DNA of 64,000 bases from a virus: positions 125,901-189,900 of IMG/VR virus record IMGVR_UViG_3300044970_001522; one strand, written 5' to 3'. Positions 1 through 64,000 of the stretch are shown here, in pieces. Made by a program: the position numbers and the translations under genes. Within the stretch, counting starts at the first letter, position 1; each line of letters opens with the position of its first letter. The notes under the pieces are model-generated. The model was not told where the DNA came from and searched no databases. It was given only the letters and a program-made list of their open reading frames with translations.

Positions 1-99
1 ACCTCAACCTTGAGTCAAATTCCCGACTTATCCTGGTACACGGGAACAACTTTTGCACTTAGCCCGCCGAACTACGGAGAGGGGACGTTAGCGCTATGA
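1..99 (+). CDS. C-terminal end of an upstream virion-block gene (partial)
   Basis: An open frame enters from the left edge and stops with TGA at 97-99, giving 32 residues. Its stop overlaps the ATG of the next gene in an ATGA junction, the tight coupling seen through this block. The visible part has no recognisable motif. A structural role is inferred only from its neighbours. Confidence 0.6.
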   Translation, partial: TSTLSQIPDLSWYTGTTFALSPPNYGEGTLAL

Positions 100-1370
100 G
101 TCAAAATCTGGTCGCATTGAACGGGGGGACTGCGCAAATTGAAACATCTTCCACTTTCGAGCAGGGTGTGAACCTTTCCCCCCAGTACGTGGATGCGCTT
201 AAACTCAACCCGCACCCCACTGAGTGGGTTGAAAACGGGAGGCCAATCTACGCACGTTTACCGTCGGCTTCGCAGCTTTACAAACTGGACTTCGGACTCG
301 ACGACGAGTTTGCCTACACTTACCTTCCCGTGGGCGATGGCCGCACGGGAACAGGGTCGCTTCAGGTTCAGTCTTCCGGGGAGAACAAGTTCCTGACAGT
401 TCAGTCCGGAGTTGTGGTTTGGAAGTATGGGAGCTTAACGGTTGACCCTGCGATTATAAGCTTGGAAGAAATGGAAATGGTAAGTACGAAGTATCTTCTG
501 GCCTACCAACTTTATTACGACGACTCACCCTTTGTCGCTGAGTACTCTGCCAATAAATTTTCCTTATCTGGATACGACATAAGAGTAGAAAGTAGCACAG
601 ATGCTGTGCCAGGGTGGAGGTACAGTCCCGCTTTTGCTTTCACAGACCTTGAGTCTCAAGCGTGGAGAAACTTTGACGGTGTGTTTCCGTCTTACACTGG
701 ACAACCGTACTTGTCGTGGCAAAGTCCGCATCCCGCCGCTTACACCGAAATTGAACTACGGTGCCCTGGCGGCTCTTCGGTAACTGGCTCAGCGTCGCTC
801 TATGTGTCGTCCAGCTCCCCTGCAAGCGACGACGATCTCTACAGCTCAAACCCGGTTTGGGTCTTACAAGGTTCTTCTGACGTTGCGTCCGACGTTAACG
901 GGCAGTACTTCAAATTTTCAATCCCGGAACCCTCGTACAACCGTGGGTGGAAAGTAGTATGGACGGATACCAAAGTGGCGATCAATCGGGTGCTTGTGAG
1001 TGGTACCCTGTCCTTGCTTAGAAAGCCCGCAGCAGCAACCTCCGTCATCAACCTAGTTGCTTATCCTGAAAACAGCGTACCGAAAACCGTTAGGAACAGC
1101 ACAGGAAAGGAAGTACCTGTCACTCTGTGCAAACTGGCCTACGTGAGTATTGACGGGGCTTACCGTGTTGAAAAGATCACAGACCTGAGAGAGGTGGTTC
1201 ACACAGACCACCAGCCCCTGGCTGATTGGCTTACACGTGCCCTGGATACAAATCTTATCAGCCTGTTCTCACAGGTGAAAGGGTACTCTTCTGTGTGGAT
1301 GAGCCCGCAAAACTGCATGAGACATGAGTACGCCACTTTGCAGAACAATCTTGTAGCAGTGAAGGAGTGA
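96..1370 (+). CDS. Putative virion structural protein, 424 aa, unknown
   Basis: This is a long, clean open frame starting with ATG after a purine-rich GGAGAGGGG stretch that could serve as a ribosome binding site. The protein is rich in Ser, Tyr, Val and aromatic residues in alternating patterns, with no transmembrane segment or coiled coil, which suggests a beta-rich soluble protein. I recognise no family. It is followed one base later by another large unknown protein and then by the baseplate spike gene, so a baseplate or tail-surface role is the best inference. A tail appendage protein is equally possible. Confidence 0.75.
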   Translation: MSQNLVALNGGTAQIETSSTFEQGVNLSPQYVDALKLNPHPTEWVENGRPIYARLPSASQLYKLDFGLDDEFAYTYLPVGDGRTGTGSLQVQSSGENKFLTVQSGVVVWKYGSLTVDPAIISLEEMEMVSTKYLLAYQLYYDDSPFVAEYSANKFSLSGYDIRVESSTDAVPGWRYSPAFAFTDLESQAWRNFDGVFPSYTGQPYLSWQSPHPAAYTEIELRCPGGSSVTGSASLYVSSSSPASDDDLYSSNPVWVLQGSSDVASDVNGQYFKFSIPEPSYNRGWKVVWTDTKVAINRVLVSGTLSLLRKPAAATSVINLVAYPENSVPKTVRNSTGKEVPVTLCKLAYVSIDGAYRVEKITDLREVVHTDHQPLADWLTRALDTNLISLFSQVKGYSSVWMSPQNCMRHEYATLQNNLVAVKE

Positions 1371-1371
1371 A

Positions 1372-3429
1372 ATGACCGACTTAAACCCCTCGTTCAGTAT
1401 TAGTGACTTTGAGGACTACGGAACCACAAACCTTTACCTGACCGCCGAGCAACTCAACTCAGTGGCTCTAACCGAGAGCCGCGTAAACGACCAACTTGAC
1501 TGGCTCGCTCAGCTTTTGGGCTGGAGCGGTCCTGAATACTGGGCCAACCTAGCCTCGACAGTCTCCCAAAAGCGAAACCTTTTGACGGGGTCCTTTGGTG
1601 TGTACGACGGGTACATTCACCCGGAAGTTGTCGAAGTTCACAACTGGGACGGCACAGTAATTATAAAGGCAGACCCACGATTACAGGCGGGCCAGACCTT
1701 TTACTTGGGGGACTTTTCGTACCTTTTGGCGGATGTGTCCCAAGACGGCACCAACTATGTCCTAACCTTCGAAGGTTTGGGAGAGCAGTTCTTCACTGAT
1801 CTCTCGGAAAATAAGCAGCTTAAGGTGATAGCTCCTGGCGCTCTGCCCAGCCCATTCTTTCGCCCCGAGCCTGGCTCGACCGCCGACGCTTCCTTCCTCT
1901 GCGAAGTCCAGGGGTCCGACCTTGTCCTGTTCCCGAAGTACAACACAGCGAGGACAATACCTTACAAGTTTAACACATTTTTAGCGGGTGCACGGTACTT
2001 TTTCAGCCTCCCTGTAACTTTCACCACCTCTTCAGTATCAATTGACCCGACCTACGACTTTTCGAGGGAGAGTTGGTACCTTGATATTCCCTCAGATCTT
2101 TCCTCTAACGGGGTCGGGCTCGAAGGAGAGCTAACGTACGAAAGTTCCACCTTGCGAGTGAGGGTATCCCCTTGGTCAAACCCTTCTGACTGGGCCACTC
2201 GAGAAAAGATCGATAACTTTTACGGAGTATGGTCGAACAAAGGTGGAAGGTTGCCCTTTAACTTTGTTTTTGATGCCCTAGGTATCCACGGGTTTGACGA
2301 AAGGGTCTCTGTCCATACGAGCGCTGTCGACAAGTACGTAAGTTTTTCCGATGTCTTGGCTTACATAGAAAGTGAGAACGGTGGGCCAGTTCCTGACTTC
2401 GGGAGCTTTGGCGCAGCTGTAATTCACTGTGACGGAGAGAGGGTCTTTGAAGGAGTTTCTCACGTCTCCGACAACTTTCAGTTTCTGTACGATATTGACT
2501 CCCCATCTCAAACTTTCCGCTTTGTTTACACAGGTTCTGTGGGAGAGCCCGTAATAAGCATATCTGACTCTCTAGCATCCAGTTTCAACTGCAAAATATC
2601 CAACCTCGTACTCAGTGGCCGCACTCACTACATGTCTCCGAATGTGGAAGATAGCGGGACCCTCTTAAGGCCATGGAAAAGTGAAGCTTTGCAGGTAATT
2701 AGCTCTCCAAGCGAACTTGAGCTTCTTCGGAGCCCTAACTCTCTTCGGGCCGACACAAACCACGGGCCCAGTGACCCGAACTGGGAGCGGTACTTTGTGC
2801 GCCTTCCACCTGAGTATGGAAGAAACGATAGTACATGGCAAAAGGTAAACCTTGTGTGCAAGAATTTCGGGTACTGGGGCTCGTCGCTCAACCCTGAGAA
2901 AATGTCGTGCCCCCCGGAACAGTCAGAGCCGCTCGTGTACGAACAAGTGGTTTTGTACGGTGGTGAAAAAGGGTTGATACCGTTTTTGTACTCGGAACCT
3001 TACCTGTTCTCAGACATTTTGTACGGCCAAGGGACGTCGGACGACTACGACAATTCGGATATTGCCCCTGGTTTTGACACTCCCTACGACGACTTTGATG
3101 AGGCCGAGCTTGTGAGCTACGACCTTCTTCATAATCGCACAGTAAACACATCCTTGCCTGGGGAGACTTACGGTGACTGGGACGGGGAGTACTTACGCTC
3201 GCCTTCCTCTGAGAACTTACGTGGCTTTCTTGTCAACGACCTCAAGGAAGAAACACTCGAAGTCGTTCCAGCACCATTGTGGGACGCGAGCATTTATAAG
3301 TATCCGCCAGTCTGCAAAGATGGGGGTGCCTCGTCAACTGTCGACGCGAACCACTACAAAGTGGGGTACTCACTATTTGCAGCCGATCTGTCTGCGTCAG
3401 AAGAAGGCGTTTTCGACTTTGAGACTTGA
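1372..3429 (+). CDS. Putative virion structural protein, 685 aa, unknown
   Basis: The ATG lies one base after the previous stop, so the two genes are almost certainly co-translated. The protein is acidic and rich in Tyr, Ser and Asp, with repeated short beta-strand-like patches, and has no membrane segment. No known domain could be identified. Size and position beside the spike gene fit a baseplate wedge or adhesin-type component. That is inference from context only. It ends 31 bases before the next gene, and a GGGTAAA motif lies immediately after its stop. Confidence 0.75.
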   Translation: MTDLNPSFSISDFEDYGTTNLYLTAEQLNSVALTESRVNDQLDWLAQLLGWSGPEYWANLASTVSQKRNLLTGSFGVYDGYIHPEVVEVHNWDGTVIIKADPRLQAGQTFYLGDFSYLLADVSQDGTNYVLTFEGLGEQFFTDLSENKQLKVIAPGALPSPFFRPEPGSTADASFLCEVQGSDLVLFPKYNTARTIPYKFNTFLAGARYFFSLPVTFTTSSVSIDPTYDFSRESWYLDIPSDLSSNGVGLEGELTYESSTLRVRVSPWSNPSDWATREKIDNFYGVWSNKGGRLPFNFVFDALGIHGFDERVSVHTSAVDKYVSFSDVLAYIESENGGPVPDFGSFGAAVIHCDGERVFEGVSHVSDNFQFLYDIDSPSQTFRFVYTGSVGEPVISISDSLASSFNCKISNLVLSGRTHYMSPNVEDSGTLLRPWKSEALQVISSPSELELLRSPNSLRADTNHGPSDPNWERYFVRLPPEYGRNDSTWQKVNLVCKNFGYWGSSLNPEKMSCPPEQSEPLVYEQVVLYGGEKGLIPFLYSEPYLFSDILYGQGTSDDYDNSDIAPGFDTPYDDFDEAELVSYDLLHNRTVNTSLPGETYGDWDGEYLRSPSSENLRGFLVNDLKEETLEVVPAPLWDASIYKYPPVCKDGGASSTVDANHYKVGYSLFAADLSASEEGVFDFET

Positions 3430-3430
3430 C

Positions 3431-3437
3431 GGGTAAA
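3431..3437 (+). promoter_or_regulatory. GGGTAAA motif, candidate late promoter
   Basis: The motif starts 29 bases before the ATG at 3460 and is followed by ACTCTTAG, matching the looser downstream TTAG seen at other copies. Confidence 0.6.
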
Positions 3438-3459
3438 AACTCTTAGCTACCTCACTGAA

Positions 3460-3735
3460 ATGACCACACGAAGAAAAAGTACTCCCGACACAGAAACAGT
3501 TCCCCCAGATAACACCGAGGAGACAACCACTGTGACAACTGCACCTGAACACCCTATCGAGGAACTAGGCGAGTCTCACCTGGAGCCTCACCAGGAAATC
3601 CCTCAGGAGGACCACCCTGAAGCAAGCTCTGAGGCGCCCCCTGTGAAAGAAGCAGAGGCGGCACTACGACCACCCGCACTCGCTAAGCGACTACCGTCAA
3701 AAAACACTCCGAAGTTTTCCCTCAAGATACGGTAA
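3460..3735 (+). CDS. Small acidic, Pro/Glu/Thr-rich protein
   Basis: This 91-residue protein is rich in Pro, Glu, Thr and His, with a basic Lys/Arg tail over about the last 25 residues. That composition suggests intrinsic disorder. No domain is recognisable. It sits behind a GGGTAAA motif and four bases ahead of the baseplate spike gene, which suggests a tail-assembly accessory or linker. The function is unknown. Confidence 0.6.
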   Translation: MTTRRKSTPDTETVPPDNTEETTTVTTAPEHPIEELGESHLEPHQEIPQEDHPEASSEAPPVKEAEAALRPPALAKRLPSKNTPKFSLKIR

Positions 3736-3738
3736 ACT

Positions 3739-4935
3739 ATGGCCCAAAGCCTGAGAAACATTCCATGGATTCGACAACAGGCCGAGATGGCGAAAGCCAT
3801 CGAAGCCAACGCGAGGTACGCCGGGTCACCCAGGGGAACTGTTCGTGGAACGATAATTAGTGTTGAGGACCCTGAAGACTTGGGAAGAGTCAAGGTGCTG
3901 TTCGACGCCATGAACCCTCAGGACATTCCTTCAGTCGAAGGTGCTGGGGAGTTTTCTCTACCAAGACCAGGAGAGTCAAGCAACTTGTCACACTGGCTCG
4001 ATGTTTCCCCGGCTTTCAAGGGAAAGCAGCCGAAGACACTCGAAGGAAAGAGAGTGAATATTTCTCTGAGCAACGGGGAGTACCACTATGCAGTTTTGCA
4101 AGACGTACTGTACGACCCTCAGAATTTAACCGACGGCTCTCAGCAAGCTCTACAGATTCCGAGCAACAGCACAATGACTCGGCTGCCGATATACGAAGCT
4201 GGCGGTCTGCCCCCGGCATGCAAGGAGAACCACGGTTGCACTGTTGTTGAAGAAAACGGTCCAATGAACTCAGATTGGGTGTGTATTTGTCTGAAGAGAG
4301 ACGGACAGTACATTTGGGTAAGGCACGCAGATTTGGCGCACGGGCACGCAGGCGGAAACGATGTTACATCGCAGGTTGACTCTGCTGGAAATCGTCTCAG
4401 CCCTGGACAAATGGCTGCAACATACGACCACGTCTTTGTTACAAGTCATCAGGAAATGAAAAAAGAGGGGCGAACCGGGTACTCTACTGCTCCTGCGGGA
4501 AACCCTTGGGGATCTGCTGCAGCGTGGGCACCGCCCCCGATGAGCACGATACAAGCGTTCAAGTTTGTGGAAGGGCCTTTGTTCAGCCAAGACACTGCCC
4601 TTAGCTTTGCACGAAATTCTGGGTTTATCGATAATATTACCGGGTCGTTCATAACCACCTACAACCCTGAAATTCTTGCTGCAGTCGAGAGTGTCCCAGG
4701 GTCGAATTTTACGAAGACAGCGATTCAGCAAGCACAAAAAGTTCTAAACTTCTCAGAAGTTCTTAGAAAAGTCATAGCAGACCCCACCGACTTTGTGAAA
4801 AATGCGGCAGAGAAGTCGCTGCCGTCCTATGTTCCGGGTGCCACCAAGTTTGTCATCTCGACGCTTCAGAACCCTGCGGCAACAATAAAAACTGTTTTCT
4901 CTAAGCTACCCTCCTTACCAAACCCATTCAAATGA
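3739..4935 (+). CDS. Baseplate spike/hub protein, gp5/gpV-type OB domain
   Basis: Residues about 30-130 contain the pattern GTVRG-x-IISVEDPEDLGRVKV, the start of the OB-fold found in T4 gp5, P2 gpV and VgrG-type spikes. The later stretch around WLDVSP and YHYAVLQDVLYDP fits the same fold. In that family the OB domain links the hub to the membrane-piercing needle of a contractile tail. The C-terminal half has no lysozyme domain that I can see and ends in helical, Ala-rich sequence, so any needle or tip may be in another protein. The next gene overlaps it by four bases (ATGA). This is the clearest evidence in the left part that the tail is contractile. Confidence 0.75.
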   Translation: MAQSLRNIPWIRQQAEMAKAIEANARYAGSPRGTVRGTIISVEDPEDLGRVKVLFDAMNPQDIPSVEGAGEFSLPRPGESSNLSHWLDVSPAFKGKQPKTLEGKRVNISLSNGEYHYAVLQDVLYDPQNLTDGSQQALQIPSNSTMTRLPIYEAGGLPPACKENHGCTVVEENGPMNSDWVCICLKRDGQYIWVRHADLAHGHAGGNDVTSQVDSAGNRLSPGQMAATYDHVFVTSHQEMKKEGRTGYSTAPAGNPWGSAAAWAPPPMSTIQAFKFVEGPLFSQDTALSFARNSGFIDNITGSFITTYNPEILAAVESVPGSNFTKTAIQQAQKVLNFSEVLRKVIADPTDFVKNAAEKSLPSYVPGATKFVISTLQNPAATIKTVFSKLPSLPNPFK

Positions 4936-5303
4936 CTTTCACCGAGGATTACGACCCAGGCTTTGTCAACTCTCCGGGGTTCGGCCAGAGTGCTACAAAC
5001 CCATTGGCACCAGTGTTCTACAAATCCCTCGGAGTCGTTGAGAACCTTTGCGTGTATGACTCTATTTACGCGGCCAACTCTGTAAGTGCCCACGTTTCTT
5101 TCTCCATCGGGAAAAGCTTCCTGAGTCAGGAAAGATTCTTTGTTGCGGTACCCACAACTTTTCTTGAGCCGGTAACTTGCGAACAGGACCTGAGAGTCGA
5201 GGCGATAACCAACACGGACCGACTCATTGTGGACGGAAAGGAGTACCGAGACCGGGTAATTGTGGGGAGAAATGGAACTTTTCATGCATTGGTGAGGGTC
5301 TAA
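4932..5303 (+). CDS. Small virion-block protein, 123 aa, unknown
   Basis: It starts in an ATGA overlap with the spike gene and its own stop overlaps the next start (TAATG). The sequence is compact, with beta-like alternation and no motif I recognise. Translational coupling to the spike on one side and to another small protein on the other suggests a minor baseplate or tail completion protein. Function unknown. Confidence 0.7.
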   Translation: MTFTEDYDPGFVNSPGFGQSATNPLAPVFYKSLGVVENLCVYDSIYAANSVSAHVSFSIGKSFLSQERFFVAVPTTFLEPVTCEQDLRVEAITNTDRLIVDGKEYRDRVIVGRNGTFHALVRV

Positions 5304-5713
5304 TGGCAGTACGTCGTCCTTCTGTCTATCGCCAAGGGGGATTTATCTTTCAGGACTTCTTGTACTTTCAGGACGGGGCAAGTGAGCTGCGGTATGTCCT
5401 AGGAAAGTATGATGGGGAGCCCTACGAGTCCGTTGCTCAAACTTTCGATTACCCCGCACCAGGTTTAAGGGGAGGGAGCATAGTATCCCGAATAGACTAC
5501 ACAGTGAGCGGTAAGTTGCTCACGATTGACAGTTGGGAAGTCAACTGGAGAGATGAGTGGCCTCTTCGACTGGCCTTTCAGTTCCTTGCAAATTGTCTGT
5601 ACTCCGCAGCTCGAGGGTACTCGGTACGAGTCCATAAGGATGTCTACTCGTTCTGGGTGTCCGAGAATCTCTTTCCCGTGTCAAACGATCCGAAAGATTT
5701 CCTGCTGCGTTGA
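5303..5713 (+). CDS. Small virion-block protein, 136 aa, unknown
   Basis: I chose the ATG in the TAATG junction at 5303, although the frame is open further upstream, because coupling of this type runs through the block. The protein is aromatic-rich (many Tyr, Phe, Trp) and likely globular. No family recognised. It closes the first structural set, and a GGGTAAA motif follows its stop. Confidence 0.65.
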   Translation: MAVRRPSVYRQGGFIFQDFLYFQDGASELRYVLGKYDGEPYESVAQTFDYPAPGLRGGSIVSRIDYTVSGKLLTIDSWEVNWRDEWPLRLAFQFLANCLYSAARGYSVRVHKDVYSFWVSENLFPVSNDPKDFLLR

Positions 5714-5735
5714 CTACCTAGACCTGGTCCGCAAA

Positions 5736-5742
5736 GGGTAAA
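5736..5742 (+). promoter_or_regulatory. GGGTAAA motif, candidate late promoter
   Basis: Exact motif, extended as AGGGTAAAATA, in the short gap after the 5713 stop and 56 bases before the preferred ATG at 5792. An in-frame GTG at 5756 lies closer, so either the leader is longer here or the GTG is used. Confidence 0.5.
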
Positions 5743-5791
5743 ATAAAAAGACGGGGTGAAAACACTCCCTGAAATTTTCACAACATCAGAC

Positions 5792-6403
5792 ATGAATAAA
5801 CTCGACCACTGTTACCTCGAAGCCCTTTCTGAAGCACTAAAAGGTAACCTTGGAGAGGCTTTAGAACTCCGCAATGAAGCGGATGCGTTAGCATCCGAAG
5901 GTTTCTCCTTCTCTGAAAATTACGGGAACAAATACCCATTCATTGAAGAGGCTGTAAATACCCTGATTAATTCGTACGAATTCACACGCTGCGTGAAACC
6001 GTCCGGTGAAGCGTACGGAACAGCGGGGCAGTGCAGAAAAGGAACTGAAGAAGCTAAACCGGTAAAGGCGACTTCTCCCGCCAGGCGAACCAAGGTAGAA
6101 AGAGACATGGCTGCCCAAGCCACTCTCAAAAGACTCGCAGCCAAAGGTCCGGATACTTCCGAAAGAAAGCAGGGTGACAGGGTAGTGGTCAGTAAGGGGT
6201 CTGAGTTCAAGGCTGTTCTACACCCCGAGCACCAAACTGCCCTTGGAAAGTTAAAGGAGGGGGAAAGGTTCAAATTTGAGGACGAAAGTGGCACCCATTG
6301 GTCGGCGACACGGTCCGGAAATAGTATACGCTTAGAGGGGGGAGATACAAGGCATGGCAGCAAACCTTACAAAATGTCAATGGGTAGGGACAAACTGATG
6401 TGA
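5792..6403 (+). CDS. Cys-motif tagged protein A, 203 aa
   Basis: Residues 1 to about 70 form an Ala/Leu/Glu-rich helical region followed by the signature YEFTRCV-x7-YGTAGQCRKGTE, with two cysteines 13 residues apart. Four other proteins in this window carry the same signature. The first 70 or so residues and their DNA are nearly identical to the start of the gene at 19381. The C-terminal half is basic and then ends in a short unrelated domain with no known motif. I chose ATG 5792 over the upstream in-frame GTG 5756 because it aligns with the start of the 19381 gene. I infer a shared targeting or delivery module with a variable payload. Confidence 0.7.
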   Translation: MNKLDHCYLEALSEALKGNLGEALELRNEADALASEGFSFSENYGNKYPFIEEAVNTLINSYEFTRCVKPSGEAYGTAGQCRKGTEEAKPVKATSPARRTKVERDMAAQATLKRLAAKGPDTSERKQGDRVVVSKGSEFKAVLHPEHQTALGKLKEGERFKFEDESGTHWSATRSGNSIRLEGGDTRHGSKPYKMSMGRDKLM

Positions 6404-6441
6404 GGTAGCTTTCGTGGGGCTCCTGCTTTTCTTGGGCAGCA

Positions 6442-6448
6442 GGGTAAA
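6442..6448 (+). promoter_or_regulatory. GGGTAAA motif, candidate late promoter
   Basis: Motif 30 bases before ATG 6472. The leader contains AAGGGAAGAG, a possible ribosome binding site. Confidence 0.6.
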
Positions 6449-6471
6449 ACCTTGTACAAGGGAAGAGCCGA

Positions 6472-7551
6472 ATGTCAGTTCCGCAGATAAAGGAGGCCAT
6501 ACTCTCAGCACCAAGTACGGTTGTCCTATACTTCGATAGCCCACTTGACACTCGGGTCAGTGTCCCCATAAGTTCTTTCACTGTGAACTACGGCCAGTAC
6601 GGAGTAGAGACATTCGTGTACTCCTCGGACACAATGGTATCCCTTGGGCTAGACAGCTGCTTGTCTGCGTGGGACGAGGTATTTGTTTCCTACGAGCCTC
6701 CCGTCGCCTTAGCCTCTTGCATGAGGGGGCCAGTTCCCTCCACAGCTAGTGATGTTGTAAAGAAAAGAAACGCAGTACGAGGCTTTTACCGAGTTTCGGT
6801 CCGAAACACGCTCACACCGAGCGAACAAACGGAAAGCTCTCGCAAGGGTTCCAACCTTGGGCAGACTATTGGCGGTTACGGCTATCCGCATCAAGATCGC
6901 TCAGGTGTTTTAACGCCAAACAGGTCCGACCCACGAAGTGCGTCGCCCGACGACTTCATTATCGCGTACGGACTCAAAGAGGCCATACAACTTACGAACA
7001 TTGACGACGCGAGTGCAAACTCGGTGAATGTTGCCAAGATGCGAATGGCAATCGAGGATGCAAACGCTCTCATAGACTCATACATTGAGCAGTCAGGGAA
7101 AGCGGGAAAGGTGCTAATTACGAGCAATCGTCGGCGAACAGCACTGATTATAGCCCGATACTACCTGGATAATGTCCGGCGAAGAGAAGATGTTTTCAAG
7201 GATTACACCGAAGCACTAAAACAACTCGACGCTGAACGAGAAATGACTTCGGTTCGTGCGGGCCACGGTGACTCAGCTATTGACACCAAGGCAGGAATCA
7301 TGCGCTCCTGGCGTGTCCCGCAGCGGTACAACGGGGTTTCGGGAAAAGGTTTCGGAGGGTGGAATACGGACATGGCGGGAGACCAGGCTCCGGACTTTCG
7401 TGCTGGTTTCGGGGCAACGGGGCAAAACAACTCTGAAACTAACTGGATCTCAGCACGAAACTACGAAGACTTAGGTGGGACTCCACAAATTACAGAGCCG
7501 AACGACGCAGGCGGCTATCGCGTTAACGGCTCTGATACGATCTACCCTTAA
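6472..7551 (+). CDS. Head-tail adaptor, Mu gp36 (DUF1320)-like, with SWM-like N-terminal domain
   Basis: The C-terminal part, about residues 165-260, has the pattern of Mu gp36/DUF1320 proteins: an acidic helix with ANALIDSYIEQ, then RRRTALIIARYYLDNVRRRED and a following helix. That family forms part of the head-tail connector. The first 70 or so residues resemble cyanobacterial SWM/SwmB-type repeats, seen as VVLYFDSPLD, a VPISSFTVNYG strand and a closing FVSYEPP. This is an unusual addition for a connector protein. The protein is 359 aa, about twice the usual length of gp36 relatives, and its last 90 residues are Gly/Asn-rich. The connector call fits its place just ahead of the terminator-like and terminase genes. 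Confidence 0.6.
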   Translation: MSVPQIKEAILSAPSTVVLYFDSPLDTRVSVPISSFTVNYGQYGVETFVYSSDTMVSLGLDSCLSAWDEVFVSYEPPVALASCMRGPVPSTASDVVKKRNAVRGFYRVSVRNTLTPSEQTESSRKGSNLGQTIGGYGYPHQDRSGVLTPNRSDPRSASPDDFIIAYGLKEAIQLTNIDDASANSVNVAKMRMAIEDANALIDSYIEQSGKAGKVLITSNRRRTALIIARYYLDNVRRREDVFKDYTEALKQLDAEREMTSVRAGHGDSAIDTKAGIMRSWRVPQRYNGVSGKGFGGWNTDMAGDQAPDFRAGFGATGQNNSETNWISARNYEDLGGTPQITEPNDAGGYRVNGSDTIYP

Positions 7552-7563
7552 ATCCTAACCTAA

Positions 7564-8787
7564 ATGGAACTGAATACAATAACTAAAATAGAGCAATTCC
7601 TCTGCGACTCTCTTATTGCATCCCCCCTCATACCAATTGGGGTTAATGTATTGCGTTTGGCTGACGCGGTTGAGAATGAGGGCGTTGTAACTCAGACGAA
7701 CAACATTGTTGTGCGCTACGAAAGCTCAACAAGCAATGTTAAGAACCGAGTGCCTTTCATATACGAAGACACTCTCAATTTTGAGCTTAACTTTTCGTGC
7801 CAAAACTACCTGACGAGCTCAGGACACGACTTTGCCACGCAACTCCTCATGGGCGCAAAGATCACACTATCGGGGAGTGCCCCTTCGGGTGCTTACGTGC
7901 AAGTTTTGGAACCTTTTCGATGCTCTACGTCCCAGTTCACAGGCTTAAGCCCGGAGTCCCAGTACACCTACACTCAAAACTGGTCCGTAACTATCGAGGA
8001 AACCCTACCATACATAGCACTCGACCCCTGTGTTCAACGCGGTGACTGCCGCCAAATTTTCCCCACTCGAAATGTCCTGACTTCTTTACCCTTAGCCGGT
8101 GTTCTCGATGAAGCAACGGGGTGTATTTATGTGCCATGGTACCCTGAGACGAACCCCCTAGATGCCGCACTCACAGATGCACTCGGAGTGCAGTGGAGTG
8201 AGGAACTCACGCAGTCAGGGGATTGGGTCTATGTTCGCAGCCCGAGTGAAGTATTCCTCGAAGATCCTTTAAGTCAGCCGATCTACTTGCTAAGTAATAA
8301 GAATTTCACGGCGGACGGTCGCCTGGTTGTAACAATTTGGAACGCCACAACAAAGCAGCCCATAAAGGAAGTTTTCTACGTTAACTCCGGGAAAAAGCTT
8401 GCTCGTTACGCTGTGGATCTTTGGAGGAACACGGTTTCTGGCGCAGCCAAGGGGGAAATAGACCCACTAAGTGTGAAGGATGCGTCGTGGTCGTCGGGAC
8501 TCACCTACGGGGAGTTCGCAATTGTGAGGGGGGCGAACCGAACCCTGTACTCAGACCCCCTAGATCCGAACGGCAAGACGCAAACTTTGATGGGTGGAAC
8601 ACTCGTCGGTGTAAAACCCGACACGTTTATTCAAACACCGCAGGGACGGTTCTACTTTGTAGCCCAGTCTCCGCAGGGTAAAGGTTGGTTGATACAAGAT
8701 TCCTTCGAGCTTGCGTCGATTAATTCCTTGTGGAAACTCGGCTGCATTCCTTGTGAGGGTGGGCCAAATCCCCCAAGTCTCTGTTAA
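7564..8787 (+). CDS. Putative tail terminator / head-tail completion protein
   Basis: The first 150 or so residues loosely follow the layout of Mu gp37/DUF1834 proteins: an N-terminal helix, a strand carrying VVRYESS, a central helical stretch, and an edge strand ending in WSVTIEETLPY. The remaining 250 residues are extra and unassigned, with Cys pairs near residue 180 and at the C-terminus (CIPCEGG). Position directly after the gp36-like adaptor supports the call. A tail tube or minor virion protein is an alternative. Confidence 0.45.
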   Translation: MELNTITKIEQFLCDSLIASPLIPIGVNVLRLADAVENEGVVTQTNNIVVRYESSTSNVKNRVPFIYEDTLNFELNFSCQNYLTSSGHDFATQLLMGAKITLSGSAPSGAYVQVLEPFRCSTSQFTGLSPESQYTYTQNWSVTIEETLPYIALDPCVQRGDCRQIFPTRNVLTSLPLAGVLDEATGCIYVPWYPETNPLDAALTDALGVQWSEELTQSGDWVYVRSPSEVFLEDPLSQPIYLLSNKNFTADGRLVVTIWNATTKQPIKEVFYVNSGKKLARYAVDLWRNTVSGAAKGEIDPLSVKDASWSSGLTYGEFAIVRGANRTLYSDPLDPNGKTQTLMGGTLVGVKPDTFIQTPQGRFYFVAQSPQGKGWLIQDSFELASINSLWKLGCIPCEGGPNPPSLC

Positions 8788-8789
8788 GT

Positions 8790-8942
8790 ATGGCAACTCC
8801 CGCACAACTCTGGGCACAGTACGACGTTGCTGTTAAGTCCAACAATTCGGCCTTGGCGCAGGCCATCCTTAAACAATTGCAAAACTTCCGGAGTTATCCC
8901 ACTTCAAACACCGGGTGCTCACGATGCAGAAAAACACTATGA
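8790..8942 (+). CDS. Very small protein with C-terminal CxxC
   Basis: A 50-residue frame starts with ATG two bases after the previous stop and ends in a TGA that overlaps the next ATG. The C-terminus is CSRCRKTL, a possible metal or redox CxxC. The tight packing on both sides argues that it is real. Its place between connector and terminase genes suggests a packaging or connector accessory, but nothing identifies a function. Confidence 0.5.
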   Translation: MATPAQLWAQYDVAVKSNNSALAQAILKQLQNFRSYPTSNTGCSRCRKTL

Positions 8943-9232
8943 CAACAACTTCGAACGACAAAATTCTGAGGCAGAAAGAGACCCTTGCCGCAGCAGCATT
9001 GCAGGTTGCTGAAGACGCTCTTGAGCTACTTCAAGACCACTTAGAGGAATGCAGCACTCGAGATCTTGTGACCGTGTTTAACTCGGCTGTGAAAGCGCAC
9101 CGCGAGATTGTGTCGGATATTGTGAGTTTGACCGAAACAGAGAGTAAGGGGGAACAAGATCTAGCCAAAGAGTACGGACCGACCGTTGAAAAGTTACTAA
9201 ACAAGCTAAAGCCTAAAAGTCAAAAAGAATGA
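8939..9232 (+). CDS. Candidate small terminase subunit
   Basis: This 97-residue, mostly helical protein ends in a Lys-rich tail and overlaps the large terminase start by four bases (ATGA). I preferred the ATG at 8939, which sits in an ATGA junction, over in-frame upstream GTG 8915 and ATG 8924. Small terminases recognise the packaging site and are usually encoded right before terL. That position is the main evidence, because no helix-turn-helix is clear by eye. Confidence 0.45.
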   Translation: MTTTSNDKILRQKETLAAAALQVAEDALELLQDHLEECSTRDLVTVFNSAVKAHREIVSDIVSLTETESKGEQDLAKEYGPTVEKLLNKLKPKSQKE

Positions 9233-11019
9233 GCTATAACCGACCCGTAATAACGCACGTGTCTCAACTTGACGAGTACTCGTCTTGGCGAGACTACCAA
9301 AGGGGCTTAAGGGAGCTCGTCCTTCTTGAGGCACCGCGCTCGGTGGTTTCTGAGTACCGCTATCAGGCTGCTCGAGAATGCTTTCTTGCCTTCTGCGATA
9401 TAATGAAGGCAGGCGACCTTAACGTGTCCGAGTTTCACGAGATTATAGGATCTGGCTTTGAGGACCTGGCAAATAGGAGGTACAAGAGACTAATCGTTTC
9501 TTGCCCCCCTCGCTCAGGGAAGTCGATGCTGGCGACTATGTTCTTGGCATGGTTGCTGGGCAGGGACCAAAAGACACAGCATGTTATAGCTTCTTACGGA
9601 GCTTCGCTGTCTTTCAAGTTCCACAGGGAAACTGTCCAGATGCTGAAGTCAAAGGAGTTTAAAAGAATATTCCCCGAGTGGATGGGGTTCAGCCCGGAAT
9701 CGAAATACGATATGATTGGCGGGGGGTACATCCTTGCAACGTCTGTGGGTGGAGTCCTAACTGGCTTTACAGCGGGTACAACGGACATGGAGAGCCCTGG
9801 CGTGGGGGCAATGGTGATAGACGACCCTTTAAAATCATCGGACTCGAAGCAGGCGCTAGACAACCTTGAGTCATGGTGGCAGGAGCAGGCGTCTACCCGA
9901 AGAACCAACCACTTTTGCCAAATGGTGATCGCGACTCGCTTCCACGAAAAAGACCTTCACGGGGTCTTAATGGACGGGGACGGTTTTCTAGACCTAGACG
10001 GGAACGGAGTAGACTGGGTAGCTGATGACGGGGATTTCGGATGGAGGTGGATAAACATAGCCGGGCTCTGTGAGGACCCTGACAATGACCCTCTAGGTAG
10101 AGAGATGGGGGAGAGCCACTGGCCCGACAACCCCGCTTTCTCTGTTCCGATGCTTGAGTCCCAGAAAAAGATAATGGGTAGCTTTAAGTTCGCAGCACTG
10201 TACCAAGGGGTTCCTGTATCGGCTGAGGGGCAGATTGTAAAGAGTAGCTGGGTTAAGGTTATAGAGGAGAAAGACTGCCCCCCCTTGGACGTTGTATGGT
10301 TTGGAGTTGACTGCGCTTTCTCCGAGCGAGAGAAAGCTGATGAGAGCGCAATATGCGTCGCTGGTGTAAACACACGTAACCCCGACGTTGTATACATTCG
10401 TGAGATTGTTAAAGGAAAGTGGGGTTTTCCCGACTTAATTGAATCGGTAAAGCAGCATTACGCTTTGTACAGCGCAAAAGTTCTATGCATTGAGAAAGCT
10501 GCATCAGGGCACTCCCTCATTCAAATGCTGAAGCGAGAGGCTAAGATACCTATCGAGGAAATGAGGCCGCTGAAGTCAAAAACGACTCGCCTCCAGGCAG
10601 TCTGCCCTTTACTCGAAAACCACCGCGTTATACTGGTGCGGGGCCTATGGACCGATGCTTTCATAAAAGAACTAACGTCTTTCCCGTACGTTCGACACGA
10701 CGATAGTACTGACGCCATGGTATGGGCGCTAACTTATTACTCGCTCAAAATTGACTCCGTTGACCGGGGTATACAAGACTCGATCATTCAGAGTCGAAAA
10801 TGGGCTGGTGCCCTACGCAGACCAATGTTTCGGGATGGTCACTCTTACGGTGGGCTTTTCGAAGAGCGAAGTGTTTCGGTCGGGGGCCGAAGAGCTCCCC
10901 GCAGTATGGGCTTCAACGACCCTGATCCTCAGTCTGCCGAGGTACCTGATAGGGGTATTTTCCGAGGTGGCCGCAGCCGGGGTCTTCGAAGTGGATCCGG
11001 CTACGACCTTTTTAATTAA
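9229..11019 (+). CDS. Terminase large subunit
   Basis: The ATPase shows a Walker A, CPPRSGKS, at residues 92-99 and a Walker B, AMVIDDP, near 194-200, followed by the coupling region with VIATRFHEKD. The nuclease half keeps the acidic set: GVDCAFSE, then LCIEKAASG, then DDSTDAMVWAL. These are the ATP-driven packaging motor and the DNA-cutting domain of TerL. The 596 aa length is slightly long because of a basic, Gly/Arg-rich tail of about 80 residues. A second, divergent terminase follows 33 bases downstream and shares the N-terminal pattern SQL-x2-xSSWR-x-YQR. Confidence 0.92.
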   Translation: MSYNRPVITHVSQLDEYSSWRDYQRGLRELVLLEAPRSVVSEYRYQAARECFLAFCDIMKAGDLNVSEFHEIIGSGFEDLANRRYKRLIVSCPPRSGKSMLATMFLAWLLGRDQKTQHVIASYGASLSFKFHRETVQMLKSKEFKRIFPEWMGFSPESKYDMIGGGYILATSVGGVLTGFTAGTTDMESPGVGAMVIDDPLKSSDSKQALDNLESWWQEQASTRRTNHFCQMVIATRFHEKDLHGVLMDGDGFLDLDGNGVDWVADDGDFGWRWINIAGLCEDPDNDPLGREMGESHWPDNPAFSVPMLESQKKIMGSFKFAALYQGVPVSAEGQIVKSSWVKVIEEKDCPPLDVVWFGVDCAFSEREKADESAICVAGVNTRNPDVVYIREIVKGKWGFPDLIESVKQHYALYSAKVLCIEKAASGHSLIQMLKREAKIPIEEMRPLKSKTTRLQAVCPLLENHRVILVRGLWTDAFIKELTSFPYVRHDDSTDAMVWALTYYSLKIDSVDRGIQDSIIQSRKWAGALRRPMFRDGHSYGGLFEERSVSVGGRRAPRSMGFNDPDPQSAEVPDRGIFRGGRSRGLRSGSGYDLFN

Positions 11020-11052
11020 CTCTATACAAGACAACACAAACACAACCACAGG

Positions 11053-12471
11053 ATGTCACTTAAACACCAAAAATTAACGCACGCTTCCCAATTAGCGGAG
11101 CACTCAAGCTGGAGGAGCTACCAAAGAAAACTCCTTGAGCTGAAACTTGAAGGGTTACCTCGAGAAGCGTTCGCCAAGGAAAGTGCGAAAAGTAGCTTTC
11201 TTGCTTTCTGCGATCTTGTTTCCGATGCAGGAGGCTTCTCACTCGAAAGTGCGCCGCTCGACGCAAAGGCGTACGAAGTGGTGGGTTCCGCATTTGAGGA
11301 TATTGCCGAGGGAAGGTACCCGGTTCTCCTCGTGTCGATGCCACCGCGCACAGGGAAAACCACTCTAGGGGTTCACTTGCTGTCCTGGCTGCTTAGCAAA
11401 GACCCCATGGCTAGCCACTTTGTAACCTCGTACACACAGGATCTTGCCGCGTCGGTAGTTCACAAGACTAAGCATATGGTTCAGTCCTCCCCGTTCCGGA
11501 CGTACTCCTCTGTGGTTCCCCCGCTTGCATCGTTTCATGTTTTACCAGTCTCCTTTGGGGGGTATGTGTTGCGGGGCTATTACGGTAGCTTATACGAAAC
11601 GCCAGGCGTATGGCTAATCGATGACTGCCACAACGGCGTGTCGGACGGAAGTGTCAACAAGAAACAGATACGCGAAATAGAAGACCATTGCGTAGGCAAG
11701 AGTGCCACAGTCGTTCTCGGGTCTCGATTAGGCGAGGGAGACATTTTCAGCTACTTTCTGGAAAAGTACGGAGTCTTTGACCCAGTCTCAAATCCGAAAG
11801 GAGCCGTTCACATTAACTTGTCCGCCATCATTGAGAGCGAAGAAGAAGCCAAGGCTGACATCCTCGGCAGGAAACCTGGACAGAGCATCAATGATGCTAA
11901 CACCACATTTAGCCCAAAGAATCTACAGGACTTGCGGAAAACAATGGGGGATGTAAAGTTCTCGTGGTTGTACAAAGGGGTGCTCTCCACTGGGTTCGGA
12001 GTCTGCTCCGAGGTACCCCCTCTAGATAAGGTCATTATCTCTATTGACCCCTCTTGCTCGCCAGGCAACGCGGATATGACTGGGATTTGTGTGGCTGGAT
12101 CCACGAAGGAAAAGGACTGTGTGTACGTTCTCGACGCGTACCAGGCCAACTGGGACTTGGAGACTGTTGGCGTAATTGTTTCTCTAGCCGCTAAAGCCTA
12201 CGGTGTTACAGAAGTTGTTATCGAGTCGTCCATGGCGAGTGAACACTGGAGTCAGTACCTACAGAAGCTAGGCCTACCTGTTCGAGTGAGCAAGGAGAGA
12301 GTGGTGGCTAAGGCACTTGCGATCAATCTAATGGTAAAGTCGGGGAAAGTAGCATCCAACTCAGATATACACAACGTGTTGTTTAAAAGTTGGGAGTGCA
12401 TTGGATCGTACTCAGATATAATGGACGCTATTTTGGTTAGCTTCATGGAACTACTTCCACCTTCTGTTTAA
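11053..12471 (+). CDS. Second, divergent terminase large subunit
   Basis: This 472 aa protein has its own Walker A, MPPRTGKT, at 96-103, a Walker B-like GVWLIDDCH near 185-193, and a motor region with VVLGSRLGEGD. Nuclease-type acidic positions are also kept: SIDPSCSPGNADMTG, VVIESS and YSDIMDAILVSF. The N-terminus closely parallels the neighbouring TerL (THASQLAEHSSWRSYQR against THVSQLDEYSSWRDYQR), so the two are paralogs from an old tandem duplication. Key residues look intact, which argues against simple decay. Whether it packages DNA, assembles with the first TerL, or has been reused is unknown. Confidence 0.8.
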   Translation: MSLKHQKLTHASQLAEHSSWRSYQRKLLELKLEGLPREAFAKESAKSSFLAFCDLVSDAGGFSLESAPLDAKAYEVVGSAFEDIAEGRYPVLLVSMPPRTGKTTLGVHLLSWLLSKDPMASHFVTSYTQDLAASVVHKTKHMVQSSPFRTYSSVVPPLASFHVLPVSFGGYVLRGYYGSLYETPGVWLIDDCHNGVSDGSVNKKQIREIEDHCVGKSATVVLGSRLGEGDIFSYFLEKYGVFDPVSNPKGAVHINLSAIIESEEEAKADILGRKPGQSINDANTTFSPKNLQDLRKTMGDVKFSWLYKGVLSTGFGVCSEVPPLDKVIISIDPSCSPGNADMTGICVAGSTKEKDCVYVLDAYQANWDLETVGVIVSLAAKAYGVTEVVIESSMASEHWSQYLQKLGLPVRVSKERVVAKALAINLMVKSGKVASNSDIHNVLFKSWECIGSYSDIMDAILVSFMELLPPSV

Positions 12472-12533
12472 TTCCGGTGTAGATTGCGATTCGCAACCGC
12501 ACAAAAAGTTGCTGTTGTTTCTCAACAGTTAAA

Positions 12534-12737
12534 ATGGCTATTTCACCAACGGATAAAAACACTGCAATAATGCAGGAGCTGCACGGGACTCGTTGTCTCA
12601 TCACAAGTCCTTCCTCGGACAAGTACCTTGACCAAGCTAAGAAAAGACCCCAGTGTGTGATCCCAGAAGACTCCTACTCTCGGTGGTGTGGCGGGGCCGA
12701 CGGTTTTGATCTATTCGTAGAAAGGGTTCACGAGTGA
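12534..12737 (+). CDS. Small protein, 67 aa, unknown
   Basis: A short frame with ATG follows a 62-base gap after the second terminase. The protein has three Cys and no recognisable motif. It is weakly supported, by being the only plausible frame in the gap and by codon use like its neighbours. Confidence 0.45.
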   Translation: MAISPTDKNTAIMQELHGTRCLITSPSSDKYLDQAKKRPQCVIPEDSYSRWCGGADGFDLFVERVHE

Positions 12738-12760
12738 GTTGAACGCCACACTTCAGTCAA

Positions 12761-12774
12761 AAAAAGGGGGGGGG
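12761..12774 (+). repeat. A/G homopolymer tract
   Basis: A run of seven A followed by nine G lies in the gap before phoH, just upstream of a GGGTAAA motif. Such tracts slip easily in replication and sequencing, so the exact length may be uncertain. Confidence 0.7.
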
Positions 12775-12779
12775 CCAGC

Positions 12780-12786
12780 GGGTAAA
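12780..12786 (+). promoter_or_regulatory. GGGTAAA motif in the phoH leader
   Basis: Exact motif, followed by GTCACTCGTAG. The next start codon is 133 bases away, so it would give a much longer leader than other copies. Confidence 0.4.
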
Positions 12787-12912
12787 GTCACTCGTAGGGT
12801 TTCCCTTTCACAATAAGCTCTACCAAACGTTTCGAAGAGGGAGAAGGATTATGTAGTCCTGGTTATCAACGAAGAATACAAGCTATCCACTGTTGTCAAA
12901 TCCTCTTATACC

Positions 12913-13635
12913 ATGTTGAAAAGTCGAGACAAGCGCAAGTCACGTCGCGCTGAAACAGCTCAAACGGTCGAACGTTCCTACGGCAGGGGTATGGATGTCA
13001 TACCCTTCTACTCAAAGTCTGACCGCCAAGAAGATCTTTGGACTTCCTTAAACAAAAATACAGTCACCATAGCTATTGGACCCTCCGGAGTTGGAAAAAC
13101 TCTTGTGGCTCTTTGGTGGGGTTTGACTGAGATTTCAAAGGGTAATATACAGAAAGTTTACTACATTCGAAGTGATGTAGGATGCTCTCATCAAAGAAGT
13201 AGGGGTGCCTTGCCTGGAACGCTTGAGGAAAAGATGAAACCTCTTGTTGGGCCAGTATACGACAATTTGGTTGTAATGACTAAGAGTAGGGGGGCTGCTG
13301 ACTACTTGGTTGATAAGAAAATTGTAGAGCCCACTCTTCTAGAGGACTTACGGGGAAGATCGCTAAATGAGTGTCTGATTCTTTTTGATGAGGCTCAGAA
13401 CTCTATGCCCGAAAACGTCAAAACCGTCATTAGTAGGGTTGGAAAAGATTCAAAAGTTATCATTACAGGGGACACTAGACAAATTGACCTCGATGTGTTT
13501 AAACCTGAAAACGGACTCTTAGACTGCTACCATCGACTTTCCTCCATTCGGGGTGTAGGGAGAGTTAAGTTTGAAAGGGAAGATATTGTAAGAAATGGGA
13601 TTATAGCGGAAATCCTGGAGGCTTACGAGGCTTAG
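12913..13635 (+). CDS. phoH: PhoH-like ATPase
   Basis: The protein has a Walker A, GPSGVGKT, at residues 56-63 and a Walker B, CLILFDEAQN, near 155-165. It also has the PhoH-family stretches ALPGTLEEKM and VIITGDTRQID. PhoH proteins are P-loop NTPases proposed to be RNA helicase-like and are very common in marine phages; their role in infection is not settled. The 240 aa length fits phage PhoH. The gene stands alone between a long leader with a GGGTAAA motif and a strong terminator, so it may be its own transcription unit. Confidence 0.9.
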   Translation: MLKSRDKRKSRRAETAQTVERSYGRGMDVIPFYSKSDRQEDLWTSLNKNTVTIAIGPSGVGKTLVALWWGLTEISKGNIQKVYYIRSDVGCSHQRSRGALPGTLEEKMKPLVGPVYDNLVVMTKSRGAADYLVDKKIVEPTLLEDLRGRSLNECLILFDEAQNSMPENVKTVISRVGKDSKVIITGDTRQIDLDVFKPENGLLDCYHRLSSIRGVGRVKFEREDIVRNGIIAEILEAYEA

Positions 13636-13671
13636 TAATTCGTACCTTAGCTAGGTAACACGACTGAGACA

Positions 13672-13696
13672 AGGGGCCGAAAGGCCCCTCTTTTTT
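13672..13696 (+). terminator. Rho-independent terminator after phoH
   Basis: A seven-base-pair stem, AGGGGCC with GGCCCCT, closes a GAAA tetraloop and is followed by CTTTTTT. This is the clearest terminator in the window. Confidence 0.85.
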
Positions 13697-13709
13697 CGGG
13701 GCAGGTTGA

Positions 13710-13716
13710 GGGTAAA
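13710..13716 (+). promoter_or_regulatory. GGGTAAA motif, candidate late promoter
   Basis: It lies directly after the phoH terminator and 78 bases before ATG 13788. A 14-residue GTG-started frame (13747-13791) ends in an ATGA overlap with that ATG and might act as a leader peptide. Confidence 0.5.
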
Positions 13717-13787
13717 ATTCATCATAGCCAGCAAAACAATAGCACCGTGATTTGTGCCCCGCCAAAGCCCAGCCCTGAGGCAAAACC

Positions 13788-14123
13788 ATGAGGAGAGACA
13801 CTCGCTTCCCTCGCCCCGACCGCTTGGCCTTAGAACAAAGCCTGCCACCTGGCTCCCTCAGCCACCCTCAATCCTACGGGGTATGGTCCGTTTTCTTGCA
13901 GTGTGACGACCCCTCAGATGTTGCACACAAGTTTCGTTCCTACCGCGACAGCAACCTGTGCACAATCCCCCGCGAACAACTCCGAGCAATGCGAGACACT
14001 TTGATTCTTGGTATGAGAGAGTCGAACAAAGCATCAGCAAAACCACTCAAGGAAAAGCAAAAGGGCCGGCATTACGCCGACTACAATAAAGAATGGGTGG
14101 AAAAGCCCCGTAATGGAGCCTAA
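13788..14123 (+). CDS. Small protein, 111 aa, unknown
   Basis: The protein is basic and Arg/Lys-rich, with a Pro-rich start and a charged C-terminal tail. No known motif is visible. It is first in a run of small genes that begins after the phoH terminator, and the next gene starts three bases after its stop. Confidence 0.6.
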   Translation: MRRDTRFPRPDRLALEQSLPPGSLSHPQSYGVWSVFLQCDDPSDVAHKFRSYRDSNLCTIPREQLRAMRDTLILGMRESNKASAKPLKEKQKGRHYADYNKEWVEKPRNGA

Positions 14124-14125
14124 CT

Positions 14126-14491
14126 GTGCTAAAGACCAAGGACAAAATTGAGAAGCTGTACCGCGTACCTTGCGGTCCGATGGACATATCCGCCAACGCT
14201 ATCTGCCGCCGATCACTTCGAGATCACTTCGACAAATTGCTGGACCGTTTGACCGTTGAGGTTAACCCAAATCCTGCTGCCCCGGCGAAGCTACAAAGCG
14301 ACCTTGAAGTTACCGCAGATGGACGACTTATTGAAAAGTCTGAAGAGACCCAAGAAGAACGCAAGAGAAAGCTTATCGAGGAAGGAAAGTTCCGCGCCGA
14401 TGTCCAGTCCGAGATCAAAAAATACCGAGAGAACCTCCAAGGTAACGGGAAATTGCTGCAGGATGTTTCAGGCAAGTACGAATCGATCTAA
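14126..14491 (+). CDS. Small charged helical protein, 121 aa
   Basis: The frame starts with GTG three bases after the previous stop. The protein is highly charged and helical over its last 60 residues (EETQEERKRKLIEEGKF), likely coiled coil. No family recognised. Its place in the run of small genes suggests a head-associated or scaffolding-type role, but that is a guess. Confidence 0.6.
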   Translation: MLKTKDKIEKLYRVPCGPMDISANAICRRSLRDHFDKLLDRLTVEVNPNPAAPAKLQSDLEVTADGRLIEKSEETQEERKRKLIEEGKFRADVQSEIKKYRENLQGNGKLLQDVSGKYESI

Positions 14492-14501
14492 GGTAGGCGG
14501 A

Positions 14502-14508
14502 GGGTAAA
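14502..14508 (+). promoter_or_regulatory. GGGTAAA motif, candidate late promoter
   Basis: Motif 31 bases before ATG 14533, continuing as GTTTAGC. There is no clear ribosome binding site in the leader. Confidence 0.65.
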
Positions 14509-14532
14509 GTTTAGCAGTCCACAAACCATACA

Positions 14533-15132
14533 ATGTCCAACAGAATCAACGGTGACTTTGACTCTGACTCAATTGAGGCGTTCAGAGCCGCCTACGCAGC
14601 GCAGATCCTCGAGCCAGAAGACCAAGAGACAGATAAATACACGGGCCTTCCCACTAACCTAGTTCTAAACACTTCGCCATGGATTCAGCACACTGGTCTG
14701 TGGAAGGCGAACGACGGGTCAAATAAGGACTTTCAAGCAAATCAAGTTCTTGTACCGGGAGTTGAAGAGCCTGGGGAAGAGCTCTCCGATGAAGAGCTTG
14801 AAGAGCTTATTGACCAGCTTCTTGCAGAGGGCGACGATCTTTCTGAGGGCTCACTCGAAGAGGACGACTACGACGATGACGCTTACTTTGACATAGGGGA
14901 AGAGGGGGAGCCGGAGCTTACCGACGACGAAGTAGAACGGTTAATTGACGAGCTCTTGAGCGAAGAATCCGAGCTGGATGAGTCGGACGAACTGGAAGAA
15001 CTGGAAGACGACTATGACGAAGAGCTATCTGACGAAGATATTGACCGCATAGTGGACGAACTCTTGAGCGAAAGCGAAGACGAACTCTTCGAAGACGACC
15101 TTGACTCTGACCTTGACTCTGACCTTGACTAA
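14533..15132 (+). CDS. Highly acidic repeat protein, 199 aa
   Basis: After an N-terminal region of about 75 residues, the rest is dominated by Asp and Glu. Three imperfect copies of a roughly 17-residue helix unit occur, seen as LSDEELEELIDQLLAE, LTDDEVERLIDELLSE and LSDEDIDRIVDELLSE, separated by acidic linkers. The C-terminus runs out in a short DSDL repeat. No cysteine or catalytic motif is present. Such extreme acidity suggests a DNA mimic, a scaffolding protein or a binder of a basic partner. Position within the late-motif genes favours a virion or assembly role. Confidence 0.75.
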   Translation: MSNRINGDFDSDSIEAFRAAYAAQILEPEDQETDKYTGLPTNLVLNTSPWIQHTGLWKANDGSNKDFQANQVLVPGVEEPGEELSDEELEELIDQLLAEGDDLSEGSLEEDDYDDDAYFDIGEEGEPELTDDEVERLIDELLSEESELDESDELEELEDDYDEELSDEDIDRIVDELLSESEDELFEDDLDSDLDSDLD

Positions 15133-15144
15133 GGGGAACAATCA

Positions 15145-15825
15145 GTGGGCAACCCTAGGAAAAAATGCACAGCAGGAAAGTCTTGCTCGGCAACTTGCAT
15201 AAGCAAGGGTTTTAAGTGCGAGAAAAAGTTGCCGGCGTCAGTGAGCGACAGTCTCACACGTAACAGTGAAAAGTTGCTGCACCTTGGGGAGCATGTTGGG
15301 GCCAACGTAACTTCCTGGAAAGTTGGGAAAGTTGTTGGCCCCCTGGTATCAAAGTACCTAGAAACTCGCTACGGCATACCCCCAGAAACCACAGAAAAGT
15401 TATCAGAGACTATTATTCAAGCGGTGGTTGCCACGGGACTTCACTCTCGACATTTAAGGTCGAGTGAGGACTTTGTAAGGGACCTGCTCACAGAAGCTTC
15501 TGCCGCGTTCCTGGGAAAAAGTGCCCACTCGGGTGTGGACAGTTTTCTAACCAGCCAGGAAAGTCGTGAGATCGTCCAACAAGCTTTGCCCCTACTTGCA
15601 GGAAAGTTCACTGGTATTGGAGCGGCGTTTGCAGGGTCAAAACTTCCCAAAGTGGCCCAAATTTCGGGCGCCATATCACGAAAGTACAACTCCGACCTTT
15701 TGAAGCTTCAGAAGCTTTTTAGAAGCTCTGAGGAGTCCTTTTCTGAGCAGACCGACCAAGCAACCTCAGCTAAGTTTCTCGGAGACCTTTCTCTTCTCTC
15801 GGTTTTACTGTCCTTGAACGGGTAA
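15145..15825 (+). CDS. GKSC-motif protein, 226 aa, hydrophobic C-terminus
   Basis: The likely start is GTG at 15145, after a GGGG-containing leader. Residues 8-25 carry KCTAGKSCSATCISKGFKC, four cysteines in a pattern shared with the N-terminus of the kinase-like protein at 20373. The rest is Ala/Leu/Ser-rich and helical, with several moderately hydrophobic stretches that could associate with membranes. No enzyme motif is seen. The shared tag suggests it is handled like the kinase, for instance packaged or delivered, with this C-terminal part as a different cargo. Its stop codon is made by the GGGTAAA motif that precedes the next gene. Confidence 0.65.
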   Translation: MGNPRKKCTAGKSCSATCISKGFKCEKKLPASVSDSLTRNSEKLLHLGEHVGANVTSWKVGKVVGPLVSKYLETRYGIPPETTEKLSETIIQAVVATGLHSRHLRSSEDFVRDLLTEASAAFLGKSAHSGVDSFLTSQESREIVQQALPLLAGKFTGIGAAFAGSKLPKVAQISGAISRKYNSDLLKLQKLFRSSEESFSEQTDQATSAKFLGDLSLLSVLLSLNG

Positions 15826-15826
15826 A
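15820..15826 (+). promoter_or_regulatory. GGGTAAA motif, candidate late promoter
   Basis: Motif 29 bases before ATG 15849. The TAA inside it is the stop codon of the upstream gene. Confidence 0.65.
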
Positions 15827-15848
15827 ACTGTTTACTGGCAAAGTGAGC

Positions 15849-16169
15849 ATGACCCAATTCAACGAGAGAGCTCTACTTATTCGAGCATTAGCGGGTATCT
15901 TCCTGGTTCAATTTATAATTGTAGGGTATCAAACGTGGTCCTGCCAATCCTATGCAGAACGTGACAAAGACTCCACAAAAGTAACCCTCATCTGTAACAA
16001 TGCGACCAACACATTTAACGAGACCGGGAAGCTAGCACTCACTACAATTTTAGCACTTTTGGTCCCTTCTTCAGGGCAAAATGTTTCAGAAATAATTTCA
16101 ACTGTGCGAGGGGGCCGCAAGCGCAAGACCAAACAAGATGACAACCTGGACGAAGAAAGTAAGGTCTAA
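15849..16169 (+). CDS. Small membrane protein, holin candidate
   Basis: The 106-residue protein has a hydrophobic segment at about residues 7-27 and a second at about 57-74, and ends in a highly charged Arg/Lys/Asp/Glu tail. Two membrane segments with a charged tail at this size fit a class II-like holin, but no family signature is visible. ATG 15849 fits the usual 29-base spacing from the GGGTAAA motif better than GTG 15843. Two cysteines lie between the segments. A different membrane accessory protein remains possible. Confidence 0.5.
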   Translation: MTQFNERALLIRALAGIFLVQFIIVGYQTWSCQSYAERDKDSTKVTLICNNATNTFNETGKLALTTILALLVPSSGQNVSEIISTVRGGRKRKTKQDDNLDEESKV

Positions 16170-16218
16170 GGTTCCCGTGGATAAGTAAACCCCGGAGTCC
16201 GTTTCTAAGCGAAAAAGA

Positions 16219-16225
16219 GGGTAAA
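16219..16225 (+). promoter_or_regulatory. GGGTAAA motif, candidate late promoter
   Basis: Motif 31 bases before ATG 16250, with the extended form AGGGTAAAGTTTAG identical to the copy at 14502. Confidence 0.65.
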
Positions 16226-16249
16226 GTTTAGTATCAACGTAAGACCCCT

Positions 16250-17044
16250 ATGTACGGTGCTAACTTAGACTTTTCGTCTGTAACCCTGCCGGGAGTTGGC
16301 GGTTCCATGAACGCGGCTACAGCTATTTCCACAGATAAACTCGAGGAAATGAACCGCACAGGAAAAAAGTGGCGAACCGACAAAGACGGTAATATGTCTT
16401 TTCATAACGAAGCTCTCTTGGACGCCAATAAGGCTAGCCGCCTGAAAAAAGAAAACTTGGTTAATCGCGATCGAGACGCTCACGCGGACGGGCAAGCTGC
16501 CATGAAAGAGATTTTCGGTCGCAAGCGGGCGAGAATGGAGACATTTCGAGAAATAAAGAGAAAAGAGTATAACTTTGCCGATGACACTGAGCTAATGTCT
16601 ATGCCTCAGCCCTTCTCACAAGCTACTTGCAAAGGAGTGGGCAAATGCAAGTGTGACTCTTGCAAAGCAGCAGCGAAAAGCGACGCAGACTTTCGAGAGT
16701 GGTCCGCGAGTAAAAGGCAGAAGTTGCAGTCCGGAGAGGAGCGGGGAGAGTTTGCTGGGCCCGGTATGTCCTTTCCCGTCGCAAGCGCTCAAGATGTGTC
16801 AGCAGCGTGGTCTTCCGTGGGCAGGGCAGCGAACCCTCGCAAAATTATGTCAGAGATTATTCGCATTGCTAAGAAGTACGGCTGGGAGTCGGGTCTCCCT
16901 CAAACGGTGAAAGATCGAATGGGACAAGGGGAGTCAGGCTTGCCTTCCCCGGACTTCAGCGAAGAGGCTCCGAGTGCAAGAAGGAGCTCAAGGAAAGCAG
17001 CTAGAGCAGCGGTCGAAGCTGGCCAGTCAAGGTTGCCGGAGTAA
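16250..17044 (+). CDS. Phage protein with DUF6582-like C-terminal region
   Basis: The C-terminal part has FAGPGMSFPVASAQDVSAAW, then an ARNP-like linker and IIRIAKKYGW. That is the pattern of the small DUF6582-type module often attached to phage head-maturation or portal-cluster proteins. The middle holds a Cys cluster, CKGVGKCKCDSC, which could bind a metal. The first 130 residues are charged and helical. The module's role is unknown. The gene is coupled to the next by a three-base gap, so it may be a virion or assembly factor. Confidence 0.55.
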   Translation: MYGANLDFSSVTLPGVGGSMNAATAISTDKLEEMNRTGKKWRTDKDGNMSFHNEALLDANKASRLKKENLVNRDRDAHADGQAAMKEIFGRKRARMETFREIKRKEYNFADDTELMSMPQPFSQATCKGVGKCKCDSCKAAAKSDADFREWSASKRQKLQSGEERGEFAGPGMSFPVASAQDVSAAWSSVGRAANPRKIMSEIIRIAKKYGWESGLPQTVKDRMGQGESGLPSPDFSEEAPSARRSSRKAARAAVEAGQSRLPE

Positions 17045-17046
17045 AC

Positions 17047-17418
17047 ATGGGACTTTTTGAAATACCACTCATAATCTGCGGCTGGATTTTCACAGCTGGT
17101 CTTGCAGGTGTCGGTGGCACCTTTGTGATTCAAGGTAAGAACGAAAAAAGAGTTCAGTACCTGAGGAACAACGCAGACCAAAAGATAGAACGTCTTATTG
17201 AGGAGAACGACAAAAGAATTAACGCTCTGATTGCAGCGAATACCGTTCAAAACGAGAATGTCCTTTCCCACATTAAGAATGTTGAGAAAGCCCTTAACGA
17301 CATGAGAGCGGAACTTCCTGAGAAGTACACACTGAAGACAGACCACAACCGTCTTGTCGACAAGGTGGAAGAGCTTTCTATGCAGTTTTACAGGCATAGA
17401 GAGAACGCTAATAGCTAG
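17047..17418 (+). CDS. Membrane-anchored coiled-coil protein, lysis accessory candidate
   Basis: One transmembrane segment lies at about residues 5-28, followed by a long charged, heptad-like helix to the end (123 aa). An N-terminal anchor with a coiled coil resembles i-spanins and some holin-associated proteins. No partner o-spanin lipobox is visible nearby. The gene follows the preceding one by two bases and is close to the holin candidate, which supports a lysis or envelope role. A tail-associated membrane protein is an alternative. Confidence 0.5.
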   Translation: MGLFEIPLIICGWIFTAGLAGVGGTFVIQGKNEKRVQYLRNNADQKIERLIEENDKRINALIAANTVQNENVLSHIKNVEKALNDMRAELPEKYTLKTDHNRLVDKVEELSMQFYRHRENANS

Positions 17419-17425
17419 GGGTAAA
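17419..17425 (+). promoter_or_regulatory. GGGTAAA motif, candidate late promoter
   Basis: Motif 32 bases before ATG 17451, immediately after the TAG stop of the upstream gene. Confidence 0.65.
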
Positions 17426-17450
17426 GTTAGGTAGTTAACCACTTACAGAA

Positions 17451-17831
17451 ATGAGTCACTGGGGATCCTTCTCACCGGAAGCTTACAGAGCTTACAAGTA
17501 CGGGGTTGAAAACCCCAGCAACTTCATGGGAGTTGCTCCAGCATTTGAGAAAGAGCCAGGGAGGGACCCTGACACCTTCTTTATGGGTGAGGACGACGAG
17601 GATGACTACGACTCCGACTCTGAATACGAAGACGCTGCCGAAGACGACAGGGAAGTCGAACCGAACGGCAGCATGGCCATTTCTCAGTTGCGATCTATGA
17701 GGGACAATATTGAAACTATACTGGAACTGGTTGGGCCTTACACGAATCTGAGTCCGTGGATGGCGGCAAAGTTGGCTGAGGCTGAGAACAGCATGACTTC
17801 GGTTGCCGATGCGTTGCAATACGAAGATTGA
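17451..17831 (+). CDS. Small acidic protein, 126 aa
   Basis: The N-terminus MSHWGSFSPEAYRAYK resembles the start of the next protein (MWGSFDNSSYASFREA) and the GSFS-EAL-AYEAL start of the tagged proteins near 60 kb. A central run of about 35 residues is almost all Asp and Glu. The C-terminal 60 residues look helical. No function recognised. The shared start suggests membership in a wider set of small phage proteins that use one N-terminal helix. Confidence 0.6.
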   Translation: MSHWGSFSPEAYRAYKYGVENPSNFMGVAPAFEKEPGRDPDTFFMGEDDEDDYDSDSEYEDAAEDDREVEPNGSMAISQLRSMRDNIETILELVGPYTNLSPWMAAKLAEAENSMTSVADALQYED

Positions 17832-17835
17832 GACA

Positions 17836-18177
17836 ATGTGGGGATCCTTTGACAATTCATCCTACGCTTCTTTTCGAGAGGCTGCACTGGAAAAGTATGC
17901 AGAACAGATAGATAAAAGCTCTCTTGACTGTAACGACCCTCGTGCCACTCCCGGACACCCTACAAAGTCGCACATTGTGAAAGCTTGTTACCCCGGTGCC
18001 CCTAAAGGAGGAAAGTTGCTACGATTTGGGCAACAGGGGGTGAAAGGGTCGCCGAAAAAGGAGGGAGAGTCAGAGTCGTACAAGGCTAGACGGCAGTCAT
18101 TTAAAGCGAGGCATGCTGCTAATATTGCGAAGGGGAAGTCTTCTGGTAGTTATTGGGCCAATTTGGAAAAATGGTAA
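17836..18177 (+). CDS. Small basic phage protein, DUF6321-like
   Basis: I took ATG 17836, four bases after the previous stop. The C-terminus has SYKARRQSFKARHAANIAKGK followed by SYWAN and KW, a pattern I associate with small phage proteins of the DUF6321 type. The family is uncharacterised; the basic, aromatic tail suggests nucleic-acid contact. The N-terminal WGSF start resembles the preceding protein. It ends a short pair transcribed from the 17419 motif. Confidence 0.6.
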   Translation: MWGSFDNSSYASFREAALEKYAEQIDKSSLDCNDPRATPGHPTKSHIVKACYPGAPKGGKLLRFGQQGVKGSPKKEGESESYKARRQSFKARHAANIAKGKSSGSYWANLEKW

Positions 18178-18278
18178 GTTAAACTAAAGAATTTTCCCTG
18201 GACACTTTGGGGGGAATGTAGTTTCTGTAGAGGTGATCCAATGCGACAAAGTTACCGTCAACCCTGTAATGTGGCGCA

Positions 18279-18285
18279 GGGTAAA
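18279..18285 (+). promoter_or_regulatory. GGGTAAA motif, candidate late promoter
   Basis: Motif 29 bases before ATG 18308, continuing as ACAACTTAG. A CCAAGGGA stretch just before the ATG may bind the ribosome. The rest of the gap 18178-18278 shows nothing recognisable. Confidence 0.65.
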
Positions 18286-18307
18286 ACAACTTAGTTGAGC
18301 CAAGGGA

Positions 18308-18805
18308 ATGACAGGAGACTTTAGCGTACCCAACGTAGATCACCTCACAGAAGGAGTGCATTACCATGTTGTAGACTGGGACTTTGCGGCGTGTGAATCC
18401 GATGAGAAGATGGTATTCGGTTTATGTAGAAAAGTCGGGGGAACCGGGGACAAAGACTTCGACTCATCGAAAAGAAGCAAGCAAGAAGAGCAGCTAAGCA
18501 ACGAAGCTCAGAAACAAGGTGCCGGGGCGTCAACAAAAGAGCAAGCGTCCGCAGCCAATAAAAAGGCTTTTACGGTTGAGGGGAAGAAGTTCGGCTGGGC
18601 CATCAAGGGCGGTAAACCGGTAATTGTAGCCTGGGGATCTGTTGCAGGAGAGGCGAAGGTGCCATCCGCAAAGCAGCCATCCCAGCCACAATCCCCCGCA
18701 GTGCAAACAAACAGGATTGAAGGGCTTAAGAAAGCCTTAGCGAGTCAAACCACTGAGAGTGGGCGCCAGGCCATACAGAATCAAATTCGTCAGCTTGGCG
18801 GCTAG
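18308..18805 (+). CDS. Small protein with degenerate Cys tag, 165 aa
   Basis: Residues about 25-45 read WDFAACESDEKMVFGLCRKVG. This resembles the tag DFTRCV...YGTAGQCRKG of other proteins here, with the two Cys closer together. A low-complexity Gln/Ala/Ser region follows, then a small compact stretch (KKFGWAIKGGKPVIVAWG) and a helical tail. I suspect a diverged member of the tagged set. The payload function is unknown. Confidence 0.55.
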   Translation: MTGDFSVPNVDHLTEGVHYHVVDWDFAACESDEKMVFGLCRKVGGTGDKDFDSSKRSKQEEQLSNEAQKQGAGASTKEQASAANKKAFTVEGKKFGWAIKGGKPVIVAWGSVAGEAKVPSAKQPSQPQSPAVQTNRIEGLKKALASQTTESGRQAIQNQIRQLGG

Positions 18806-18820
18806 ACCCACAGTAGTGAA

Positions 18821-18827
18821 GGGTAAA
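18821..18827 (+). promoter_or_regulatory. GGGTAAA motif, candidate late promoter
   Basis: Motif 48 bases before ATG 18869. A GAAGGGAA stretch precedes the ATG. Confidence 0.55.
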
Positions 18828-18868
18828 GTTATGTACAACAAGAATCTCTTTTCGCAAGAAGGGAACCC

Positions 18869-19303
18869 ATGAATCCTAACTTCCCTGAGAACGAACTTCG
18901 GCTTGAAGGTTTCTCCCACACTCCAACGGACTACTACCGAGGAACTGTGATGGAGCCCTCAGTTACATCTACACTCCGCCCCAGCTTCGGGGAGTACGGC
19001 GCTATGGGCGAGCGGCACGAAGCGATATCGAAAGCAATTGCTGACTTGGGCTTTGCCATGAAACTCTCTCGACAGCGTGGAGCGTTTCAAGAACTTCAAA
19101 GGCAGATGGCTGCGACAAAGAAACTTGTGAAAGAGCGCGAGGCAATTGACGGCAAAATGGCAACGCTTGACCTGGCTCGAAAGAACACTGACGACCACAA
19201 TATCGCTGCCGGTATGGAGACTTCCTACTCAGAGCGGATTGACTCTGTGAGTACCCGTATTAGCCGTCTTCAAGAGCTGCTATCCAACTTTAGCGACTTT
19301 TAG
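18869..19303 (+). CDS. Coiled-coil protein, 144 aa, unknown
   Basis: After about 45 residues without clear structure, the protein is a long charged helix with heptad-like Leu/Ile/Met spacing to the end. It ends in NFSDF. No enzymatic motif is present. A structural or scaffolding role is plausible from the composition and from the late-type motif upstream. Confidence 0.6.
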   Translation: MNPNFPENELRLEGFSHTPTDYYRGTVMEPSVTSTLRPSFGEYGAMGERHEAISKAIADLGFAMKLSRQRGAFQELQRQMAATKKLVKEREAIDGKMATLDLARKNTDDHNIAAGMETSYSERIDSVSTRISRLQELLSNFSDF

Positions 19304-19380
19304 TCCTTATACTTGCCCTAAGGAAACCAACCGTTAAACGATAAGATGTACTCGCTTCCACAATTTTCTCAACGTCGGCC

Positions 19381-20367
19381 ATGAACGAACTCGACCACTG
19401 TTACCTCGAAGCCCTTTCTGAAGCACTGAGAGGTAACCTTAGAGAGGCTTTAGAACTCCGCAATGAAGCGGATGCGTTAGCATCCGAAGGTTTCTCCTTC
19501 TCTGAGGACTACGGGAGTAAATACCCATTCATTGAAGAGGCTGTGAACACTTTACTTGATTCGTACGAATTCACTCGATGCGTCCGAGCCGACGGCTCGG
19601 CCTATGGTACCCGAGGTAAGTGCAAGAAAGGCACAGAGGCTGGAGCGGCTGACCAGAGGGGTGTAGGTAAGAAGGGTTCCACGAAGGAAAGAAAGGTAGC
19701 ACGACTTTACGAAGCCCTTAAAGAAAAGAAACTTACGAGTAACGCGACCTGGCGATTAATGCGTCAGGTGCTTGACACTCCCGAGGTTAAAAGCCAGTTT
19801 TCAAGTCTAGAAAAGAAAGGCGACGTGGAAGGGGCGAGAGCCCTTTACTCCAAGATTGAAGCTGAAGCTGCGAAAAAAGCGAATGCAAAGGAAGGGAGAC
19901 TGGCCAAGGGCGACAGTAGGACACATGCCAGTGCGGACAGGGCTCGTGCGTCAGAGAAAGCAGAAAGCAGAAAGAGTCCGATGAAGTTAGGTAAAGAACA
20001 GCCACAGGCCGGGAAAGACATATCACCACGAAGAAGAAAAACTACGGCAGAGTATAAAGCAGTCGCGGTACAACTATTTAATCTCCATAAAAATGCCCGG
20101 AGAAAAGCGCGAGAAGCGGAACAAGAGCTAAAAAGTGTTGAAAAAGAAACCAAAGGCGACAATAGTCGTGAAGCGAGGCTAAAACGCTCTACTGCAGAGA
20201 AAGCTTTTATGAAGGCAGACTCTAACGAAGAAAGAGCTTTGAAGGCCGCAGTCAAAGCAAACTCGTCCTATGTGAAATTACACCGGAAGGACGAACTAGT
20301 CAAGATGAGTCCCCAACAAAAAGCCGCTGAAAAGGAGATTGATAAAATAATACAGGAACGTGGTTGA
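19381..20367 (+). CDS. Cys-motif tagged protein B, 328 aa
   Basis: The first 70 or so residues nearly repeat the gene at 5792, including the tag YEFTRCV-x7-YGTRGKCKKGTE with Cys 13 apart. The C-terminal 250 residues are unrelated: very Lys/Arg/Ala/Glu-rich, helical, with no catalytic motif. DNA over the first 205 bases is about nine-tenths identical to the other copy, so the N-terminal segment was recently copied. The gene is followed five bases later by the GKSC-tagged kinase-like gene. The payload looks like a nucleic-acid or protein-binding helical rod. Confidence 0.7.
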   Translation: MNELDHCYLEALSEALRGNLREALELRNEADALASEGFSFSEDYGSKYPFIEEAVNTLLDSYEFTRCVRADGSAYGTRGKCKKGTEAGAADQRGVGKKGSTKERKVARLYEALKEKKLTSNATWRLMRQVLDTPEVKSQFSSLEKKGDVEGARALYSKIEAEAAKKANAKEGRLAKGDSRTHASADRARASEKAESRKSPMKLGKEQPQAGKDISPRRRKTTAEYKAVAVQLFNLHKNARRKAREAEQELKSVEKETKGDNSREARLKRSTAEKAFMKADSNEERALKAAVKANSSYVKLHRKDELVKMSPQQKAAEKEIDKIIQERG

Positions 20368-20372
20368 GCCTA

Positions 20373-21635
20373 ATGAGACGCTGCACCAAGGGAAAGAGCT
20401 GTGGAGGTACCTGCATTAGCCGCGAGACTAAGTGCAGAGCCTCCTTGACCCATAAACTATCCCACCAAGTAGAAAACTTACAGGGGTCATTAGCAGGCAA
20501 AGTTGCTAAGAACGGCGAAACAAACCCGCTGGTCAAGGACCTTATTGAGGCGTTAGCGTCCAACTCAAAGGTCAGGGTAGGTAATGACTTCCCCTCGTTA
20601 AAGCGGGAGGCAGAGCGCCAGCTTGCTGAGCTGCGCAGTAAAGAGTATATGACGGACGAGGAAATAAATAGGGCCACGAAAGTTGAAAAGGCACTCTTTG
20701 ACACATGGGCCAAGCACACCAGGGCGGATCGCCCAGCTATTCAAGAACGTCAAAATGCACTCGAATTCGACTCCGAGTTTACACCAACCCTAAAGTTAGG
20801 GGGTAGCTACGACTGGAAACAGTCGTACGAATCAGGATCAAAGGGGTTAGGATCAGGTTTGTACGGAGCGGTAATTGCATCCAAACCACCCCCGTCAGTA
20901 GTCGTGAAAAGAGGGGAGGTGGGGGAAAATGAAGTGAGAATTCTTGAGAAATTAAGTGGAAAGGATATAACCCCCAAGCTAATCTCGGCTGAGATGAATA
21001 AGTCTGCTGAGTTCAACAACGCTGGGTACTACCCTGGAAGAATAGCAATGTCTCGTGTAAAGGGTAAGCCAGCCGAAGACTTTGACTCTTACGAAAGCCC
21101 AGTTGGAAACACAACTGTGGGTGACTCTTACTACGCTCTACGAAAGAAGCTCCATGAGCAAGGTGTTGCCCATAATGACGCCCACGTAGGAAACGTAATT
21201 ATCGATGACAAGGGAAAAGCCCGTTTTGTTGACTTCGGTGTTTCACAGGACGACCCTCGTGCCGCCCTCTCAGAGGCCATCGGAGTTTTGTCGGTGAGGT
21301 ACTTACTGCCCCCTGGTGCAATGCTCAGAAAGCCACTCAATGAAAACTCAGGGGATTATCAGGCACGAGACAACAAGCAGTTTTACTTGCCACCATCCGC
21401 TACAGTTACTCCGAAGGGAACTACCCCCCAAACGAACCTCGGGAAGATTATACGTAACCGAATCAAAGTTTACTCCGAGATGGAAAAGCTTGGTCTTAAC
21501 AAAGACGATATTGCTGAAGTGGTGACCCACAGTTTAGACCAACCGCTCAGCTCTTACAATAAAGGTGCCTGGGGTAAGATCAGCAAAGACGACGCTGCAA
21601 GGCTTATTTCCATACTTTACGAAGGGGTTAGTTAA
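20373..21635 (+). CDS. Protein kinase-like protein with GKSC tag
   Basis: Residues 1-18 carry CTKGKSCGGTCISRETKC, the Cys tag shared with the 15145 protein. A helical region follows and then a kinase-like fold: a Gly-rich loop around GLGSGLYGAV, VVVKRGE as the Lys strand, an EVRILEKL helix, the catalytic loop HNDAHVGN at 267-274 and VDFG at 286-289. These are the landmarks of eukaryotic-type or RIO/ABC1-like small kinases, and the key residues look intact. I chose ATG 20373 so that the Cys tag begins the protein. A 53-residue gene overlaps its stop, as happens again after the second kinase at 58427. I infer a virion-delivered or late effector kinase; the substrate is unknown. Confidence 0.7.
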   Translation: MRRCTKGKSCGGTCISRETKCRASLTHKLSHQVENLQGSLAGKVAKNGETNPLVKDLIEALASNSKVRVGNDFPSLKREAERQLAELRSKEYMTDEEINRATKVEKALFDTWAKHTRADRPAIQERQNALEFDSEFTPTLKLGGSYDWKQSYESGSKGLGSGLYGAVIASKPPPSVVVKRGEVGENEVRILEKLSGKDITPKLISAEMNKSAEFNNAGYYPGRIAMSRVKGKPAEDFDSYESPVGNTTVGDSYYALRKKLHEQGVAHNDAHVGNVIIDDKGKARFVDFGVSQDDPRAALSEAIGVLSVRYLLPPGAMLRKPLNENSGDYQARDNKQFYLPPSATVTPKGTTPQTNLGKIIRNRIKVYSEMEKLGLNKDDIAEVVTHSLDQPLSSYNKGAWGKISKDDAARLISILYEGVS

Positions 21636-21796
21636 TGGACAAAGACCAAAAGTACCTCGACCTCATGTCACTCTACAAAAGGGTAAGGAGAAACCCAAGC
21701 GAAAGAGATCGTGCTCGGGATATTTTAAACACAGCTATGAAACTTGGGAAACGCGGAGTAAGCCCTGAAGCAAAAGAGGCAGCGAGGTACATCTAA
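21635..21796 (+). CDS. Small kinase-partner protein, 53 aa
   Basis: The ATG overlaps the kinase stop in TAATG. The sequence (YLDLMSLYKRVRR and TAMKLGKRGVSPEA) matches, in spacing and key residues, the 57-residue protein after the second kinase at 59992 (YIALMSRYKERRG and AAMKLREKGDVSED). Two helices are likely. Retention of this pair after both kinases suggests a regulator, inhibitor, chaperone or substrate of the kinase. No known family recognised. Confidence 0.65.
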   Translation: MDKDQKYLDLMSLYKRVRRNPSERDRARDILNTAMKLGKRGVSPEAKEAARYI

Positions 21797-21798
21797 GG

Positions 21799-21805
21799 GG
21801 GTAAA
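21799..21805 (+). promoter_or_regulatory. GGGTAAA motif, candidate late promoter
   Basis: Motif 48 bases before ATG 21847 of the large fibre gene. Confidence 0.55.
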
Positions 21806-21846
21806 AGTAGGGGTGCCTCTGCACACAGTCTTAAGCTCTTTAGCAA

Positions 21847-24800
21847 ATGCCAGCCAAAGCCAAACGAATAGTTCTGAAGCGTTCTTCAATCGCCGGAAAG
21901 AGACCGAGTGCGTCTCACCTTCCGCCAGGCGAAGTGGGTCTAAACACAAACAGCGAAGAACCAGGGCTTTTCTTCTCAGTTACCGACGGTCAAGTAATTA
22001 AAGTTGGGCCCCCCTCAGTTCTACCCCTTCCTCCTACGAACCTCCCGGAAAAGGGTGAGTTGTGGTTCGACACCGAGGACGGCACACTCAATGTAGGGGA
22101 CGCAACGAGTCAGTGGCGCACGGTGTCCGCTCCTTTCCTCGGTGGTGGGGGGAGCATAGTGTTTGTTGCTCCCGAGTTTAAGTACTCTACTGACTCGCTC
22201 AGGAATGACGGCCAAGCCCTGCCGTTTCAGACTTTGTCCCGAGCAATACTTGAGCTTTCAAAGATATACATAAGCCGCGTTTTAGCTGGTTTCTCCACTT
22301 CGAACGAAAGCAATCGCTACACAATCCTCCTGTCTTCCTCCATAGTAACAGCCAACAATGGCCCCGGTGTTAGCCTCGACGATTTCACTGTAAATTTCTC
22401 GTCGGCAACCAACAAAGTTACAACGGCACAACTACAACAGTTTAACCCTTTAAGCGGTGGGATTATCGTCCCATTCGGTATATCCATCATCGGGCTCGAC
22501 TTGAAAAAGTGCGTGGTCTCCCCCGCATTTGTTCCGTCATATTTCAACCCGGCATTTCCTGCAGCTTACCAAGGAATTGACCAACCCCTCAGCTCAATTT
22601 TCAAGTGCGGCGGAAACGCTCTCGCCGAGTCGTTCTCCGTTGTTGACAAGTTGTCATCAAGAACGGTTATTTCAATCACAGAGGAAAATGGACTAGCGGT
22701 TTTCGCCTCCGAGAGATCACACGGACATTTCTTCAATGATGTGGTCTCCGTGAGCTTCGAGCCAACTGTTGACCAGAGCACCGGGACTTTCACTGCAGGG
22801 ACCTACTATGTTGTTCCCCTTGATACCTACCGTTTTCACCTATCTTTCGGATCTCAGACGGAGACCCCCGCTGCGGAGTACATCCCTTTCTCATCCTTAC
22901 CGACATTCAGCGACAAAACAACACCGAAGCTTCGGGTGGAAAACACTTTAAAGTCTGCCCACAGGTTAAAGGTGTTTGAAAACGCAACTCTGCTTGAGAT
23001 TGGGGAGTACTTTACGAAAGTTCAGAAAGCCTTTCCCGACTTCTTTGGTGGAAAAGTTACAAAGGGAATGTCTCTCGTAAATAGCGGAGACTACACAATC
23101 GTGGGCCCGGTTGGAACCTACCCCAACAACGAGGACTCAAACACTACGAGAAACTCATCTTTCTACGCAAAAGACATTGTACTCAGGTCTGACTATGGCA
23201 TGAACTGGGGAGACTTCGACGGGGAGACTGTTTCTGGATTTAAGTCAGTAATTGTAAACTCCTGCACAGCGGTATCGCTGCAGAACGATCCGTGTGTGTA
23301 CGAAATTTACACAACCCTCGTAAACCCGGCCACGAAGCTACCAGAGCAAAAGTGGTGGAACTTAACTGAGGCAAAGTTTCTGTCAACCCCTGTAGAGCTT
23401 CGCCCCTCTTCTCTATCAAATGTTCCAGAGAAAGATCAGCTTTCATTGTTAAACTCCACTCCCGTAAATAACATACGGTATTACTACAAGAGCCTCACAG
23501 AGCCAGGCGGCAAAAGCATAGGAATTGTAGACATCGAAAGGGACTTTCGACACTTCGGGTTCCGCGTCAGGAATGGGGCTCACGGTCAGTTTCAATCTGT
23601 GTACAGTATCGGCCCTGCAATTGGGGTCTGGGCGCTCAACGGCGGAACCTGCAGCCTAACAAATAGCACGACGAACTTTGGCTCGGTCGCGTTTAAGTCT
23701 GAGGGTTTCCTTGGAATCAACACAATCGGAGGTGCAAAACCGAACGGAAAAGGATTCGTTCTTGAAGGGGTTCAAAGGCCATTGGCCCTGCTTAAGTCTC
23801 AGGTAGAGAACCCAGACAATAAGAGAATACTTTCCCTTGGGGGAAAGATTAAGGCGATTTACATTGACCCCGAGGACCCGAACACGCAAATACTAGAGCT
23901 GAGCTCAGACTTTTCCCCGTGTCACTTACTTCCTTACTCCTTAGGGCCGGGGACAGCACTCTGGGTTGAAACTGAGTCCTGTACCTACCGTGGATTTTTC
24001 GCCACAGACGGCGGACCCACAGTTGTCACCGGGCTTGGCGACCCTGTAAACTTTGCCAAGATTCGCTTAAGGTCCTCGGATAGTACAATACCAAACGACG
24101 AGGGACTACTACCCATTCTCGGTGTTCCGTACATTCGTAGGTTCACTGACCCGAGACAAGACTTTGAGCGGTCGTACAGCTTATACGTGAGGAACACCCT
24201 TCCGAACGCTATCGCCCCCCAAGTTGGATCGGTACTAAGGTTAAACCAAACCAGCCAACAACAGGGTTCAATTTCGCTAAGACCGAATGTTCAATTTGAC
24301 CCAGGAATTCTAGGGGGTTGGGGAAGACTATTCACAGTTGATGCTACGGAGACAGGTGGACAAGGGTCTTCTCCACAGTTTAACTACGTCATTGGGGATA
24401 GCAACCAAGATCTAACTTACTATGTAGCAATCACCGCAACAGACTACAGTCGCCCATGGGGACAGGGGGCCGACTTCAATCTTCCTTCGGGTTCGTACAC
24501 GACATACAGAAACAGAAACTGGTACACAGCCGAGAATAACCTGTGGACCTGCGTGTATTACGGCGAGGCTTCAAGCTTTACGGACAGCTTCGGGCCTTTC
24601 TCTGTGGCCCCGATCGAGACCTGCTCGCCGTTCGTTGACACAAGTGTTCTGGAAAAACAAGAAAAAGTCTCAGAAACTTTTCAAGGTTCTTACGCAGTCG
24701 ACTCTTACCTGAGCACAGAAGGGTATGCAGATCAGACCTACTTTAGAGGGGCTACAGAACCCTACCCTACCTACTCTTCTCAGGATGTTTACGACGGAGA

Positions 24801-26619
24801 CGACAGCACAGAGAGTATGGGACTGTGCCTAAAGGACTTAGCGGATGGCGCAGTTACCTACACGGTCTCTACGTTGACCGAGGTGCAGCTGAAACAAGAC
24901 GCCACCTTGACTCCTCTACCAAAGAGGTACCGACCCTCAATAGTGGAGTTTTCCGTATTATCCTCAGTTGAAATCGAGAACCCGCGTCAAACTGCGTCAG
25001 TAATTCAACTGAGCTCTTCTTCAGGAGTTGAATACATTCGAGTAATAAGCTTGAACGGAACAGTTGTTCGAGGACTACGCCTAACTTACGAGAATAGCTA
25101 TTACCCCACGACACTTCCGGGAAACAACTGGCCGCAGCAAACCACAGTAACAGTGTGTAGCGCAAATCCCCTGCCTCAACCCGAGCTATACGACCCGGAC
25201 TGGATCAGCACCAAGAGAGCAATTTACCGTTTTTTCGAAGTCATGGGGTACTCAAAAGGCGTTCTAAAACCACTTTTAACCCCGAAGTACTGGGGCGAAC
25301 GGCTGATGTCAATTTCATCCCTTTCTGGGAATCTACCGACAAACGGCTACTCTCTTACTGTGGACAAGTGGCCTCTAGAGTTTAATCAACCTTCAGTAAT
25401 AACTGCAAACACTCACACGTGGGCTTACGCAGGCTACTACAACTACTCTCGTGGACTTCCTGAGTTTCAGAGCAATGACTTCACTCGAAAACTGGCTACC
25501 GACTACCAAGCCACAACCACCTGGAGCGGAAGACTCACTGTGATGGGAGTGAACGATAAGGGGGAAATTGTTCAGTTTGGTCCACAGCGTCAGGCACTAA
25601 CAGCGAACTTCTACGAGTATTCTACTCCGACAAATAACCCTAGCAACCAACAAATCTACGAAGAGCAACCATATGTTGAGTTTCCTTCACAAGTTGTTGT
25701 ATACTCTGCCGACGATATTTCACCTGAGTTCAACGGGTCACGTTCAACCTTCGACTTAACTCGTAGTGGCTTAGCGATACCACCAGATCAGCTGTCCGCA
25801 GAGTCTTTATTCGTAACCCTTGGGGCTTCCGTTCAAAAACCGGGTGTAAACTACTCACTGGTTGGAAATAGGATTCAGTTCGCAACGTCCCCTGCCGCAG
25901 GTTTGTCCTGCAATATTCGAGTTGTAACTAGTGTTGACTCAAGCCGCACTTTGACTATCGCGTCTTTGAGCTTTACTGAACCCTGTGACGGCGCAAGAAC
26001 AAACTTCACGGCCACAATACCCGGCGACCCGAACTCATTGTCCTCCTTGGAAATAACTGCCAATAATACATTTGTCTTTTTGGGGGGAGTGCTTCAAGTT
26101 CCTCTATCTGCTGTAAACCCTTCTTCACCTTTCTCATACTCCGTGGAAAGGATGTCTCCGACAACTGTCCAGTTTACCTTCACAGGGGTTCCCCCTGAGG
26201 GGAGCACCATTGATGTAAGGTCTGTCTGCTCTGGCCCATATTGGTCCCTCCGGTCCACTTTCCCGGTCGAAGTTTACTCTTTGGATGATATCAGTAGTGA
26301 GTTTAACGGGGCTAAGACTTCTTTCACGCTTAGGTACGGCGGAAAGAGAGTGGACGCGTTGACAGTGAATGACGGAAACCTTCTACTGAGCTTGGGTGGC
26401 GCGGTTCAGCTACCTCGTGTTTCATACACAATAGAAAACTCGGTCCTAACCTTCTTAGATCCTGCTGACGCACCACAACCCGGAACCATCGTAAACCTAC
26501 GAGTCATAGCTAACGCTGAGTTTATCTTCTGTCCTAGCCAAGGCAAGTACGGGAGTAGTTTCTTAAGATGGGGTCCGGGAATCGTGCTATCCGTAGCAAA
26601 CGAGATCGGGGCGTTATGA
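21847..26619 (+). CDS. Very large tail fibre/appendage protein, 1590 aa
   Basis: The first 100 or so residues match the adaptor start of two smaller fibre proteins here: a helix-poor start, GEVGLNTNSEEPGLFFSVTDG, then KGELWFDTEDGTLNV. That module probably attaches the fibre to the baseplate. A region with LPFQTLSRAILE resembles the pectate-lyase-like appendage proteins of marine myophages. Long Ser/Thr/Asn/Gly-rich beta sequence follows. Two C-terminal units repeat the pattern VYS-x-DDIS-x-EFNG, near residues 1280 and 1475. It is probably a trimeric receptor-contacting appendage. Confidence 0.75.
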   Translation: MPAKAKRIVLKRSSIAGKRPSASHLPPGEVGLNTNSEEPGLFFSVTDGQVIKVGPPSVLPLPPTNLPEKGELWFDTEDGTLNVGDATSQWRTVSAPFLGGGGSIVFVAPEFKYSTDSLRNDGQALPFQTLSRAILELSKIYISRVLAGFSTSNESNRYTILLSSSIVTANNGPGVSLDDFTVNFSSATNKVTTAQLQQFNPLSGGIIVPFGISIIGLDLKKCVVSPAFVPSYFNPAFPAAYQGIDQPLSSIFKCGGNALAESFSVVDKLSSRTVISITEENGLAVFASERSHGHFFNDVVSVSFEPTVDQSTGTFTAGTYYVVPLDTYRFHLSFGSQTETPAAEYIPFSSLPTFSDKTTPKLRVENTLKSAHRLKVFENATLLEIGEYFTKVQKAFPDFFGGKVTKGMSLVNSGDYTIVGPVGTYPNNEDSNTTRNSSFYAKDIVLRSDYGMNWGDFDGETVSGFKSVIVNSCTAVSLQNDPCVYEIYTTLVNPATKLPEQKWWNLTEAKFLSTPVELRPSSLSNVPEKDQLSLLNSTPVNNIRYYYKSLTEPGGKSIGIVDIERDFRHFGFRVRNGAHGQFQSVYSIGPAIGVWALNGGTCSLTNSTTNFGSVAFKSEGFLGINTIGGAKPNGKGFVLEGVQRPLALLKSQVENPDNKRILSLGGKIKAIYIDPEDPNTQILELSSDFSPCHLLPYSLGPGTALWVETESCTYRGFFATDGGPTVVTGLGDPVNFAKIRLRSSDSTIPNDEGLLPILGVPYIRRFTDPRQDFERSYSLYVRNTLPNAIAPQVGSVLRLNQTSQQQGSISLRPNVQFDPGILGGWGRLFTVDATETGGQGSSPQFNYVIGDSNQDLTYYVAITATDYSRPWGQGADFNLPSGSYTTYRNRNWYTAENNLWTCVYYGEASSFTDSFGPFSVAPIETCSPFVDTSVLEKQEKVSETFQGSYAVDSYLSTEGYADQTYFRGATEPYPTYSSQDVYDGDDSTESMGLCLKDLADGAVTYTVSTLTEVQLKQDATLTPLPKRYRPSIVEFSVLSSVEIENPRQTASVIQLSSSSGVEYIRVISLNGTVVRGLRLTYENSYYPTTLPGNNWPQQTTVTVCSANPLPQPELYDPDWISTKRAIYRFFEVMGYSKGVLKPLLTPKYWGERLMSISSLSGNLPTNGYSLTVDKWPLEFNQPSVITANTHTWAYAGYYNYSRGLPEFQSNDFTRKLATDYQATTTWSGRLTVMGVNDKGEIVQFGPQRQALTANFYEYSTPTNNPSNQQIYEEQPYVEFPSQVVVYSADDISPEFNGSRSTFDLTRSGLAIPPDQLSAESLFVTLGASVQKPGVNYSLVGNRIQFATSPAAGLSCNIRVVTSVDSSRTLTIASLSFTEPCDGARTNFTATIPGDPNSLSSLEITANNTFVFLGGVLQVPLSAVNPSSPFSYSVERMSPTTVQFTFTGVPPEGSTIDVRSVCSGPYWSLRSTFPVEVYSLDDISSEFNGAKTSFTLRYGGKRVDALTVNDGNLLLSLGGAVQLPRVSYTIENSVLTFLDPADAPQPGTIVNLRVIANAEFIFCPSQGKYGSSFLRWGPGIVLSVANEIGAL

Positions 26620-26622
26620 CTA

Positions 26623-26629
26623 GGGTAAA
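26623..26629 (+). promoter_or_regulatory. GGGTAAA motif, candidate late promoter
   Basis: Motif 34 bases before GTG 26657. Confidence 0.6.
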
Positions 26630-26656
26630 ACTGCTTATATGTGTTAGTTCTGAACA

Positions 26657-29600
26657 GTGGCATTAACCCGAGCACAACTACTCATGGGGGACAGTGGCAA
26701 AGGCGCTGTTTTACCTGGACAACCTCAAGGGGTGAAGGAAGGCTCCGGCGTTACAATCGGGCTGGACGGAACTATCTCGTTCAATGCTGCGAGTGCAACA
26801 GGGGTCATTAAGACCAACAACCCGAGCGCCTTTAACTCTTATGTTTGGCCAGCAGCCCCCGTAACCGGTGGTCAGCTTACAATTGGCGTCAACGGTGTAT
26901 TATCGTGGGTTGTAAGGAATCCTGGATTTGGGCTAGACCTAGAGGGAACGGCCATAAAAGTTTCTCTTCCGTTTGGAACAGTTGGGAATGCTCCGGACAT
27001 CGGTACAAACGAAGACGAAGCAATGACTGGAAGTTTGTACTGGAATAGTGAGAGTGAGCAGCTGTTTATTTGTACAGGGACATCGTGGGTCCCTGCTTCA
27101 TACGGTCCCGCAGACCTTAATAAGGAATTTCTCACAGGTACCTTCACGTTATACGTAAACCCCCAAATAGGTAGCGATGTTTATGTTGCGGGCGTATACG
27201 ACGGGACTGTTGTGCCCGTTATCACCAACCAAATGACAGTTGCGGGGTACACACCCCAGAAGCCTTTCAAAACCCTGCAGAGAGCCGCTCTCGAAGTTGC
27301 CCGTTTCCAGGCGGGCATGCAACCGGACTCGTTAGCATTTGATCGCTTTGTTATTAGGTGTTCGGCTGGAGAAAATGTAGTTGACGGGACACCGGGAAGC
27401 GCCACAGTTAGCCCGTGGGTTAGTGGTACGACTCCAACAGAGTCTCAGTTAAGGGCAATGAATAGCGACTCTTACGCTGGCGTTATACTCCCCAGAGGTG
27501 TGTCCGTCATTGGCGAGGACCTAAGAAAGACTGTAATTCGGCCAGGCTATGTTCCAGATAAGTCCGGAAATATTGATACGGACAGAGGATCAATTCTTCG
27601 CATCACAGGTGGAGGATTCTTCTTCAATTTCACTTTCAAGGATAAGCTCGGTTTAGCAGCTAGCCACCACTTGCTCGATTGTTTCTCGTTCGCTTCAGAC
27701 GCAGACCTAACTGCTTACTACTCCAAAGTACGGACGATCTTCGGTCAAACCAACCCGAACCTACCTGTAAACCCTGGTGAGTCTGAGATTGTTGCGCCGA
27801 AGCCCCCTGGACTTCCTGAGGAAAACACAGATGGGGTTATAGGGTCGTCCCCCTATATATTTAACTGTTCGGTAAGGTCCCGGTACGGCCTCTGCGGAGT
27901 TTACGCGGATGGAAACGAAGTGACCGGGTTTAAGTCCGTAGTGACTTCCCAGTTCACCGGCGTTAGCTTGCAGAGGGACTTGTACTGCTGGCAAAGATAC
28001 AACTCCTCTACTAAAGTTTGGGGTAATACAATATCCAATTACGACAGCTTTATTGCGCTAAATCCCAACAATACTCGAATGGACCCCTCAAGGGTGTCCT
28101 TCCACATTAAGGCGGTTAATGGTGCGTTCATTCAAGAGGTTTCTGTTTTTGCGATTGGACAAGGGATTCACCATTGGGTGAAGAACGGAGCTGAGATCTC
28201 GGTCACAAACTCAAACAGCTCTTTCGGGGGTTGTGCAGCTTTGGCGGAGGGCTACAAGTCTGAGGCATTCCCGCAGGACACCAACTGGAACGTGGCTACG
28301 ATAAACGTGGCTACAAATATGACAGACCAAACAACGGTAGTTAACAATATTCCCCTAGGGGTTATAGCTACGGGGGTGGCTGACGACGCCACCGTATTGA
28401 TTTTGACTCAACCCCTTATTGAGTCAGAGATTTACCTAGGGGTTCCTCAAGTCTTGGCGTCCAAGAACTACACTCTAAAGGGTGGTAGTTACCTGTGGAT
28501 TGAGAATCCTAACGGACCAGACTGGAGAGCACCTTTAGCCTCTTCACCGTGGGTATCAACAACTCCTGGAAACCTTCAGGTGTCAGCTCGAATGCAAAAC
28601 CAGGACGGCGACTACCCTGGGGTTGATGGAGCTAGTTTGGTTGGGAATAAAGTTTATATACGTAGACTCGTGGATAATCGTTCCTTGAGTCAAAGACGCT
28701 ACAGCCTCAACGTTACAAACACAGACAGCAATACTCGAACACCGCCGAGAGACTATGTAGTTCAAACTACTGTGAGTTCCGGCAGCGGAACCGTGGATCT
28801 TATCCCAGACTCGGGAATGGTCCTTATAAACAAGTCTGGCCCCATACCGATCGGGTCAGATCCAGTTGTTAAGAAAGCCCAGATCATTCTTCAAAGGGCA
28901 AATCCATCGAACGCTTGGACATCTGGAGGGTACTACCGATCCGGCGAAACTGTAAAGTATCAAAATAAGCACTTTACATGCGTAGTTAAAAACTCAGACA
29001 CTTCTTTCAACGCGGATAAGTGGAGTGAGTCGTATGTCCACATGCCGTCGGACTTCAACGCCTACGACTTTTTCACTAACGTAGCACCGGTAATTTACTT
29101 TGACAACGACACAGACGGTGTTCAACCCTCCATAAATTGCGGGTACAATCTAGCAACTTGCTGGTCGACTGATAGTGCAATTTCGGCACAGTACAGAACT
29201 TCTACAGACTACAGAGGTGTCTACGAGTTCCTACTTGGAATTGGCTTCACAGAAGTGCAAGCTACGTCAATCTTACTACCGGTGGCCACTGTTGACAGGG
29301 ACTTAAATCCTGGATCCAGCTCGGACATGAAAGGGTTCACCCCGGACGGTGCTGCAAACTTACTCGCAAACTGGCCCATTGAGTTTAGACGCCCTTCTGT
29401 GCTACGCGTGTTTGGCCATGCTTGGGAGTGGGCTGGCTTTCTAAATTATACGAAAGCACTACCGGAGTACCAAGGGGACCTTTCGCCACAGAATCAATTC
29501 ACATACTACTTCACCAACCAGCTCGGCGGAAGAGTGTATGCTACTGGTTTTAATCAGGAGGGTTATTTTGTAACCGCAGCAGGGTTAACTGATCTAAGCA

Positions 29601-30280
29601 CAGGGGCAATTACCAGTATAACAGATATTGGTAACCCATTCGCCGGAATAGACATTCCCACCTACTACCCTCAGCTTACGGTTGATAATCTAAACGTAAC
29701 AACTACTCTTGAGTTCACTTCAGGGTGCTCTGTTTCGGGTGCCCCAGTATTTTCCCCGGAGTGGTACACGAACTTTAGAACAGCGACAGAAACTTTACCA
29801 GGGTTAGTGAACCTGTCAGCCATTACGAGTGTAGGTTTTCCCGCCGGGACCCGTATAGCCTTCAATAACGCCTCACCACCTACCGGGTGGGTGACTGTGA
29901 CAAACTCCACTCATAATAACGCAACGATTCGAATTCTAAACTCGTCCGGGGGCGGGACAGGGGGGTCTACAGCATTCACTGATGTGTTCACAGGGACGCG
30001 TAGTTCAAGTATTAACCTAAGCTCCAGCGGCTTTGTGAACAGTCACACACTGTCTATAGCAGAACTAGCCTCTCACACTCACGGTTTCACTGGGGCATTT
30101 GAATCCGACACGTCACAGGACGGTCCAAACGACCGAGAGTTTATCAACCAAAGTTCTACAACCGACGCTACAGGTTCCAGCTTTGAGCACAGCCATGGGT
30201 TCACAAATGCTTCCTACTCAATGGGGGGTATGAACTTTAGCGTGAAGTATGTAGACTTTATCGTGGCTCAAAAAAGTTAA
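26657..30280 (+). CDS. Large tail fibre with tail-collar-like tip, 1207 aa
   Basis: The likely start is GTG. Much of the protein parallels the preceding 1590 aa appendage, including KPFKTLQRAALEVARF and a DFNAYDFF segment. The C-terminal 150 residues contain PTGWVTV, LSIAELASHTHGF and SFEHSHGF, a His-x-His arrangement typical of T4 gp12-like or phage tail-collar tips that bind metal and contact the receptor. It therefore looks like a receptor-binding short or long fibre. Downstream genes look like fibre chaperone and companion fibres. Confidence 0.78.
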   Translation: MALTRAQLLMGDSGKGAVLPGQPQGVKEGSGVTIGLDGTISFNAASATGVIKTNNPSAFNSYVWPAAPVTGGQLTIGVNGVLSWVVRNPGFGLDLEGTAIKVSLPFGTVGNAPDIGTNEDEAMTGSLYWNSESEQLFICTGTSWVPASYGPADLNKEFLTGTFTLYVNPQIGSDVYVAGVYDGTVVPVITNQMTVAGYTPQKPFKTLQRAALEVARFQAGMQPDSLAFDRFVIRCSAGENVVDGTPGSATVSPWVSGTTPTESQLRAMNSDSYAGVILPRGVSVIGEDLRKTVIRPGYVPDKSGNIDTDRGSILRITGGGFFFNFTFKDKLGLAASHHLLDCFSFASDADLTAYYSKVRTIFGQTNPNLPVNPGESEIVAPKPPGLPEENTDGVIGSSPYIFNCSVRSRYGLCGVYADGNEVTGFKSVVTSQFTGVSLQRDLYCWQRYNSSTKVWGNTISNYDSFIALNPNNTRMDPSRVSFHIKAVNGAFIQEVSVFAIGQGIHHWVKNGAEISVTNSNSSFGGCAALAEGYKSEAFPQDTNWNVATINVATNMTDQTTVVNNIPLGVIATGVADDATVLILTQPLIESEIYLGVPQVLASKNYTLKGGSYLWIENPNGPDWRAPLASSPWVSTTPGNLQVSARMQNQDGDYPGVDGASLVGNKVYIRRLVDNRSLSQRRYSLNVTNTDSNTRTPPRDYVVQTTVSSGSGTVDLIPDSGMVLINKSGPIPIGSDPVVKKAQIILQRANPSNAWTSGGYYRSGETVKYQNKHFTCVVKNSDTSFNADKWSESYVHMPSDFNAYDFFTNVAPVIYFDNDTDGVQPSINCGYNLATCWSTDSAISAQYRTSTDYRGVYEFLLGIGFTEVQATSILLPVATVDRDLNPGSSSDMKGFTPDGAANLLANWPIEFRRPSVLRVFGHAWEWAGFLNYTKALPEYQGDLSPQNQFTYYFTNQLGGRVYATGFNQEGYFVTAAGLTDLSTGAITSITDIGNPFAGIDIPTYYPQLTVDNLNVTTTLEFTSGCSVSGAPVFSPEWYTNFRTATETLPGLVNLSAITSVGFPAGTRIAFNNASPPTGWVTVTNSTHNNATIRILNSSGGGTGGSTAFTDVFTGTRSSSINLSSSGFVNSHTLSIAELASHTHGFTGAFESDTSQDGPNDREFINQSSTTDATGSSFEHSHGFTNASYSMGGMNFSVKYVDFIVAQKS

Positions 30281-30298
30281 TCAAGTTACTTGAAAATC

Positions 30299-30619
30299 AT
30301 GAAAAAAGGAAACCACTGCCCACTTATTCGAAAAGAATGCATTGAAAATAAATGTGCTTGGTACTGCCAAGCGAGAGGTGTGAACCCGAACACGGGTCTT
30401 GAGGTATCTGAGTGGCAATGTGCTGTGAACCTCCTTCCGGTTCTTTTAATTGAAAATTCGTATCAGCAGAGGCAAACCTCCGCGTCTGTTCAAAGTTTCC
30501 GAAATGAATCAGTGGAAAGATCGGACTTACTGAATACGATTCTACTGCAAGCTTCTCAGGGGCACTCACGCAGAGACTCAATCCAGCCTGTGGACCTGAA
30601 AGAGCTTTCACCAGGGTAA
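30299..30619 (+). CDS. Conserved small phage protein with Cys cluster, 106 aa
   Basis: The N-terminus has CPLIRKECIENKCAWYC and a further Cys in WQCAV, followed by LLPVLLIEN and an SFRNE helix. I recognise this arrangement from small conserved proteins in many phage fibre or head regions. The cysteines may bind zinc. Function is not known. ATG 30299 was preferred over the TTG nine bases earlier. The stop lies inside the next GGGTAAA motif. Confidence 0.65.
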   Translation: MKKGNHCPLIRKECIENKCAWYCQARGVNPNTGLEVSEWQCAVNLLPVLLIENSYQQRQTSASVQSFRNESVERSDLLNTILLQASQGHSRRDSIQPVDLKELSPG

Positions 30620-30620
30620 A
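30614..30620 (+). promoter_or_regulatory. GGGTAAA motif, candidate late promoter
   Basis: Motif 28 bases before ATG 30642, continuing as GTCCCTTAG. The TAA inside it stops the upstream gene. Confidence 0.65.
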
Positions 30621-30641
30621 GTCCCTTAGCACCTTAACAAA

Positions 30642-31337
30642 ATGTCTAAGATTACAATCGTCCCAATTGATAGAGTAGTAGTTCTCAACGGTATCGTAGC
30701 CTCGGGAGTTGACATGACTTCCGTTGACCCTGCTATACACGCTATACAGTTTAACACTGAAAGCTCGGAGGGGACCGTAGAGTACAAAGGGGACCCGACC
30801 AAAGGAGTCACACCCTACGTAGAAGTCATAGCAAGTATTGAGCCGTGGGAGATTCTAATCGCAGAAGCTGAAGAGATTAACTTCTGCAAGCGAAACCCTA
30901 AAACCTTCTACAACACCGTCCCCCCCGTGGGAAGGAAAATTGTAGTTTCTGAGAGGGGTTGGCCTCAACCGAGAAACACAACTGAAAAACCGCCCACGGA
31001 CCAGCCCCACTTAAACACATCCCTTTATTGGGATGGCTCTGACTATGTTTGGTCTGTTTTTCCACTTGACTTGTCTCTACTTGACGCACAAAACTTTGTA
31101 GCAGACGGGATAAGCGAGAAAACTTATTCCTTGTTACAACCATCCGATTGGATGGTGGTTCGTCAGACTGAAACTGGAAAGGATACTCCTGAAGATTGGG
31201 GCACTTGGAGAGAAGCTGTAAGAGAAGAGTCAAAGGTTAAGCGAAGGCTAACCTTCGAAAAAGAGGACTTGGCATCGTTAAGCGACTATTGCAATAGCAC
31301 GGAGTTTCACTCTTGGCCCATTTCCCCTTCCGCCTAG
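30642..31337 (+). CDS. Putative tail fibre assembly / tail assembly chaperone
   Basis: The C-terminal part has LLQPSDWMVVRQTETGKDTPEDW followed by a WREAVREE helix. This matches the short, charged module of phage tail fibre assembly proteins (DUF4376/XkdW-like), where a Trp strand is followed by an R-x-x-x-R helix. The first 130 residues are beta-like and unassigned. Position between two fibre genes supports a chaperone for trimer folding or attachment. A fibre-associated structural protein is the alternative. Confidence 0.55.
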   Translation: MSKITIVPIDRVVVLNGIVASGVDMTSVDPAIHAIQFNTESSEGTVEYKGDPTKGVTPYVEVIASIEPWEILIAEAEEINFCKRNPKTFYNTVPPVGRKIVVSERGWPQPRNTTEKPPTDQPHLNTSLYWDGSDYVWSVFPLDLSLLDAQNFVADGISEKTYSLLQPSDWMVVRQTETGKDTPEDWGTWREAVREESKVKRRLTFEKEDLASLSDYCNSTEFHSWPISPSA

Positions 31338-31340
31338 GCC

Positions 31341-32411
31341 ATGATCACAAAAATACAAATTTTAAGGAGTCTAGAAGAACAGAAACGCCCTAACCCTGAG
31401 GCTCTCTCCCAGGGCCAATTGGCTGTGAACATTGACCCTGCAGAGCCAGGCTTATACTTCGCAGACACTGACGGCAATCTTCGAAAGATCGGCCCGTGTC
31501 ATGTTGGGCCAGAACCACCAAACTTTGGTGTGCCACCTTCGTATTTCAGTGGAAACTGTGTCGGGGAAATGTGGTATGACACAACCGAGGGGTCACTCAA
31601 TATCTGGGACGGGTACGTATGGCTCGCCATACAAGGCGGGGGGACATCCCCAGGAACAATTGGGGCGACGGGGCCTGCAGGGGCCACTGGTGCCGCTGGT
31701 CCTACAGGTGTGGGGGCTTCTGGCGCAAATGGTGCGACGGGTGCGACGGGTCCGATCGGGGCGACTGGAGTGGGAGTTACCGGGGCGACTGGAGTGGGAA
31801 CTTCTGGCGCGACGGGTCCGATCGGGGCAACGGGTGCGGGAGTTACCGGGGCGACTGGAGTGGGAACTTCTGGCGCGACGGGGGCAACTGGGGCTGTGGG
31901 TGCCACCGGTGCAGGTGTGACTGGGGCAACTGGGGCTAAAGGTGCCACCGGTGCATCTGGGGTTGGGGTGCCTGGGGCCACAGGAGCCACAGGAGCTGTC
32001 GGGGCGACAGGCCCCGTAGGATCCCTACGTGTGAATACTACTTACACTACCAGTGTTTTGAGCGGGCAGGGTGACACGGAAGACTTCACACTTGGACTGG
32101 GCAGGCTTTCAGAGTTAGTCGCCGTTCAAGTGTCTGAACCAGCTTGGATTCGAATGTACCGGTCAAGCGCACAAAGATCAGCAGACCCCCGATCAGAGCC
32201 AGGCGGTACTTTGCAGTCTGTTATAAACCTCGGAGACAACAAGCCCTACTCGGAAAATGTTACAACCTTGACGCCCGAGACAATTATTCAAAACCCTGTT
32301 CCTCTTCTACAAGGGGACTCAAACGGCCTTGTTTACGTTAGACTCATTAAACGTAGCGTAGGGTCAAGCGCAATAACCTTAACCACAACAACTCATCCTC
32401 AGGAGGACTAA
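31341..32411 (+). CDS. Collagen-like tail fibre, 356 aa
   Basis: Residues 1-95 are the adaptor module shared with the 33736 and 21847 fibres ([21 protein letters not shown], then [14 protein letters not shown] and [16 protein letters not shown]). Residues about 105-225 are Gly-x-y triplets such as [10 protein letters not shown], a collagen-like rod that would make a stiff trimer. The C-terminal 130 residues form a compact domain. It is a small fibre or side spike anchored by the common adaptor. A 41-base stretch in the adaptor is identical to the gene at 33736. Confidence 0.85.
31660..32010 (+). repeat. Collagen-type triplet repeat DNA
   Basis: Tandem imperfect repeats of 9-30 bases built from GGGGCGACTGG and GGTGCCACCGG-like units encode the Gly-x-y rod. 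Such repeats can expand or contract by slippage, which would change fibre length. Confidence 0.8.
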
Positions 32412-32416
32412 CAATT

Positions 32417-33400
32417 ATGGCCGTTACGAAACAACCACTCGCCGCCGTTGCGCCTTGGACAATCATTCAAGTCACAGATGTAGTACGAGATGCCTTTATT
32501 GGCGCCGGGTTAATGGCAGCCTGGCATGATTCTTTTACATCTGGAGGTAGAGAGCACCGAGTTTTAGAGATTATATACGATGGTTCCAAAACTTATGGAA
32601 AAACTTATTACTGGTTCACATTTGATGGAACCGGAATTTGGGTTAGGACTAGCACTGGATGGAACACGACAGCCAAGATTCCAGCGGGTGTTGGTGGCGT
32701 TGGTACGCAGTACGTTGATTGGCATGATACTAATACAGCGGGAATATCGGGTGCATTTTCACTATTAGCAATATCCACATCAATCAGCTTCTCTACTACT
32801 CGTTACACGTCAAGTGGTAGAAGCTTTTTTGTTTTTCGTACAGGTACATCTTATATTACCTTTACAATCGACCCCCCGGCTACAACCTTTAGGGGGTTTT
32901 ACGACCTAAATTTAGGTTACCATAGTGGGTTATATCGTATTGAAGCAGGCTCTAGAGCAGTTGATGTCCGATCCATTCACCGTAATAGAAGGGAGCTTCT
33001 TCTTGGTTCCAGTCTAAACAACTCTAGCTTAGGCGGAGGCGCTAATTCCCAGGTAAATTGCAGTATTTATAGTATTCCAACTAATTTTGGAACATCTAAC
33101 AGTGCATCTCTCCCGGATAACGGGTTTGTACTTCCCGGTTGGACAACAGCCGCCAATCCAAGTGCAGGTTCTAATTTTAATCCAGTTTTCAACGGAATTC
33201 GACTCACGAGTATTCATGCAACAGATCTACCGGTAGACTTCGGCATCTCGTCTATCAAAAATAGCAACATCTTGGCAATACAAGACAATGCAACAGTAAG
33301 TGCTGGCGTAGAAGAATATGAAATACTAACATTCCACAACGCCGGAATCACCAACTCGATCACTAGCAACCCCGTATTCCTCGCCCGTACAGTAGGATGA
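32417..33400 (+). CDS. Putative receptor-binding adhesin, 327 aa
   Basis: The protein is Ser/Thr/Gly/Asn-rich and aromatic, with no membrane segment, in keeping with a beta-rich tip. It begins five bases after the collagen-like fibre gene. Its DNA is visibly more AT-rich than its neighbours and uses codons such as ATA, TTA and ATT more often. That suggests recent acquisition, common for host-range determinants. No family recognised. It may bind the tip of the collagen-like fibre. Confidence 0.55.
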   Translation: MAVTKQPLAAVAPWTIIQVTDVVRDAFIGAGLMAAWHDSFTSGGREHRVLEIIYDGSKTYGKTYYWFTFDGTGIWVRTSTGWNTTAKIPAGVGGVGTQYVDWHDTNTAGISGAFSLLAISTSISFSTTRYTSSGRSFFVFRTGTSYITFTIDPPATTFRGFYDLNLGYHSGLYRIEAGSRAVDVRSIHRNRRELLLGSSLNNSSLGGGANSQVNCSIYSIPTNFGTSNSASLPDNGFVLPGWTTAANPSAGSNFNPVFNGIRLTSIHATDLPVDFGISSIKNSNILAIQDNATVSAGVEEYEILTFHNAGITNSITSNPVFLARTVG

Positions 33401-33672
33401 GCATAACCACGGCACAGAGTATATCCGGAGCATTATGGAATAGCGGATCTATTGCGGGGTCAATTATTCTCCTACGAGAACTTGGTCCCCAATCATCAGT
33501 ATCTCCAGCAGGATTTACCACACAAATTAGCGGGGTTAACCCCGTGACACCCAATATTGGAAACGCCGGGGGCATCAACTTTGTTACAGCCGGGTTCGAC
33601 CCAGTTGTTGTCGCCGCTCTTCAAGTTGTACTAAGATCCACAGGTCAAATATGGCCGGTAGGCTTTAGCTAA
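33397..33672 (+). CDS. Small fibre-region protein, 91 aa
   Basis: It overlaps the adhesin gene by four bases (ATGA). The sequence is Gly/Ser/Val-rich and mildly hydrophobic, without a typical transmembrane helix. No family recognised. Coupling suggests a companion or chaperone for the adhesin. Confidence 0.55.
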   Translation: MSITTAQSISGALWNSGSIAGSIILLRELGPQSSVSPAGFTTQISGVNPVTPNIGNAGGINFVTAGFDPVVVAALQVVLRSTGQIWPVGFS

Positions 33673-33694
33673 CACTGCCCCGTGGCCCCCCAAA

Positions 33695-33703
33695 GGGTAT
33701 AAC
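33695..33703 (+). promoter_or_regulatory. Variant of the GGGTAAA motif (GGGTATAAC)
   Basis: This one-base variant lies 41 bases before ATG 33736, in the same relative place as exact copies. An AAGGAG ribosome binding site precedes the start. Confidence 0.4.
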
Positions 33704-33735
33704 TTACAATAAGAGTCGAAAACCCCAAGGAGAAT

Positions 33736-34422
33736 ATGTCTCAAACCACCCTGGTTCTGCGAAGTACCGACGAGAAGAAAAGACCTGACCCAATTACTTT
33801 GCAGGACGGGCAGCTGGCTGCGAACATAGGTACTGAAGAGCCGGGTTTGTACTTTGCAGACATTGAAGGCAACCTTATAAAAGTTGGCCCGTGTCATGTT
33901 GGGCCAGAACCACCAAACTTTGGTGTTTCAGCCCCATACTTCCTGGGCCTATGCTTGGGAGAGCTTTGGTACGACACTGTCGCAGAAAATTTTAAGGTTT
34001 GGAGCGGAACTAGCTGGCTCTCGTCCGAGCAAAGACTAAGCCTGGCATCTCAAACAGACGAACTATTCAGCCTTAGCGATGAGACATCCAACTTAACAGT
34101 TGGAACACGCCTAAAACTCCCGTACTGGCCCAGGGCCACGGTGCTTACAAGTCTTCCGGTCTGGGCGGTTGGGACACCACCTGCGGGTGCTTCCTTGCAG
34201 TTTGACATCAGGGTTAACGGCGTCTCAGTATACACAACTCTACCAACGATTGCAATTGGGTCCACAAACTCGACAGCTACGCCTGGGGCATTCTCAACAG
34301 CTTTTACAACTGGGGGGTTCACCATAGCGACGGGATCCCTAGTGACCTTCTTGATAACTCGTGTGGGAAGTACAGTTGCGGGGGCGTGTTTGAAAGTTGT
34401 GTTGTACACACGAAAGGTGTAA
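33736..34422 (+). CDS. Short tail fibre with shared adaptor, 228 aa
   Basis: Residues 1-95 repeat the adaptor of the 31341 fibre almost residue for residue ([50 protein letters not shown]). The collagen rod is missing, and a different 130-residue beta-rich head follows. It is an alternative or additional spike using the same attachment site on the virion. A good AAGGAG ribosome site lies 8 bases ahead. This is the last gene of the fibre block. Confidence 0.75.
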   Translation: MSQTTLVLRSTDEKKRPDPITLQDGQLAANIGTEEPGLYFADIEGNLIKVGPCHVGPEPPNFGVSAPYFLGLCLGELWYDTVAENFKVWSGTSWLSSEQRLSLASQTDELFSLSDETSNLTVGTRLKLPYWPRATVLTSLPVWAVGTPPAGASLQFDIRVNGVSVYTTLPTIAIGSTNSTATPGAFSTAFTTGGFTIATGSLVTFLITRVGSTVAGACLKVVLYTRKV

Positions 34423-34478
34423 TAGCCCTTATTGCTCGTCTACGTGGGCGTTCAAAGTGCCGAGTTAGCTAGACCCCC

Positions 34479-35237
34479 TTAAAAGTCCAGGGAAAGATCT
34501 TCCGCGTCACATTTGGAGAAAGATCCAAGAACTTCCTCAGAAGTTTTATAACCCTCGCACCCCTTAGACCGATTAGCCGAGGAACACACCAAAGAGAAAT
34601 TAGCCTTTGCAAGGTGATAGCTTTTCCACTCTTTCCACAAGGCTTTGTCCTTAAACTCCTTCGCCGTGGGTGGGCCCACCAGGAAAATATCCACGTAGGT
34701 CAACGAGTTTAGTTTAACGAACGAGTCTGCAATTTCAGCAAAAGACAAACCCACGTGGTCCACGTCGGTTTTCATGCCCCTTCTTAGGTTCTTTCCTGTC
34801 AGGTAACAAGTTGCCGGAAGACATACAGAGTCCCGAAAGTCCTTCAGCTGTTGAGAAACCCCGCCCCTCATGGCCGCCTTCACAGCATTAAAATGTTTCT
34901 CCTCTAAGCTTGCGCTTGTTGCGATTTTCTTCGGAGGGTACAAAAAGTCGATAAGTTTCTTCTTGGGTATCGGTTGCTTGGAGCCGCCTCTTTCGAGGCT
35001 TAGCATTTTCACTCTCATACCTCCGGCGATATCTACATTCCTAAGATAGAGCTTAACTTCAGGGTCTGTAGACAACTTTTCCCACGTAGGTGTGACTCGG
35101 CACGACCTTAGAACGAAGTCTTTCGGTTCACCGATAATCTGGGAATTTACTCGGTGGTTCTCTATAATTCTACTCAGTTTATCTGTGTAATCTTTTTTGG
35201 TTAGTCCGAATGTTTGTTTGCCGAGTGTGTCGCTCAT
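34479..35237 (-). CDS. DUF3223 (DCL-like) / HNH-type endonuclease
   Basis: This is the only convincing - strand gene. The N-terminal half follows the DUF3223/DCL pattern (FGLTKKDYTDKLSRII and then KKLIDFLYPPKK). The C-terminal half has RDSVCLPATCYLTG, TDVDHVGLSFAEI and a late SLVCSSANRSKG, the layout of phage DUF3223-associated HNH nucleases with Asp-His and a split Cys/Asn site. I chose ATG 35237; an in-frame GTG at 35306 would add 23 residues. It sits between the fibre block and the metabolic block, as free-standing mobile nucleases often do. The C-terminus is AEDLSLDF, like two other proteins here. Confidence 0.65.
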   Translation of the reverse strand: MSDTLGKQTFGLTKKDYTDKLSRIIENHRVNSQIIGEPKDFVLRSCRVTPTWEKLSTDPEVKLYLRNVDIAGGMRVKMLSLERGGSKQPIPKKKLIDFLYPPKKIATSASLEEKHFNAVKAAMRGGVSQQLKDFRDSVCLPATCYLTGKNLRRGMKTDVDHVGLSFAEIADSFVKLNSLTYVDIFLVGPPTAKEFKDKALWKEWKSYHLAKANFSLVCSSANRSKGCEGYKTSEEVLGSFSKCDAEDLSLDF

Positions 35238-35311
35238 CGAGTAGGTTCGTGTAAGAAGCTTTACCCTTGGCTTAACAGCGCTAAACTCCAAGTAGAAACA
35301 ACTCACTAAAT

Positions 35312-35686
35312 GTGATAGATGAAACCTCAGTAATACGGCAGCGAGGCGATCTAAAGTACCTAGTAGGAACTGAGGTTGAGTGCTCAGGTAGAGTGAAAGA
35401 GTTTCGACCCCATGTGAAGAGAAAAGATCTTGATTCTCTGTGCCTTGTCAACGTTTTTGTAACCCCTTTGCCCCTGGGGGAGTCTATATACCTTGATCAC
35501 TTATGGGTATTGAAAAAGCAGTTTAAAGTAGTGGGAAGTGTACCACAGAAAAACGAGCGTATACACTTCATCGGCAAAGTTTACTCCTACAAGAGGGTAG
35601 GAGGGAAGTCAATTGACAGGGGCTTATTTGGACTCGAAGACTTTGGAATCCTACCATTAACTCTCACTGAAGACTATGAAAATTGA
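35312..35686 (+). CDS. Small OB-fold-like protein, 124 aa
   Basis: The likely start is GTG 35312. The sequence alternates short strands (LVGTEVECSGRVKEF, SLCLVNVFVTP, ERIHFIGKVYSYKR) in the order of an OB-fold, which would suit nucleic-acid binding, but there is no diagnostic signature. It opens the metabolic + strand block and its end overlaps the next gene by 11 bases. Confidence 0.5.
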   Translation: MIDETSVIRQRGDLKYLVGTEVECSGRVKEFRPHVKRKDLDSLCLVNVFVTPLPLGESIYLDHLWVLKKQFKVVGSVPQKNERIHFIGKVYSYKRVGGKSIDRGLFGLEDFGILPLTLTEDYEN

Positions 35687-35951
35687 AGTCGAAAGCCACG
35701 ACCACGACGGACGAACTTACTTTGAGTTTGTTCTGCAAGACGGACCGGGAAACCGAGAGAGAGTCCGAGGCTACGCAACTGACCTAATCGTTGCTTTCAC
35801 GAAGGTGATAGAATGGCACGAAAGGATCGATAGGGAGTACCGTGACGCCCAGGGTTTACCTCCCTTGGAGGCAACCTACAATGAAGCTGAAGCGGACGAC
35901 CCCGCCTTAGAAACTTACCTAAACAGTGAAACCAACAGAGTTAGAGTTTAA
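35676..35951 (+). CDS. Small protein, 91 aa, unknown
   Basis: The start overlaps the preceding gene and the end overlaps the exonuclease gene by 26 bases, so it is part of a coupled run. The sequence is charged and probably folds as a small alpha/beta protein. No family recognised. Confidence 0.55.
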   Translation: MKIEVESHDHDGRTYFEFVLQDGPGNRERVRGYATDLIVAFTKVIEWHERIDREYRDAQGLPPLEATYNEAEADDPALETYLNSETNRVRV

Positions 35952-36546
35952 AGAGCTCAAGCGAAAATCGTCAGAATGGGCGAAAGAGCGCCTTGCTGAT
36001 ACAAAAACCGTAGTCATCGACTGCGAAACCACGGGAATTCTGAGAAACGACCCCACAACGGAAATTGTTCAACTCACTGTAACAAACACCGCTATGCGAC
36101 CGTTGTTTTCCATGCTGATAAAACCCGCTCAGCCAATGAGCGACCAGCTAGTTGGGATACACGGTATATCCAACGACATGGTTAGTGAGAGCCCTGTCTT
36201 CCCTCAAGTTGCAAAGCTAATATCCTTTGTACTCGAAAACAAGCACGTTGTAGCGTATAACGCAGACTTTGACATTGCCCTTTTAGTACACTTGTATAAG
36301 AAGTATAACATGGCGGTTCCCAAATTTTCGGGGGCGAGTTGTTGCATGGACAGGTACTCAGAGTGGAGGGGTGAGTGGAACGAAAGCAAGGGCGGTGTGC
36401 GCTGGCAGAAACTTCCAAACTTGTCCGGGTTGCCCGCACACGACGCCCTTGCAGATTGCATATCTACCGTCCGTATTATGGATCTCATGGCGAAAGGTTT
36501 AGACCTTGCCGCATTAAGCTCTGACGAAATTTCTCTCGACTTTTGA
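35926..36546 (+). CDS. DnaQ-like DEDDh 3'-5' exonuclease
   Basis: The three Exo motifs are visible: VVIDCETTG at about 29-37 (Asp and Glu), YNADFDIALL near 107-116, and PAHDALADCISTVRIM with the DEDDh histidine and aspartate near 167-174. IHGISNDMV before motif II is typical of DnaQ/epsilon-type nucleases. It likely trims 3' ends in replication or repair. The start is GTG 35926, overlapping the previous gene. The C-terminus SSDEISLDF resembles two other proteins here and could be a replisome-contact tail. Confidence 0.85.
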   Translation: MKPTELEFKELKRKSSEWAKERLADTKTVVIDCETTGILRNDPTTEIVQLTVTNTAMRPLFSMLIKPAQPMSDQLVGIHGISNDMVSESPVFPQVAKLISFVLENKHVVAYNADFDIALLVHLYKKYNMAVPKFSGASCCMDRYSEWRGEWNESKGGVRWQKLPNLSGLPAHDALADCISTVRIMDLMAKGLDLAALSSDEISLDF

Positions 36547-36551
36547 ATACA

Positions 36552-36923
36552 ATGTTTGGTACAATTACCTTTCTCTACGAGCCTTCCACCGAGGGGTTCC
36601 CAGCTTTCATTGACGCCGAAGATCCATCCGACCCACGAGTATCTATACAGTTTTCGTCTGAGGCGGACCTTAGCGAAATGATTGAGAATTTTGAGCGGTT
36701 CTTGAGAGCAATAGGATACCCGTTAGACTACGACGAGTTTCTTGCATTGTCCTCTGGTGAAGAGTCACAAAGGGGGAATGAGCCCGTGGAACACCCTGTT
36801 TTCAGTGTTCAAGACCCTGTTATTAAGATCAATGACTCCACTGCCGTAGCCAATAAGGCTGAGATTGTCGCGGGGATTGCTGATAGACTCGAAGCCCGTC
36901 TAACCTCACAGGGAGCTTCTTGA
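36552..36923 (+). CDS. Small protein, 123 aa, unknown
   Basis: I chose ATG 36552 over TTG 36543. The protein is acidic with a likely alpha/beta N-terminal domain and a helical C-terminus. No motif recognised. It is one base from thyX, so the two are co-transcribed. Confidence 0.55.
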   Translation: MFGTITFLYEPSTEGFPAFIDAEDPSDPRVSIQFSSEADLSEMIENFERFLRAIGYPLDYDEFLALSSGEESQRGNEPVEHPVFSVQDPVIKINDSTAVANKAEIVAGIADRLEARLTSQGAS

Positions 36924-36924
36924 C

Positions 36925-37728
36925 ATGGAGAATAACAATCCGTGGTTCATCGAAGGCTCCAGCAAATCTCGCCTTGTAAGCACCACTCCCCAAGGGGAGG
37001 AGCTGATAGCATACATCGCACGAGTAACGAGCAAAGACCAGAGCAACCCTAAAATTGAGCATCTGCTCAAGTACTGTGCGAAAGAGGGTCACTGGAGCGT
37101 GTTTGACCAGGCCGACCTCACTGTGGAAGTTGTAACACCGCTTGCAATTTCTGTCCAGGTACTTAGACATAGTTCGTTCAAGTTTCAGCAGTTTTCGGGG
37201 AGGTATGAGAACCAAGAAATGATGCGTAAGCATACGGAAGACTTACCAACATTCAAGGATCTCTTCTACATGCCTGAGCAAGCGCGGTTGCAAGACACCA
37301 AGAACCGACAAAACAGTTTTGTAGCCGAGGACCCCAGCCTCACAGACTTTATGTTGGCTGAGTTTGAGTTTGCGTATAAAGCAGCGCTCCAGTCCTACAC
37401 AAACCTTCTGGACAAGGGCATCGCAAAAGAGATGGCCCGATTTGTGCTACCAGAAGGGGTCTACACTCGCATGTACCTTAAGGGAAGCGTTCGCTCCTTC
37501 ATTCACTACATCGGAGTGAGAGATGATGAGGGGGTGGCGCAATGGGAGCACGTTGAGCTAGCGCGGTCAGTTCGAACAATCTTTTCAACACAGTTCCCTA
37601 CCATCTATCGCTCTCTGTTCGACGAGAAGACACAGAAGCCCCTGTACACTGAAGACGAGAAAGATCGTGAGATTCTAAAGCTGAAGACCACAATCGAGCT
37701 CTTAAGGGCACAATCACCTGCAACATGA
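36925..37728 (+). CDS. thyX: Flavin-dependent thymidylate synthase
   Basis: ThyX makes dTMP from dUMP using FAD and methylene-tetrahydrofolate, supplying thymidine for phage DNA. The signature region is RHSSFKFQQFSGRY at 81-94, against the canonical RHR-x2-S-x-N-x2-S-x-RY; the third Arg is replaced by Ser, but flanking His, Ser and Arg-Tyr remain. LPEGVYTRMYLKGSVRSFIHYI further on is also typical. The 267 aa length is normal. It lies with the exonuclease and FEN-like genes in the nucleotide block and overlaps the next gene by four bases. Confidence 0.93.
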   Translation: MENNNPWFIEGSSKSRLVSTTPQGEELIAYIARVTSKDQSNPKIEHLLKYCAKEGHWSVFDQADLTVEVVTPLAISVQVLRHSSFKFQQFSGRYENQEMMRKHTEDLPTFKDLFYMPEQARLQDTKNRQNSFVAEDPSLTDFMLAEFEFAYKAALQSYTNLLDKGIAKEMARFVLPEGVYTRMYLKGSVRSFIHYIGVRDDEGVAQWEHVELARSVRTIFSTQFPTIYRSLFDEKTQKPLYTEDEKDREILKLKTTIELLRAQSPAT

Positions 37729-37958
37729 ACAATCAAATCGCAAAGGGATTCTGGAAGATTGCGGAGGATTCCCCTCCGGTAGATAAAAAGTACTTGGTCG
37801 CATTCTCTGATAGGAGTGGGGACTTTCAAATGTCAAATTGTGACGTGTGGCACTTCAAGTCAGGTGAATGGCACAGTTTATCTGACTCGCGATTTTCCGA
37901 GGAAGAAGTTGGCCTTCCGGCGTACTACATAGACTTACCTATGCCGAAAACAATATAG
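37725..37958 (+). CDS. Small DUF551-like protein, 77 aa
   Basis: The sequence follows the small DUF551 pattern: a W-x-IAEDSPPVDKKYLVAF start, then a VWHF segment with GEWH, and a short closing strand with a Pro. Such proteins are widespread in phages and of unknown function. It overlaps thyX by four bases. Confidence 0.5.
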   Translation: MNNQIAKGFWKIAEDSPPVDKKYLVAFSDRSGDFQMSNCDVWHFKSGEWHSLSDSRFSEEEVGLPAYYIDLPMPKTI

Positions 37959-38007
37959 TTTACGAATAGCGGTAGACCCTAGAATAAGGGTGCTACCGCT
38001 GAATTAT

Positions 38008-38991
38008 ATGAGTGAAAATGAAACGCCAAGACCAAAATTAGAGTCCTACTTTAAGCTCGATAGTAACCCTGCCCCACTCGTAGTTGTTGATTTCCACGTT
38101 TATTTACACGACGTGAAACGGTGGTTCGAAGATAAAGTCGAGGGATCTGTAAATAAGGATGTAGAGGACAAACTGATAAAAGGGTGTTGGGCCCTAAAAA
38201 TTAACCGAGGGCCAGATATGCTCCCGAGGCACCCCTACCGTATAGTCGTGGTTGCGGATAGTCGGTTCAAAGACACAGGGAACTACTGGCGCGACCGGGT
38301 CATGATGGAGTCCACAGAAGTTCAGACCGCCTGGGTGGAATATGCCGAGAAGAAAGGAAAAGATATATCAGAGATTCCAACTAACTACAAAGGTACTCGG
38401 GGGGACAAGACAGATACGTTTTGGCGCATCTTTGACATAGGGTGGGAATACGTTAACAAGTACTATCCGGTGTTCTCTCAGGAAGGATTTGAGGCTGATG
38501 ATATTGCCGGGGCCGTTTATCGGCTTTCTCGAGATAGCGAACCAGGGTCTGTTATAAGAGACCGGCAAATTTTTCTATCCACCCTAGACAGAGATTGGTC
38601 GCAACTTGTAGATGAAGACCTTGGAGTGTATTTCGCAAACACTCGTGTCCCCTTCCCAAAAGAGAAAATTCAAGCAAGACTTGTAGACAATGCAGGCGTA
38701 ATTGAGCATACTAAGTGGAGGATGGGTTTCGACTTAGACCACCCTAAAAATCTCGCCGAATGGAAGGTTAAATTCGGTGACATGGGAGATAATTTGCCAC
38801 CCGGCAGCCCAAAGTCCTTGTTCGATTTGACCGAACCCAACCTTGACTACAATATAGAAAAGGACGCCCCATGGTATGAAAACCTTGTAGAATGCTTAAA
38901 TGAACCCGGAGTTAACCTTCGGAGTGACCACTTTGATCAAACCCTAGTTCAATTTGCTAAGGTGGGTTTAGATTCACCAACGAGACTTTAG
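38008..38991 (+). CDS. FEN-like 5'-3' exonuclease (T4 RNase H type)
   Basis: Family landmarks occur in order: an N-terminal VVVDFHVYLHD strand, YKGTRGDKTDTFW, then EGFEADDIAGAVYRLS with the acidic metal ligands, then FLSTLDRDWSQLVD, and a helix-hairpin-like FGDMGDNLPPGSP. These match PIN/FEN nucleases that remove RNA primers and flaps. The 327 aa length fits. I chose ATG 38008 over GTG 37990, which leaves a 49-base gap after the previous stop. Together with the primase-helicase at 47.5 kb it suggests a phage-encoded replication apparatus. Confidence 0.82.
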   Translation: MSENETPRPKLESYFKLDSNPAPLVVVDFHVYLHDVKRWFEDKVEGSVNKDVEDKLIKGCWALKINRGPDMLPRHPYRIVVVADSRFKDTGNYWRDRVMMESTEVQTAWVEYAEKKGKDISEIPTNYKGTRGDKTDTFWRIFDIGWEYVNKYYPVFSQEGFEADDIAGAVYRLSRDSEPGSVIRDRQIFLSTLDRDWSQLVDEDLGVYFANTRVPFPKEKIQARLVDNAGVIEHTKWRMGFDLDHPKNLAEWKVKFGDMGDNLPPGSPKSLFDLTEPNLDYNIEKDAPWYENLVECLNEPGVNLRSDHFDQTLVQFAKVGLDSPTRL

Positions 38992-39002
38992 GGCGGTAAA
39001 AC

Positions 39003-39009
39003 GGGTAAA
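39003..39009 (+). promoter_or_regulatory. GGGTAAA motif, candidate late promoter, with a second partial copy
   Basis: Exact motif 31 bases before ATG 39034. A near copy, GCGGTAAAAC, begins about ten bases earlier. It marks the switch from metabolic genes back to tail genes. Confidence 0.65.
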
Positions 39010-39033
39010 ACTAGGGAGAATGATTGTGCCGGG

Positions 39034-39705
39034 ATGCAGTCCGACTTATCCTACTTCGCCCATTGTAGTTCAATGGCTCACCTTCTTCTCGAAGCGTGCG
39101 GGGGAAATGCTGCAAGCATTCCTCAGGGTTACCTGGATAACTTTGCCCACGAATTCGCCGATGGAGACGTTTCACTAGTCTCTGCACTTTCAAAGGTTGA
39201 GGGAGTAGGGGACTTGAGCACTGAAGAAGTTGACGAGACCTTGGAAATGCTACAAAAGGTGAACCCTGACCACTGGCCGTCTGCAGAGTCCATAGAGAGT
39301 ATACACCCTGAGAAGCTATGGGATAGTTCAAGCGATCCTTCTATTACCTTAGACAACTTCGTTGAGGATAATCTGGGGACTGCGGAAAAAGTTGAGAGGG
39401 TACTTACAAGCGTTATTGAGAGTGTTTTCGGAGATTCAGTAAACAACATTCGTGATGCTAAGGGCAAGTACCCGTCAAGTTCGAACGACTTTTTGCAAGT
39501 AGACGACGGGACGTTCGCAGGAACTTTTCAGTATGACAGTCACCGTTTCAACTTTGAGATTGCGCCGACTGAGCAGGGATGGATTTGCACATATCGCCTA
39601 GACGAGTCCTCTCTCGATGCAATTCCACAAATTGTGAAAGATGTGAGGAGGGACGATAAGAAGAACACTAGCGTGAAGAAAACCCGTAGCCAGGGGTGGA
39701 AATAA
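39034..39705 (+). CDS. Tail-region protein, 223 aa, unknown
   Basis: The first 115 residues are acidic and helical. The C-terminal 90 residues form a likely alpha/beta domain (TFQYDSHRFNFEIAPTEQGW) with a basic tail. No family recognised. ATG 39034 lies at the standard spacing from the GGGTAAA motif, and the stop overlaps the next gene in TAATG. Location right before the tube-like hub gene and tape measure suggests a tail assembly factor. Confidence 0.65.
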   Translation: MQSDLSYFAHCSSMAHLLLEACGGNAASIPQGYLDNFAHEFADGDVSLVSALSKVEGVGDLSTEEVDETLEMLQKVNPDHWPSAESIESIHPEKLWDSSSDPSITLDNFVEDNLGTAEKVERVLTSVIESVFGDSVNNIRDAKGKYPSSSNDFLQVDDGTFAGTFQYDSHRFNFEIAPTEQGWICTYRLDESSLDAIPQIVKDVRRDDKKNTSVKKTRSQGWK

Positions 39706-41225
39706 TGGCCTTTTCCGGAGTCATTCCTACAATCTCAGTAAGCTCAAACTCCCTTGTGAACAGTGTTGCAGGGGGTCTAATAAATAATGTCGCATCCTCA
39801 GCAGTCAAGGTAGCATTGAGCCCCAAACTGTCAAACCAATGGGCGAGCACTGCAGGGTTAAGCCCGCAGTCACTCACTTCGTTGTTGAGCTCGGCAGTAA
39901 CACCGGGGCTAATTTCAACCGGTAGTCAAGCCATATCCCAGTCCTTGACGGCTTCTATCGTCAACTCAAAAGCCCTTGGCCCCCTGGGTTCGTTGGTTCA
40001 AGACTTTGCGGGAAACGCGGTTAGTAACTTGTCGAGAGACCTGCTGGGTACATTATTCCCGGCAACAGTAAGTAGCCCAACCAAGTTCTTTCCAGGGGCA
40101 GGAAACGAGCCAGACGCAGACTACCAAGGGTACGCTTACAACCCTGGAACAAACGGTGCTGACGTGGTGTTTTCGATAAAGCCCGCAGTGTCGGGGGCGC
40201 AGGCGGAAATTACGGATCAAGTGTCGGGTAGGGGTGGGAGTGGCGTTCAAACATCTCTACCTGCAGGGCAAAGTGTCCCGTCTTCAGGAGGATTGCCCCC
40301 AACACCGAAGGCCGACTACTCAGCGGCATTCCAGAGCGCATCTGGAGCTGTTCTTGGAGACTTGACAAAACAAGCCAACTTAGCGGGTTCCTTTCGTGGT
40401 GTTCCGTTTGGGAGCCCTGACGCATTTAAGGCAATATCGACGATCCCGCAGATTCTCACAAGCTCCACAGTAGGACAACCCTTCTCTCAAGATTCACAAC
40501 AGTCCTCAGTGTGGAACTTTATCTGCGCACCTGAAGAAATTTCCTGGTCAACCGCCGTTCAGGTGGATAGAGTTCCAATTTTCGGCACAAACCTGCCACC
40601 CGTGATATCGGGCAGCCGGGGAATGAGGGAACTAAGCATGTCAAACGCTCTTGTGGAGGGTTTCACAAGGGGGAAGACCATTGAAGGGAAGGTTTCTGAC
40701 TTGGAAAAACTCCTGAGTTTCACACTGGACACGCAAAACGGCTACGTTAAGGTGCCCGTGTATTGGGTCTATGCAAATAATAAGAGATACGGTGATGTTG
40801 ACGGTGGATGCTTTCTCATTAAAGAAGTGAAAGTGAAGGAGGAAATGAGGGACTTGACTGGCCTTGCAACACGTGCCAAGGTTGACATTTCCTTTTCACA
40901 AGTTCCCTCGTACCAAGTTGATGATGGGAGAGACATAGCAAGCAAAACAGTTTCCGGGACCACATCAAATTTGGGTGCCGTAGCGAGTGTTCTGTCGACT
41001 CGTCCAGTAGTTGTGAATCAGCAGCAGACCAACTCGTCTCGTGGGGGTGGCGTGGCTGGACAAACAAGTCAAAATGTTTCTCCGACAACCAAAATTCCCG
41101 GAGTGCCCTCTGGGGCAACAAATGTAAGAGTCAATGTGAATAAAAAGGGAGAGAGTACCGTGAGTTACACTAACAATGGGGTTGAGGTTAGAAAGACATT
41201 GCCTCGGGGTCAAGGGCAGTTTTAG
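39705..41225 (+). CDS. Baseplate/tail hub protein with CIS-tube-like domain
   Basis: The start is the ATG in a TAATG junction. Residues 1-260 are Ser/Ala/Gly-rich and low in motif content. Residues about 265-410 follow the layout of the contractile-injection-system tube/LysM-adaptor family: WNFICAPEEISWS, then GMRELSMSNALV, a helix with LEKLLSF, VPVYWVYA and a closing KVDISFSQVPSY strand. The C-terminus is disordered and no LysM repeat is clear. It likely joins tube and baseplate below the tape measure. Confidence 0.55.
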   Translation: MAFSGVIPTISVSSNSLVNSVAGGLINNVASSAVKVALSPKLSNQWASTAGLSPQSLTSLLSSAVTPGLISTGSQAISQSLTASIVNSKALGPLGSLVQDFAGNAVSNLSRDLLGTLFPATVSSPTKFFPGAGNEPDADYQGYAYNPGTNGADVVFSIKPAVSGAQAEITDQVSGRGGSGVQTSLPAGQSVPSSGGLPPTPKADYSAAFQSASGAVLGDLTKQANLAGSFRGVPFGSPDAFKAISTIPQILTSSTVGQPFSQDSQQSSVWNFICAPEEISWSTAVQVDRVPIFGTNLPPVISGSRGMRELSMSNALVEGFTRGKTIEGKVSDLEKLLSFTLDTQNGYVKVPVYWVYANNKRYGDVDGGCFLIKEVKVKEEMRDLTGLATRAKVDISFSQVPSYQVDDGRDIASKTVSGTTSNLGAVASVLSTRPVVVNQQQTNSSRGGGVAGQTSQNVSPTTKIPGVPSGATNVRVNVNKKGESTVSYTNNGVEVRKTLPRGQGQF

Positions 41226-41232
41226 TGCTACG

Positions 41233-41239
41233 GGGTAAA
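41233..41239 (+). promoter_or_regulatory. GGGTAAA motif, candidate late promoter
   Basis: Motif 46 bases before ATG 41279 of the tape measure gene. Confidence 0.55.
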
Positions 41240-41278
41240 GTCTATTAACACCCGGCTATTACCGCACGAGACACGAGA

Positions 41279-44200
41279 ATGGCGGAGAATAAGACCTTTA
41301 CACTGATTGGTAAGTTTGACGACCAAATTACCAAGAAGCTAAAGGATCTAAATAAAGAGTTTCAGAAGCTGAGCAAACCCCTCAGCAAGGATAATGCTGC
41401 GGCATCTTTGCGAGACGGATTTAAGGCGGCTAACTCAGAGCTGAAGACTCTTCAGAATGAAATGAAGACTCTGAACAAGCTTCAGTTTAAGTTCGACAAG
41501 TCCGGTATTCAAGCAGCTCGCGAAGAAGTTCAGATGCTTGGCAAAGACCTTGACTCGGTGTCGAAGAAAGGGCTCCCCATCGATAAGTCTGGGTTGAAGG
41601 CAGCGCAGGAAGATGCAAAGATTCTGGGGAAAATTCTCGAGGCAAACGCACTCATAAAAGTAGGAGAAGGGTTTGCGAATGCTTTAACAGCGGGGGCCTC
41701 TTCCGCAGTAAACATCCTTCAGCAGGGTATAGGGTTCATAGGAAAGAGATACTCTGAGGCAGTTCAAGACCAACTCGGGGATGTCATGGCTCGTGGTTCC
41801 CTGTTTGGGTCCCTAAATAAAGAGGGAATGTTCAAACAGGGGCTGGCCGGCAAAGAGGGTCAGGCATTGAAGGACGCTTCGAACGACATGTACCTGCAGA
41901 CGAAAAACATTAGTCGCTCCATGGATAGCGCGATTAACGAGATTATTCGTACAAGTACAGTAAGCTCCCAAACCATTCAAGTACTATCGAGACAGCTCGG
42001 CGACAACTTACTTCCCGTAATGTTGAAGGAGAAAGGCATCACAGACCTTTCGATCGTGAGTAGGGAGAAACTAAATGAAGTGATGGGGGGAGAAAACGGC
42101 GTTGGCAAGAAACTCGCTATCTTGTACTCCCAAATCGGATCTGTAATTACTAGTCCGGCGTACGCACCCCAGGCTGCTATGGGGGTCACACAGTTCCTTG
42201 GATCGGGGACAATCAACAGACAATTATCCGTCTTTGAAAATAACCCGATCCTCGTCTCATCCCTCAAAGAGGGTCTTAAAAAGTTCGGTAACACCGTCGA
42301 AGGAAGAATTAAGGCGGCCAGTTACGGTTTCTCGATCGCAATGCCTGAGGCTGCTCTTGAAGAGGCCAAAAACACGATCGCGGGTGGTATGCAGTCCGTG
42401 AACGATACCTTTCTCGGGCCGTCCGGTATTCTCACATTAACTGCAGACATTAACAAGCAAGGTGAGAAAACCTTAGCAATGATGACCTCAAGTGGTGCGA
42501 GAGACAAGCAAATAGCGAAGTACGATAGGCGAAACAAGGAAGTTTTAGAAGCTCTTGCGAAACAAGGCAGAAAAGAGGCTGAGATACAGAAGATTGAGGA
42601 ACAACAGAAGAACAACAGAGTTCGATTTATAAAAAACCTCGATGACTTCTACAAGTCAGCAGACTCTCCGATTGAAGTGATAGCGACTCAATTCGGACCG
42701 CTGTTGCAAAGTTTTGCTAACATGATGAACTCGGCGGGGAACCTTTTGATAGGACCCGTTAACTCAATTATTGGCGCACTTGCGAGACCTTTGACGGAAC
42801 TACAAGACAACTTTGAGAACTTAGGGTCTGAAATTTCTGCAGGAAAAAAAAGCCTAGCTGAAGCACTCGGACGGGGCTTAGCCGAGACTTTTAAGGCACT
42901 TGCGAGTTATTTCAACCCAGAACAGGCAGGAAAAGACGTTGGAACGGGTATCCAAAAGTTCCTCTCAGATTTCATGAAAGGGTTTAAGGGTGGGAAAGTT
43001 GACGGAGAAAGGTACATGAAAATTGTACTCGACACGTTCAAGGACATTATCCTTAAGATGCTATTTAACAACGGTAACGCACTCCAAGGTGTTACACCGC
43101 TCGGCGACGCCCTAGGAAAGGTTTTTCTGTTGTTGGCTGCCCCAGCTTTCATCAGTGCTGTAATAGCGGGGGTGGTTCCCCTCGCAATTATGGGATTCGG
43201 CAACATGCTCATGGGTGTTTTTGCTGGCTTGGCGGGAGGTGCTCTGGCGGGTGTGGCAGGATTTGCTCTACCCATTGTGGCGCTCGTAGCGGGTTTTGTA
43301 ATTTTCGAAGGTCCGTTGCGAATGCTAGCGGATTGGCTGAAGAACACGGGGGCCAAACTATCCGAGAGCACAAACTGGGTCGCTTCGGCAGCCGGACTGT
43401 TCTTAGGGGGCCTGGGTGACATACTTCAGGGACTTACGAATTTCTTCACAGGAATTTGGGATTTACTCGTGGGCATATTCACGGGAAATCAGCAATTGAT
43501 AGTTCAGGGCGTTAAAAAAATCTTTAGCGGAATAATTGAAACTCTCATCGGAGCTGCGGAAAGCGTGGTGGGCTTGGGGGGCATAATCATCGGGGCAGTC
43601 GGAAATCTTTTTACGGCCATTGGACGTAAGATTAATGATATTGCAATTAGTGTTGGGGGTTGGATCAGTGACCGTGTGCCTGGGAGTAGCAAAGCGTCTC
43701 CGAGACCTGCTGCCGGTGCGTCTTCTGCAAGAGCTCCGAAGGCAAAGGCATCCGCGTTTGGGAGCGCAAACCCTTTCTCCGGGAGCTTGAGCCAAGCCAT
43801 AGACTTTGAAATGGCAAACAAACCACCGAGTTCCAGTCTTGTAATAGCAAACAGCAGTGAAACGATTATACCTGCTGCGGGTGGTCTTGGAGTGGGCTCT
43901 TTCATGGAAACTCTCAAAGAGGGATTCGGTCAGCTCACAACCACAATGAACGAGAACAACCAAGTGTACACCGAAAACGGTAAGAGATTCACAGAGGGAT
44001 TGTTCAAAGTTTCCGGCCAAGTTATTGAGTCCCAGACTCAAATAAACAGTCTTGGATCGGCCCTATCTAAAGCGCAGGAGCATAATAATAACATGTTCTC
44101 TAAGGTCCAAGAACAACTGAATAGCAACCAAAACCAAACAGCATCAATGTTCTCAGCAATAGGAAAGCAAATCTCTCAAATTGCATCCTCCGCTGGGGGA

Positions 44201-44758
44201 ATGTTTGGGGGAGCACTCGGAATGATGTCCGGGAGTTTGGGGGCGGCAAGTTCGCTGGCACAAAATCTAGGACTCACGATAACCTCAACAACGGGAGGGA
44301 AACACGCCCCTGGGTCGTATCATTACGCCGGACGAGCTATTGACGTAGCGGGCTCACCTGGCGCGATGCTCGCCTATGCTCAGCGACTGGCCTCTACTTC
44401 GGGGGGCAGAATGGCAGAGCTTTACTACACGCCCCTGGGATTCAGCATAAAAAACGGTGTGAAGGTTCCATGGACAATTCCAAACCACATGGATCATGTT
44501 CACGTAGCGTACGCTCTCGGGAAGGGGACCCCTGCGTTCTTCTCCAACCAAAAGGAAGCCGAGTCTTGGGAGAGAAAAATGATGCCACCGTCGGCGAAAG
44601 TCACTTCGATCACCTCAAACACGTCTGAAGGATTCGGTAGCTCAACGATTCACGCCCCAATAACAATTTATCAACAGCCGAATCAAGACCCAGAGGAACT
44701 CGCTTCCTTAGTCGCTATGCGAATTGGAATGGTTGTGGACGAACTTAGGAACCACTAG
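41279..44758 (+). CDS. Tape measure protein with M15-like peptidase domain
   Basis: The 1159-residue protein starts with long helices of Lys/Leu/Glu heptads. The middle holds hydrophobic stretches at about 600-670 and further amphipathic helices, a normal tape-measure layout. Near the C-terminus, residues about 1013-1077 have SYHYAGRAIDV and later HMDHVHVAYA. The His, Asp and His-x-His set matches VanY/M15-type murein peptidases that cut peptide cross-links. This would let the tail tip open peptidoglycan during DNA entry. At roughly 1.5 angstroms per residue the tail tube would be about 150-175 nm. Confidence 0.85.
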   Translation: MAENKTFTLIGKFDDQITKKLKDLNKEFQKLSKPLSKDNAAASLRDGFKAANSELKTLQNEMKTLNKLQFKFDKSGIQAAREEVQMLGKDLDSVSKKGLPIDKSGLKAAQEDAKILGKILEANALIKVGEGFANALTAGASSAVNILQQGIGFIGKRYSEAVQDQLGDVMARGSLFGSLNKEGMFKQGLAGKEGQALKDASNDMYLQTKNISRSMDSAINEIIRTSTVSSQTIQVLSRQLGDNLLPVMLKEKGITDLSIVSREKLNEVMGGENGVGKKLAILYSQIGSVITSPAYAPQAAMGVTQFLGSGTINRQLSVFENNPILVSSLKEGLKKFGNTVEGRIKAASYGFSIAMPEAALEEAKNTIAGGMQSVNDTFLGPSGILTLTADINKQGEKTLAMMTSSGARDKQIAKYDRRNKEVLEALAKQGRKEAEIQKIEEQQKNNRVRFIKNLDDFYKSADSPIEVIATQFGPLLQSFANMMNSAGNLLIGPVNSIIGALARPLTELQDNFENLGSEISAGKKSLAEALGRGLAETFKALASYFNPEQAGKDVGTGIQKFLSDFMKGFKGGKVDGERYMKIVLDTFKDIILKMLFNNGNALQGVTPLGDALGKVFLLLAAPAFISAVIAGVVPLAIMGFGNMLMGVFAGLAGGALAGVAGFALPIVALVAGFVIFEGPLRMLADWLKNTGAKLSESTNWVASAAGLFLGGLGDILQGLTNFFTGIWDLLVGIFTGNQQLIVQGVKKIFSGIIETLIGAAESVVGLGGIIIGAVGNLFTAIGRKINDIAISVGGWISDRVPGSSKASPRPAAGASSARAPKAKASAFGSANPFSGSLSQAIDFEMANKPPSSSLVIANSSETIIPAAGGLGVGSFMETLKEGFGQLTTTMNENNQVYTENGKRFTEGLFKVSGQVIESQTQINSLGSALSKAQEHNNNMFSKVQEQLNSNQNQTASMFSAIGKQISQIASSAGGMFGGALGMMSGSLGAASSLAQNLGLTITSTTGGKHAPGSYHYAGRAIDVAGSPGAMLAYAQRLASTSGGRMAELYYTPLGFSIKNGVKVPWTIPNHMDHVHVAYALGKGTPAFFSNQKEAESWERKMMPPSAKVTSITSNTSEGFGSSTIHAPITIYQQPNQDPEELASLVAMRIGMVVDELRNH

Positions 44759-44759
44759 T

Positions 44760-46364
44760 ATGGCAAACAGTTTGATAATCCCCCGCTGCGAGGTTGTTTG
44801 GGGGGACGTGAACCTGATGAACCACAACTTCGACGGTAGCACAACGGGGCTGACGAATCAGCCACTGGTGTACAATGTGAGGGTGTCTTTACAAGACTCA
44901 GGGCAGACCCCGACTGGCTCAATGAGATGGAATCCGACTGGCGCCGCGTTCAGCGTCTACGAAAAACTGCTGGAAACTGCGCTCAACCGCACAATTACAG
45001 TCCGGTACTACTACTTGAACGGACGTTCCATCACCTTTTCGTTCGTTTGGTCTGGACAGACAGAGGTATACGGGAAGGAAATGTCGCTGGAAGTGAAACT
45101 CGCGTCTGAACTTGATGGGCTCGTGAATGCAAATATAAAGAGTACGGCGCAAGCTAGCGACCAGGGAACGTCGCCTCTTGCAAATTTATCGCAGCTTGAC
45201 TACACGTTCGGGGTCGAAAAGTATGATCTTGTGAAAGTCACGAAGCAGATGCAAGAAAGTCTGAAAACAACGAAAGTTCTGTCAAACTATTCAGAAGGGT
45301 CAAACTACCTGGACAGCGTGAAAAACCTTGTTGAGCAAACTGGTGGGCTCGTTATGGCGACGAACATTGTTTCTCCGGGAACTTCTCAAAAACTTTCTGC
45401 AAGTTGCGTGGTGCTGGGGCCGTACTTGTCAGATAAGACCACAGTAGAGGAACTCGCACCGCAGAGCCAGTTCCCCGACCCTACTGTTCGGTATGGGTAC
45501 TTCCTTGGCCCAGGGATCATAAACACAATTACAAAAACGTCTGAGTGGCAGCCCCCTCAAAAGACTCAAACAAGCTTGGAAAGCACGCAAGAAAAGGTTC
45601 AGCCTGCGCAACCGGGAACACAGGGGCAACCTGCGACGACAACTCCGCAGAGCCAGCAAGCAGTGGCGGCTCAACAGTCCCAGAGAAAGAGTGGGGCCGG
45701 AAACACGGCCAACTCTCGTGCTAGGCCCGGAGTGCGCCTAAAGGAAAATCAAGACGGGGAGAAGCGAAAACTGGAGATACAGCAAGAGCGCAGTTCCAAG
45801 CTAAGCGCCTCAGTTTTTATGTGTCCTGCCCTAACCGGTGTGAAGCCGAACGATGTCATATTTATTCCAAACTTCAGTGGAACTTTCATAGAAGACTGGA
45901 TTGTTAATGGTATTGAGTACACTCAGACGGATGGTGGAGTGGAAGTTTCCATTCAAGCTAGCCGACAGTACGGCCTCGGGAATCTTATGAATAAGGCACT
46001 CGGCGAGACCTGGCTCGGAAAAGCCAAAGAGAAAAACTTGGTTGGAAACACAGGAACTCTGGAGAGTTGGCACAACTACGCTTGGGGCTCACTAGGGTTT
46101 AACAACCCTGCGCAAACCTACCCCGAGCCATCAAGCGGGCAAGTTGCACCGACCGCTTCAGGCTCGACCACATCGGCAGCCCCCGACTCCTTTCATCTTT
46201 TAGCAAAACTTTTTGGAACTTCTCAGACTTTAGTGACCGACCGGGGCTTGTACGATTATTTGACAAAGGAGCTGGGCATCAAGTTTGTGAACGGAAGCGG
46301 TGTTGTTGATCTACCGTTCGAGAAGGTCAGGCAGTTGAATCTTCGTCGCATTGGCAAAACGTAG
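44760..46364 (+). CDS. Putative baseplate hub protein, 534 aa
   Basis: The ATG lies one base after the tape measure stop. The first 130 residues look like an alpha/beta domain with a TITVRYYYLNGRSITFSF strand pair. A Gln/Pro/Thr-rich linker lies at about 255-335. A second domain includes GVKPNDVIFIPNFSGTFIEDWIVNGIEY, resembling the barrel of gp27/gpD-type hub proteins. The call rests on this and on position after the tape measure. Confidence 0.5.
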   Translation: MANSLIIPRCEVVWGDVNLMNHNFDGSTTGLTNQPLVYNVRVSLQDSGQTPTGSMRWNPTGAAFSVYEKLLETALNRTITVRYYYLNGRSITFSFVWSGQTEVYGKEMSLEVKLASELDGLVNANIKSTAQASDQGTSPLANLSQLDYTFGVEKYDLVKVTKQMQESLKTTKVLSNYSEGSNYLDSVKNLVEQTGGLVMATNIVSPGTSQKLSASCVVLGPYLSDKTTVEELAPQSQFPDPTVRYGYFLGPGIINTITKTSEWQPPQKTQTSLESTQEKVQPAQPGTQGQPATTTPQSQQAVAAQQSQRKSGAGNTANSRARPGVRLKENQDGEKRKLEIQQERSSKLSASVFMCPALTGVKPNDVIFIPNFSGTFIEDWIVNGIEYTQTDGGVEVSIQASRQYGLGNLMNKALGETWLGKAKEKNLVGNTGTLESWHNYAWGSLGFNNPAQTYPEPSSGQVAPTASGSTTSAAPDSFHLLAKLFGTSQTLVTDRGLYDYLTKELGIKFVNGSGVVDLPFEKVRQLNLRRIGKT

Positions 46365-46380
46365 GGGGGCAACACGGGAG

Positions 46381-46407
46381 TTTACTAGTCCGGGGCAAGC
46401 CTATACT
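46381..46407 (+). promoter_or_regulatory. Candidate sigma70-like promoter for the SSB-like gene
   Basis: TATACT at 46402-46407 is preceded by TTTACT at 46381-46386, with a short 15-base spacer. It lies 59 bases before ATG 46466. There is no GGGTAAA motif here. Confidence 0.35.
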
Positions 46408-46465
46408 TGTGTTGAACGTGCTGGGCAATAGGGCTCAGTTTATCGCGTTCTTCACAAGTAACACA

Positions 46466-47437
46466 ATGGCTGTAACTACATTCAAAATTCTGCCCCAACT
46501 CGACGACAAAAACCGCGCAAGGTTGGAGTCAAAGAGCTACACAAGGGCATACACCGACATCCCAAACAAGGCTCTACCCGAGTCTTACCGCAATGGCTTG
46601 TCAACCATCTTTCGTGCACTAACTGGCGAGGATTTCGATCTTGAGGCGTCTACCTTCACTGTGAAGGCTGACCCGAATGGGACATTTCAACGTCTTTACT
46701 CTCCCACAATCTTCTCTACTGAAGTAGGTGGCCTTGTAATTCGTTGGGGTGATAGGGATATTCCCCTTCTGTTGGCTCCTGGCAAGGTCGGAGTGGCTAA
46801 CGCTCCGAAAGGACTAAAGTTCGCCTTTAAGGATGAGCAGATCGGCAAATACACCGAGCCCGTTCTTTCTGTGTCCGTACAAGGAGACGGCACTCTTTAC
46901 ACTCTTCCTATCACAATTCGGAAGAAGGAAATTAAGGAGGAACTTCCCGCAGATCTTCTCGAACTCTTGCTCGATGAAAATCCCGAAGCGATTGCTGAAA
47001 AGGTTTATGCCGCACCGGATCTTTCCAAGCGTGGTGAAAACACAGGGGGAGAGCGTCTTGTGGGTCCTTTCGTCAAAGTCGCGAGTCTACCCTTAGGCGA
47101 ATACACAATCACTTCTTACAGGGTTAAGGAAGGTGGTGCTTACGGTACCGACTACTTCCTGCAAGCGAAAGTGACTGAGCCATTTGTGGCACCAGTTCGC
47201 GTTCAAGTCGAGGGAGAGTGGATAGACCAAGAAACCGAAGTCTCCGACTGGGTGATTGTCAAGCCAAACTCCGCAATGAAGAAGATTCTTGCTGCTGAGC
47301 CCTTGATTACTCCTGACGCTCCCGCAACTCTAAAGGTTCTTGAGCACTTCGAGTACAACGGCAACGCTGCAGCGAAAGTGACACTGAAGTGTCCGAACTT
47401 TGTTCAGAACCCGGAAAGCTTCGACCTGGACTTTTGA
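46466..47437 (+). CDS. Putative single-stranded DNA-binding protein, 323 aa
   Basis: I chose ATG 46466, which leaves a leader behind a TATACT box. The protein has a basic N-terminus and two beta-rich regions. The second, with GEYTITSYRVKEGGAYGTDYFLQAKV, looks like an OB-fold edge. The acidic C-terminus PESFDLDF resembles the protein-contact tail of SSBs. It lies directly before the primase-helicase gene and has its own terminator, so a replication SSB is likely. No definitive signature was found. Confidence 0.5.
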   Translation: MAVTTFKILPQLDDKNRARLESKSYTRAYTDIPNKALPESYRNGLSTIFRALTGEDFDLEASTFTVKADPNGTFQRLYSPTIFSTEVGGLVIRWGDRDIPLLLAPGKVGVANAPKGLKFAFKDEQIGKYTEPVLSVSVQGDGTLYTLPITIRKKEIKEELPADLLELLLDENPEAIAEKVYAAPDLSKRGENTGGERLVGPFVKVASLPLGEYTITSYRVKEGGAYGTDYFLQAKVTEPFVAPVRVQVEGEWIDQETEVSDWVIVKPNSAMKKILAAEPLITPDAPATLKVLEHFEYNGNAAAKVTLKCPNFVQNPESFDLDF

Positions 47438-47477
47438 CCAACATCTTAAGTCCCTGAGTTAAACTCTCGGGGCAACG

Positions 47478-47505
47478 AGACCCTGGCTTACCGCTGGGGT
47501 CTTTT
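47478..47505 (+). terminator. Rho-independent terminator after the SSB-like gene
   Basis: AGACCC pairs with GGGTCT and the stem can extend inward through four more pairs to a TTACC loop. CTTTT follows the stem. Confidence 0.65.
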
Positions 47506-47507
47506 GC

Positions 47508-47513
47508 TATACT
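47508..47513 (+). promoter_or_regulatory. Candidate -10 box (TATACT) for the primase-helicase operon
   Basis: TATACT follows the terminator directly and lies 32 bases before ATG 47545. No good -35 box is seen at normal spacing. Confidence 0.35.
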
Positions 47514-47544
47514 ACACCGTCAAACCTAAACAACAAGAGGATAC

Positions 47545-49569
47545 ATGGCAGATCCCTTTTCCGGGGGGCTCGGAAGTACGAAACAAGAGATTGGAATACT
47601 AACCGAGGCGAAAGAGCGAAACAAGGCAGCGTCCTTCCGGTCGAAGAAAGACGGAGAGGAAAAACAAGAGAAGAAAAAGAGAGCCCCCACAAAAGTGTCC
47701 GAGCTTTACAACTCGGGCATTACCCTACTGAAAGCGAAAGGTTTCGTTGTTGAGATCGATGAGTCAGGTGATCACTGTAGGCACCGCATTCTGAAGCCCA
47801 CGCCACCGGTAATGGTAAGGGGAATTCAGTACCCGGCAGACTTCAACCCCTTGCAGGATATCTCAGTTTACGACGACTTTGAGAAGATCGAATCCTGTTT
47901 TCACCCTGATTTGTGCCCAGACGACGTAAGAACTTTCTGGGAACCTTTATTCAAACCGAAAGCCGGTGACTCAGATCTCGTCTCTTTCACAGAGCGGCTG
48001 CTGAAGATGAAGAGAATAAACATGAGCAAGAGTATTCATGACACGCTAAGTTACGGTCATACGTTTGACCCTGCGGCTCGGTGGGGTGGAGTTCCTGTCT
48101 CTAATCCAAGGTCGTGGGTTCCCGACAGAGACTGGTTCAACCCTGTTCTGCAAATGGTGACCTTAGCTGACGTTTTCTCAATCTTTCCTGAAGCCGAGAG
48201 GGAAATGCTTAGACTAATTATTGGGCGAATTGGTGTCGGCAGGTCAAATCACTTGCCACCGGGAAAGGACCAGCCTGTAGATCACACTGCTCGTATGGCG
48301 GGGGTGATTGTGGGTAAGGATGCTGGATTAGGAAAGTCGACTCTCTTCAATGGAATGACCGCAGCTTTTTCCAAGTGCGGTTTTGTAACTCACACATTTA
48401 AATCGACTGAAGATCGCTTCGGCCTTAAAGCTGCTGCTCTTAGTGACATAGCATACAAGGATGATACCTCCTTGGCTTCTCTCAAGAAGTTCCTTGCTTC
48501 TGAGGAGACCAAGATTTTGATCACGAATGGGCTTTTCCAAGTAGAAGAAAAGTTCGAAAAAGCCGAGCAAATTTGGCCAAAGACAGTCATATTGGTTAAC
48601 TCCAATGACTGGAACAGTAAGTTTGCCTACGATCTCGACCCTGGGATCATAGATCGAATCAAGCTCATTAGTACATATAGGGAGTATGAGGTAACAAAAA
48701 ACATCGAGAACACGAAAGGGACAGTGTCAGAGGGGTCTCCCGACCTTCGCCCACGAGCACACATTCCTTACCTCGCTAATAAGCTAGGTGTGAGTGCTGA
48801 TGCGTTGTATCTTTGGTGTCTCCGCCTCGCTACCGATAGGTTCTGGGAAATCATTAACGATGTAGCTGATCCCCGCATCAATCGCCTTCAGGTTGAAGTG
48901 CGCTATTGGACCACACGACAAAGGATCCGATTCAAAGCCGATGTCACACAGGCACTCGTTAATGCCATGGCGTTCGCTCACTCGGTTCGAACGGGGTCAG
49001 ACCTTAGCTTCATGCCCGAGCTGACGCCGGACGTTCTCTACGAGTATCTCAGTTCTCTTTACTTTGTGGGAGTGGACCCGTCGTGCCAACACTTAACTGC
49101 GAGCATGAAAAAAGAGTGGGAGAACGCAGGGCGTCCGTCGACACATTACTACCAAGGTTTCCGAGAGCTAAGGTGGGAATCTGTGAGAAAGGCAATTTCC
49201 CTCGCACGAGAGTTTCTGTTCGACGAAACGACGGGTCAGCGGCAAGAGACCAAGGACAAAACAGCTCTGACGCTAATTCGAGAGATAATGGAAAAGCTGG
49301 TGATGAGGGATGGTTTTAAGATTGGTGGCGAGGCGAACTACGTCATTGAAAACTGGAACAATTGTCGTCACGCTCAAGAGGAACTTGTTTTGGAAGGGGA
49401 AAAGCTAGTTGAATCCATGGAAGACATGGACAAACAAAGACTACTTAACCCTAAGACAAATTGCTGTGACGATTGGCTTCTTGACAAGAACTACTCACCC
49501 GATGTTGCTGAAAGGTTCCGAGAATCCGCACGTAAAAAACTCTACGAGGCTAAAGGGGTAAAAGTATGA
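47545..49569 (+). CDS. Primase-helicase, SF3/D5-like ATPase
   Basis: The ATPase core has a Walker A, GKDAGLGKST, at 257-266, a Walker B-like AALSDIAYKDD near 298-308, and a sensor region with KTVILVNSND near 350, fitting virulence-associated-E or D5-like SF3 helicases. The first 240 residues may hold the primase or an accessory domain, but no clear primase signature was seen. The 674 aa length fits a fused replication protein. It lies after the SSB-like gene and overlaps the next gene by four bases. Confidence 0.7.
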   Translation: MADPFSGGLGSTKQEIGILTEAKERNKAASFRSKKDGEEKQEKKKRAPTKVSELYNSGITLLKAKGFVVEIDESGDHCRHRILKPTPPVMVRGIQYPADFNPLQDISVYDDFEKIESCFHPDLCPDDVRTFWEPLFKPKAGDSDLVSFTERLLKMKRINMSKSIHDTLSYGHTFDPAARWGGVPVSNPRSWVPDRDWFNPVLQMVTLADVFSIFPEAEREMLRLIIGRIGVGRSNHLPPGKDQPVDHTARMAGVIVGKDAGLGKSTLFNGMTAAFSKCGFVTHTFKSTEDRFGLKAAALSDIAYKDDTSLASLKKFLASEETKILITNGLFQVEEKFEKAEQIWPKTVILVNSNDWNSKFAYDLDPGIIDRIKLISTYREYEVTKNIENTKGTVSEGSPDLRPRAHIPYLANKLGVSADALYLWCLRLATDRFWEIINDVADPRINRLQVEVRYWTTRQRIRFKADVTQALVNAMAFAHSVRTGSDLSFMPELTPDVLYEYLSSLYFVGVDPSCQHLTASMKKEWENAGRPSTHYYQGFRELRWESVRKAISLAREFLFDETTGQRQETKDKTALTLIREIMEKLVMRDGFKIGGEANYVIENWNNCRHAQEELVLEGEKLVESMEDMDKQRLLNPKTNCCDDWLLDKNYSPDVAERFRESARKKLYEAKGVKV

Positions 49570-49946
49570 ACATACAAAACTCTGAACAAACCCTCGTGGA
49601 TTCTTTTACATACGAATGCCAAAAGCAACTTAGGCTCAAGGAGCAACTGGAATCCGAGGGTTTTGTCTTGGCAGATGACCCCGCAGGGTTGTACGACAAG
49701 ATTGGAACGGTTCAGGAACTGAGTTGTCTCTGTGAGTTGTACACTCCTCGCCTTCTTGTGAAGACCTTCATAGAGGGGACAGAGCATCTTGCTTACGCCT
49801 TTCACCTTGTGTCACTGTGGCAAATTGTGAAATTCGGCTACTTGGTGCCCGAACCTGGGCAGTACTTTACGACTCGGTATATCGTCGGTGTTCGCAAAGT
49901 GAGCGAGAACTCTTTCGTACCTTCCTTGCGCTTACCTCTGAACTGA
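49566..49946 (+). CDS. Small protein, 126 aa, unknown
   Basis: It overlaps the primase-helicase gene by four bases and its stop overlaps the next ATG (TGATG). The sequence looks alpha/beta with an aromatic-rich centre. No family recognised. Coupling suggests a replication accessory. Confidence 0.6.
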   Translation: MNIQNSEQTLVDSFTYECQKQLRLKEQLESEGFVLADDPAGLYDKIGTVQELSCLCELYTPRLLVKTFIEGTEHLAYAFHLVSLWQIVKFGYLVPEPGQYFTTRYIVGVRKVSENSFVPSLRLPLN

Positions 49947-50398
49947 TGGACGAACTTTTTCAAAATCCGAAAGAGTCTCAACCCGACCTACCCACTCCGA
50001 TAAACTCTCAGGGCGGGTATGGTAATGGGTCGGGTACTTTCGGCTTGAAGAGATCTTTAAGTCGTAAAGTGAAGTCGCGAGACGACCTCTCTCAGCCCCG
50101 AGAGAAGACGTTTTCAGAAGCCAACCCCCTGAGAACAACATCAGGGTCTGAAAACAACGCTGTTGACCGCTACTTTGGGTCTTTCAGCATTGAGTCAAAG
50201 CGACACGTCTGGGACCTGCTCGGAAAGCACCCTCAGTTCGGCGATGAGGGGAGTTTACGAAAGAACCGCATTCGCAATAATACAGCGGAAGTGCTCCCAA
50301 ACGACCCTTTCCGAAACGTCACAAACGGCGGCTACGTAGTTTACGAACATCCTGAACCAAATGGCACAAACTTACAAGGACCCCCACAGCTACCTTAA
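49946..50398 (+). CDS. Low-complexity protein, 150 aa, unknown
   Basis: The ATG in the TGATG junction was chosen. The protein is rich in Ser, Arg, Pro, Asn and Gly and probably largely disordered, with a helical patch in the middle. No motif recognised. It overlaps the next gene by 38 bases. Confidence 0.55.
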   Translation: MDELFQNPKESQPDLPTPINSQGGYGNGSGTFGLKRSLSRKVKSRDDLSQPREKTFSEANPLRTTSGSENNAVDRYFGSFSIESKRHVWDLLGKHPQFGDEGSLRKNRIRNNTAEVLPNDPFRNVTNGGYVVYEHPEPNGTNLQGPPQLP

Positions 50399-50861
50399 CG
50401 AGAGCCTCGTTAAAAGAGGAAAGTCCGGTCACTACGGAGTTCATCTGAGCCACGTTGCAGTGGTGGCGGAGTCTGAAGCTGACTACGGCTACCGGGTTTC
50501 ACCTTCGACCTTCGACCTTCTATCTCCGTTTGAGGGGAACTATAATAATGTTGAGTGGATGGTACTGCTAGTAACCTTGCGCTCCCAGCTGAACGATAAC
50601 CAAGGGGCTATAGTTGTCGGACAGACCACTTACCAGTTTCTTCCTGATGGTGGCCACTTGAGCCTTAATGTCTTTCTCCCTGAGACTAGCGTTGAGACGT
50701 TCGACTACGAAATTCTTTCAGCTCAGAGCATACTGAAGGGTGTGGCCAAGTTTGTGGGGAAAATCCCTACAACAATTCGCTTTAACCTCGGGCTCGTTTT
50801 CAAATCTTACGGAACAATGGCTGAGCAAGGCGAAGTCCAGGAAATTGAGTTTAGTTACTAA
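50361..50861 (+). CDS. Protein of 166 aa, unknown
   Basis: The frame begins inside the previous gene. The protein looks globular with beta strands and one long helix (AQSILKGVAKFVGKI). I could not assign a family. It is followed by mazG after 43 bases, so it belongs to the nucleotide block by position only. Confidence 0.6.
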   Translation: MAQTYKDPHSYLNESLVKRGKSGHYGVHLSHVAVVAESEADYGYRVSPSTFDLLSPFEGNYNNVEWMVLLVTLRSQLNDNQGAIVVGQTTYQFLPDGGHLSLNVFLPETSVETFDYEILSAQSILKGVAKFVGKIPTTIRFNLGLVFKSYGTMAEQGEVQEIEFSY

Positions 50862-50904
50862 CCCTTCCCAAACAATCAAACACATTTCAACAAGCTGAAA
50901 CAAA

Positions 50905-51234
50905 ATGGATCTAAACACTTACCAAGAAAAATCACGAGCCACTGCAGTTTATCCTAATCTAGGGTCGAATTTCGTGTACCCGACACTGGGATTGAGTGGG
51001 GAAACTGGAGAGATAGCGGAGAAAGTTAAGAAGATTATTCGAGACGACCAGGGAGTTATCACGGATGAAAAGAGAGACCAAATTGCGAAAGAAGCTGGAG
51101 ACGTGCTTTGGTATTTGTCGCAACTCGCGACAGAAATTGACTATTCCCTTGAGGATATTGCACAAATGAACTTGGACAAGCTAGCCTCTCGAGCCGCACG
51201 TGGTGTTCTTTCAGGAAGCGGTGACAATCGCTGA
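50905..51234 (+). CDS. mazG: MazG-like nucleotide pyrophosphohydrolase
   Basis: The MazG helices are visible: LGLSGETGEIAEKVKK with the E-x2-E metal site, and AKEAGDVLWYLSQLA with the E-x2-D site. These enzymes hydrolyse (d)NTPs or alarmones; phage copies are thought to tune nucleotide pools or starvation signals. The 109 aa length is normal for the phage short form. It overlaps the dCMP deaminase gene. Confidence 0.88.
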   Translation: MDLNTYQEKSRATAVYPNLGSNFVYPTLGLSGETGEIAEKVKKIIRDDQGVITDEKRDQIAKEAGDVLWYLSQLATEIDYSLEDIAQMNLDKLASRAARGVLSGSGDNR

Positions 51235-51709
51235 TTTCACACCGGACATCAACCCTTTTTTGTCTGTGTGGGACCGAAGATTTATTCGCCGGGCCCAGGA
51301 AATTTCCTCCTGGAGTAAAGACCCGAAGCAAAAAGTTGGGTGTGTAATGGTTAAGGACAAAAGGGCAATCTGCGAGGGATTCAACGGTTTTCCTGAAGGA
51401 CTGTCTGATGATCTTCACCGCCTAAAAGACTCAGATTACAAGAACAAGGTGATTATTCATGCCGAACGGAATGCGATAATCGACGCCACACGCAGGGGAT
51501 CCACTCTGCTCGGGGCTACAGCCTACATAACTCGCCATCCGTGTTCGCCTTGCGCAAGCATGCTCGCTCAGGCAGGTGTTAAGAAGATTATCTGCCCAGC
51601 ACCAGTTCTGTCCGGGTCCAAGTGGTCCGACAGTTTCAAAATTGCAAGCGACCTTCTTTGTGAGGTTCGTGTTCAAGTTATTTACTTTGACGAAAACCAT
51701 GAGTTCTGA
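51221..51709 (+). CDS. Deoxycytidylate (dCMP) deaminase
   Basis: The zinc site has HAERNAI and, later, PCSPCASML, the standard H-A-E plus P-C-x2-C of cytidine/dCMP deaminases. An N-terminal SSWSKDPKQKVGCVMVKD is also typical. It makes dUMP, which ThyX can convert to dTMP. I favour GTG 51221 because an AGGA lies just ahead; GTG 51200 is also open. The start overlaps mazG, consistent with coupling. Confidence 0.88.
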   Translation: MTIADFTPDINPFLSVWDRRFIRRAQEISSWSKDPKQKVGCVMVKDKRAICEGFNGFPEGLSDDLHRLKDSDYKNKVIIHAERNAIIDATRRGSTLLGATAYITRHPCSPCASMLAQAGVKKIICPAPVLSGSKWSDSFKIASDLLCEVRVQVIYFDENHEF

Positions 51710-51926
51710 TGCCATCTCCCTGACTTTAACCCAAACATTTGAGATGGAGAGGTTTCACAGGGACATTGATTCTTGTACTAACCTTGAAGAGCTGAAGGTA
51801 CTGACTAAGCAGCTCTACACGGCTTGGGTCACTCAGAAAGCAGCTTGCGTTTGGGTAATGCGGCAAAACCACGAAAGATTGCCTTCCAAAGACCTTTTGG
51901 AAGAATATCACAATTCACAAGCGTGA
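51699..51926 (+). CDS. Small NblA-like helical protein, 75 aa
   Basis: It starts within the end of the deaminase gene. The order of residues, SLTLTQTFEMERFHRDID, then NLEELKVLTKQLY and a second helix, is close to NblA, where a short S-L-E-x-Q-F start is followed by two helices. NblA triggers phycobilisome breakdown in cyanobacteria and is known in some cyanophages. The match is suggestive, not decisive. Other small cyanophage helical proteins look similar. Confidence 0.4.
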   Translation: MSSDAISLTLTQTFEMERFHRDIDSCTNLEELKVLTKQLYTAWVTQKAACVWVMRQNHERLPSKDLLEEYHNSQA

Positions 51927-51966
51927 GGGATGGCGGATACCCGCCTAAAAACGCCGGGATACCGGC

Positions 51967-51995
51967 TTTGCCTTTCCCCTCAGAGGCGCTATACT
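51967..51995 (+). promoter_or_regulatory. Sigma70-like promoter before a phage sigma factor
   Basis: TTTGCC at 51967-51972 and TATACT at 51990-51995 are 17 bases apart. It lies 21 bases before ATG 52016, so the host polymerase may drive this sigma gene. Confidence 0.55.
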
Positions 51996-52015
51996 TATTG
52001 TAGTTGAAAAACACC

Positions 52016-52618
52016 ATGTACACAGACGAAACCTTTTACAACGCAGTTCGAGGAGATTCTCTAGCGGTCACAGAGACTCTGAAGCAGTTCACACCCCTTG
52101 TTCATAAGTTTGCTATAAGGTACAAATTTATGGGTCACGATTATATCTACGATGATCTTGTTCAAGAGGGTTTACTTGGCATCGTAAAGGCTATCAAAAC
52201 GTTTGACCTTAACTACAGGGTCAACGGGCGAGGTATTCGCCCAATGACGTGGATCTACCCTAATGTTCGTGGTGCGGTTCAAGGTGCTGCACGAAAAGAG
52301 AAAAAGAACCCCAAATTTGCGCTATCCTTAGAGCAGTCAGACTGGTCGAACAACCTTGAAGACCCGAACGCTTACGAGCTGAAAGAAGAGTTTGCTCGCA
52401 TAGACATTGCAGACATTATAAAGAAGGGTTGTGGTTCTCTTGACAGCAAGAGAGCACAAATCGTCTGCGACCGTTTCGGACTACTTGGCAGAAAGGCAAT
52501 GCGACAGGGGGAAGTTGCTCAAAAGTATGGGCTTACGAAACAGGCTACAAACGGCCACATTTCACGTTTCACCAAAAAAGTGCGTGAGGTTAGTCCCGAA
52601 CTTCGAAACTTTATCTGA
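52016..52618 (+). CDS. Sigma70-family RNA polymerase sigma factor
   Basis: Region 2 is seen as DDLVQEGLLGIVKAIKTFDLNYRV followed by RPMTWIYPNVRGAVQ, the core-binding and -10 recognition helices. The C-terminus has a region-4-like helix-turn-helix (GEVAQKYGLTKQATNGHISRF). At 200 aa it is a compact group 3/4-type sigma. It may redirect host polymerase to phage promoters, perhaps the GGGTAAA sites. ATG 52016 was preferred over TTG 52004. Confidence 0.82.
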   Translation: MYTDETFYNAVRGDSLAVTETLKQFTPLVHKFAIRYKFMGHDYIYDDLVQEGLLGIVKAIKTFDLNYRVNGRGIRPMTWIYPNVRGAVQGAARKEKKNPKFALSLEQSDWSNNLEDPNAYELKEEFARIDIADIIKKGCGSLDSKRAQIVCDRFGLLGRKAMRQGEVAQKYGLTKQATNGHISRFTKKVREVSPELRNFI

Positions 52619-52627
52619 AGCAGTGTC

Positions 52628-52984
52628 ATGACAGAAAACAAGTCCACCACAACGGTTGTTGTAACCAAGGTGTTCGACCTTGGATGTCCAGTCTGTGACA
52701 CGATGTCCCGGTTCGACAAGTCCATGTTTGAGGGGTTTCCCGAAGTTTCTTTTCAAGAGATACCCTTTGACACCCTTCGAGACTTTAATGGGAACGCAAC
52801 ACGGACTCGAATCTACCAGTGTCTCGAACGCTACGCAGTTTCAGACACCTACGAGATAGACTTCCCTACTTACCTCTTCCTGAGTTCAACGGGAAAGTAC
52901 CTAGGATTCTTGCAAGGTGCCCTGTCTCTAAGGGAACTAAGAGGGGGGGTAAAACAAATTTTAGAACAGCACACTTCTGAATAA
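52628..52984 (+). CDS. Thioredoxin-like protein
   Basis: CPVC lies at residues 20-23 after a short strand and a cis-Pro region reads IDFPTYLFL near 78. This is the thioredoxin fold with an active-site dithiol. It likely reduces ribonucleotide reductase or other phage or host proteins. It begins nine bases after the sigma gene stop. The 118 aa length is usual. Confidence 0.78.
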   Translation: MTENKSTTTVVVTKVFDLGCPVCDTMSRFDKSMFEGFPEVSFQEIPFDTLRDFNGNATRTRIYQCLERYAVSDTYEIDFPTYLFLSSTGKYLGFLQGALSLRELRGGVKQILEQHTSE

Positions 52985-53000
52985 TTGAGGTATTTATGAA

Positions 53001-53339
53001 TTGGAAAGTCTTGGAACTCATGCTCTAGTTCGCATTTTCGACGCTGACTTCGACAAGCTAAATTGCATCGATCGGCTTCGAGATGCGTTCAGACTCACAG
53101 TGCTCCAACACGAGTTGGTGGCCCTTAGCGAGCCGATCCTTCATCAGTTTGACCCGCAAGGTTTGACAGGCATTATCTTGCTTGCTGAGAGTCATATTTC
53201 GATTCACACGTGGCCTGAGAAAGGCCAGGCAGCTGTGGACGTGTTCACCTGCGGCGGGCGGTCCTCGTCGGAAATTGCACAAACCTTTTGCATGCACCTC
53301 GGGTGCACTTTCTTCACTGTTCAGGAGATTAAACGATGA
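53001..53339 (+). CDS. speD: S-adenosylmethionine decarboxylase proenzyme
   Basis: The self-cleavage site reads AESHISIHTWPE, with Glu63-Ser64; Ser64 would become the pyruvoyl group. His69 and Cys84 (DVFTCG) are the other expected residues, nearly matching the short bacterial/archaeal SpeD numbering. The enzyme makes decarboxylated SAM for spermidine. The start is TTG 53001, which gives MESLGTHALV as in the family; the ATG at 52996 is out of frame. Cyanophage SpeD has been reported before. The stop overlaps the next ATG. Confidence 0.9.
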   Translation: MESLGTHALVRIFDADFDKLNCIDRLRDAFRLTVLQHELVALSEPILHQFDPQGLTGIILLAESHISIHTWPEKGQAAVDVFTCGGRSSSEIAQTFCMHLGCTFFTVQEIKR

Positions 53340-53587
53340 CAAAAGCAAAAAAGCTTGTAAAAGAAGCACTGAAGCACCCTGAGCTTCACACTCCCGGTGA
53401 ACTTGCTTACATGCAACTGTGGTTGAATGAGCGTAAGCGCAGAAAAGCCGAGAGAAAAGGGCAGAGCGTGGGTGAAGACTACGAAAATCTCACCACGGGC
53501 CTAGCTGCTTTGGGCCAGCACCAGCAGTCCGGCGAGGTGACCCTTCCTTTGGAGCAAGTTGTCTCGAATTCGGGGTCCACTCTGTGA
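53336..53587 (+). CDS. Small basic helical protein, 83 aa
   Basis: It overlaps speD by four bases (ATGA). The N-terminal KKLVKEALKHPELHTPGELAYMQLWLNERKRRKA is typical of small proteins found near auxiliary genes in cyanophages. The rest is Gln/Ser-rich. Function unknown. Confidence 0.6.
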   Translation: MTKAKKLVKEALKHPELHTPGELAYMQLWLNERKRRKAERKGQSVGEDYENLTTGLAALGQHQQSGEVTLPLEQVVSNSGSTL

Positions 53588-53650
53588 CCGTACGACAAAG
53601 CTGTTTCACCTCTTCTAGCAACCACTAAACTTAAACACTGAACAAACAAA

Positions 53651-53854
53651 ATGACAGTCACTTCTGATGAAAAGGGTCGGCTCAACAACTTTGCAATTGA
53701 GCCCCCGATTACTCCCGTAGACTCAAACTACCGGCCTATGATAGACTGGGACTTTTTAGGAGAAAGGATGAATGGGAGAGCGGCGATGATTGGAATAGTC
53801 GCTGCACTTGGGTCTTACGCAGTCACTGGGCAAATTATACCAGGAATTTGGTGA
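53651..53854 (+). CDS. hli: High-light-inducible protein (Hli)
   Basis: The C-terminal helix has GERMNGRAAMIGIVAALGSY, the E-x-N-G-R-x-A-M-I-G chlorophyll-binding signature of Hli/Scp proteins, and then GQIIPGIW. The N-terminal 35 residues are soluble. At 67 aa it is the usual cyanophage size. Hli proteins sit in the thylakoid and protect photosystems from excess light. It is the strongest sign of a cyanobacterial host here. A terminator follows. Confidence 0.93.
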   Translation: MTVTSDEKGRLNNFAIEPPITPVDSNYRPMIDWDFLGERMNGRAAMIGIVAALGSYAVTGQIIPGIW

Positions 53855-53876
53855 TTTTGCTACCAAAAGACTGAGT

Positions 53877-53912
53877 AACCACCTTCGGAGTCGCCGGGGG
53901 TGGTTTTCTTTG
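53877..53912 (+). terminator. Rho-independent terminator after hli
   Basis: AACCACC at 53877-53883 pairs with GGTGGTT at 53899-53905, and TTTCTTT follows. Confidence 0.75.
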
Positions 53913-53975
53913 ACTGAACTAACCTGAAAGAGTTTACTTTCTCCGCGATAAACTAAACTACTTCGTTCGAAACAA

Positions 53976-54614
53976 ATGAACATCTTTGCAGTGCATGAAG
54001 ACCCGCAAATCGCGGGGGCATCCCTGCCTGACAAGCTCGTCGTAAAAATGACGACTGAGAGCTTGCAGTTACTGGCACCTTGGGCGTTTAACACATTTGA
54101 GGTGAAAATCGAGAAGCCCGGACTCAATAGGCAACTGGCTCTCATGGAGTCTGAAAAGTTGTTCTACGGGACGAAAGGTTTCGCTCACCACCCTTGTTCA
54201 AAGTGGCTGTACGAAACGCCAGCCAACGTTCACTGGGTCGTGGAGCACGCTTTCGGTATGGCTCAGGAGTACTGGGAACGATACAACAAATACCACGGTG
54301 CTTTGTTCGGCTTAGATGAAGTTCGGACCTTGCTCTACAAAAACTTCAACGCGGCGAGTTCGAGAGACCACTCACCGTTCGTTCAAGCTATGCCGGACCA
54401 GTACAAAGATCCAGCAAACCCGGTTCAAGCGTACCGAAATTACCTAATGGGCGAGAAAGGGTACGCTGTTTGGAAACACGGAAACCAACCCGAGTGGTGG
54501 AGCCATGAAAAACACAAACCTGCACGAGACAGATATCTCGCAGAAAAAGAACGCAAACGCTTAGAACGACTAAATGCCAAGCATAACTCAGTATCGAGAA
54601 GCCTACAAACTTAA
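53976..54614 (+). CDS. Conserved cyanophage protein, 212 aa
   Basis: The start MNIFAVHEDPQIAGASLPDKLVVKMTTESLQLL, followed by HHPCSKW and an ANVHWVVEHA helix, matches a family I have seen in T4-like cyanophages (M-N-I-F ... D-P ... D-K-x-V-V-K-M). Its function is not established. The end overlaps nrdB by 41 bases, so it is coupled to ribonucleotide reductase and may serve DNA metabolism. Confidence 0.6.
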   Translation: MNIFAVHEDPQIAGASLPDKLVVKMTTESLQLLAPWAFNTFEVKIEKPGLNRQLALMESEKLFYGTKGFAHHPCSKWLYETPANVHWVVEHAFGMAQEYWERYNKYHGALFGLDEVRTLLYKNFNAASSRDHSPFVQAMPDQYKDPANPVQAYRNYLMGEKGYAVWKHGNQPEWWSHEKHKPARDRYLAEKERKRLERLNAKHNSVSRSLQT

Positions 54615-55554
54615 CGGGGAATTTGAATACCCTGATTTTTTCAAAACTTATCAGAAAGCTCGCCTTTCTCTTTGGGGTCCTGAAGAAGCACAATTTGAAA
54701 GTGATGTTCGAGACTGGCAAAGTGCAACTCAAAGCGAACGTGAGATTGTTGGGGGAATTTTGCGTGGTTTCACCATTCTTGAGACACACATTGGGGACTA
54801 CTGGTCAAAGATTCCGGAGTGGTTTCCTAAACATGAGATTGCGGCAGTGGCTCGAACCTTTGCTTTCTCTGAAGTTGTTCACGCCGAAGCATATAATCTC
54901 TTATCGGACACCCTGGGTCTAGACGAATTTGAGGCTTTCCTTGGTGACCCCATAGCCCGTCAAAAGATTGGGTTCTTTCTAGGAAAGAAAAACATTAAAG
55001 AGTCCCTCGCGGTATTCAGTGGCGCTGCCGAGGGTGTCTCGCTGTTTTCTTCCTTCGCAGTCCTTCTTTCCTTGAATCTCAACGGAAGGTACAGAGGGCT
55101 ATCGCAAATTATATCATGGTCAATTCAAGACGAGCAACAGCACAGCGATACCGGAATACAACTCTTTCGTGAGCTAATCAAGGAGGACCCGTTAACCCCT
55201 AGTGAGGCCGAGGCGATTTTCCAAGGGTTTGACGCGGTACTCCGAAATGAGGATGCGTTCCTTAACCAGATCTTTGAAGGACGTACTCTCGACACCATTA
55301 CTCTGCAGGACACGAAGCATTATCTTCGCTGGCGAGCAAACGACAGGTTGACTAAGCTTGGAATATCCGTACCCTTGTTCCAAGTCGACATAGAGTCTGC
55401 GAACAGGATTAAACAGTGGTTCGACCCTATTGCTGCAGGCGCGACAAGTACAGACGTTTTCGCTCAAGCAAAGTCGGGGGACGCCTACGTTGCAAAACCG
55501 ACTCAGGACTTTTTGAGAGTTAACTTAAAGGATCTGGTTCTAGACTTGGTGTAA
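54574..55554 (+). CDS. nrdB: Ribonucleotide reductase class I, beta subunit
   Basis: The di-iron site is visible: FTILETHIGDYW (Glu, His and the candidate radical Tyr in E-x2-H-x3-Y), SEVVHAEAYN and SWSIQDEQQHSD (E-x2-H). The 326 aa length is normal for phage NrdB. With NrdA it reduces ribonucleotides to deoxynucleotides. It precedes nrdA by 36 bases. Start ATG 54574 lies inside the previous gene. Confidence 0.9.
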   Translation: MPSITQYREAYKLNGEFEYPDFFKTYQKARLSLWGPEEAQFESDVRDWQSATQSEREIVGGILRGFTILETHIGDYWSKIPEWFPKHEIAAVARTFAFSEVVHAEAYNLLSDTLGLDEFEAFLGDPIARQKIGFFLGKKNIKESLAVFSGAAEGVSLFSSFAVLLSLNLNGRYRGLSQIISWSIQDEQQHSDTGIQLFRELIKEDPLTPSEAEAIFQGFDAVLRNEDAFLNQIFEGRTLDTITLQDTKHYLRWRANDRLTKLGISVPLFQVDIESANRIKQWFDPIAAGATSTDVFAQAKSGDAYVAKPTQDFLRVNLKDLVLDLV

Positions 55555-55590
55555 TACGCTACAACCACATTCTTAACTCTTGAAATCACT

Positions 55591-57534
55591 ATGAATACAG
55601 AACTTACCCGCCCACATTGGATGAATGAAGAGGCCCTTCATACTCTCTCTAATGGCTACTTATTAGTAGGTGAGACTCCGAAGGATATGTTTAGCCGTCT
55701 CGCAAAAACGGCGTCAAAGATAAACGAAGATCCGACACTAGACGAAGACTTGTTCCACTGCCTATGGTCCGGATGGATCGGCGCGGCGAGTCCGGTGGCT
55801 TCCAACTTCGGTACATACCGTGGTCAGCCTATATCGTGCTTCTCTGTTCACCCTTCAGATAGCATTTCCTCTATCTACTCACACTTAAAAGAAGTAGCTC
55901 AACTAAGCAAGAGTGGGGGCGGAGTGGGCAACTACTTCGGGGAAATTCGTCCTGCAGGGTCGCCTATAACCGGGGGTGGAAAATCAATTGGTGCTGTGCC
56001 CTGGATGCAGCAATACGACATTTGTGCGAGAGTTGTGAGCCAAGGGGGAGTCAGGAGAGGATCATTCGCTTTTTACCTGCCTATTGATCACCCGGACGTT
56101 CCAGAACTGCTTCGTGCAAAGGATCACACAAAAGGGGATCCGAGGACATGGGTAGACTCAAACATAGCACTCACAATAACCGACGAGTGGGTTGAGTCCA
56201 TGATAAAGGGAGACAAACAAAAGCATGAGTTGTTCGCAGAGGTTTTGAGAACAAGAATGATCTCGGGGACCCCGTACCTAATCTTTATTGACAATGCTAA
56301 TAACCAGAACCCGGACTGCTACAAAGAAAGGGGACTGACTGTAAAGACCAGTAATTTGTGCTCGGAAATCTTCCTACACACTGACGAGAACCACTCATTC
56401 GTGTGCGTCCTCAGCAGCTTAAACCTGAGTCGCTACGACGAGTTTAAGGACTGGAAGTCCCCTGTCTCAGGCCGCACTGTTCCTCAAATTGGGATCCACT
56501 TCCTTGAGGCGGTCGTTAGTGAGTTTATACGCAAAGCCAAAGACAAGGTTGGCATGGGTAGATCCGTTCGTTTCGCAGAGAAAAGCCGTGCTCTTGGCTT
56601 GGGAGTCATGGGACTTCACTCCCTCTATCAACTGCATGGACTACCCGTGAAGTCACAAGGGGCGCGAGCGTTGAATGTTGAAACAACTCGGTGGATGAAG
56701 GAAGAAGCAGTCAAAGCGTCGAAGGAGTTGGCCGAGCGGTTTGGGGAACCAGAATGGTGCAAGGGCACCGGAATGCGTCACACGCACTTAATCGCGATCG
56801 CACCGACCAAAACAAATAGTGTGATTTGCGGGGCAGGCACCGAAGGCATAGAGCCACGAGACCGAAACTACTACGTCGCCAAACAAGCCAAGGGCACTTA
56901 TGTTCGAAAGAACCAGTACCTTGAAAAAATCTTCTGCGATCGAGGAGTAGGTCCGGAAGTTTGGGATCAAATTCTAGTGGCCAAGGGGAGTGTTCAGGGT
57001 GTTGAATGCTTAACTGAGCACGAGAAAGAGGTGTTCAAGACTGCACGAGAGGTAGACCAGTTTGAGCTTATTAAGCAGGCGGCAGATCGGCAACCCTACG
57101 TGTGTCAGGGTCAATCGCTAAATCTGTTTCCCGACCCGAAGTCGGATGCATCGTATATTACTCGTCTGCACCTAGCGGCATGGAAAATGAAGCTAAAGTC
57201 GCTTTATTACCTAAAGTCAAGCAGCCTTCTTACGAATAAAGAAGTTGTTCCTGCTTTGATTGTGACCCGCGAGGGTTGTCCGTGGTGTGTGAAACTTAAG
57301 AACGAGCTATCTATGGAGGGAGTTCGGTACGAAGAAATTACTAAAGTGGAAGCGGAGGAGAAAGGCTTCTGGAACCCTGAGTGGACAACTGTACCCCAAC
57401 TGTGGCTTTTCAAGAAACACATTGGAGGTTATACCGACTACATAGCATACAAACAATCGAATAACACCGAGACGGTCAGCGCCCATGACGATTCAGACGG
57501 CGCTTACAACGAATGCAAAAGCTGCGAGGCTTAA
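55591..57534 (+). CDS. nrdA: Ribonucleotide reductase alpha subunit with fused glutaredoxin domain
   Basis: The catalytic region has SGGGVGNYFG, SQGGVRRGSF, NLCSEIFLH and CVLSSLNLS with the active-site Cys set, and LKSLYYL with the paired Tyr. After it, residues about 552-620 form a glutaredoxin domain with CPWC at 563-566 and a TVPQLWLF cis-Pro. The extreme C-terminus carries CKSC at 642-645, the usual redox tail. At 647 aa it is a short alpha subunit without an ATP-cone. The internal glutaredoxin would reduce the enzyme directly. It ends one base before the sigma gene. Confidence 0.88.
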   Translation: MNTELTRPHWMNEEALHTLSNGYLLVGETPKDMFSRLAKTASKINEDPTLDEDLFHCLWSGWIGAASPVASNFGTYRGQPISCFSVHPSDSISSIYSHLKEVAQLSKSGGGVGNYFGEIRPAGSPITGGGKSIGAVPWMQQYDICARVVSQGGVRRGSFAFYLPIDHPDVPELLRAKDHTKGDPRTWVDSNIALTITDEWVESMIKGDKQKHELFAEVLRTRMISGTPYLIFIDNANNQNPDCYKERGLTVKTSNLCSEIFLHTDENHSFVCVLSSLNLSRYDEFKDWKSPVSGRTVPQIGIHFLEAVVSEFIRKAKDKVGMGRSVRFAEKSRALGLGVMGLHSLYQLHGLPVKSQGARALNVETTRWMKEEAVKASKELAERFGEPEWCKGTGMRHTHLIAIAPTKTNSVICGAGTEGIEPRDRNYYVAKQAKGTYVRKNQYLEKIFCDRGVGPEVWDQILVAKGSVQGVECLTEHEKEVFKTAREVDQFELIKQAADRQPYVCQGQSLNLFPDPKSDASYITRLHLAAWKMKLKSLYYLKSSSLLTNKEVVPALIVTREGCPWCVKLKNELSMEGVRYEEITKVEAEEKGFWNPEWTTVPQLWLFKKHIGGYTDYIAYKQSNNTETVSAHDDSDGAYNECKSCEA

Positions 57535-57535
57535 T

Positions 57536-58213
57536 ATGGCAAAAAGACGCTACAGGCGCTACCCTGAGCTCACAAAAGAGCAACAGTGTTTGGTAAGAGA
57601 CCACAAATGGATCGCTGGACGACTCGCCTACGGTGCCAAGTGCTCGACAGGCGGATACACCGGATCTCTCACAAGAGAGGACCTCGAGTCAATAGCGAAT
57701 TTCGCACTCTGCGTTGCTGCTACACGATATGATCCCGACAAAAAAGTTCAGTTTAGCACCTTTGCTTGGAGAACCGCCAGAGGCTATATCCAGCACGCTT
57801 TGCGGGACTACTCCCGAATGGTGAAAACCCCGCGATGGGTTGCGACGTATAAGACCAAGGTAGACGAGCTACTGAAGCAAAAGAAGACTTACACCGAAAT
57901 TGCGACAGAGTTGGGATTACCTGAATCGAAAGTAATTATGGTTGATATGACAACTCATAACTACCATGTTTCCTACGACTCTAACCCTGAAGATTGGACC
58001 ACACGAGAGTTTATTTTTAACGACGACGATGTTAAGCCTTACGTGGCTTCTCCCGAACTCGTAAGGTCCATGAAAGAACTTTCAGAGTCCGAACTCAATA
58101 CTGTGGTCAAATATGCTGAGGACAAAGACCTGTCGTCTGAAGAGAGAGAGTGGGCCGCAGACAAATTCTACAAATTGCAGGCAATTGCACATGGATTCAC
58201 CGAGGACATTTAG
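57536..58213 (+). CDS. Sigma70-family sigma factor, second
   Basis: Region 2 reads DLESIANFALCVAATRYDPDKKVQFSTFAWRTARGYIQHALRDYSR, followed by VKTPRWV, the standard pattern of group 3 sigma factors. A region-3-like helix pair follows (TYTEIATELGLPESKV). The C-terminal region 4 is weak. ATG 57536 lies one base after the nrdA stop. A phage sigma with this signature is a good candidate for late transcription; which promoter it reads is unknown. Confidence 0.82.
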   Translation: MAKRRYRRYPELTKEQQCLVRDHKWIAGRLAYGAKCSTGGYTGSLTREDLESIANFALCVAATRYDPDKKVQFSTFAWRTARGYIQHALRDYSRMVKTPRWVATYKTKVDELLKQKKTYTEIATELGLPESKVIMVDMTTHNYHVSYDSNPEDWTTREFIFNDDDVKPYVASPELVRSMKELSESELNTVVKYAEDKDLSSEEREWAADKFYKLQAIAHGFTEDI

Positions 58214-58400
58214 CGTAACACCGCTTCCCCTGGAGATTGAGTTCCGCGCCCAATCTGTGCGAAAGAGACTCAAGGAGTTGTCTCGTGACGAACTCGAAGA
58301 GTTCCTGGCGGACTCCGTTTTGCTTCTTTCACGGTTGTCACACCAGACGCGGCAGCTTCGAGACTTTCTGGAAGAGCTAGAGGTTGATGTCGAAGGGTAA
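58191..58400 (+). CDS. Small NblA-like protein, 69 aa
   Basis: The start overlaps the sigma gene. LPLEIEFRAQSVRKRLKELSRDELEEFL aligns well with the NblA core (L-S-L-E-Q-Q-F ... M-S-x-E-x-A-x-E-F-L), and a second helix follows. NblA proteins are about 60 residues and promote phycobilisome degradation. This is the better of the two candidates. The TAA stop is inside the GGGTAAA motif of the next gene. Confidence 0.45.
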   Translation: MDSPRTFSVTPLPLEIEFRAQSVRKRLKELSRDELEEFLADSVLLLSRLSHQTRQLRDFLEELEVDVEG

Positions 58401-58401
58401 A
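58395..58401 (+). promoter_or_regulatory. GGGTAAA motif, candidate late promoter
   Basis: Motif 32 bases before GTG 58427. It overlaps the upstream stop codon. Confidence 0.65.
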
Positions 58402-58426
58402 ATTGTGTAGGTATAGATTCTGCACA

Positions 58427-59992
58427 GTGCAAGGTTCCTTCTCGTCCGATGCTCTTCAGGCGTACAAAACACTGATCGCCGAACAGCACCCCTCGGACTT
58501 TTCTGAGGGGGAAACGTATGACTTCACTCGTTGTGTGAGGAAAGATGGCACTGTGTATGGGACGGCGGGACAGTGTAGGAAGGGTACAGAGCAAGTTAAG
58601 GAAGACGCTCCAGGGAAAAAAGTAAGAGGTGAAGGCAAAGGGGTGAAGAAGGGGGTGAAACCAACGCTACCGGGGAAACCTCTCCCTCCTGAGCTCCACT
58701 CATCACTCTCAAAACTCTCAGAGAAGCTGTTGAGTAAGAAAGCGGTACCGGACCCGTCAAAGGGGGCCGTAACGCAGGGAAAAATGCGTTTGACAGCCAA
58801 AGTCAAGGCGCTACCCGTTGAAGAACTGAAGAAGGTTCTAAATGACCCGAGGCTGAACGACAAACAGAGAGCGCAAGTAAACAAGCTGCTGGCCGAACGG
58901 CAACTTTCACCGGCGATCGCTAAAAAAGTTTCGGCTGTGTCACAACGAAAAGCGTCAGGGTTAGGGTTAGGACCCGGTGGGGGTCAGAGCGGCGGAGCAA
59001 AAGTAACGAAGAAAGAAGTTCTGGACGACATCAAGAGCATTCTTGAGGAGAATCGGGGGCCAAGAGAGGCCTCCAAGAAAGTGAACTCAGATGGTTTATC
59101 CTACGAGGAAGAAATAGCCGCGATCATAGACTCTAAGATCGAAAAGAGCAACCATGTGAGACAGGGAGACCCGAAGTACGATGGTTGGAGTCGAACCTTT
59201 GGCGAAAAGGCTAAGATGCTGGGGTCGGGTATGTTCGGCACTGCGATTCTAAGTCCGGACGGCGAAGTTGTTAAAAGAGGTATGGTTAGCCGTACAGAGG
59301 CGGCTATCGTCGATAAAGTTGGTAAAGCCGACCTGGGGCCGAAGCTGATTGCTGCGGATATTGGCGGACCCACTGGACCTAAGGGAACGGGGGTAGACCT
59401 GAGGAACGGTCGTATCGCTATGTCGAAAGTTCAAGGGACCCCTCTAGGTATGAATCCGAGTAGAGATTCCAGTAAAGCGAATACCGACGCCTATTGGAAG
59501 GCTCGTGCAGATCTGCACAGGATGGGGGTCGCACACAATGATATGCATGGGGGCAATGTTTTGGTAGATGAGAAGGGTAAAGGGCGATTCGTTGATATGG
59601 GGCTGGCGCAAGACAATCCGAAAGCTGCTCTTGTGGAGGCACTAGGAGCCTTTCCGGGACCCAGAGGAAAAAGCGCAGACTCTACCTTTTCGAGTTGGGG
59701 TCCAGGTGGAAACATGATTTCAGATGTGGAAAGAAAGAATATCACACCGAAACAAAAAGCAAACTACTTGGCATTTCTCGAAGAAGACGCCCCGCTAGCC
59801 TACAAAGCATACATAAACAAAGAAAAGGCCATTGAGAAACTCCGAAGTTTTGGAATAGACGGTGAAGACATGACTAAAGTCCTTACCACTAAAACTAGCA
59901 CTCGCGACGAGAAGTATAAGGTGGGACCTTGGGCTAAGCTAAGCGACAAGCAAGCGATGGAAGTGATCAACACACTCTACGAGGGGATCTAA
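58427..59992 (+). CDS. Kinase-like protein with C-x13-C tag
   Basis: The start is GTG 58427, since this gives MQGSFSSDALQAY, matching the tagged proteins at 60640 and 61846, and the motif spacing fits. The tag reads YDFTRCV-x7-YGTAGQCRKGTE with Cys36 and Cys50. A long basic linker follows. The kinase-like part has a Gly-rich loop (LGSGMFGTAI), VVKRG, the catalytic loop HNDMHGGN at 370-377 and VDMG at 389-392 in place of DFG. It is about as similar to the kinase at 20373 as a diverged paralog. A small partner gene overlaps its stop. I infer an effector kinase carried by a delivery tag. Confidence 0.7.
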   Translation: MQGSFSSDALQAYKTLIAEQHPSDFSEGETYDFTRCVRKDGTVYGTAGQCRKGTEQVKEDAPGKKVRGEGKGVKKGVKPTLPGKPLPPELHSSLSKLSEKLLSKKAVPDPSKGAVTQGKMRLTAKVKALPVEELKKVLNDPRLNDKQRAQVNKLLAERQLSPAIAKKVSAVSQRKASGLGLGPGGGQSGGAKVTKKEVLDDIKSILEENRGPREASKKVNSDGLSYEEEIAAIIDSKIEKSNHVRQGDPKYDGWSRTFGEKAKMLGSGMFGTAILSPDGEVVKRGMVSRTEAAIVDKVGKADLGPKLIAADIGGPTGPKGTGVDLRNGRIAMSKVQGTPLGMNPSRDSSKANTDAYWKARADLHRMGVAHNDMHGGNVLVDEKGKGRFVDMGLAQDNPKAALVEALGAFPGPRGKSADSTFSSWGPGGNMISDVERKNITPKQKANYLAFLEEDAPLAYKAYINKEKAIEKLRSFGIDGEDMTKVLTTKTSTRDEKYKVGPWAKLSDKQAMEVINTLYEGI

Positions 59993-60165
59993 TGAAAAGG
60001 ACCACAGGAAAAAACGACGCGCAGTATATCGCGCTCATGTCTCGTTACAAAGAACGGCGCGGCGAGCTTGGTGAAGGTGCAAATCCGTACCTTGAAGCTG
60101 CAATGAAGCTGCGAGAGAAGGGGGATGTGAGTGAAGATGCGCTCTTAGGCGGGGCTTACCTCTAG
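59992..60165 (+). CDS. Small kinase-partner protein, 57 aa
   Basis: It overlaps the kinase stop in TAATG. The pattern YIALMSRYKERRG, then AAMKLREKGDVSED, matches the gene at 21635 after the other kinase. Two short helices are expected. I infer a kinase regulator or substrate. Confidence 0.65.
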   Translation: MKRTTGKNDAQYIALMSRYKERRGELGEGANPYLEAAMKLREKGDVSEDALLGGAYL

Positions 60166-60225
60166 CCCCAATGGCGGTACGGTTTTCCACACCTTTCCTG
60201 CGAAAGGGTTACCTTACCCTAAACA

Positions 60226-60232
60226 GGGTAGA
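60226..60232 (+). promoter_or_regulatory. Variant motif GGGTAGA, candidate late promoter
   Basis: One base from the consensus and 32 bases before ATG 60258, the standard spacing. Confidence 0.45.
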
Positions 60233-60257
60233 CTTATGTAAGTCCGGTTCACGTAAA

Positions 60258-60575
60258 ATGTCGAAGCTTCCTGACGACCACTCGATGTCTTCTCACAAAG
60301 ACAAAGTGGGGCAAGTGATGCACCGGTGGAAGCACGGCGACCCGAAGCCGTTGCACTCTGGGAGAGGAAAGAAAGGGAAAGAAGGTAAGGTTGTTAAGTC
60401 TCAAGACCAGGCTATTGCCATAGCACTTTCAATGGCAGGTAAGTCGAAGGATCATGCAGAGCGGCTAACTTCTATAGGTTATTCCGAAGAGGTTGCTCAA
60501 GAGGTTGCTTCGATGCTTGGCGGTGCCTTGGATTTCGCAACTTGTGGACGTCCCGACGGTTCTTGCCAGGGGTAA
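60258..60575 (+). CDS. DUF6496-like small protein, 105 aa
   Basis: VGQVMHRWKHG with LHSGRG and VVKSQDQAIAIALSMAGK follow the DUF6496 pattern of small basic phage/bacterial proteins, whose role is unknown. The C-terminus ends DFATCGRPDGSCQG, a short version of the C-x13-C tag (Cys 8 apart), here at the opposite end. ATG 60258 was chosen for the motif spacing and family start. Confidence 0.65.
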   Translation: MSKLPDDHSMSSHKDKVGQVMHRWKHGDPKPLHSGRGKKGKEGKVVKSQDQAIAIALSMAGKSKDHAERLTSIGYSEEVAQEVASMLGGALDFATCGRPDGSCQG

Positions 60576-60610
60576 GGTTGGACGGCTATTGGCCTTGTTG
60601 AAAGGAAGTG

Positions 60611-60617
60611 GGGTAAA
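60611..60617 (+). promoter_or_regulatory. GGGTAAA motif, candidate late promoter
   Basis: Motif 29 bases before ATG 60640. Confidence 0.65.
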
Positions 60618-60639
60618 ATAAGTTTAAAGCAGACCCCCC

Positions 60640-61206
60640 ATGGCAAACGGTTCCTTTTCCTGTGAAGCCCTCTCAGCTTACGAAGCACTTGTTTCTCAAA
60701 GATACCCCCAGAACTTCTCTGAGGGAGAATCGTACGACTACACTCGATGTGTAAAACCTGATGGTAGCGCATATGGGACGGCGGGACAATGCCGCAAGGG
60801 AATAGAGGTGGCCATAACAAAAAGCCATGGGTTCGGCCCAATGACGCCGGAACAACTGGAGCTAGCGAGAGAGGACGCTAAACGAAATATAAGCTGGAAT
60901 AGTGACGCGGACGAGACCTTTAACAAGATTTACGCAAAGGCAGAGTCAGTGAAGCACTTGGGGGCAATTCATAAGGCGGTGATTAAAGCCATAGACAACG
61001 ATGAAACCGATGTGAAAGAGGGCCACGCCTTAGCCATAAAGAAGGCTATGGCAGAAAGGCTTAAACTTGAGGGTAGAAGCGAGGCTGGGACCAAGGAAGC
61101 GAAAGAGCGTGAGGCTATGACCCCGGAAGAGAGAAAGAGAGACTCTTTCCGTAAAAGAGTAGAGTCGGGTATTAAGGGTGGAGTAGTTAGTGGAAGAATG
61201 CGATGA
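60640..61206 (+). CDS. Cys-motif tagged protein C, 188 aa
   Basis: Residues 1-55 are the module MANGSFSCEALSAYEAL ... NFSEGESYDYTRCV-x7-YGTAGQCRKGIE. The remaining 130 residues are helical and highly charged with no enzyme motif (ALAIKKAMAERLK). It resembles the starts at 58427 and 61846 closely. The payload may be a small binding protein. It is followed by a Gln-rich protein. Confidence 0.7.
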   Translation: MANGSFSCEALSAYEALVSQRYPQNFSEGESYDYTRCVKPDGSAYGTAGQCRKGIEVAITKSHGFGPMTPEQLELAREDAKRNISWNSDADETFNKIYAKAESVKHLGAIHKAVIKAIDNDETDVKEGHALAIKKAMAERLKLEGRSEAGTKEAKEREAMTPEERKRDSFRKRVESGIKGGVVSGRMR

Positions 61207-61291
61207 GTAGAACTCACCGCAAGAGCGGGAGTACCTTGGAGCACGGAACGCTAACCTCCACTCAGATCCAATCGAAAAAGAACTAGTAAGA

Positions 61292-61828
61292 ATGAACGTC
61301 CCCGGATTTACAACCGAGTCTTTAGCTGCAGTACAAGAAATGCTATACGGGGAGTCTCCGTGGGAACAGCAGTTTTTGACGGGCAAGACCACAGAGAAGC
61401 TTCCGAGAGAGAACAAAACTACGCACGCCCAAAGTTTACAAGGCATGGACATTGATAGTCGTCCGGGGAAACAAAAAGGAAGTGAGGGTAAGCAAAAAGA
61501 GCAAAGTTCAGAGTCAATCTTCCCTGTTTCTCTCCCGAAAGGAAACCCGCAGCAAGGCCCAAGATCGCGTAGCGATCTTAAAGGACTCGCAATGTTTGAT
61601 GAGTTGGGGCAAAAGGGCAAGGAACTCTCGGCAAGCTATGAGGAAAACTGCCGTCCGAGGCCCCAGCCTCGAAGCACAGAGCAACGCCAGGCCACCCAGC
61701 AAGCGCAGCAAGCGGCACAGCAGCAAGGCCAAACTTTCGACCAGCAGCCTCAGCAACAAGTACAAGACTTAGGTAGGCAAGGCGGCCAAGCTGAAAGGAA
61801 GCCAACATTGCCGGTTTGCAACGAATAA
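61292..61828 (+). CDS. Gln-rich low-complexity protein, 178 aa
   Basis: The first 30 residues (FTTESLAAVQEMLYGESPWEQQFL) are helical and loosely recall the start of the tagged proteins. The middle is Lys/Ser/Pro-rich and the C-terminal 50 residues are largely Gln and Ala with Pro. No Cys tag. It is likely disordered and may act as a linker, scaffold or virion internal protein. Function unknown. Confidence 0.55.
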   Translation: MNVPGFTTESLAAVQEMLYGESPWEQQFLTGKTTEKLPRENKTTHAQSLQGMDIDSRPGKQKGSEGKQKEQSSESIFPVSLPKGNPQQGPRSRSDLKGLAMFDELGQKGKELSASYEENCRPRPQPRSTEQRQATQQAQQAAQQQGQTFDQQPQQQVQDLGRQGGQAERKPTLPVCNE

Positions 61829-61845
61829 CTTCACCTATTACAAAC

Positions 61846-63171
61846 ATGGCACACGGTTCTTTTTCTTTTGAAGCTCTCCAAGCGTACGAAGCTCTCGTCG
61901 CCGAGACGCACCCTTTGAACTTCTCCGAGGGGGAAACGTACGACTTTACACGTTGTGTGAGGAAGGACGGTACTATATACGGTAGCCGAGGAAAGTGTAA
62001 GCAGGGTACAGAAATTGGGGCGAAAGAGGAGAGTCAAGTAAAAGGAAAGCGTGGCCCTAAGGCAGGGGGAATGAGGCTCACCGAAAAAATAAAAGGGTTG
62101 GGAGCTGAAGACCTTAAGAAGGTTCTCCAGGACCCTCGCGTAACCCCAAAGCAAAGGGCAGTTTTAGAAGGTTTGCTCAAGAGCAAAGGGGGAGTGAAAG
62201 CTCCTGAGGGCCAGATGTCCAAGAAGGGTAGCGGGCCAGATAGGAAAACCAGCAGGGAAGAGCTGAGGAAAGCAGTCTCAGAAAACAACCCTAAGGTGCA
62301 GGATGAATACGATTGGGTTGGGTCAGGCCCCAAAGCAGTGGCGGAAATAAAAAGAAGTTACAGGATGATGCAAACCCTGGTCAAGTCGCCGGAGTTGGAC
62401 ACGGTTGCAAATAAGGCTCGATTGATTAATCTTCGACTGTTGATTTATCAGAAGGAAAGAGAGCTGAAGGAAAGGAAGAAGCCAGGCAGAGACCCGAAGA
62501 CGTACGAAGCGGATCTAAAGAATTCCCCTAAGTATGACAAGACTCCGGGAAGTAGCTCCCCGATTCCTAAACGAGTCCCGAAAGATTCCGGTGAAACAGA
62601 ATTACCGTGGTCGCCAAGTTTAAAGTCCCTTTACGAGAAGCAGGGATTCAACGCCAAGCCCGAACTTGTTGCAACGGTTGACGATTTACGAAAACGAAAG
62701 GACATTGTAACAAACTCGGACGGGTCACCTCTAATCTTCTATCGTGGTGTTGGGGACGAGAAATTCGCGGATCAATTTAAGGGGTTGGGGAGCGAGGGGG
62801 GTAGTCACTACCCTGGTAAAGGAATATTCGGCAATGGGTCCTACGCCGCAGCACCTTCCTACCACGACCCGAGCGAAGCGTCTACCCGTAAAGCCATTAA
62901 GACAGCAAAAGAGTATGCAGGGGATAGGAATAATCTTTCTTCAAAAGTTACGGCTTTTGCACTTAGAAAAGACGCAAATATAGTACAATTCAGTGGTAAA
63001 ACAGCGCAAGAGGGAATGGAACAGCTCATGGGGTGGAGGGAAATAACCCTGAACGAAGCTCAGAATAAGACCGGGTACCGCTTCAAGGACTTGGGGGGAA
63101 GCTGCAGCGGCAGTGGGAATCCACGCCTTCACTTTCCCCTCACTTGGGAAAGACTATTTGGTTCTCCTTAA
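61846..63171 (+). CDS. ADP-ribosyltransferase-like protein with C-x13-C tag
   Basis: The start ATG 61846 gives MAHGSFSFEALQAYEAL and then YDFTRCV-x7-YGSRGKCKQGTE. A long charged linker (about 70-285) follows. The C-terminal 145 residues read FYRGVGDEKF with Arg300, then GKGIFGNGSYAAAP near 325-337, then a helix with AKEYAGD and VTAFAL. This is the R...G-x-G-x-[YF]-x-[ST]-like layout of ADP-ribosyltransferases, as in phage Alt/MuF-linked toxins. The catalytic Glu is not certain. If real, it would modify host proteins after delivery. Confidence 0.6.
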   Translation: MAHGSFSFEALQAYEALVAETHPLNFSEGETYDFTRCVRKDGTIYGSRGKCKQGTEIGAKEESQVKGKRGPKAGGMRLTEKIKGLGAEDLKKVLQDPRVTPKQRAVLEGLLKSKGGVKAPEGQMSKKGSGPDRKTSREELRKAVSENNPKVQDEYDWVGSGPKAVAEIKRSYRMMQTLVKSPELDTVANKARLINLRLLIYQKERELKERKKPGRDPKTYEADLKNSPKYDKTPGSSSPIPKRVPKDSGETELPWSPSLKSLYEKQGFNAKPELVATVDDLRKRKDIVTNSDGSPLIFYRGVGDEKFADQFKGLGSEGGSHYPGKGIFGNGSYAAAPSYHDPSEASTRKAIKTAKEYAGDRNNLSSKVTAFALRKDANIVQFSGKTAQEGMEQLMGWREITLNEAQNKTGYRFKDLGGSCSGSGNPRLHFPLTWERLFGSP

Positions 63172-63222
63172 CCGTGGAGCAATCATTGCCGCCATGGACT
63201 CACAAATCCCCGACGAAAACGA

Positions 63223-63387
63223 ATGAACATCAACGACCCCACAATCAGCCGCATTCTCGCTGTTCTTATTCAACCGGTCCTTTTCGAGGATAGGCGCAAG
63301 TTCATCGAAGATGCCGAGAAAGCAACCAACATGGACTCCTTCATCAGGGGCATTAACAGGTACAAGACGGATACTACTGAGACATAG
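63223..63387 (+). CDS. Very small protein, 54 aa
   Basis: An ATG-started frame lies in the gap between the ADP-ribosyltransferase-like gene and the lysin. The sequence (ILAVLIQPVLFEDRRKFIEDA) suggests an amphipathic helix pair. No family recognised. It is supported mainly by codon usage and by a ten-residue frame ending in ATGA overlap with its start. Confidence 0.45.
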   Translation: MNINDPTISRILAVLIQPVLFEDRRKFIEDAEKATNMDSFIRGINRYKTDTTET

Positions 63388-63437
63388 GCCGGGGGAACCT
63401 TTCCTTGTGCTCTCAGGGACTCCTCTTACGGGGCCGA

Positions 63438-63444
63438 GGGTAAA
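63438..63444 (+). promoter_or_regulatory. GGGTAAA motif, candidate late promoter
   Basis: Motif 43 bases before ATG 63481, followed by ACCTTAGTAACC. Confidence 0.6.
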
Positions 63445-63480
63445 ACCTTAGTAACCAAGTAACTAAGTAACCAGGGAACA

Positions 63481-64000
63481 ATGCCACAATTCACACCGGA
63501 AAAGTTTCTCGATTTCGTTCGACACCGTAGAAGCGATAACCCCAACCAAGAAGCTGCTTTCCTCGACTTTGCTAAGCAAGTTTTTGCGAAGCAACCCGAG
63601 CTGCTCACCGACGAAGCAAAATGGGTGCGAAAATACCGCACGCCCTACACTCCGCCCACACAACCTGTAACCGCCCGTATCAATACCATTTTTAAAAATC
63701 ATCCAGTCGGTTCCCAAGATCTGGAACCCTCTGAAAAGACTTTGGTCCAGGCGGGCACCCGGATGTTGGTCAGCGCTATCACCCCCGACCGTTTTCAACA
63801 CGTCAAGCTCCAGCTTGTCACCCCCATCCTGGCTAGCGATGGCAAAACCAAACTGGATACGGTGTATGCCTATCAGCCCCATGTCGAGCTTGAGGGTCAG
63901 CCGCAGGCGATCAAGCTTCCTGTCAAATATCGTGGCCAAACGGATAACGACTGGCATCCCACCTTTGGCAATGGATACCGCCAGTGCAATCTTACCTCTT
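63481..64000 (+). CDS. Putative C39-like peptidase/lysin, N-terminal part (runs off the window)
   Basis: The frame stays open to the window end for 173 codons. The first 50 residues look phage-like. The later part has a beta domain and then ...FGNGYRQCNLTS, where the Cys in a G-N-G-x4-C setting is the start of a C39-like papain fold seen in cyanobacterial cell-wall proteins. From about 63640 on, codon choice shifts to CAG, CTG, ATC, ACC and GGC, unlike neighbours, suggesting host-derived sequence. A role in lysis is inferred. Confidence 0.55.
   Translation, partial: MPQFTPEKFLDFVRHRRSDNPNQEAAFLDFAKQVFAKQPELLTDEAKWVRKYRTPYTPPTQPVTARINTIFKNHPVGSQDLEPSEKTLVQAGTRMLVSAITPDRFQHVKLQLVTPILASDGKTKLDTVYAYQPHVELEGQPQAIKLPVKYRGQTDNDWHPTFGNGYRQCNLTS

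Follow-up and report, generated by a model that had tools for sequence, protein, structure and literature searches.

A GGGTAAA motif in a relative of Synechococcus phage S-CBWM1 as putative −10 element of late promoters, with a phage-encoded sigma factor as proposed reader

The window, i.e., the whole stretch of 64,000 bases that was analysed, is part of a 189.9-kb record from a relative of Synechococcus phage S-CBWM1. It contains 23 copies of GGGTAAA on the + strand and two on the − strand (5′ ends 35266 and 8091), together with the genes of two sigma factors, SigY and SigX. The sites and genes are, in window coordinates:

3431..3437, + strand: GGGTAAA, 29 nt 5′ of ATG 3460
5736..5742, + strand: GGGTAAA, 20 nt 5′ of GTG 5756, next ATG 56 nt away; same in relative L020
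6442..6448, + strand: GGGTAAA, 30 nt 5′ of ATG 6472 of a head-tail adaptor homologue
12780..12786, + strand: GGGTAAA, 5′ of phoH (12913-13635); S-CBWM1 phoH likewise has a site
13710..13716, + strand: GGGTAAA, 78 nt 5′ of ATG 13788
14502..14508, + strand: GGGTAAA, 31 nt 5′ of ATG 14533
15820..15826, + strand: GGGTAAA, 29 nt 5′ of ATG 15849; the S-CBWM1 homologue gp088 likewise has a site
16219..16225, + strand: GGGTAAA, 31 nt 5′ of ATG 16250
17419..17425, + strand: GGGTAAA, 32 nt 5′ of ATG 17451
18279..18285, + strand: GGGTAAA, 29 nt 5′ of ATG 18308
18821..18827, + strand: GGGTAAA, 48 nt 5′ of ATG 18869
21799..21805, + strand: GGGTAAA, 48 nt 5′ of ATG 21847 of a baseplate wedge homologue (1590 aa)
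26623..26629, + strand: GGGTAAA, 34 nt 5′ of GTG 26657 of a BNR-repeat homologue
30614..30620, + strand: GGGTAAA, 28 nt 5′ of ATG 30642 (weak tail-fibre-assembly match)
33695..33701, + strand: candidate variant GGGTATA, 41 nt 5′ of ATG 33736 (tail protein match)
35260..35266, − strand: GGGTAAA, 29 nt 5′ of the ATG of the sole convincing − strand gene
39003..39009, + strand: GGGTAAA, 31 nt 5′ of ATG 39034
41233..41239, + strand: GGGTAAA, 46 nt 5′ of ATG 41279 of the tail tape measure gene
51968..51995, + strand: host-type promoter TTGCCT-N16-TATACT, 5′ of sigX, from sequence inspection
52004..52618, + strand: SigX, second phage sigma factor, with sigma-2 and a region-4-like end
52947..52953, + strand: GGGTAAA
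57485..58213, + strand: SigY, sigma-70 family, with sigma-2 and a sigma-3-like part; proposed GGGTAAA reader
58395..58401, + strand: GGGTAAA, 32 nt 5′ of GTG 58427 and 182 nt past the end of SigY
60226..60232, + strand: variant GGGTAGA, 32 nt 5′ of ATG 60258
60611..60617, + strand: GGGTAAA, 29 nt 5′ of ATG 60640
63438..63444, + strand: GGGTAAA, 43 nt 5′ of ATG 63481

The initial annotation had given 19 + strand copies. All of these coordinates are exact, but the full + strand tally of 23 adds 8676, 49556, 52947 and 59575. At 49556 an ATG lies only 10 nt downstream, too close for the transcription start proposed below, and most copies that lie within genes lack conservation (among the relatives listed, GGGTAAA is present in one of eight at 8676 and in one of five at 59575). 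The variant at 60226 is probably a real site, since all four aligned relatives have GGGTAAA there, whereas the one at 33695, where no relative aligned, stays unconfirmed. With ORFs of at least 50 aa, 12 sites were again found 28-32 nt before a start codon, namely 11 of the 19 and the variant at 60226.

Both strands together hold 25 copies, compared with a mean of 9.0 and a maximum of 15 in 100 dinucleotide shuffles. The 70-nt zones before called + strand genes, which make up 4,690 of the 64,000 bases, contain 17 of the 23 + strand copies, where a second-order Markov model predicts 0.47, or 0.84 when trained on the zones themselves. This bears out the earlier claim of an excess at gene junctions beyond chance and confirms that the sequence motif is real; a chance word is ruled out by position, strand and relatives.

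Along the whole record two promoter-like patterns occupy separate territories. GGGTAAAR on the + strand is found in the last 90 kb in 30 of 32 cases and is not, as first described, phage-wide, while of the 22 host-type promoters (TTGnnn-N17-TATAnT) 21 are in the first 100 kb and one is in the last 90 kb. The early class thus follows the pattern of host primary-sigma promoters, and the late territory does not. Five − strand copies of GGGTAAACCGCC at 40-61 kb were rejected as instances of the motif, being the GGCGGTTTAC stretch of early promoters in reverse. When four of these early promoters were read as hairpins, two folded clearly better than shuffles (z −2.3 and −4.0) and two did not (z −1.4 and −0.15). 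The statement that no site serves the metabolic and replication blocks does not quite hold, because 52947, inside the metabolic block, is GGGTAAA in four of four aligned relatives, of which three are close to one another.

In S-CBWM1 and in metagenomic relatives the usual place of the heptamer is 28-38 nt 5′ of an ATG; it is nearly free of variants and precedes portal, protease, tape-measure, tail and lysis genes. Among 416 distinct upstream regions of relatives (those identical in the last 25 nt were merged), GGGTAAA is located at −38 to −20 in 77 and at −78 to −60 in three, and all 21 single-base variants combined give only four, in agreement with a GGGWAW −10 element. Nine lineage contigs, picked mainly for length from 90 loci found, were scanned for whole-record strand bias, with counts of, e.g., 30:2, 26:1, 25:3 and 37:2. 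In eight other phages neither an excess nor a bias of this kind was seen. For all comparisons within the lineage, relatives do not count as independent samples. Equal frequency of the motif inside coding DNA or in other phages, named beforehand as evidence against a promoter, was not found.

S-CBWM1 itself has 43 forward and six reverse copies. The genes annotated as portal, head maturation protease, tape measure, tail fibre and endolysin have a site 30-36 nt upstream. Two tRNA genes are likewise preceded by one, at 18 and 39 nt; these sites count for a promoter, as tRNA genes need no translation signal. Misfits to late genes are a copy at 105129, 68 nt before nrdB, and several copies inside genes. 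In the window, the sole convincing − strand gene has its own − strand motif, which also favours a promoter. Over 41 alignments (each covering the site and at most 95% identical) conservation is 0.84 in the heptamer, 0.73-0.82 in most surrounding bins and 0.95 and 0.85 in the flanking bases; the peak is only modest partly because in-gene copies were pooled in.

The sequence around the motif was analysed in 88 of 148 distinct sites of relatives, i.e., those with an ATG 25-38 nt downstream, drawn from 41 of 45 TerL loci; 48 of the 148 have no ATG start within 15-60 nt. No −35 signal was detected: apart from positions −3 to −1 beside the motif, all positions from −40 to −4 carry at most 0.14 bit, and neither these 88 sites nor the 19 window sites have a conserved upstream box such as the sigma-B-type GTTTAA at 12-14 nt. 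When the 19 window sites are taken by themselves, a few upstream columns rise to 0.3-0.4 bit, which the 88 do not show. The TTAG said to follow the motif turned out to be weak, with T, T and A at offsets 12-14 in 9, 12 and 14 of the 19 sites and TTA within offsets 7-21 in 27 of the 88; the strict pattern GGGTAAANNNNTTAG has no match in the record.

A reader for the motif may be encoded in the record, where two proteins match sigma-70 region 2 (E ≤ 0.001). For SigY this match is above the curated cut-off (PF04542, 34 vs 24 bits) and the sigma-2 fold is recovered (Z up to 11.6, rmsd 1.8 over 77 residues), while the region-3 match is below cut-off (15 vs 25.3 bits). The C-terminal part has no Pfam region-4 match and folds into three helices in a model of moderate confidence (pLDDT 69.6, pTM 0.41), and whole-chain structure alignments give an rmsd above 20. 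From the Pfam result and this model, SigY appears to have no recognisable sigma-4. In sequence SigY resembles sigma-B/F factors: its best-scoring NCBIfam models are SigF, SigBFG and FliA/WhiG, and although TIGR02980 (SigBFG) gives the window protein 44.8 bits, far under its cut-off of 234.35, all 18 members are hit by this model at E ≤ 0.01. With Foldseek, SigD, SigA and sigma-S chains rank beside or above sigma-B.

In sigma-B of S. aureus, R110 reads G-15, R100 G-14 and R97 G-13 (PMC11156646). A gapless alignment puts R117, R107 and H104 of SigY at these positions, each invariant in 18 of 18 homologues, so that R97 is replaced by H throughout. F79 of sigma-B, which helps to hold A-11, is M, K, R or L in the homologues. 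At the positions of R117 and R107, SigA carries V and A in both Synechococcus 7942 (9dvs) and Synechocystis 6803 (8gzg), and the H-R-R combination occurs in none of six other phage sigmas compared. The arginines alone do not fix specificity, because a distant SigY-like sigma of S-TIM5 (E 1.2e-7) keeps both, yet S-TIM5 has no GGGTAAA at the right distance but boxes of its own, GTTTAAAG and TGATATAAT, the former of which may be related to GGGTAAA. The prediction that the motif would occur in cyanophages with SigF-like sigmas failed for S-CBS2 and the first 45 kb of S-CRES1, whose sigmas have H104 and R107.

As judged from these sequences, GGGTAAA is probably the −10 element of a late promoter that lacks a −35 box and is read by SigY. 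The dedicated late promoter with a phage sigma factor put forward in the initial annotation is thereby the best-supported reading, as the record has a sigma gene with the architecture and key residues for a GGGTA reader. SigY, a small sigma of the sigma-B/sigma-F type, would bind the host RNA polymerase core. GGG would be read where sigma-2 ends and sigma-3 begins and the A of GGGTA captured in sigma-2, and no −35 box would be needed because the DNA-binding part of sigma-4 would be missing or degenerate. The predicted transcription start is 14-15 nt past the first G, in many cases on the A or G of a TTA(G), so that the leader would be about 14-20 nt long and lack a Shine-Dalgarno sequence. Host-type TTG-N16/17-TATAnT promoters would drive sigX and the early genes, and SigY would probably be expressed from the ribonucleotide-reductase operon, after which the last 90 kb with virion, packaging and tagged proteins would be turned on.

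Promoters of sigma-B are described as GTTTAA-N12-14-GGG(A/T)A(A/T) (PMC8346170). Those of the sigma-B/sigma-F type in B. subtilis, S. aureus and Streptomyces share with the present motif the GGGTA −10 and a start expected about 15 nt past the first G, and SigY keeps the arginines for the first two Gs. In contrast, here the −35 box is absent, the seventh base is A and the eighth mostly A or G, the proposed sigma is without recognisable sigma-4, and the targets are phage late genes rather than stress genes. Late promoters of T4 (TATAAATA), which depend on gp55, gp33 and gp45, likewise have a single −10-type box without −35 before late virion genes and a phage sigma in which no sigma-4 DNA reader is recognised. 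However, their sequence is different, SigY has a sigma-3-like part, and a T4-type sliding clamp (PF02916) was found in T4 and in none of three lineage records, which also lacked DNA_pol3_beta matches. Phages phiEco32 and 7-11 (TAATGTATA, TGATGT) resemble the present case in short phage-sigma promoters with host-type early promoters elsewhere in the genome (PMC4331800), but their motif is unrelated and the sites are far fewer, 10 being listed for 7-11. Ma-LMM01 is also a cyanophage with temporal classes; its late genes, in contrast, use SigA-like promoters, and it is reported to have no gp55 homologue (PMC5780444).

That SigX reads the late promoter and SigY has another role is unlikely. SigX, which has region 2 and a region-4-like end, is complete as a small sigma, and its homologues share several contigs with SigY, but no sigma-3 was found in it, G and L align with the G-reading R97 and R110 of sigma-B, and a sigma with region 4 should leave a −35 signal, which is missing.

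Reading by a host group-3 sigma (SigF type), or by a host sigma with a phage activator, is very unlikely. Cyanobacterial SigF is described as grouping with sigma-B (PMC2758279), and TAAARY resembles a −10 box. Against this, none of 979 upstream regions from 79 cyanobacterial psbA loci has GGGTAAA at −38 to −20, a Cyanobium genome has 49 GGGTAAAR in 3.5 Mb compared with 93 for the reversed control, and the 88 sites of relatives have no conserved activator box or −35 upstream. GGGTAAA thus gives no sign of being a host motif, but a small SigF regulon could be missed, as the sampled psbA loci are mostly not from picocyanobacteria.

A role as RNA element in long transcripts, i.e., a processing site or a ribosome-loading signal, would suit the narrow spread of distances to ATG, the scarcity of AGGAG (4-20 nt upstream of only 10 of 274 genes) and the position of some copies across or right at the end of the gene before, but is highly improbable, because SD-like words are scarce genome-wide and not just downstream of GGGTAAA while the motif is limited to the late half, copies precede the S-CBWM1 tRNA genes, and GGGTA equals the known sigma-B −10 letter for letter. 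A phage RNA polymerase as reader was rejected: single-subunit polymerase (PF00940) was recognised in none of three lineage records but in T7, added as positive control since no cellular control matched, and a bacterial-type beta subunit (PF00562) was not recognised in the record.

We also consider, as a doubtful extension of the SigY reading, that SigY could derive from a stress-type (sigma-B/F) sigma by loss of the −35 reader and now act as a late sigma in one piece, in which sigma-2 and sigma-3, reading a double-stranded GGG and one flipped A, would suffice to specify a whole late regulon with neither a −35 box nor an activator or sliding clamp; its C-terminal helices are perhaps a T4 gp33-like flap-binding remnant. 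Among the papers listed in the literature searched for GGGTAAA with phage and promoter, none dealt with such a motif in its title or the first lines of its abstract, though the S-CBWM1 genome paper may mention it, and the word Aokuangvirus did not occur in that literature.

For a little-studied cyanophage lineage with a cultured member, S-CBWM1, these results offer a testable transcription programme with two promoter classes in separate territories, a proposed late reader, and predicted starts and DNA-reading residues. Early and late genes of metagenomic relatives could be told apart by sequence alone. SigY would be a natural sigma factor apparently working from a −10 element only. If this is true, the one-piece SigY would be an independent route to the solution that T4 reached with gp55, gp33 and gp45. 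It would also exemplify the "fused late-transcription sigma" that a T4 review notes as missing (PMC2988020).

The source record comprises 189,900 bases, of which the window is the final 64 kb. Among annotated isolates, Synechococcus phage S-CBWM1 (genus Aokuangvirus) comes closest to it, with a terminase that is 58% identical across 88% of the length. The + strand carries 274 of the 279 called genes. Only one of the five - strand calls was accepted as a convincing gene; it shares 56% identity with an S-CBWM1 gene on the - strand. GGGTAAA is found on the - strand 29 nt before the ATG of this gene; the S-CBWM1 homologue has no - strand GGGTAAA of its own. Shine-Dalgarno sequences are scarce across the whole record (AGGAG precedes 10 of 274 genes) and the leaders are G-poor. 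A second terminase-large-subunit-like gene (11053-12471), 30% identical to S-CBWM1 TerL, lies immediately 3' of the first.

The window has 23 copies of GGGTAAA on the + strand and two on the - strand, and all 19 coordinates named in the initial annotation are among them. Of the + strand copies 17 are located in the 70 nt upstream of called + strand genes, zones that make up 4,690 of the 64,000 bases and in which 0.47 copies are expected, or 0.84 with a model trained on the zones themselves. The proposed spacing of 28-32 nt to a start codon was confirmed for 11 of the 19 sites and for the variant at 60226. GGGTAAA is very probably a promoter element.

Conservation was tested for 25 sites, 13 of which had no relative passing the filter. 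Seven sites (5736, 14502, 15820, 16219, 18279, 18821 and 58395) show no change in relatives, which is little informative as these are 89-95% identical there. More telling are 60226, which reads GGGTAGA in the window and GGGTAAA in all four relatives (79-83% identity), and 52947 within the metabolic block, which is conserved in four of four relatives at 69-79% identity. The in-gene copies at 8676 and 59575 are GGGTAAA in one of eight relatives among the matches listed and in one of five, respectively; 49556 is GGGTAAA in one of three and GGGTATA in the other two.

In 45 IMG/VR loci found by their terminase GGGTAAA occurs 204 times forward and 18 times reverse, and the reversed control word AAATGGG 38 and 16 times. 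With the four identical-terminase loci set aside and regions that share their last 25 nt merged, GGGTAAA stands at -38 to -20 in 77 of 416 upstream regions and at -78 to -60 in three, while all 21 single-base variants pooled give four. The resulting logo reads (A/C)GGGTAAAA followed by weak pyrimidines, with A preferred at offset 14 and C infrequent at offset 15; upstream of it no position in -40 to -4 exceeds 0.14 bit. In whole records (nine lineage contigs and S-CBWM1) the strand counts of GGGTAAAR, the same word plus a purine, are 42:16, 2:30, 1:26, 4:14, 3:22, 25:3, 4:24, 25:6, 4:25 and 37:2, where the records with 42:16 and 4:14 are weaker cases, as their reversed controls are 15:7 and 1:11. 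None of eight other phages shows a comparable excess.

GGGTAAAR strand counts and reversed control in eight other phages
S-TIM5: 15:9; control 7:5
S-PM2: 6:2; control 4:6
Ma-LMM01: 2:1; control 5:5
T4: 2:8; control 4:12
SPO1: 12:6; control 23:6
P-SSM2: 5:2; control 15:2
S-CBS2: 3:1; control 2:0
S-CRES1: 3:0; control 4:1

S-TIM5 has the highest count of the eight, yet upstream of its 163 called genes GGGTAAA is confined to -89 and -79. This phage has upstream boxes of its own, GTTTAAAG/GATTAAAG and TGATATAAT, the former resembling GGGTAAAG in which both the second and the third G have been substituted. A tie to the host was not seen, with GGGTAAA at the right distance in 0 of 979 cyanobacterial upstream regions.

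The genes behind these sites were identified in S-CBWM1, whose annotations were made by others.

GGGTAAA upstream of annotated S-CBWM1 genes
Portal: 31 nt
Head maturation protease: 35 nt
Tape measure: 36 nt
Tail fibre: 32 nt
Endosialidase-like protein: 31 nt
BNR protein: 36 nt
Endolysin: 30 nt
PhoH: 46 nt (further off)
Major head protein: 70 nt (further off)
Tail sheath: 98 nt (further off)
NMN adenylyltransferase: 31 nt
tRNA-Thr: 18 nt (L062:24755-24773)
tRNA-Gly: 39 nt
nrdB: one site, 68 nt

Further S-CBWM1 sites precede genes of unknown function, and some lie within genes. Targets in the window are head-tail adaptor, PhoH, baseplate wedge, BNR-type and tape-measure homologues as well as many unknown genes. 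Very probably the targets are late genes. The tRNA-adjacent sites, two cases only, argue for a transcription signal and against a translation signal. Several late-site products (17451, 58427, 60640) share a short N-terminal tag, GSFS-x-EA/DA-xx-AY. In S-CBWM1 it is also present on the NMN adenylyltransferase, on kinases and on gp023, as though proteins with no kinship to each other had been labelled for one shared fate, e.g., packaging into the virion.

The details of a T4-type mechanism are unlikely to apply, as the T4-type clamp of that late system was looked for in the lineage examined and not found. Two proteins of the record contain sigma-70 region 2, and the one encoded at 57485-58213, SigY (242 aa), is the likely reader of GGGTAAA. 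Its region 2 scores above the cut-off and a region-3 match below it, while the C-terminal part, three helices in a moderate-confidence model, gives no region-4 match. Lack of a -35 reader in SigY would agree with the lack of a -35 box in the promoter. The sigma-2 fold of SigY is secure (Z 11.6, rmsd 1.8, 77 residues). The top curated models are SigF, SigBFG and FliA/WhiG, every score below cut-off; the best profile match among solved structures, setting aside a repeat protein that matches only a short repeated segment, is S. aureus sigma-B (8x6g chain H), and Foldseek ranks SigD first and sigma-B sixth.

Sigma-B promoters have the -10 element GGGWAW (PMC8346170), and in the S. aureus sigma-B structure R110 contacts G-15, R100 G-14, R97 G-13 and F79/F86 A-11 (PMC11156646). 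SigY R117, R107 and H104 align without gaps to R110, R100 and R97, and all three residues are the same in each of 18 homologues; at the positions of F79/F86 SigY has mostly M or K (position 86) and F or Y (position 93). V and A replace R117 and R107 in two cyanobacterial SigA chains. The H-R-R set is absent from all six other phage sigmas compared; that of S-TIM5 has N-R-R and the SigF-like sigmas of S-CBS2 and S-CRES1 have H-R-H. Since these three phages show no GGGTAAA promoters, the SigY residues fit the proposed GGG reading without proving it. In sigma-B numbering the first G would be -15 and RNA would start 14-15 nt after it, at a point where TTA(G) is often seen, which would give leaders some 14-20 nt long.

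On the + strand of the whole record GGGTAAAR occurs twice in the first 100 kb and 30 times in the last 90 kb (- strand, four in total), and the host-type promoter TTGnnn-N17-TATAnT 21 times and once, respectively (- strand, three). In these early promoters a GGGCGGTTT-CCC stretch ends in TTGTTT or TTGCCT, which serves as -35, an inverted repeat is common in the spacer and the -10 is TATAnT. About twenty share this compact layout in bases 1-100000 of the record, before the window (e.g., 2265, 11681, 44061, 94110). The early promoters are possibly combined terminator-promoters; folded as RNA, two of four tested clearly beat shuffles. The second sigma factor, SigX (52004-52618), is conserved in the lineage and preceded by a host-type promoter; this promoter (51968-51995) is of the early type with a 16-nt spacer. 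SigY is probably made from the ribonucleotide reductase operon, as it overlaps the end of the ribonucleotide reductase gene both in the record and in S-CBWM1. The next late site follows the SigY end within 200 nt in both phages (58395; 110001 in S-CBWM1).

Phage sigma factors with late promoters of their own are a classical theme. No earlier description of this promoter system was found in the literature searched, the S-CBWM1 genome paper lying outside that search. What is new is the combination of a GGGTA -10 element of sigma-B/F type employed on its own, an extremely uniform heptamer, the seeming loss of the -35 domain from a sigma factor, and a genome cleanly divided between host-type and phage-type promoters.
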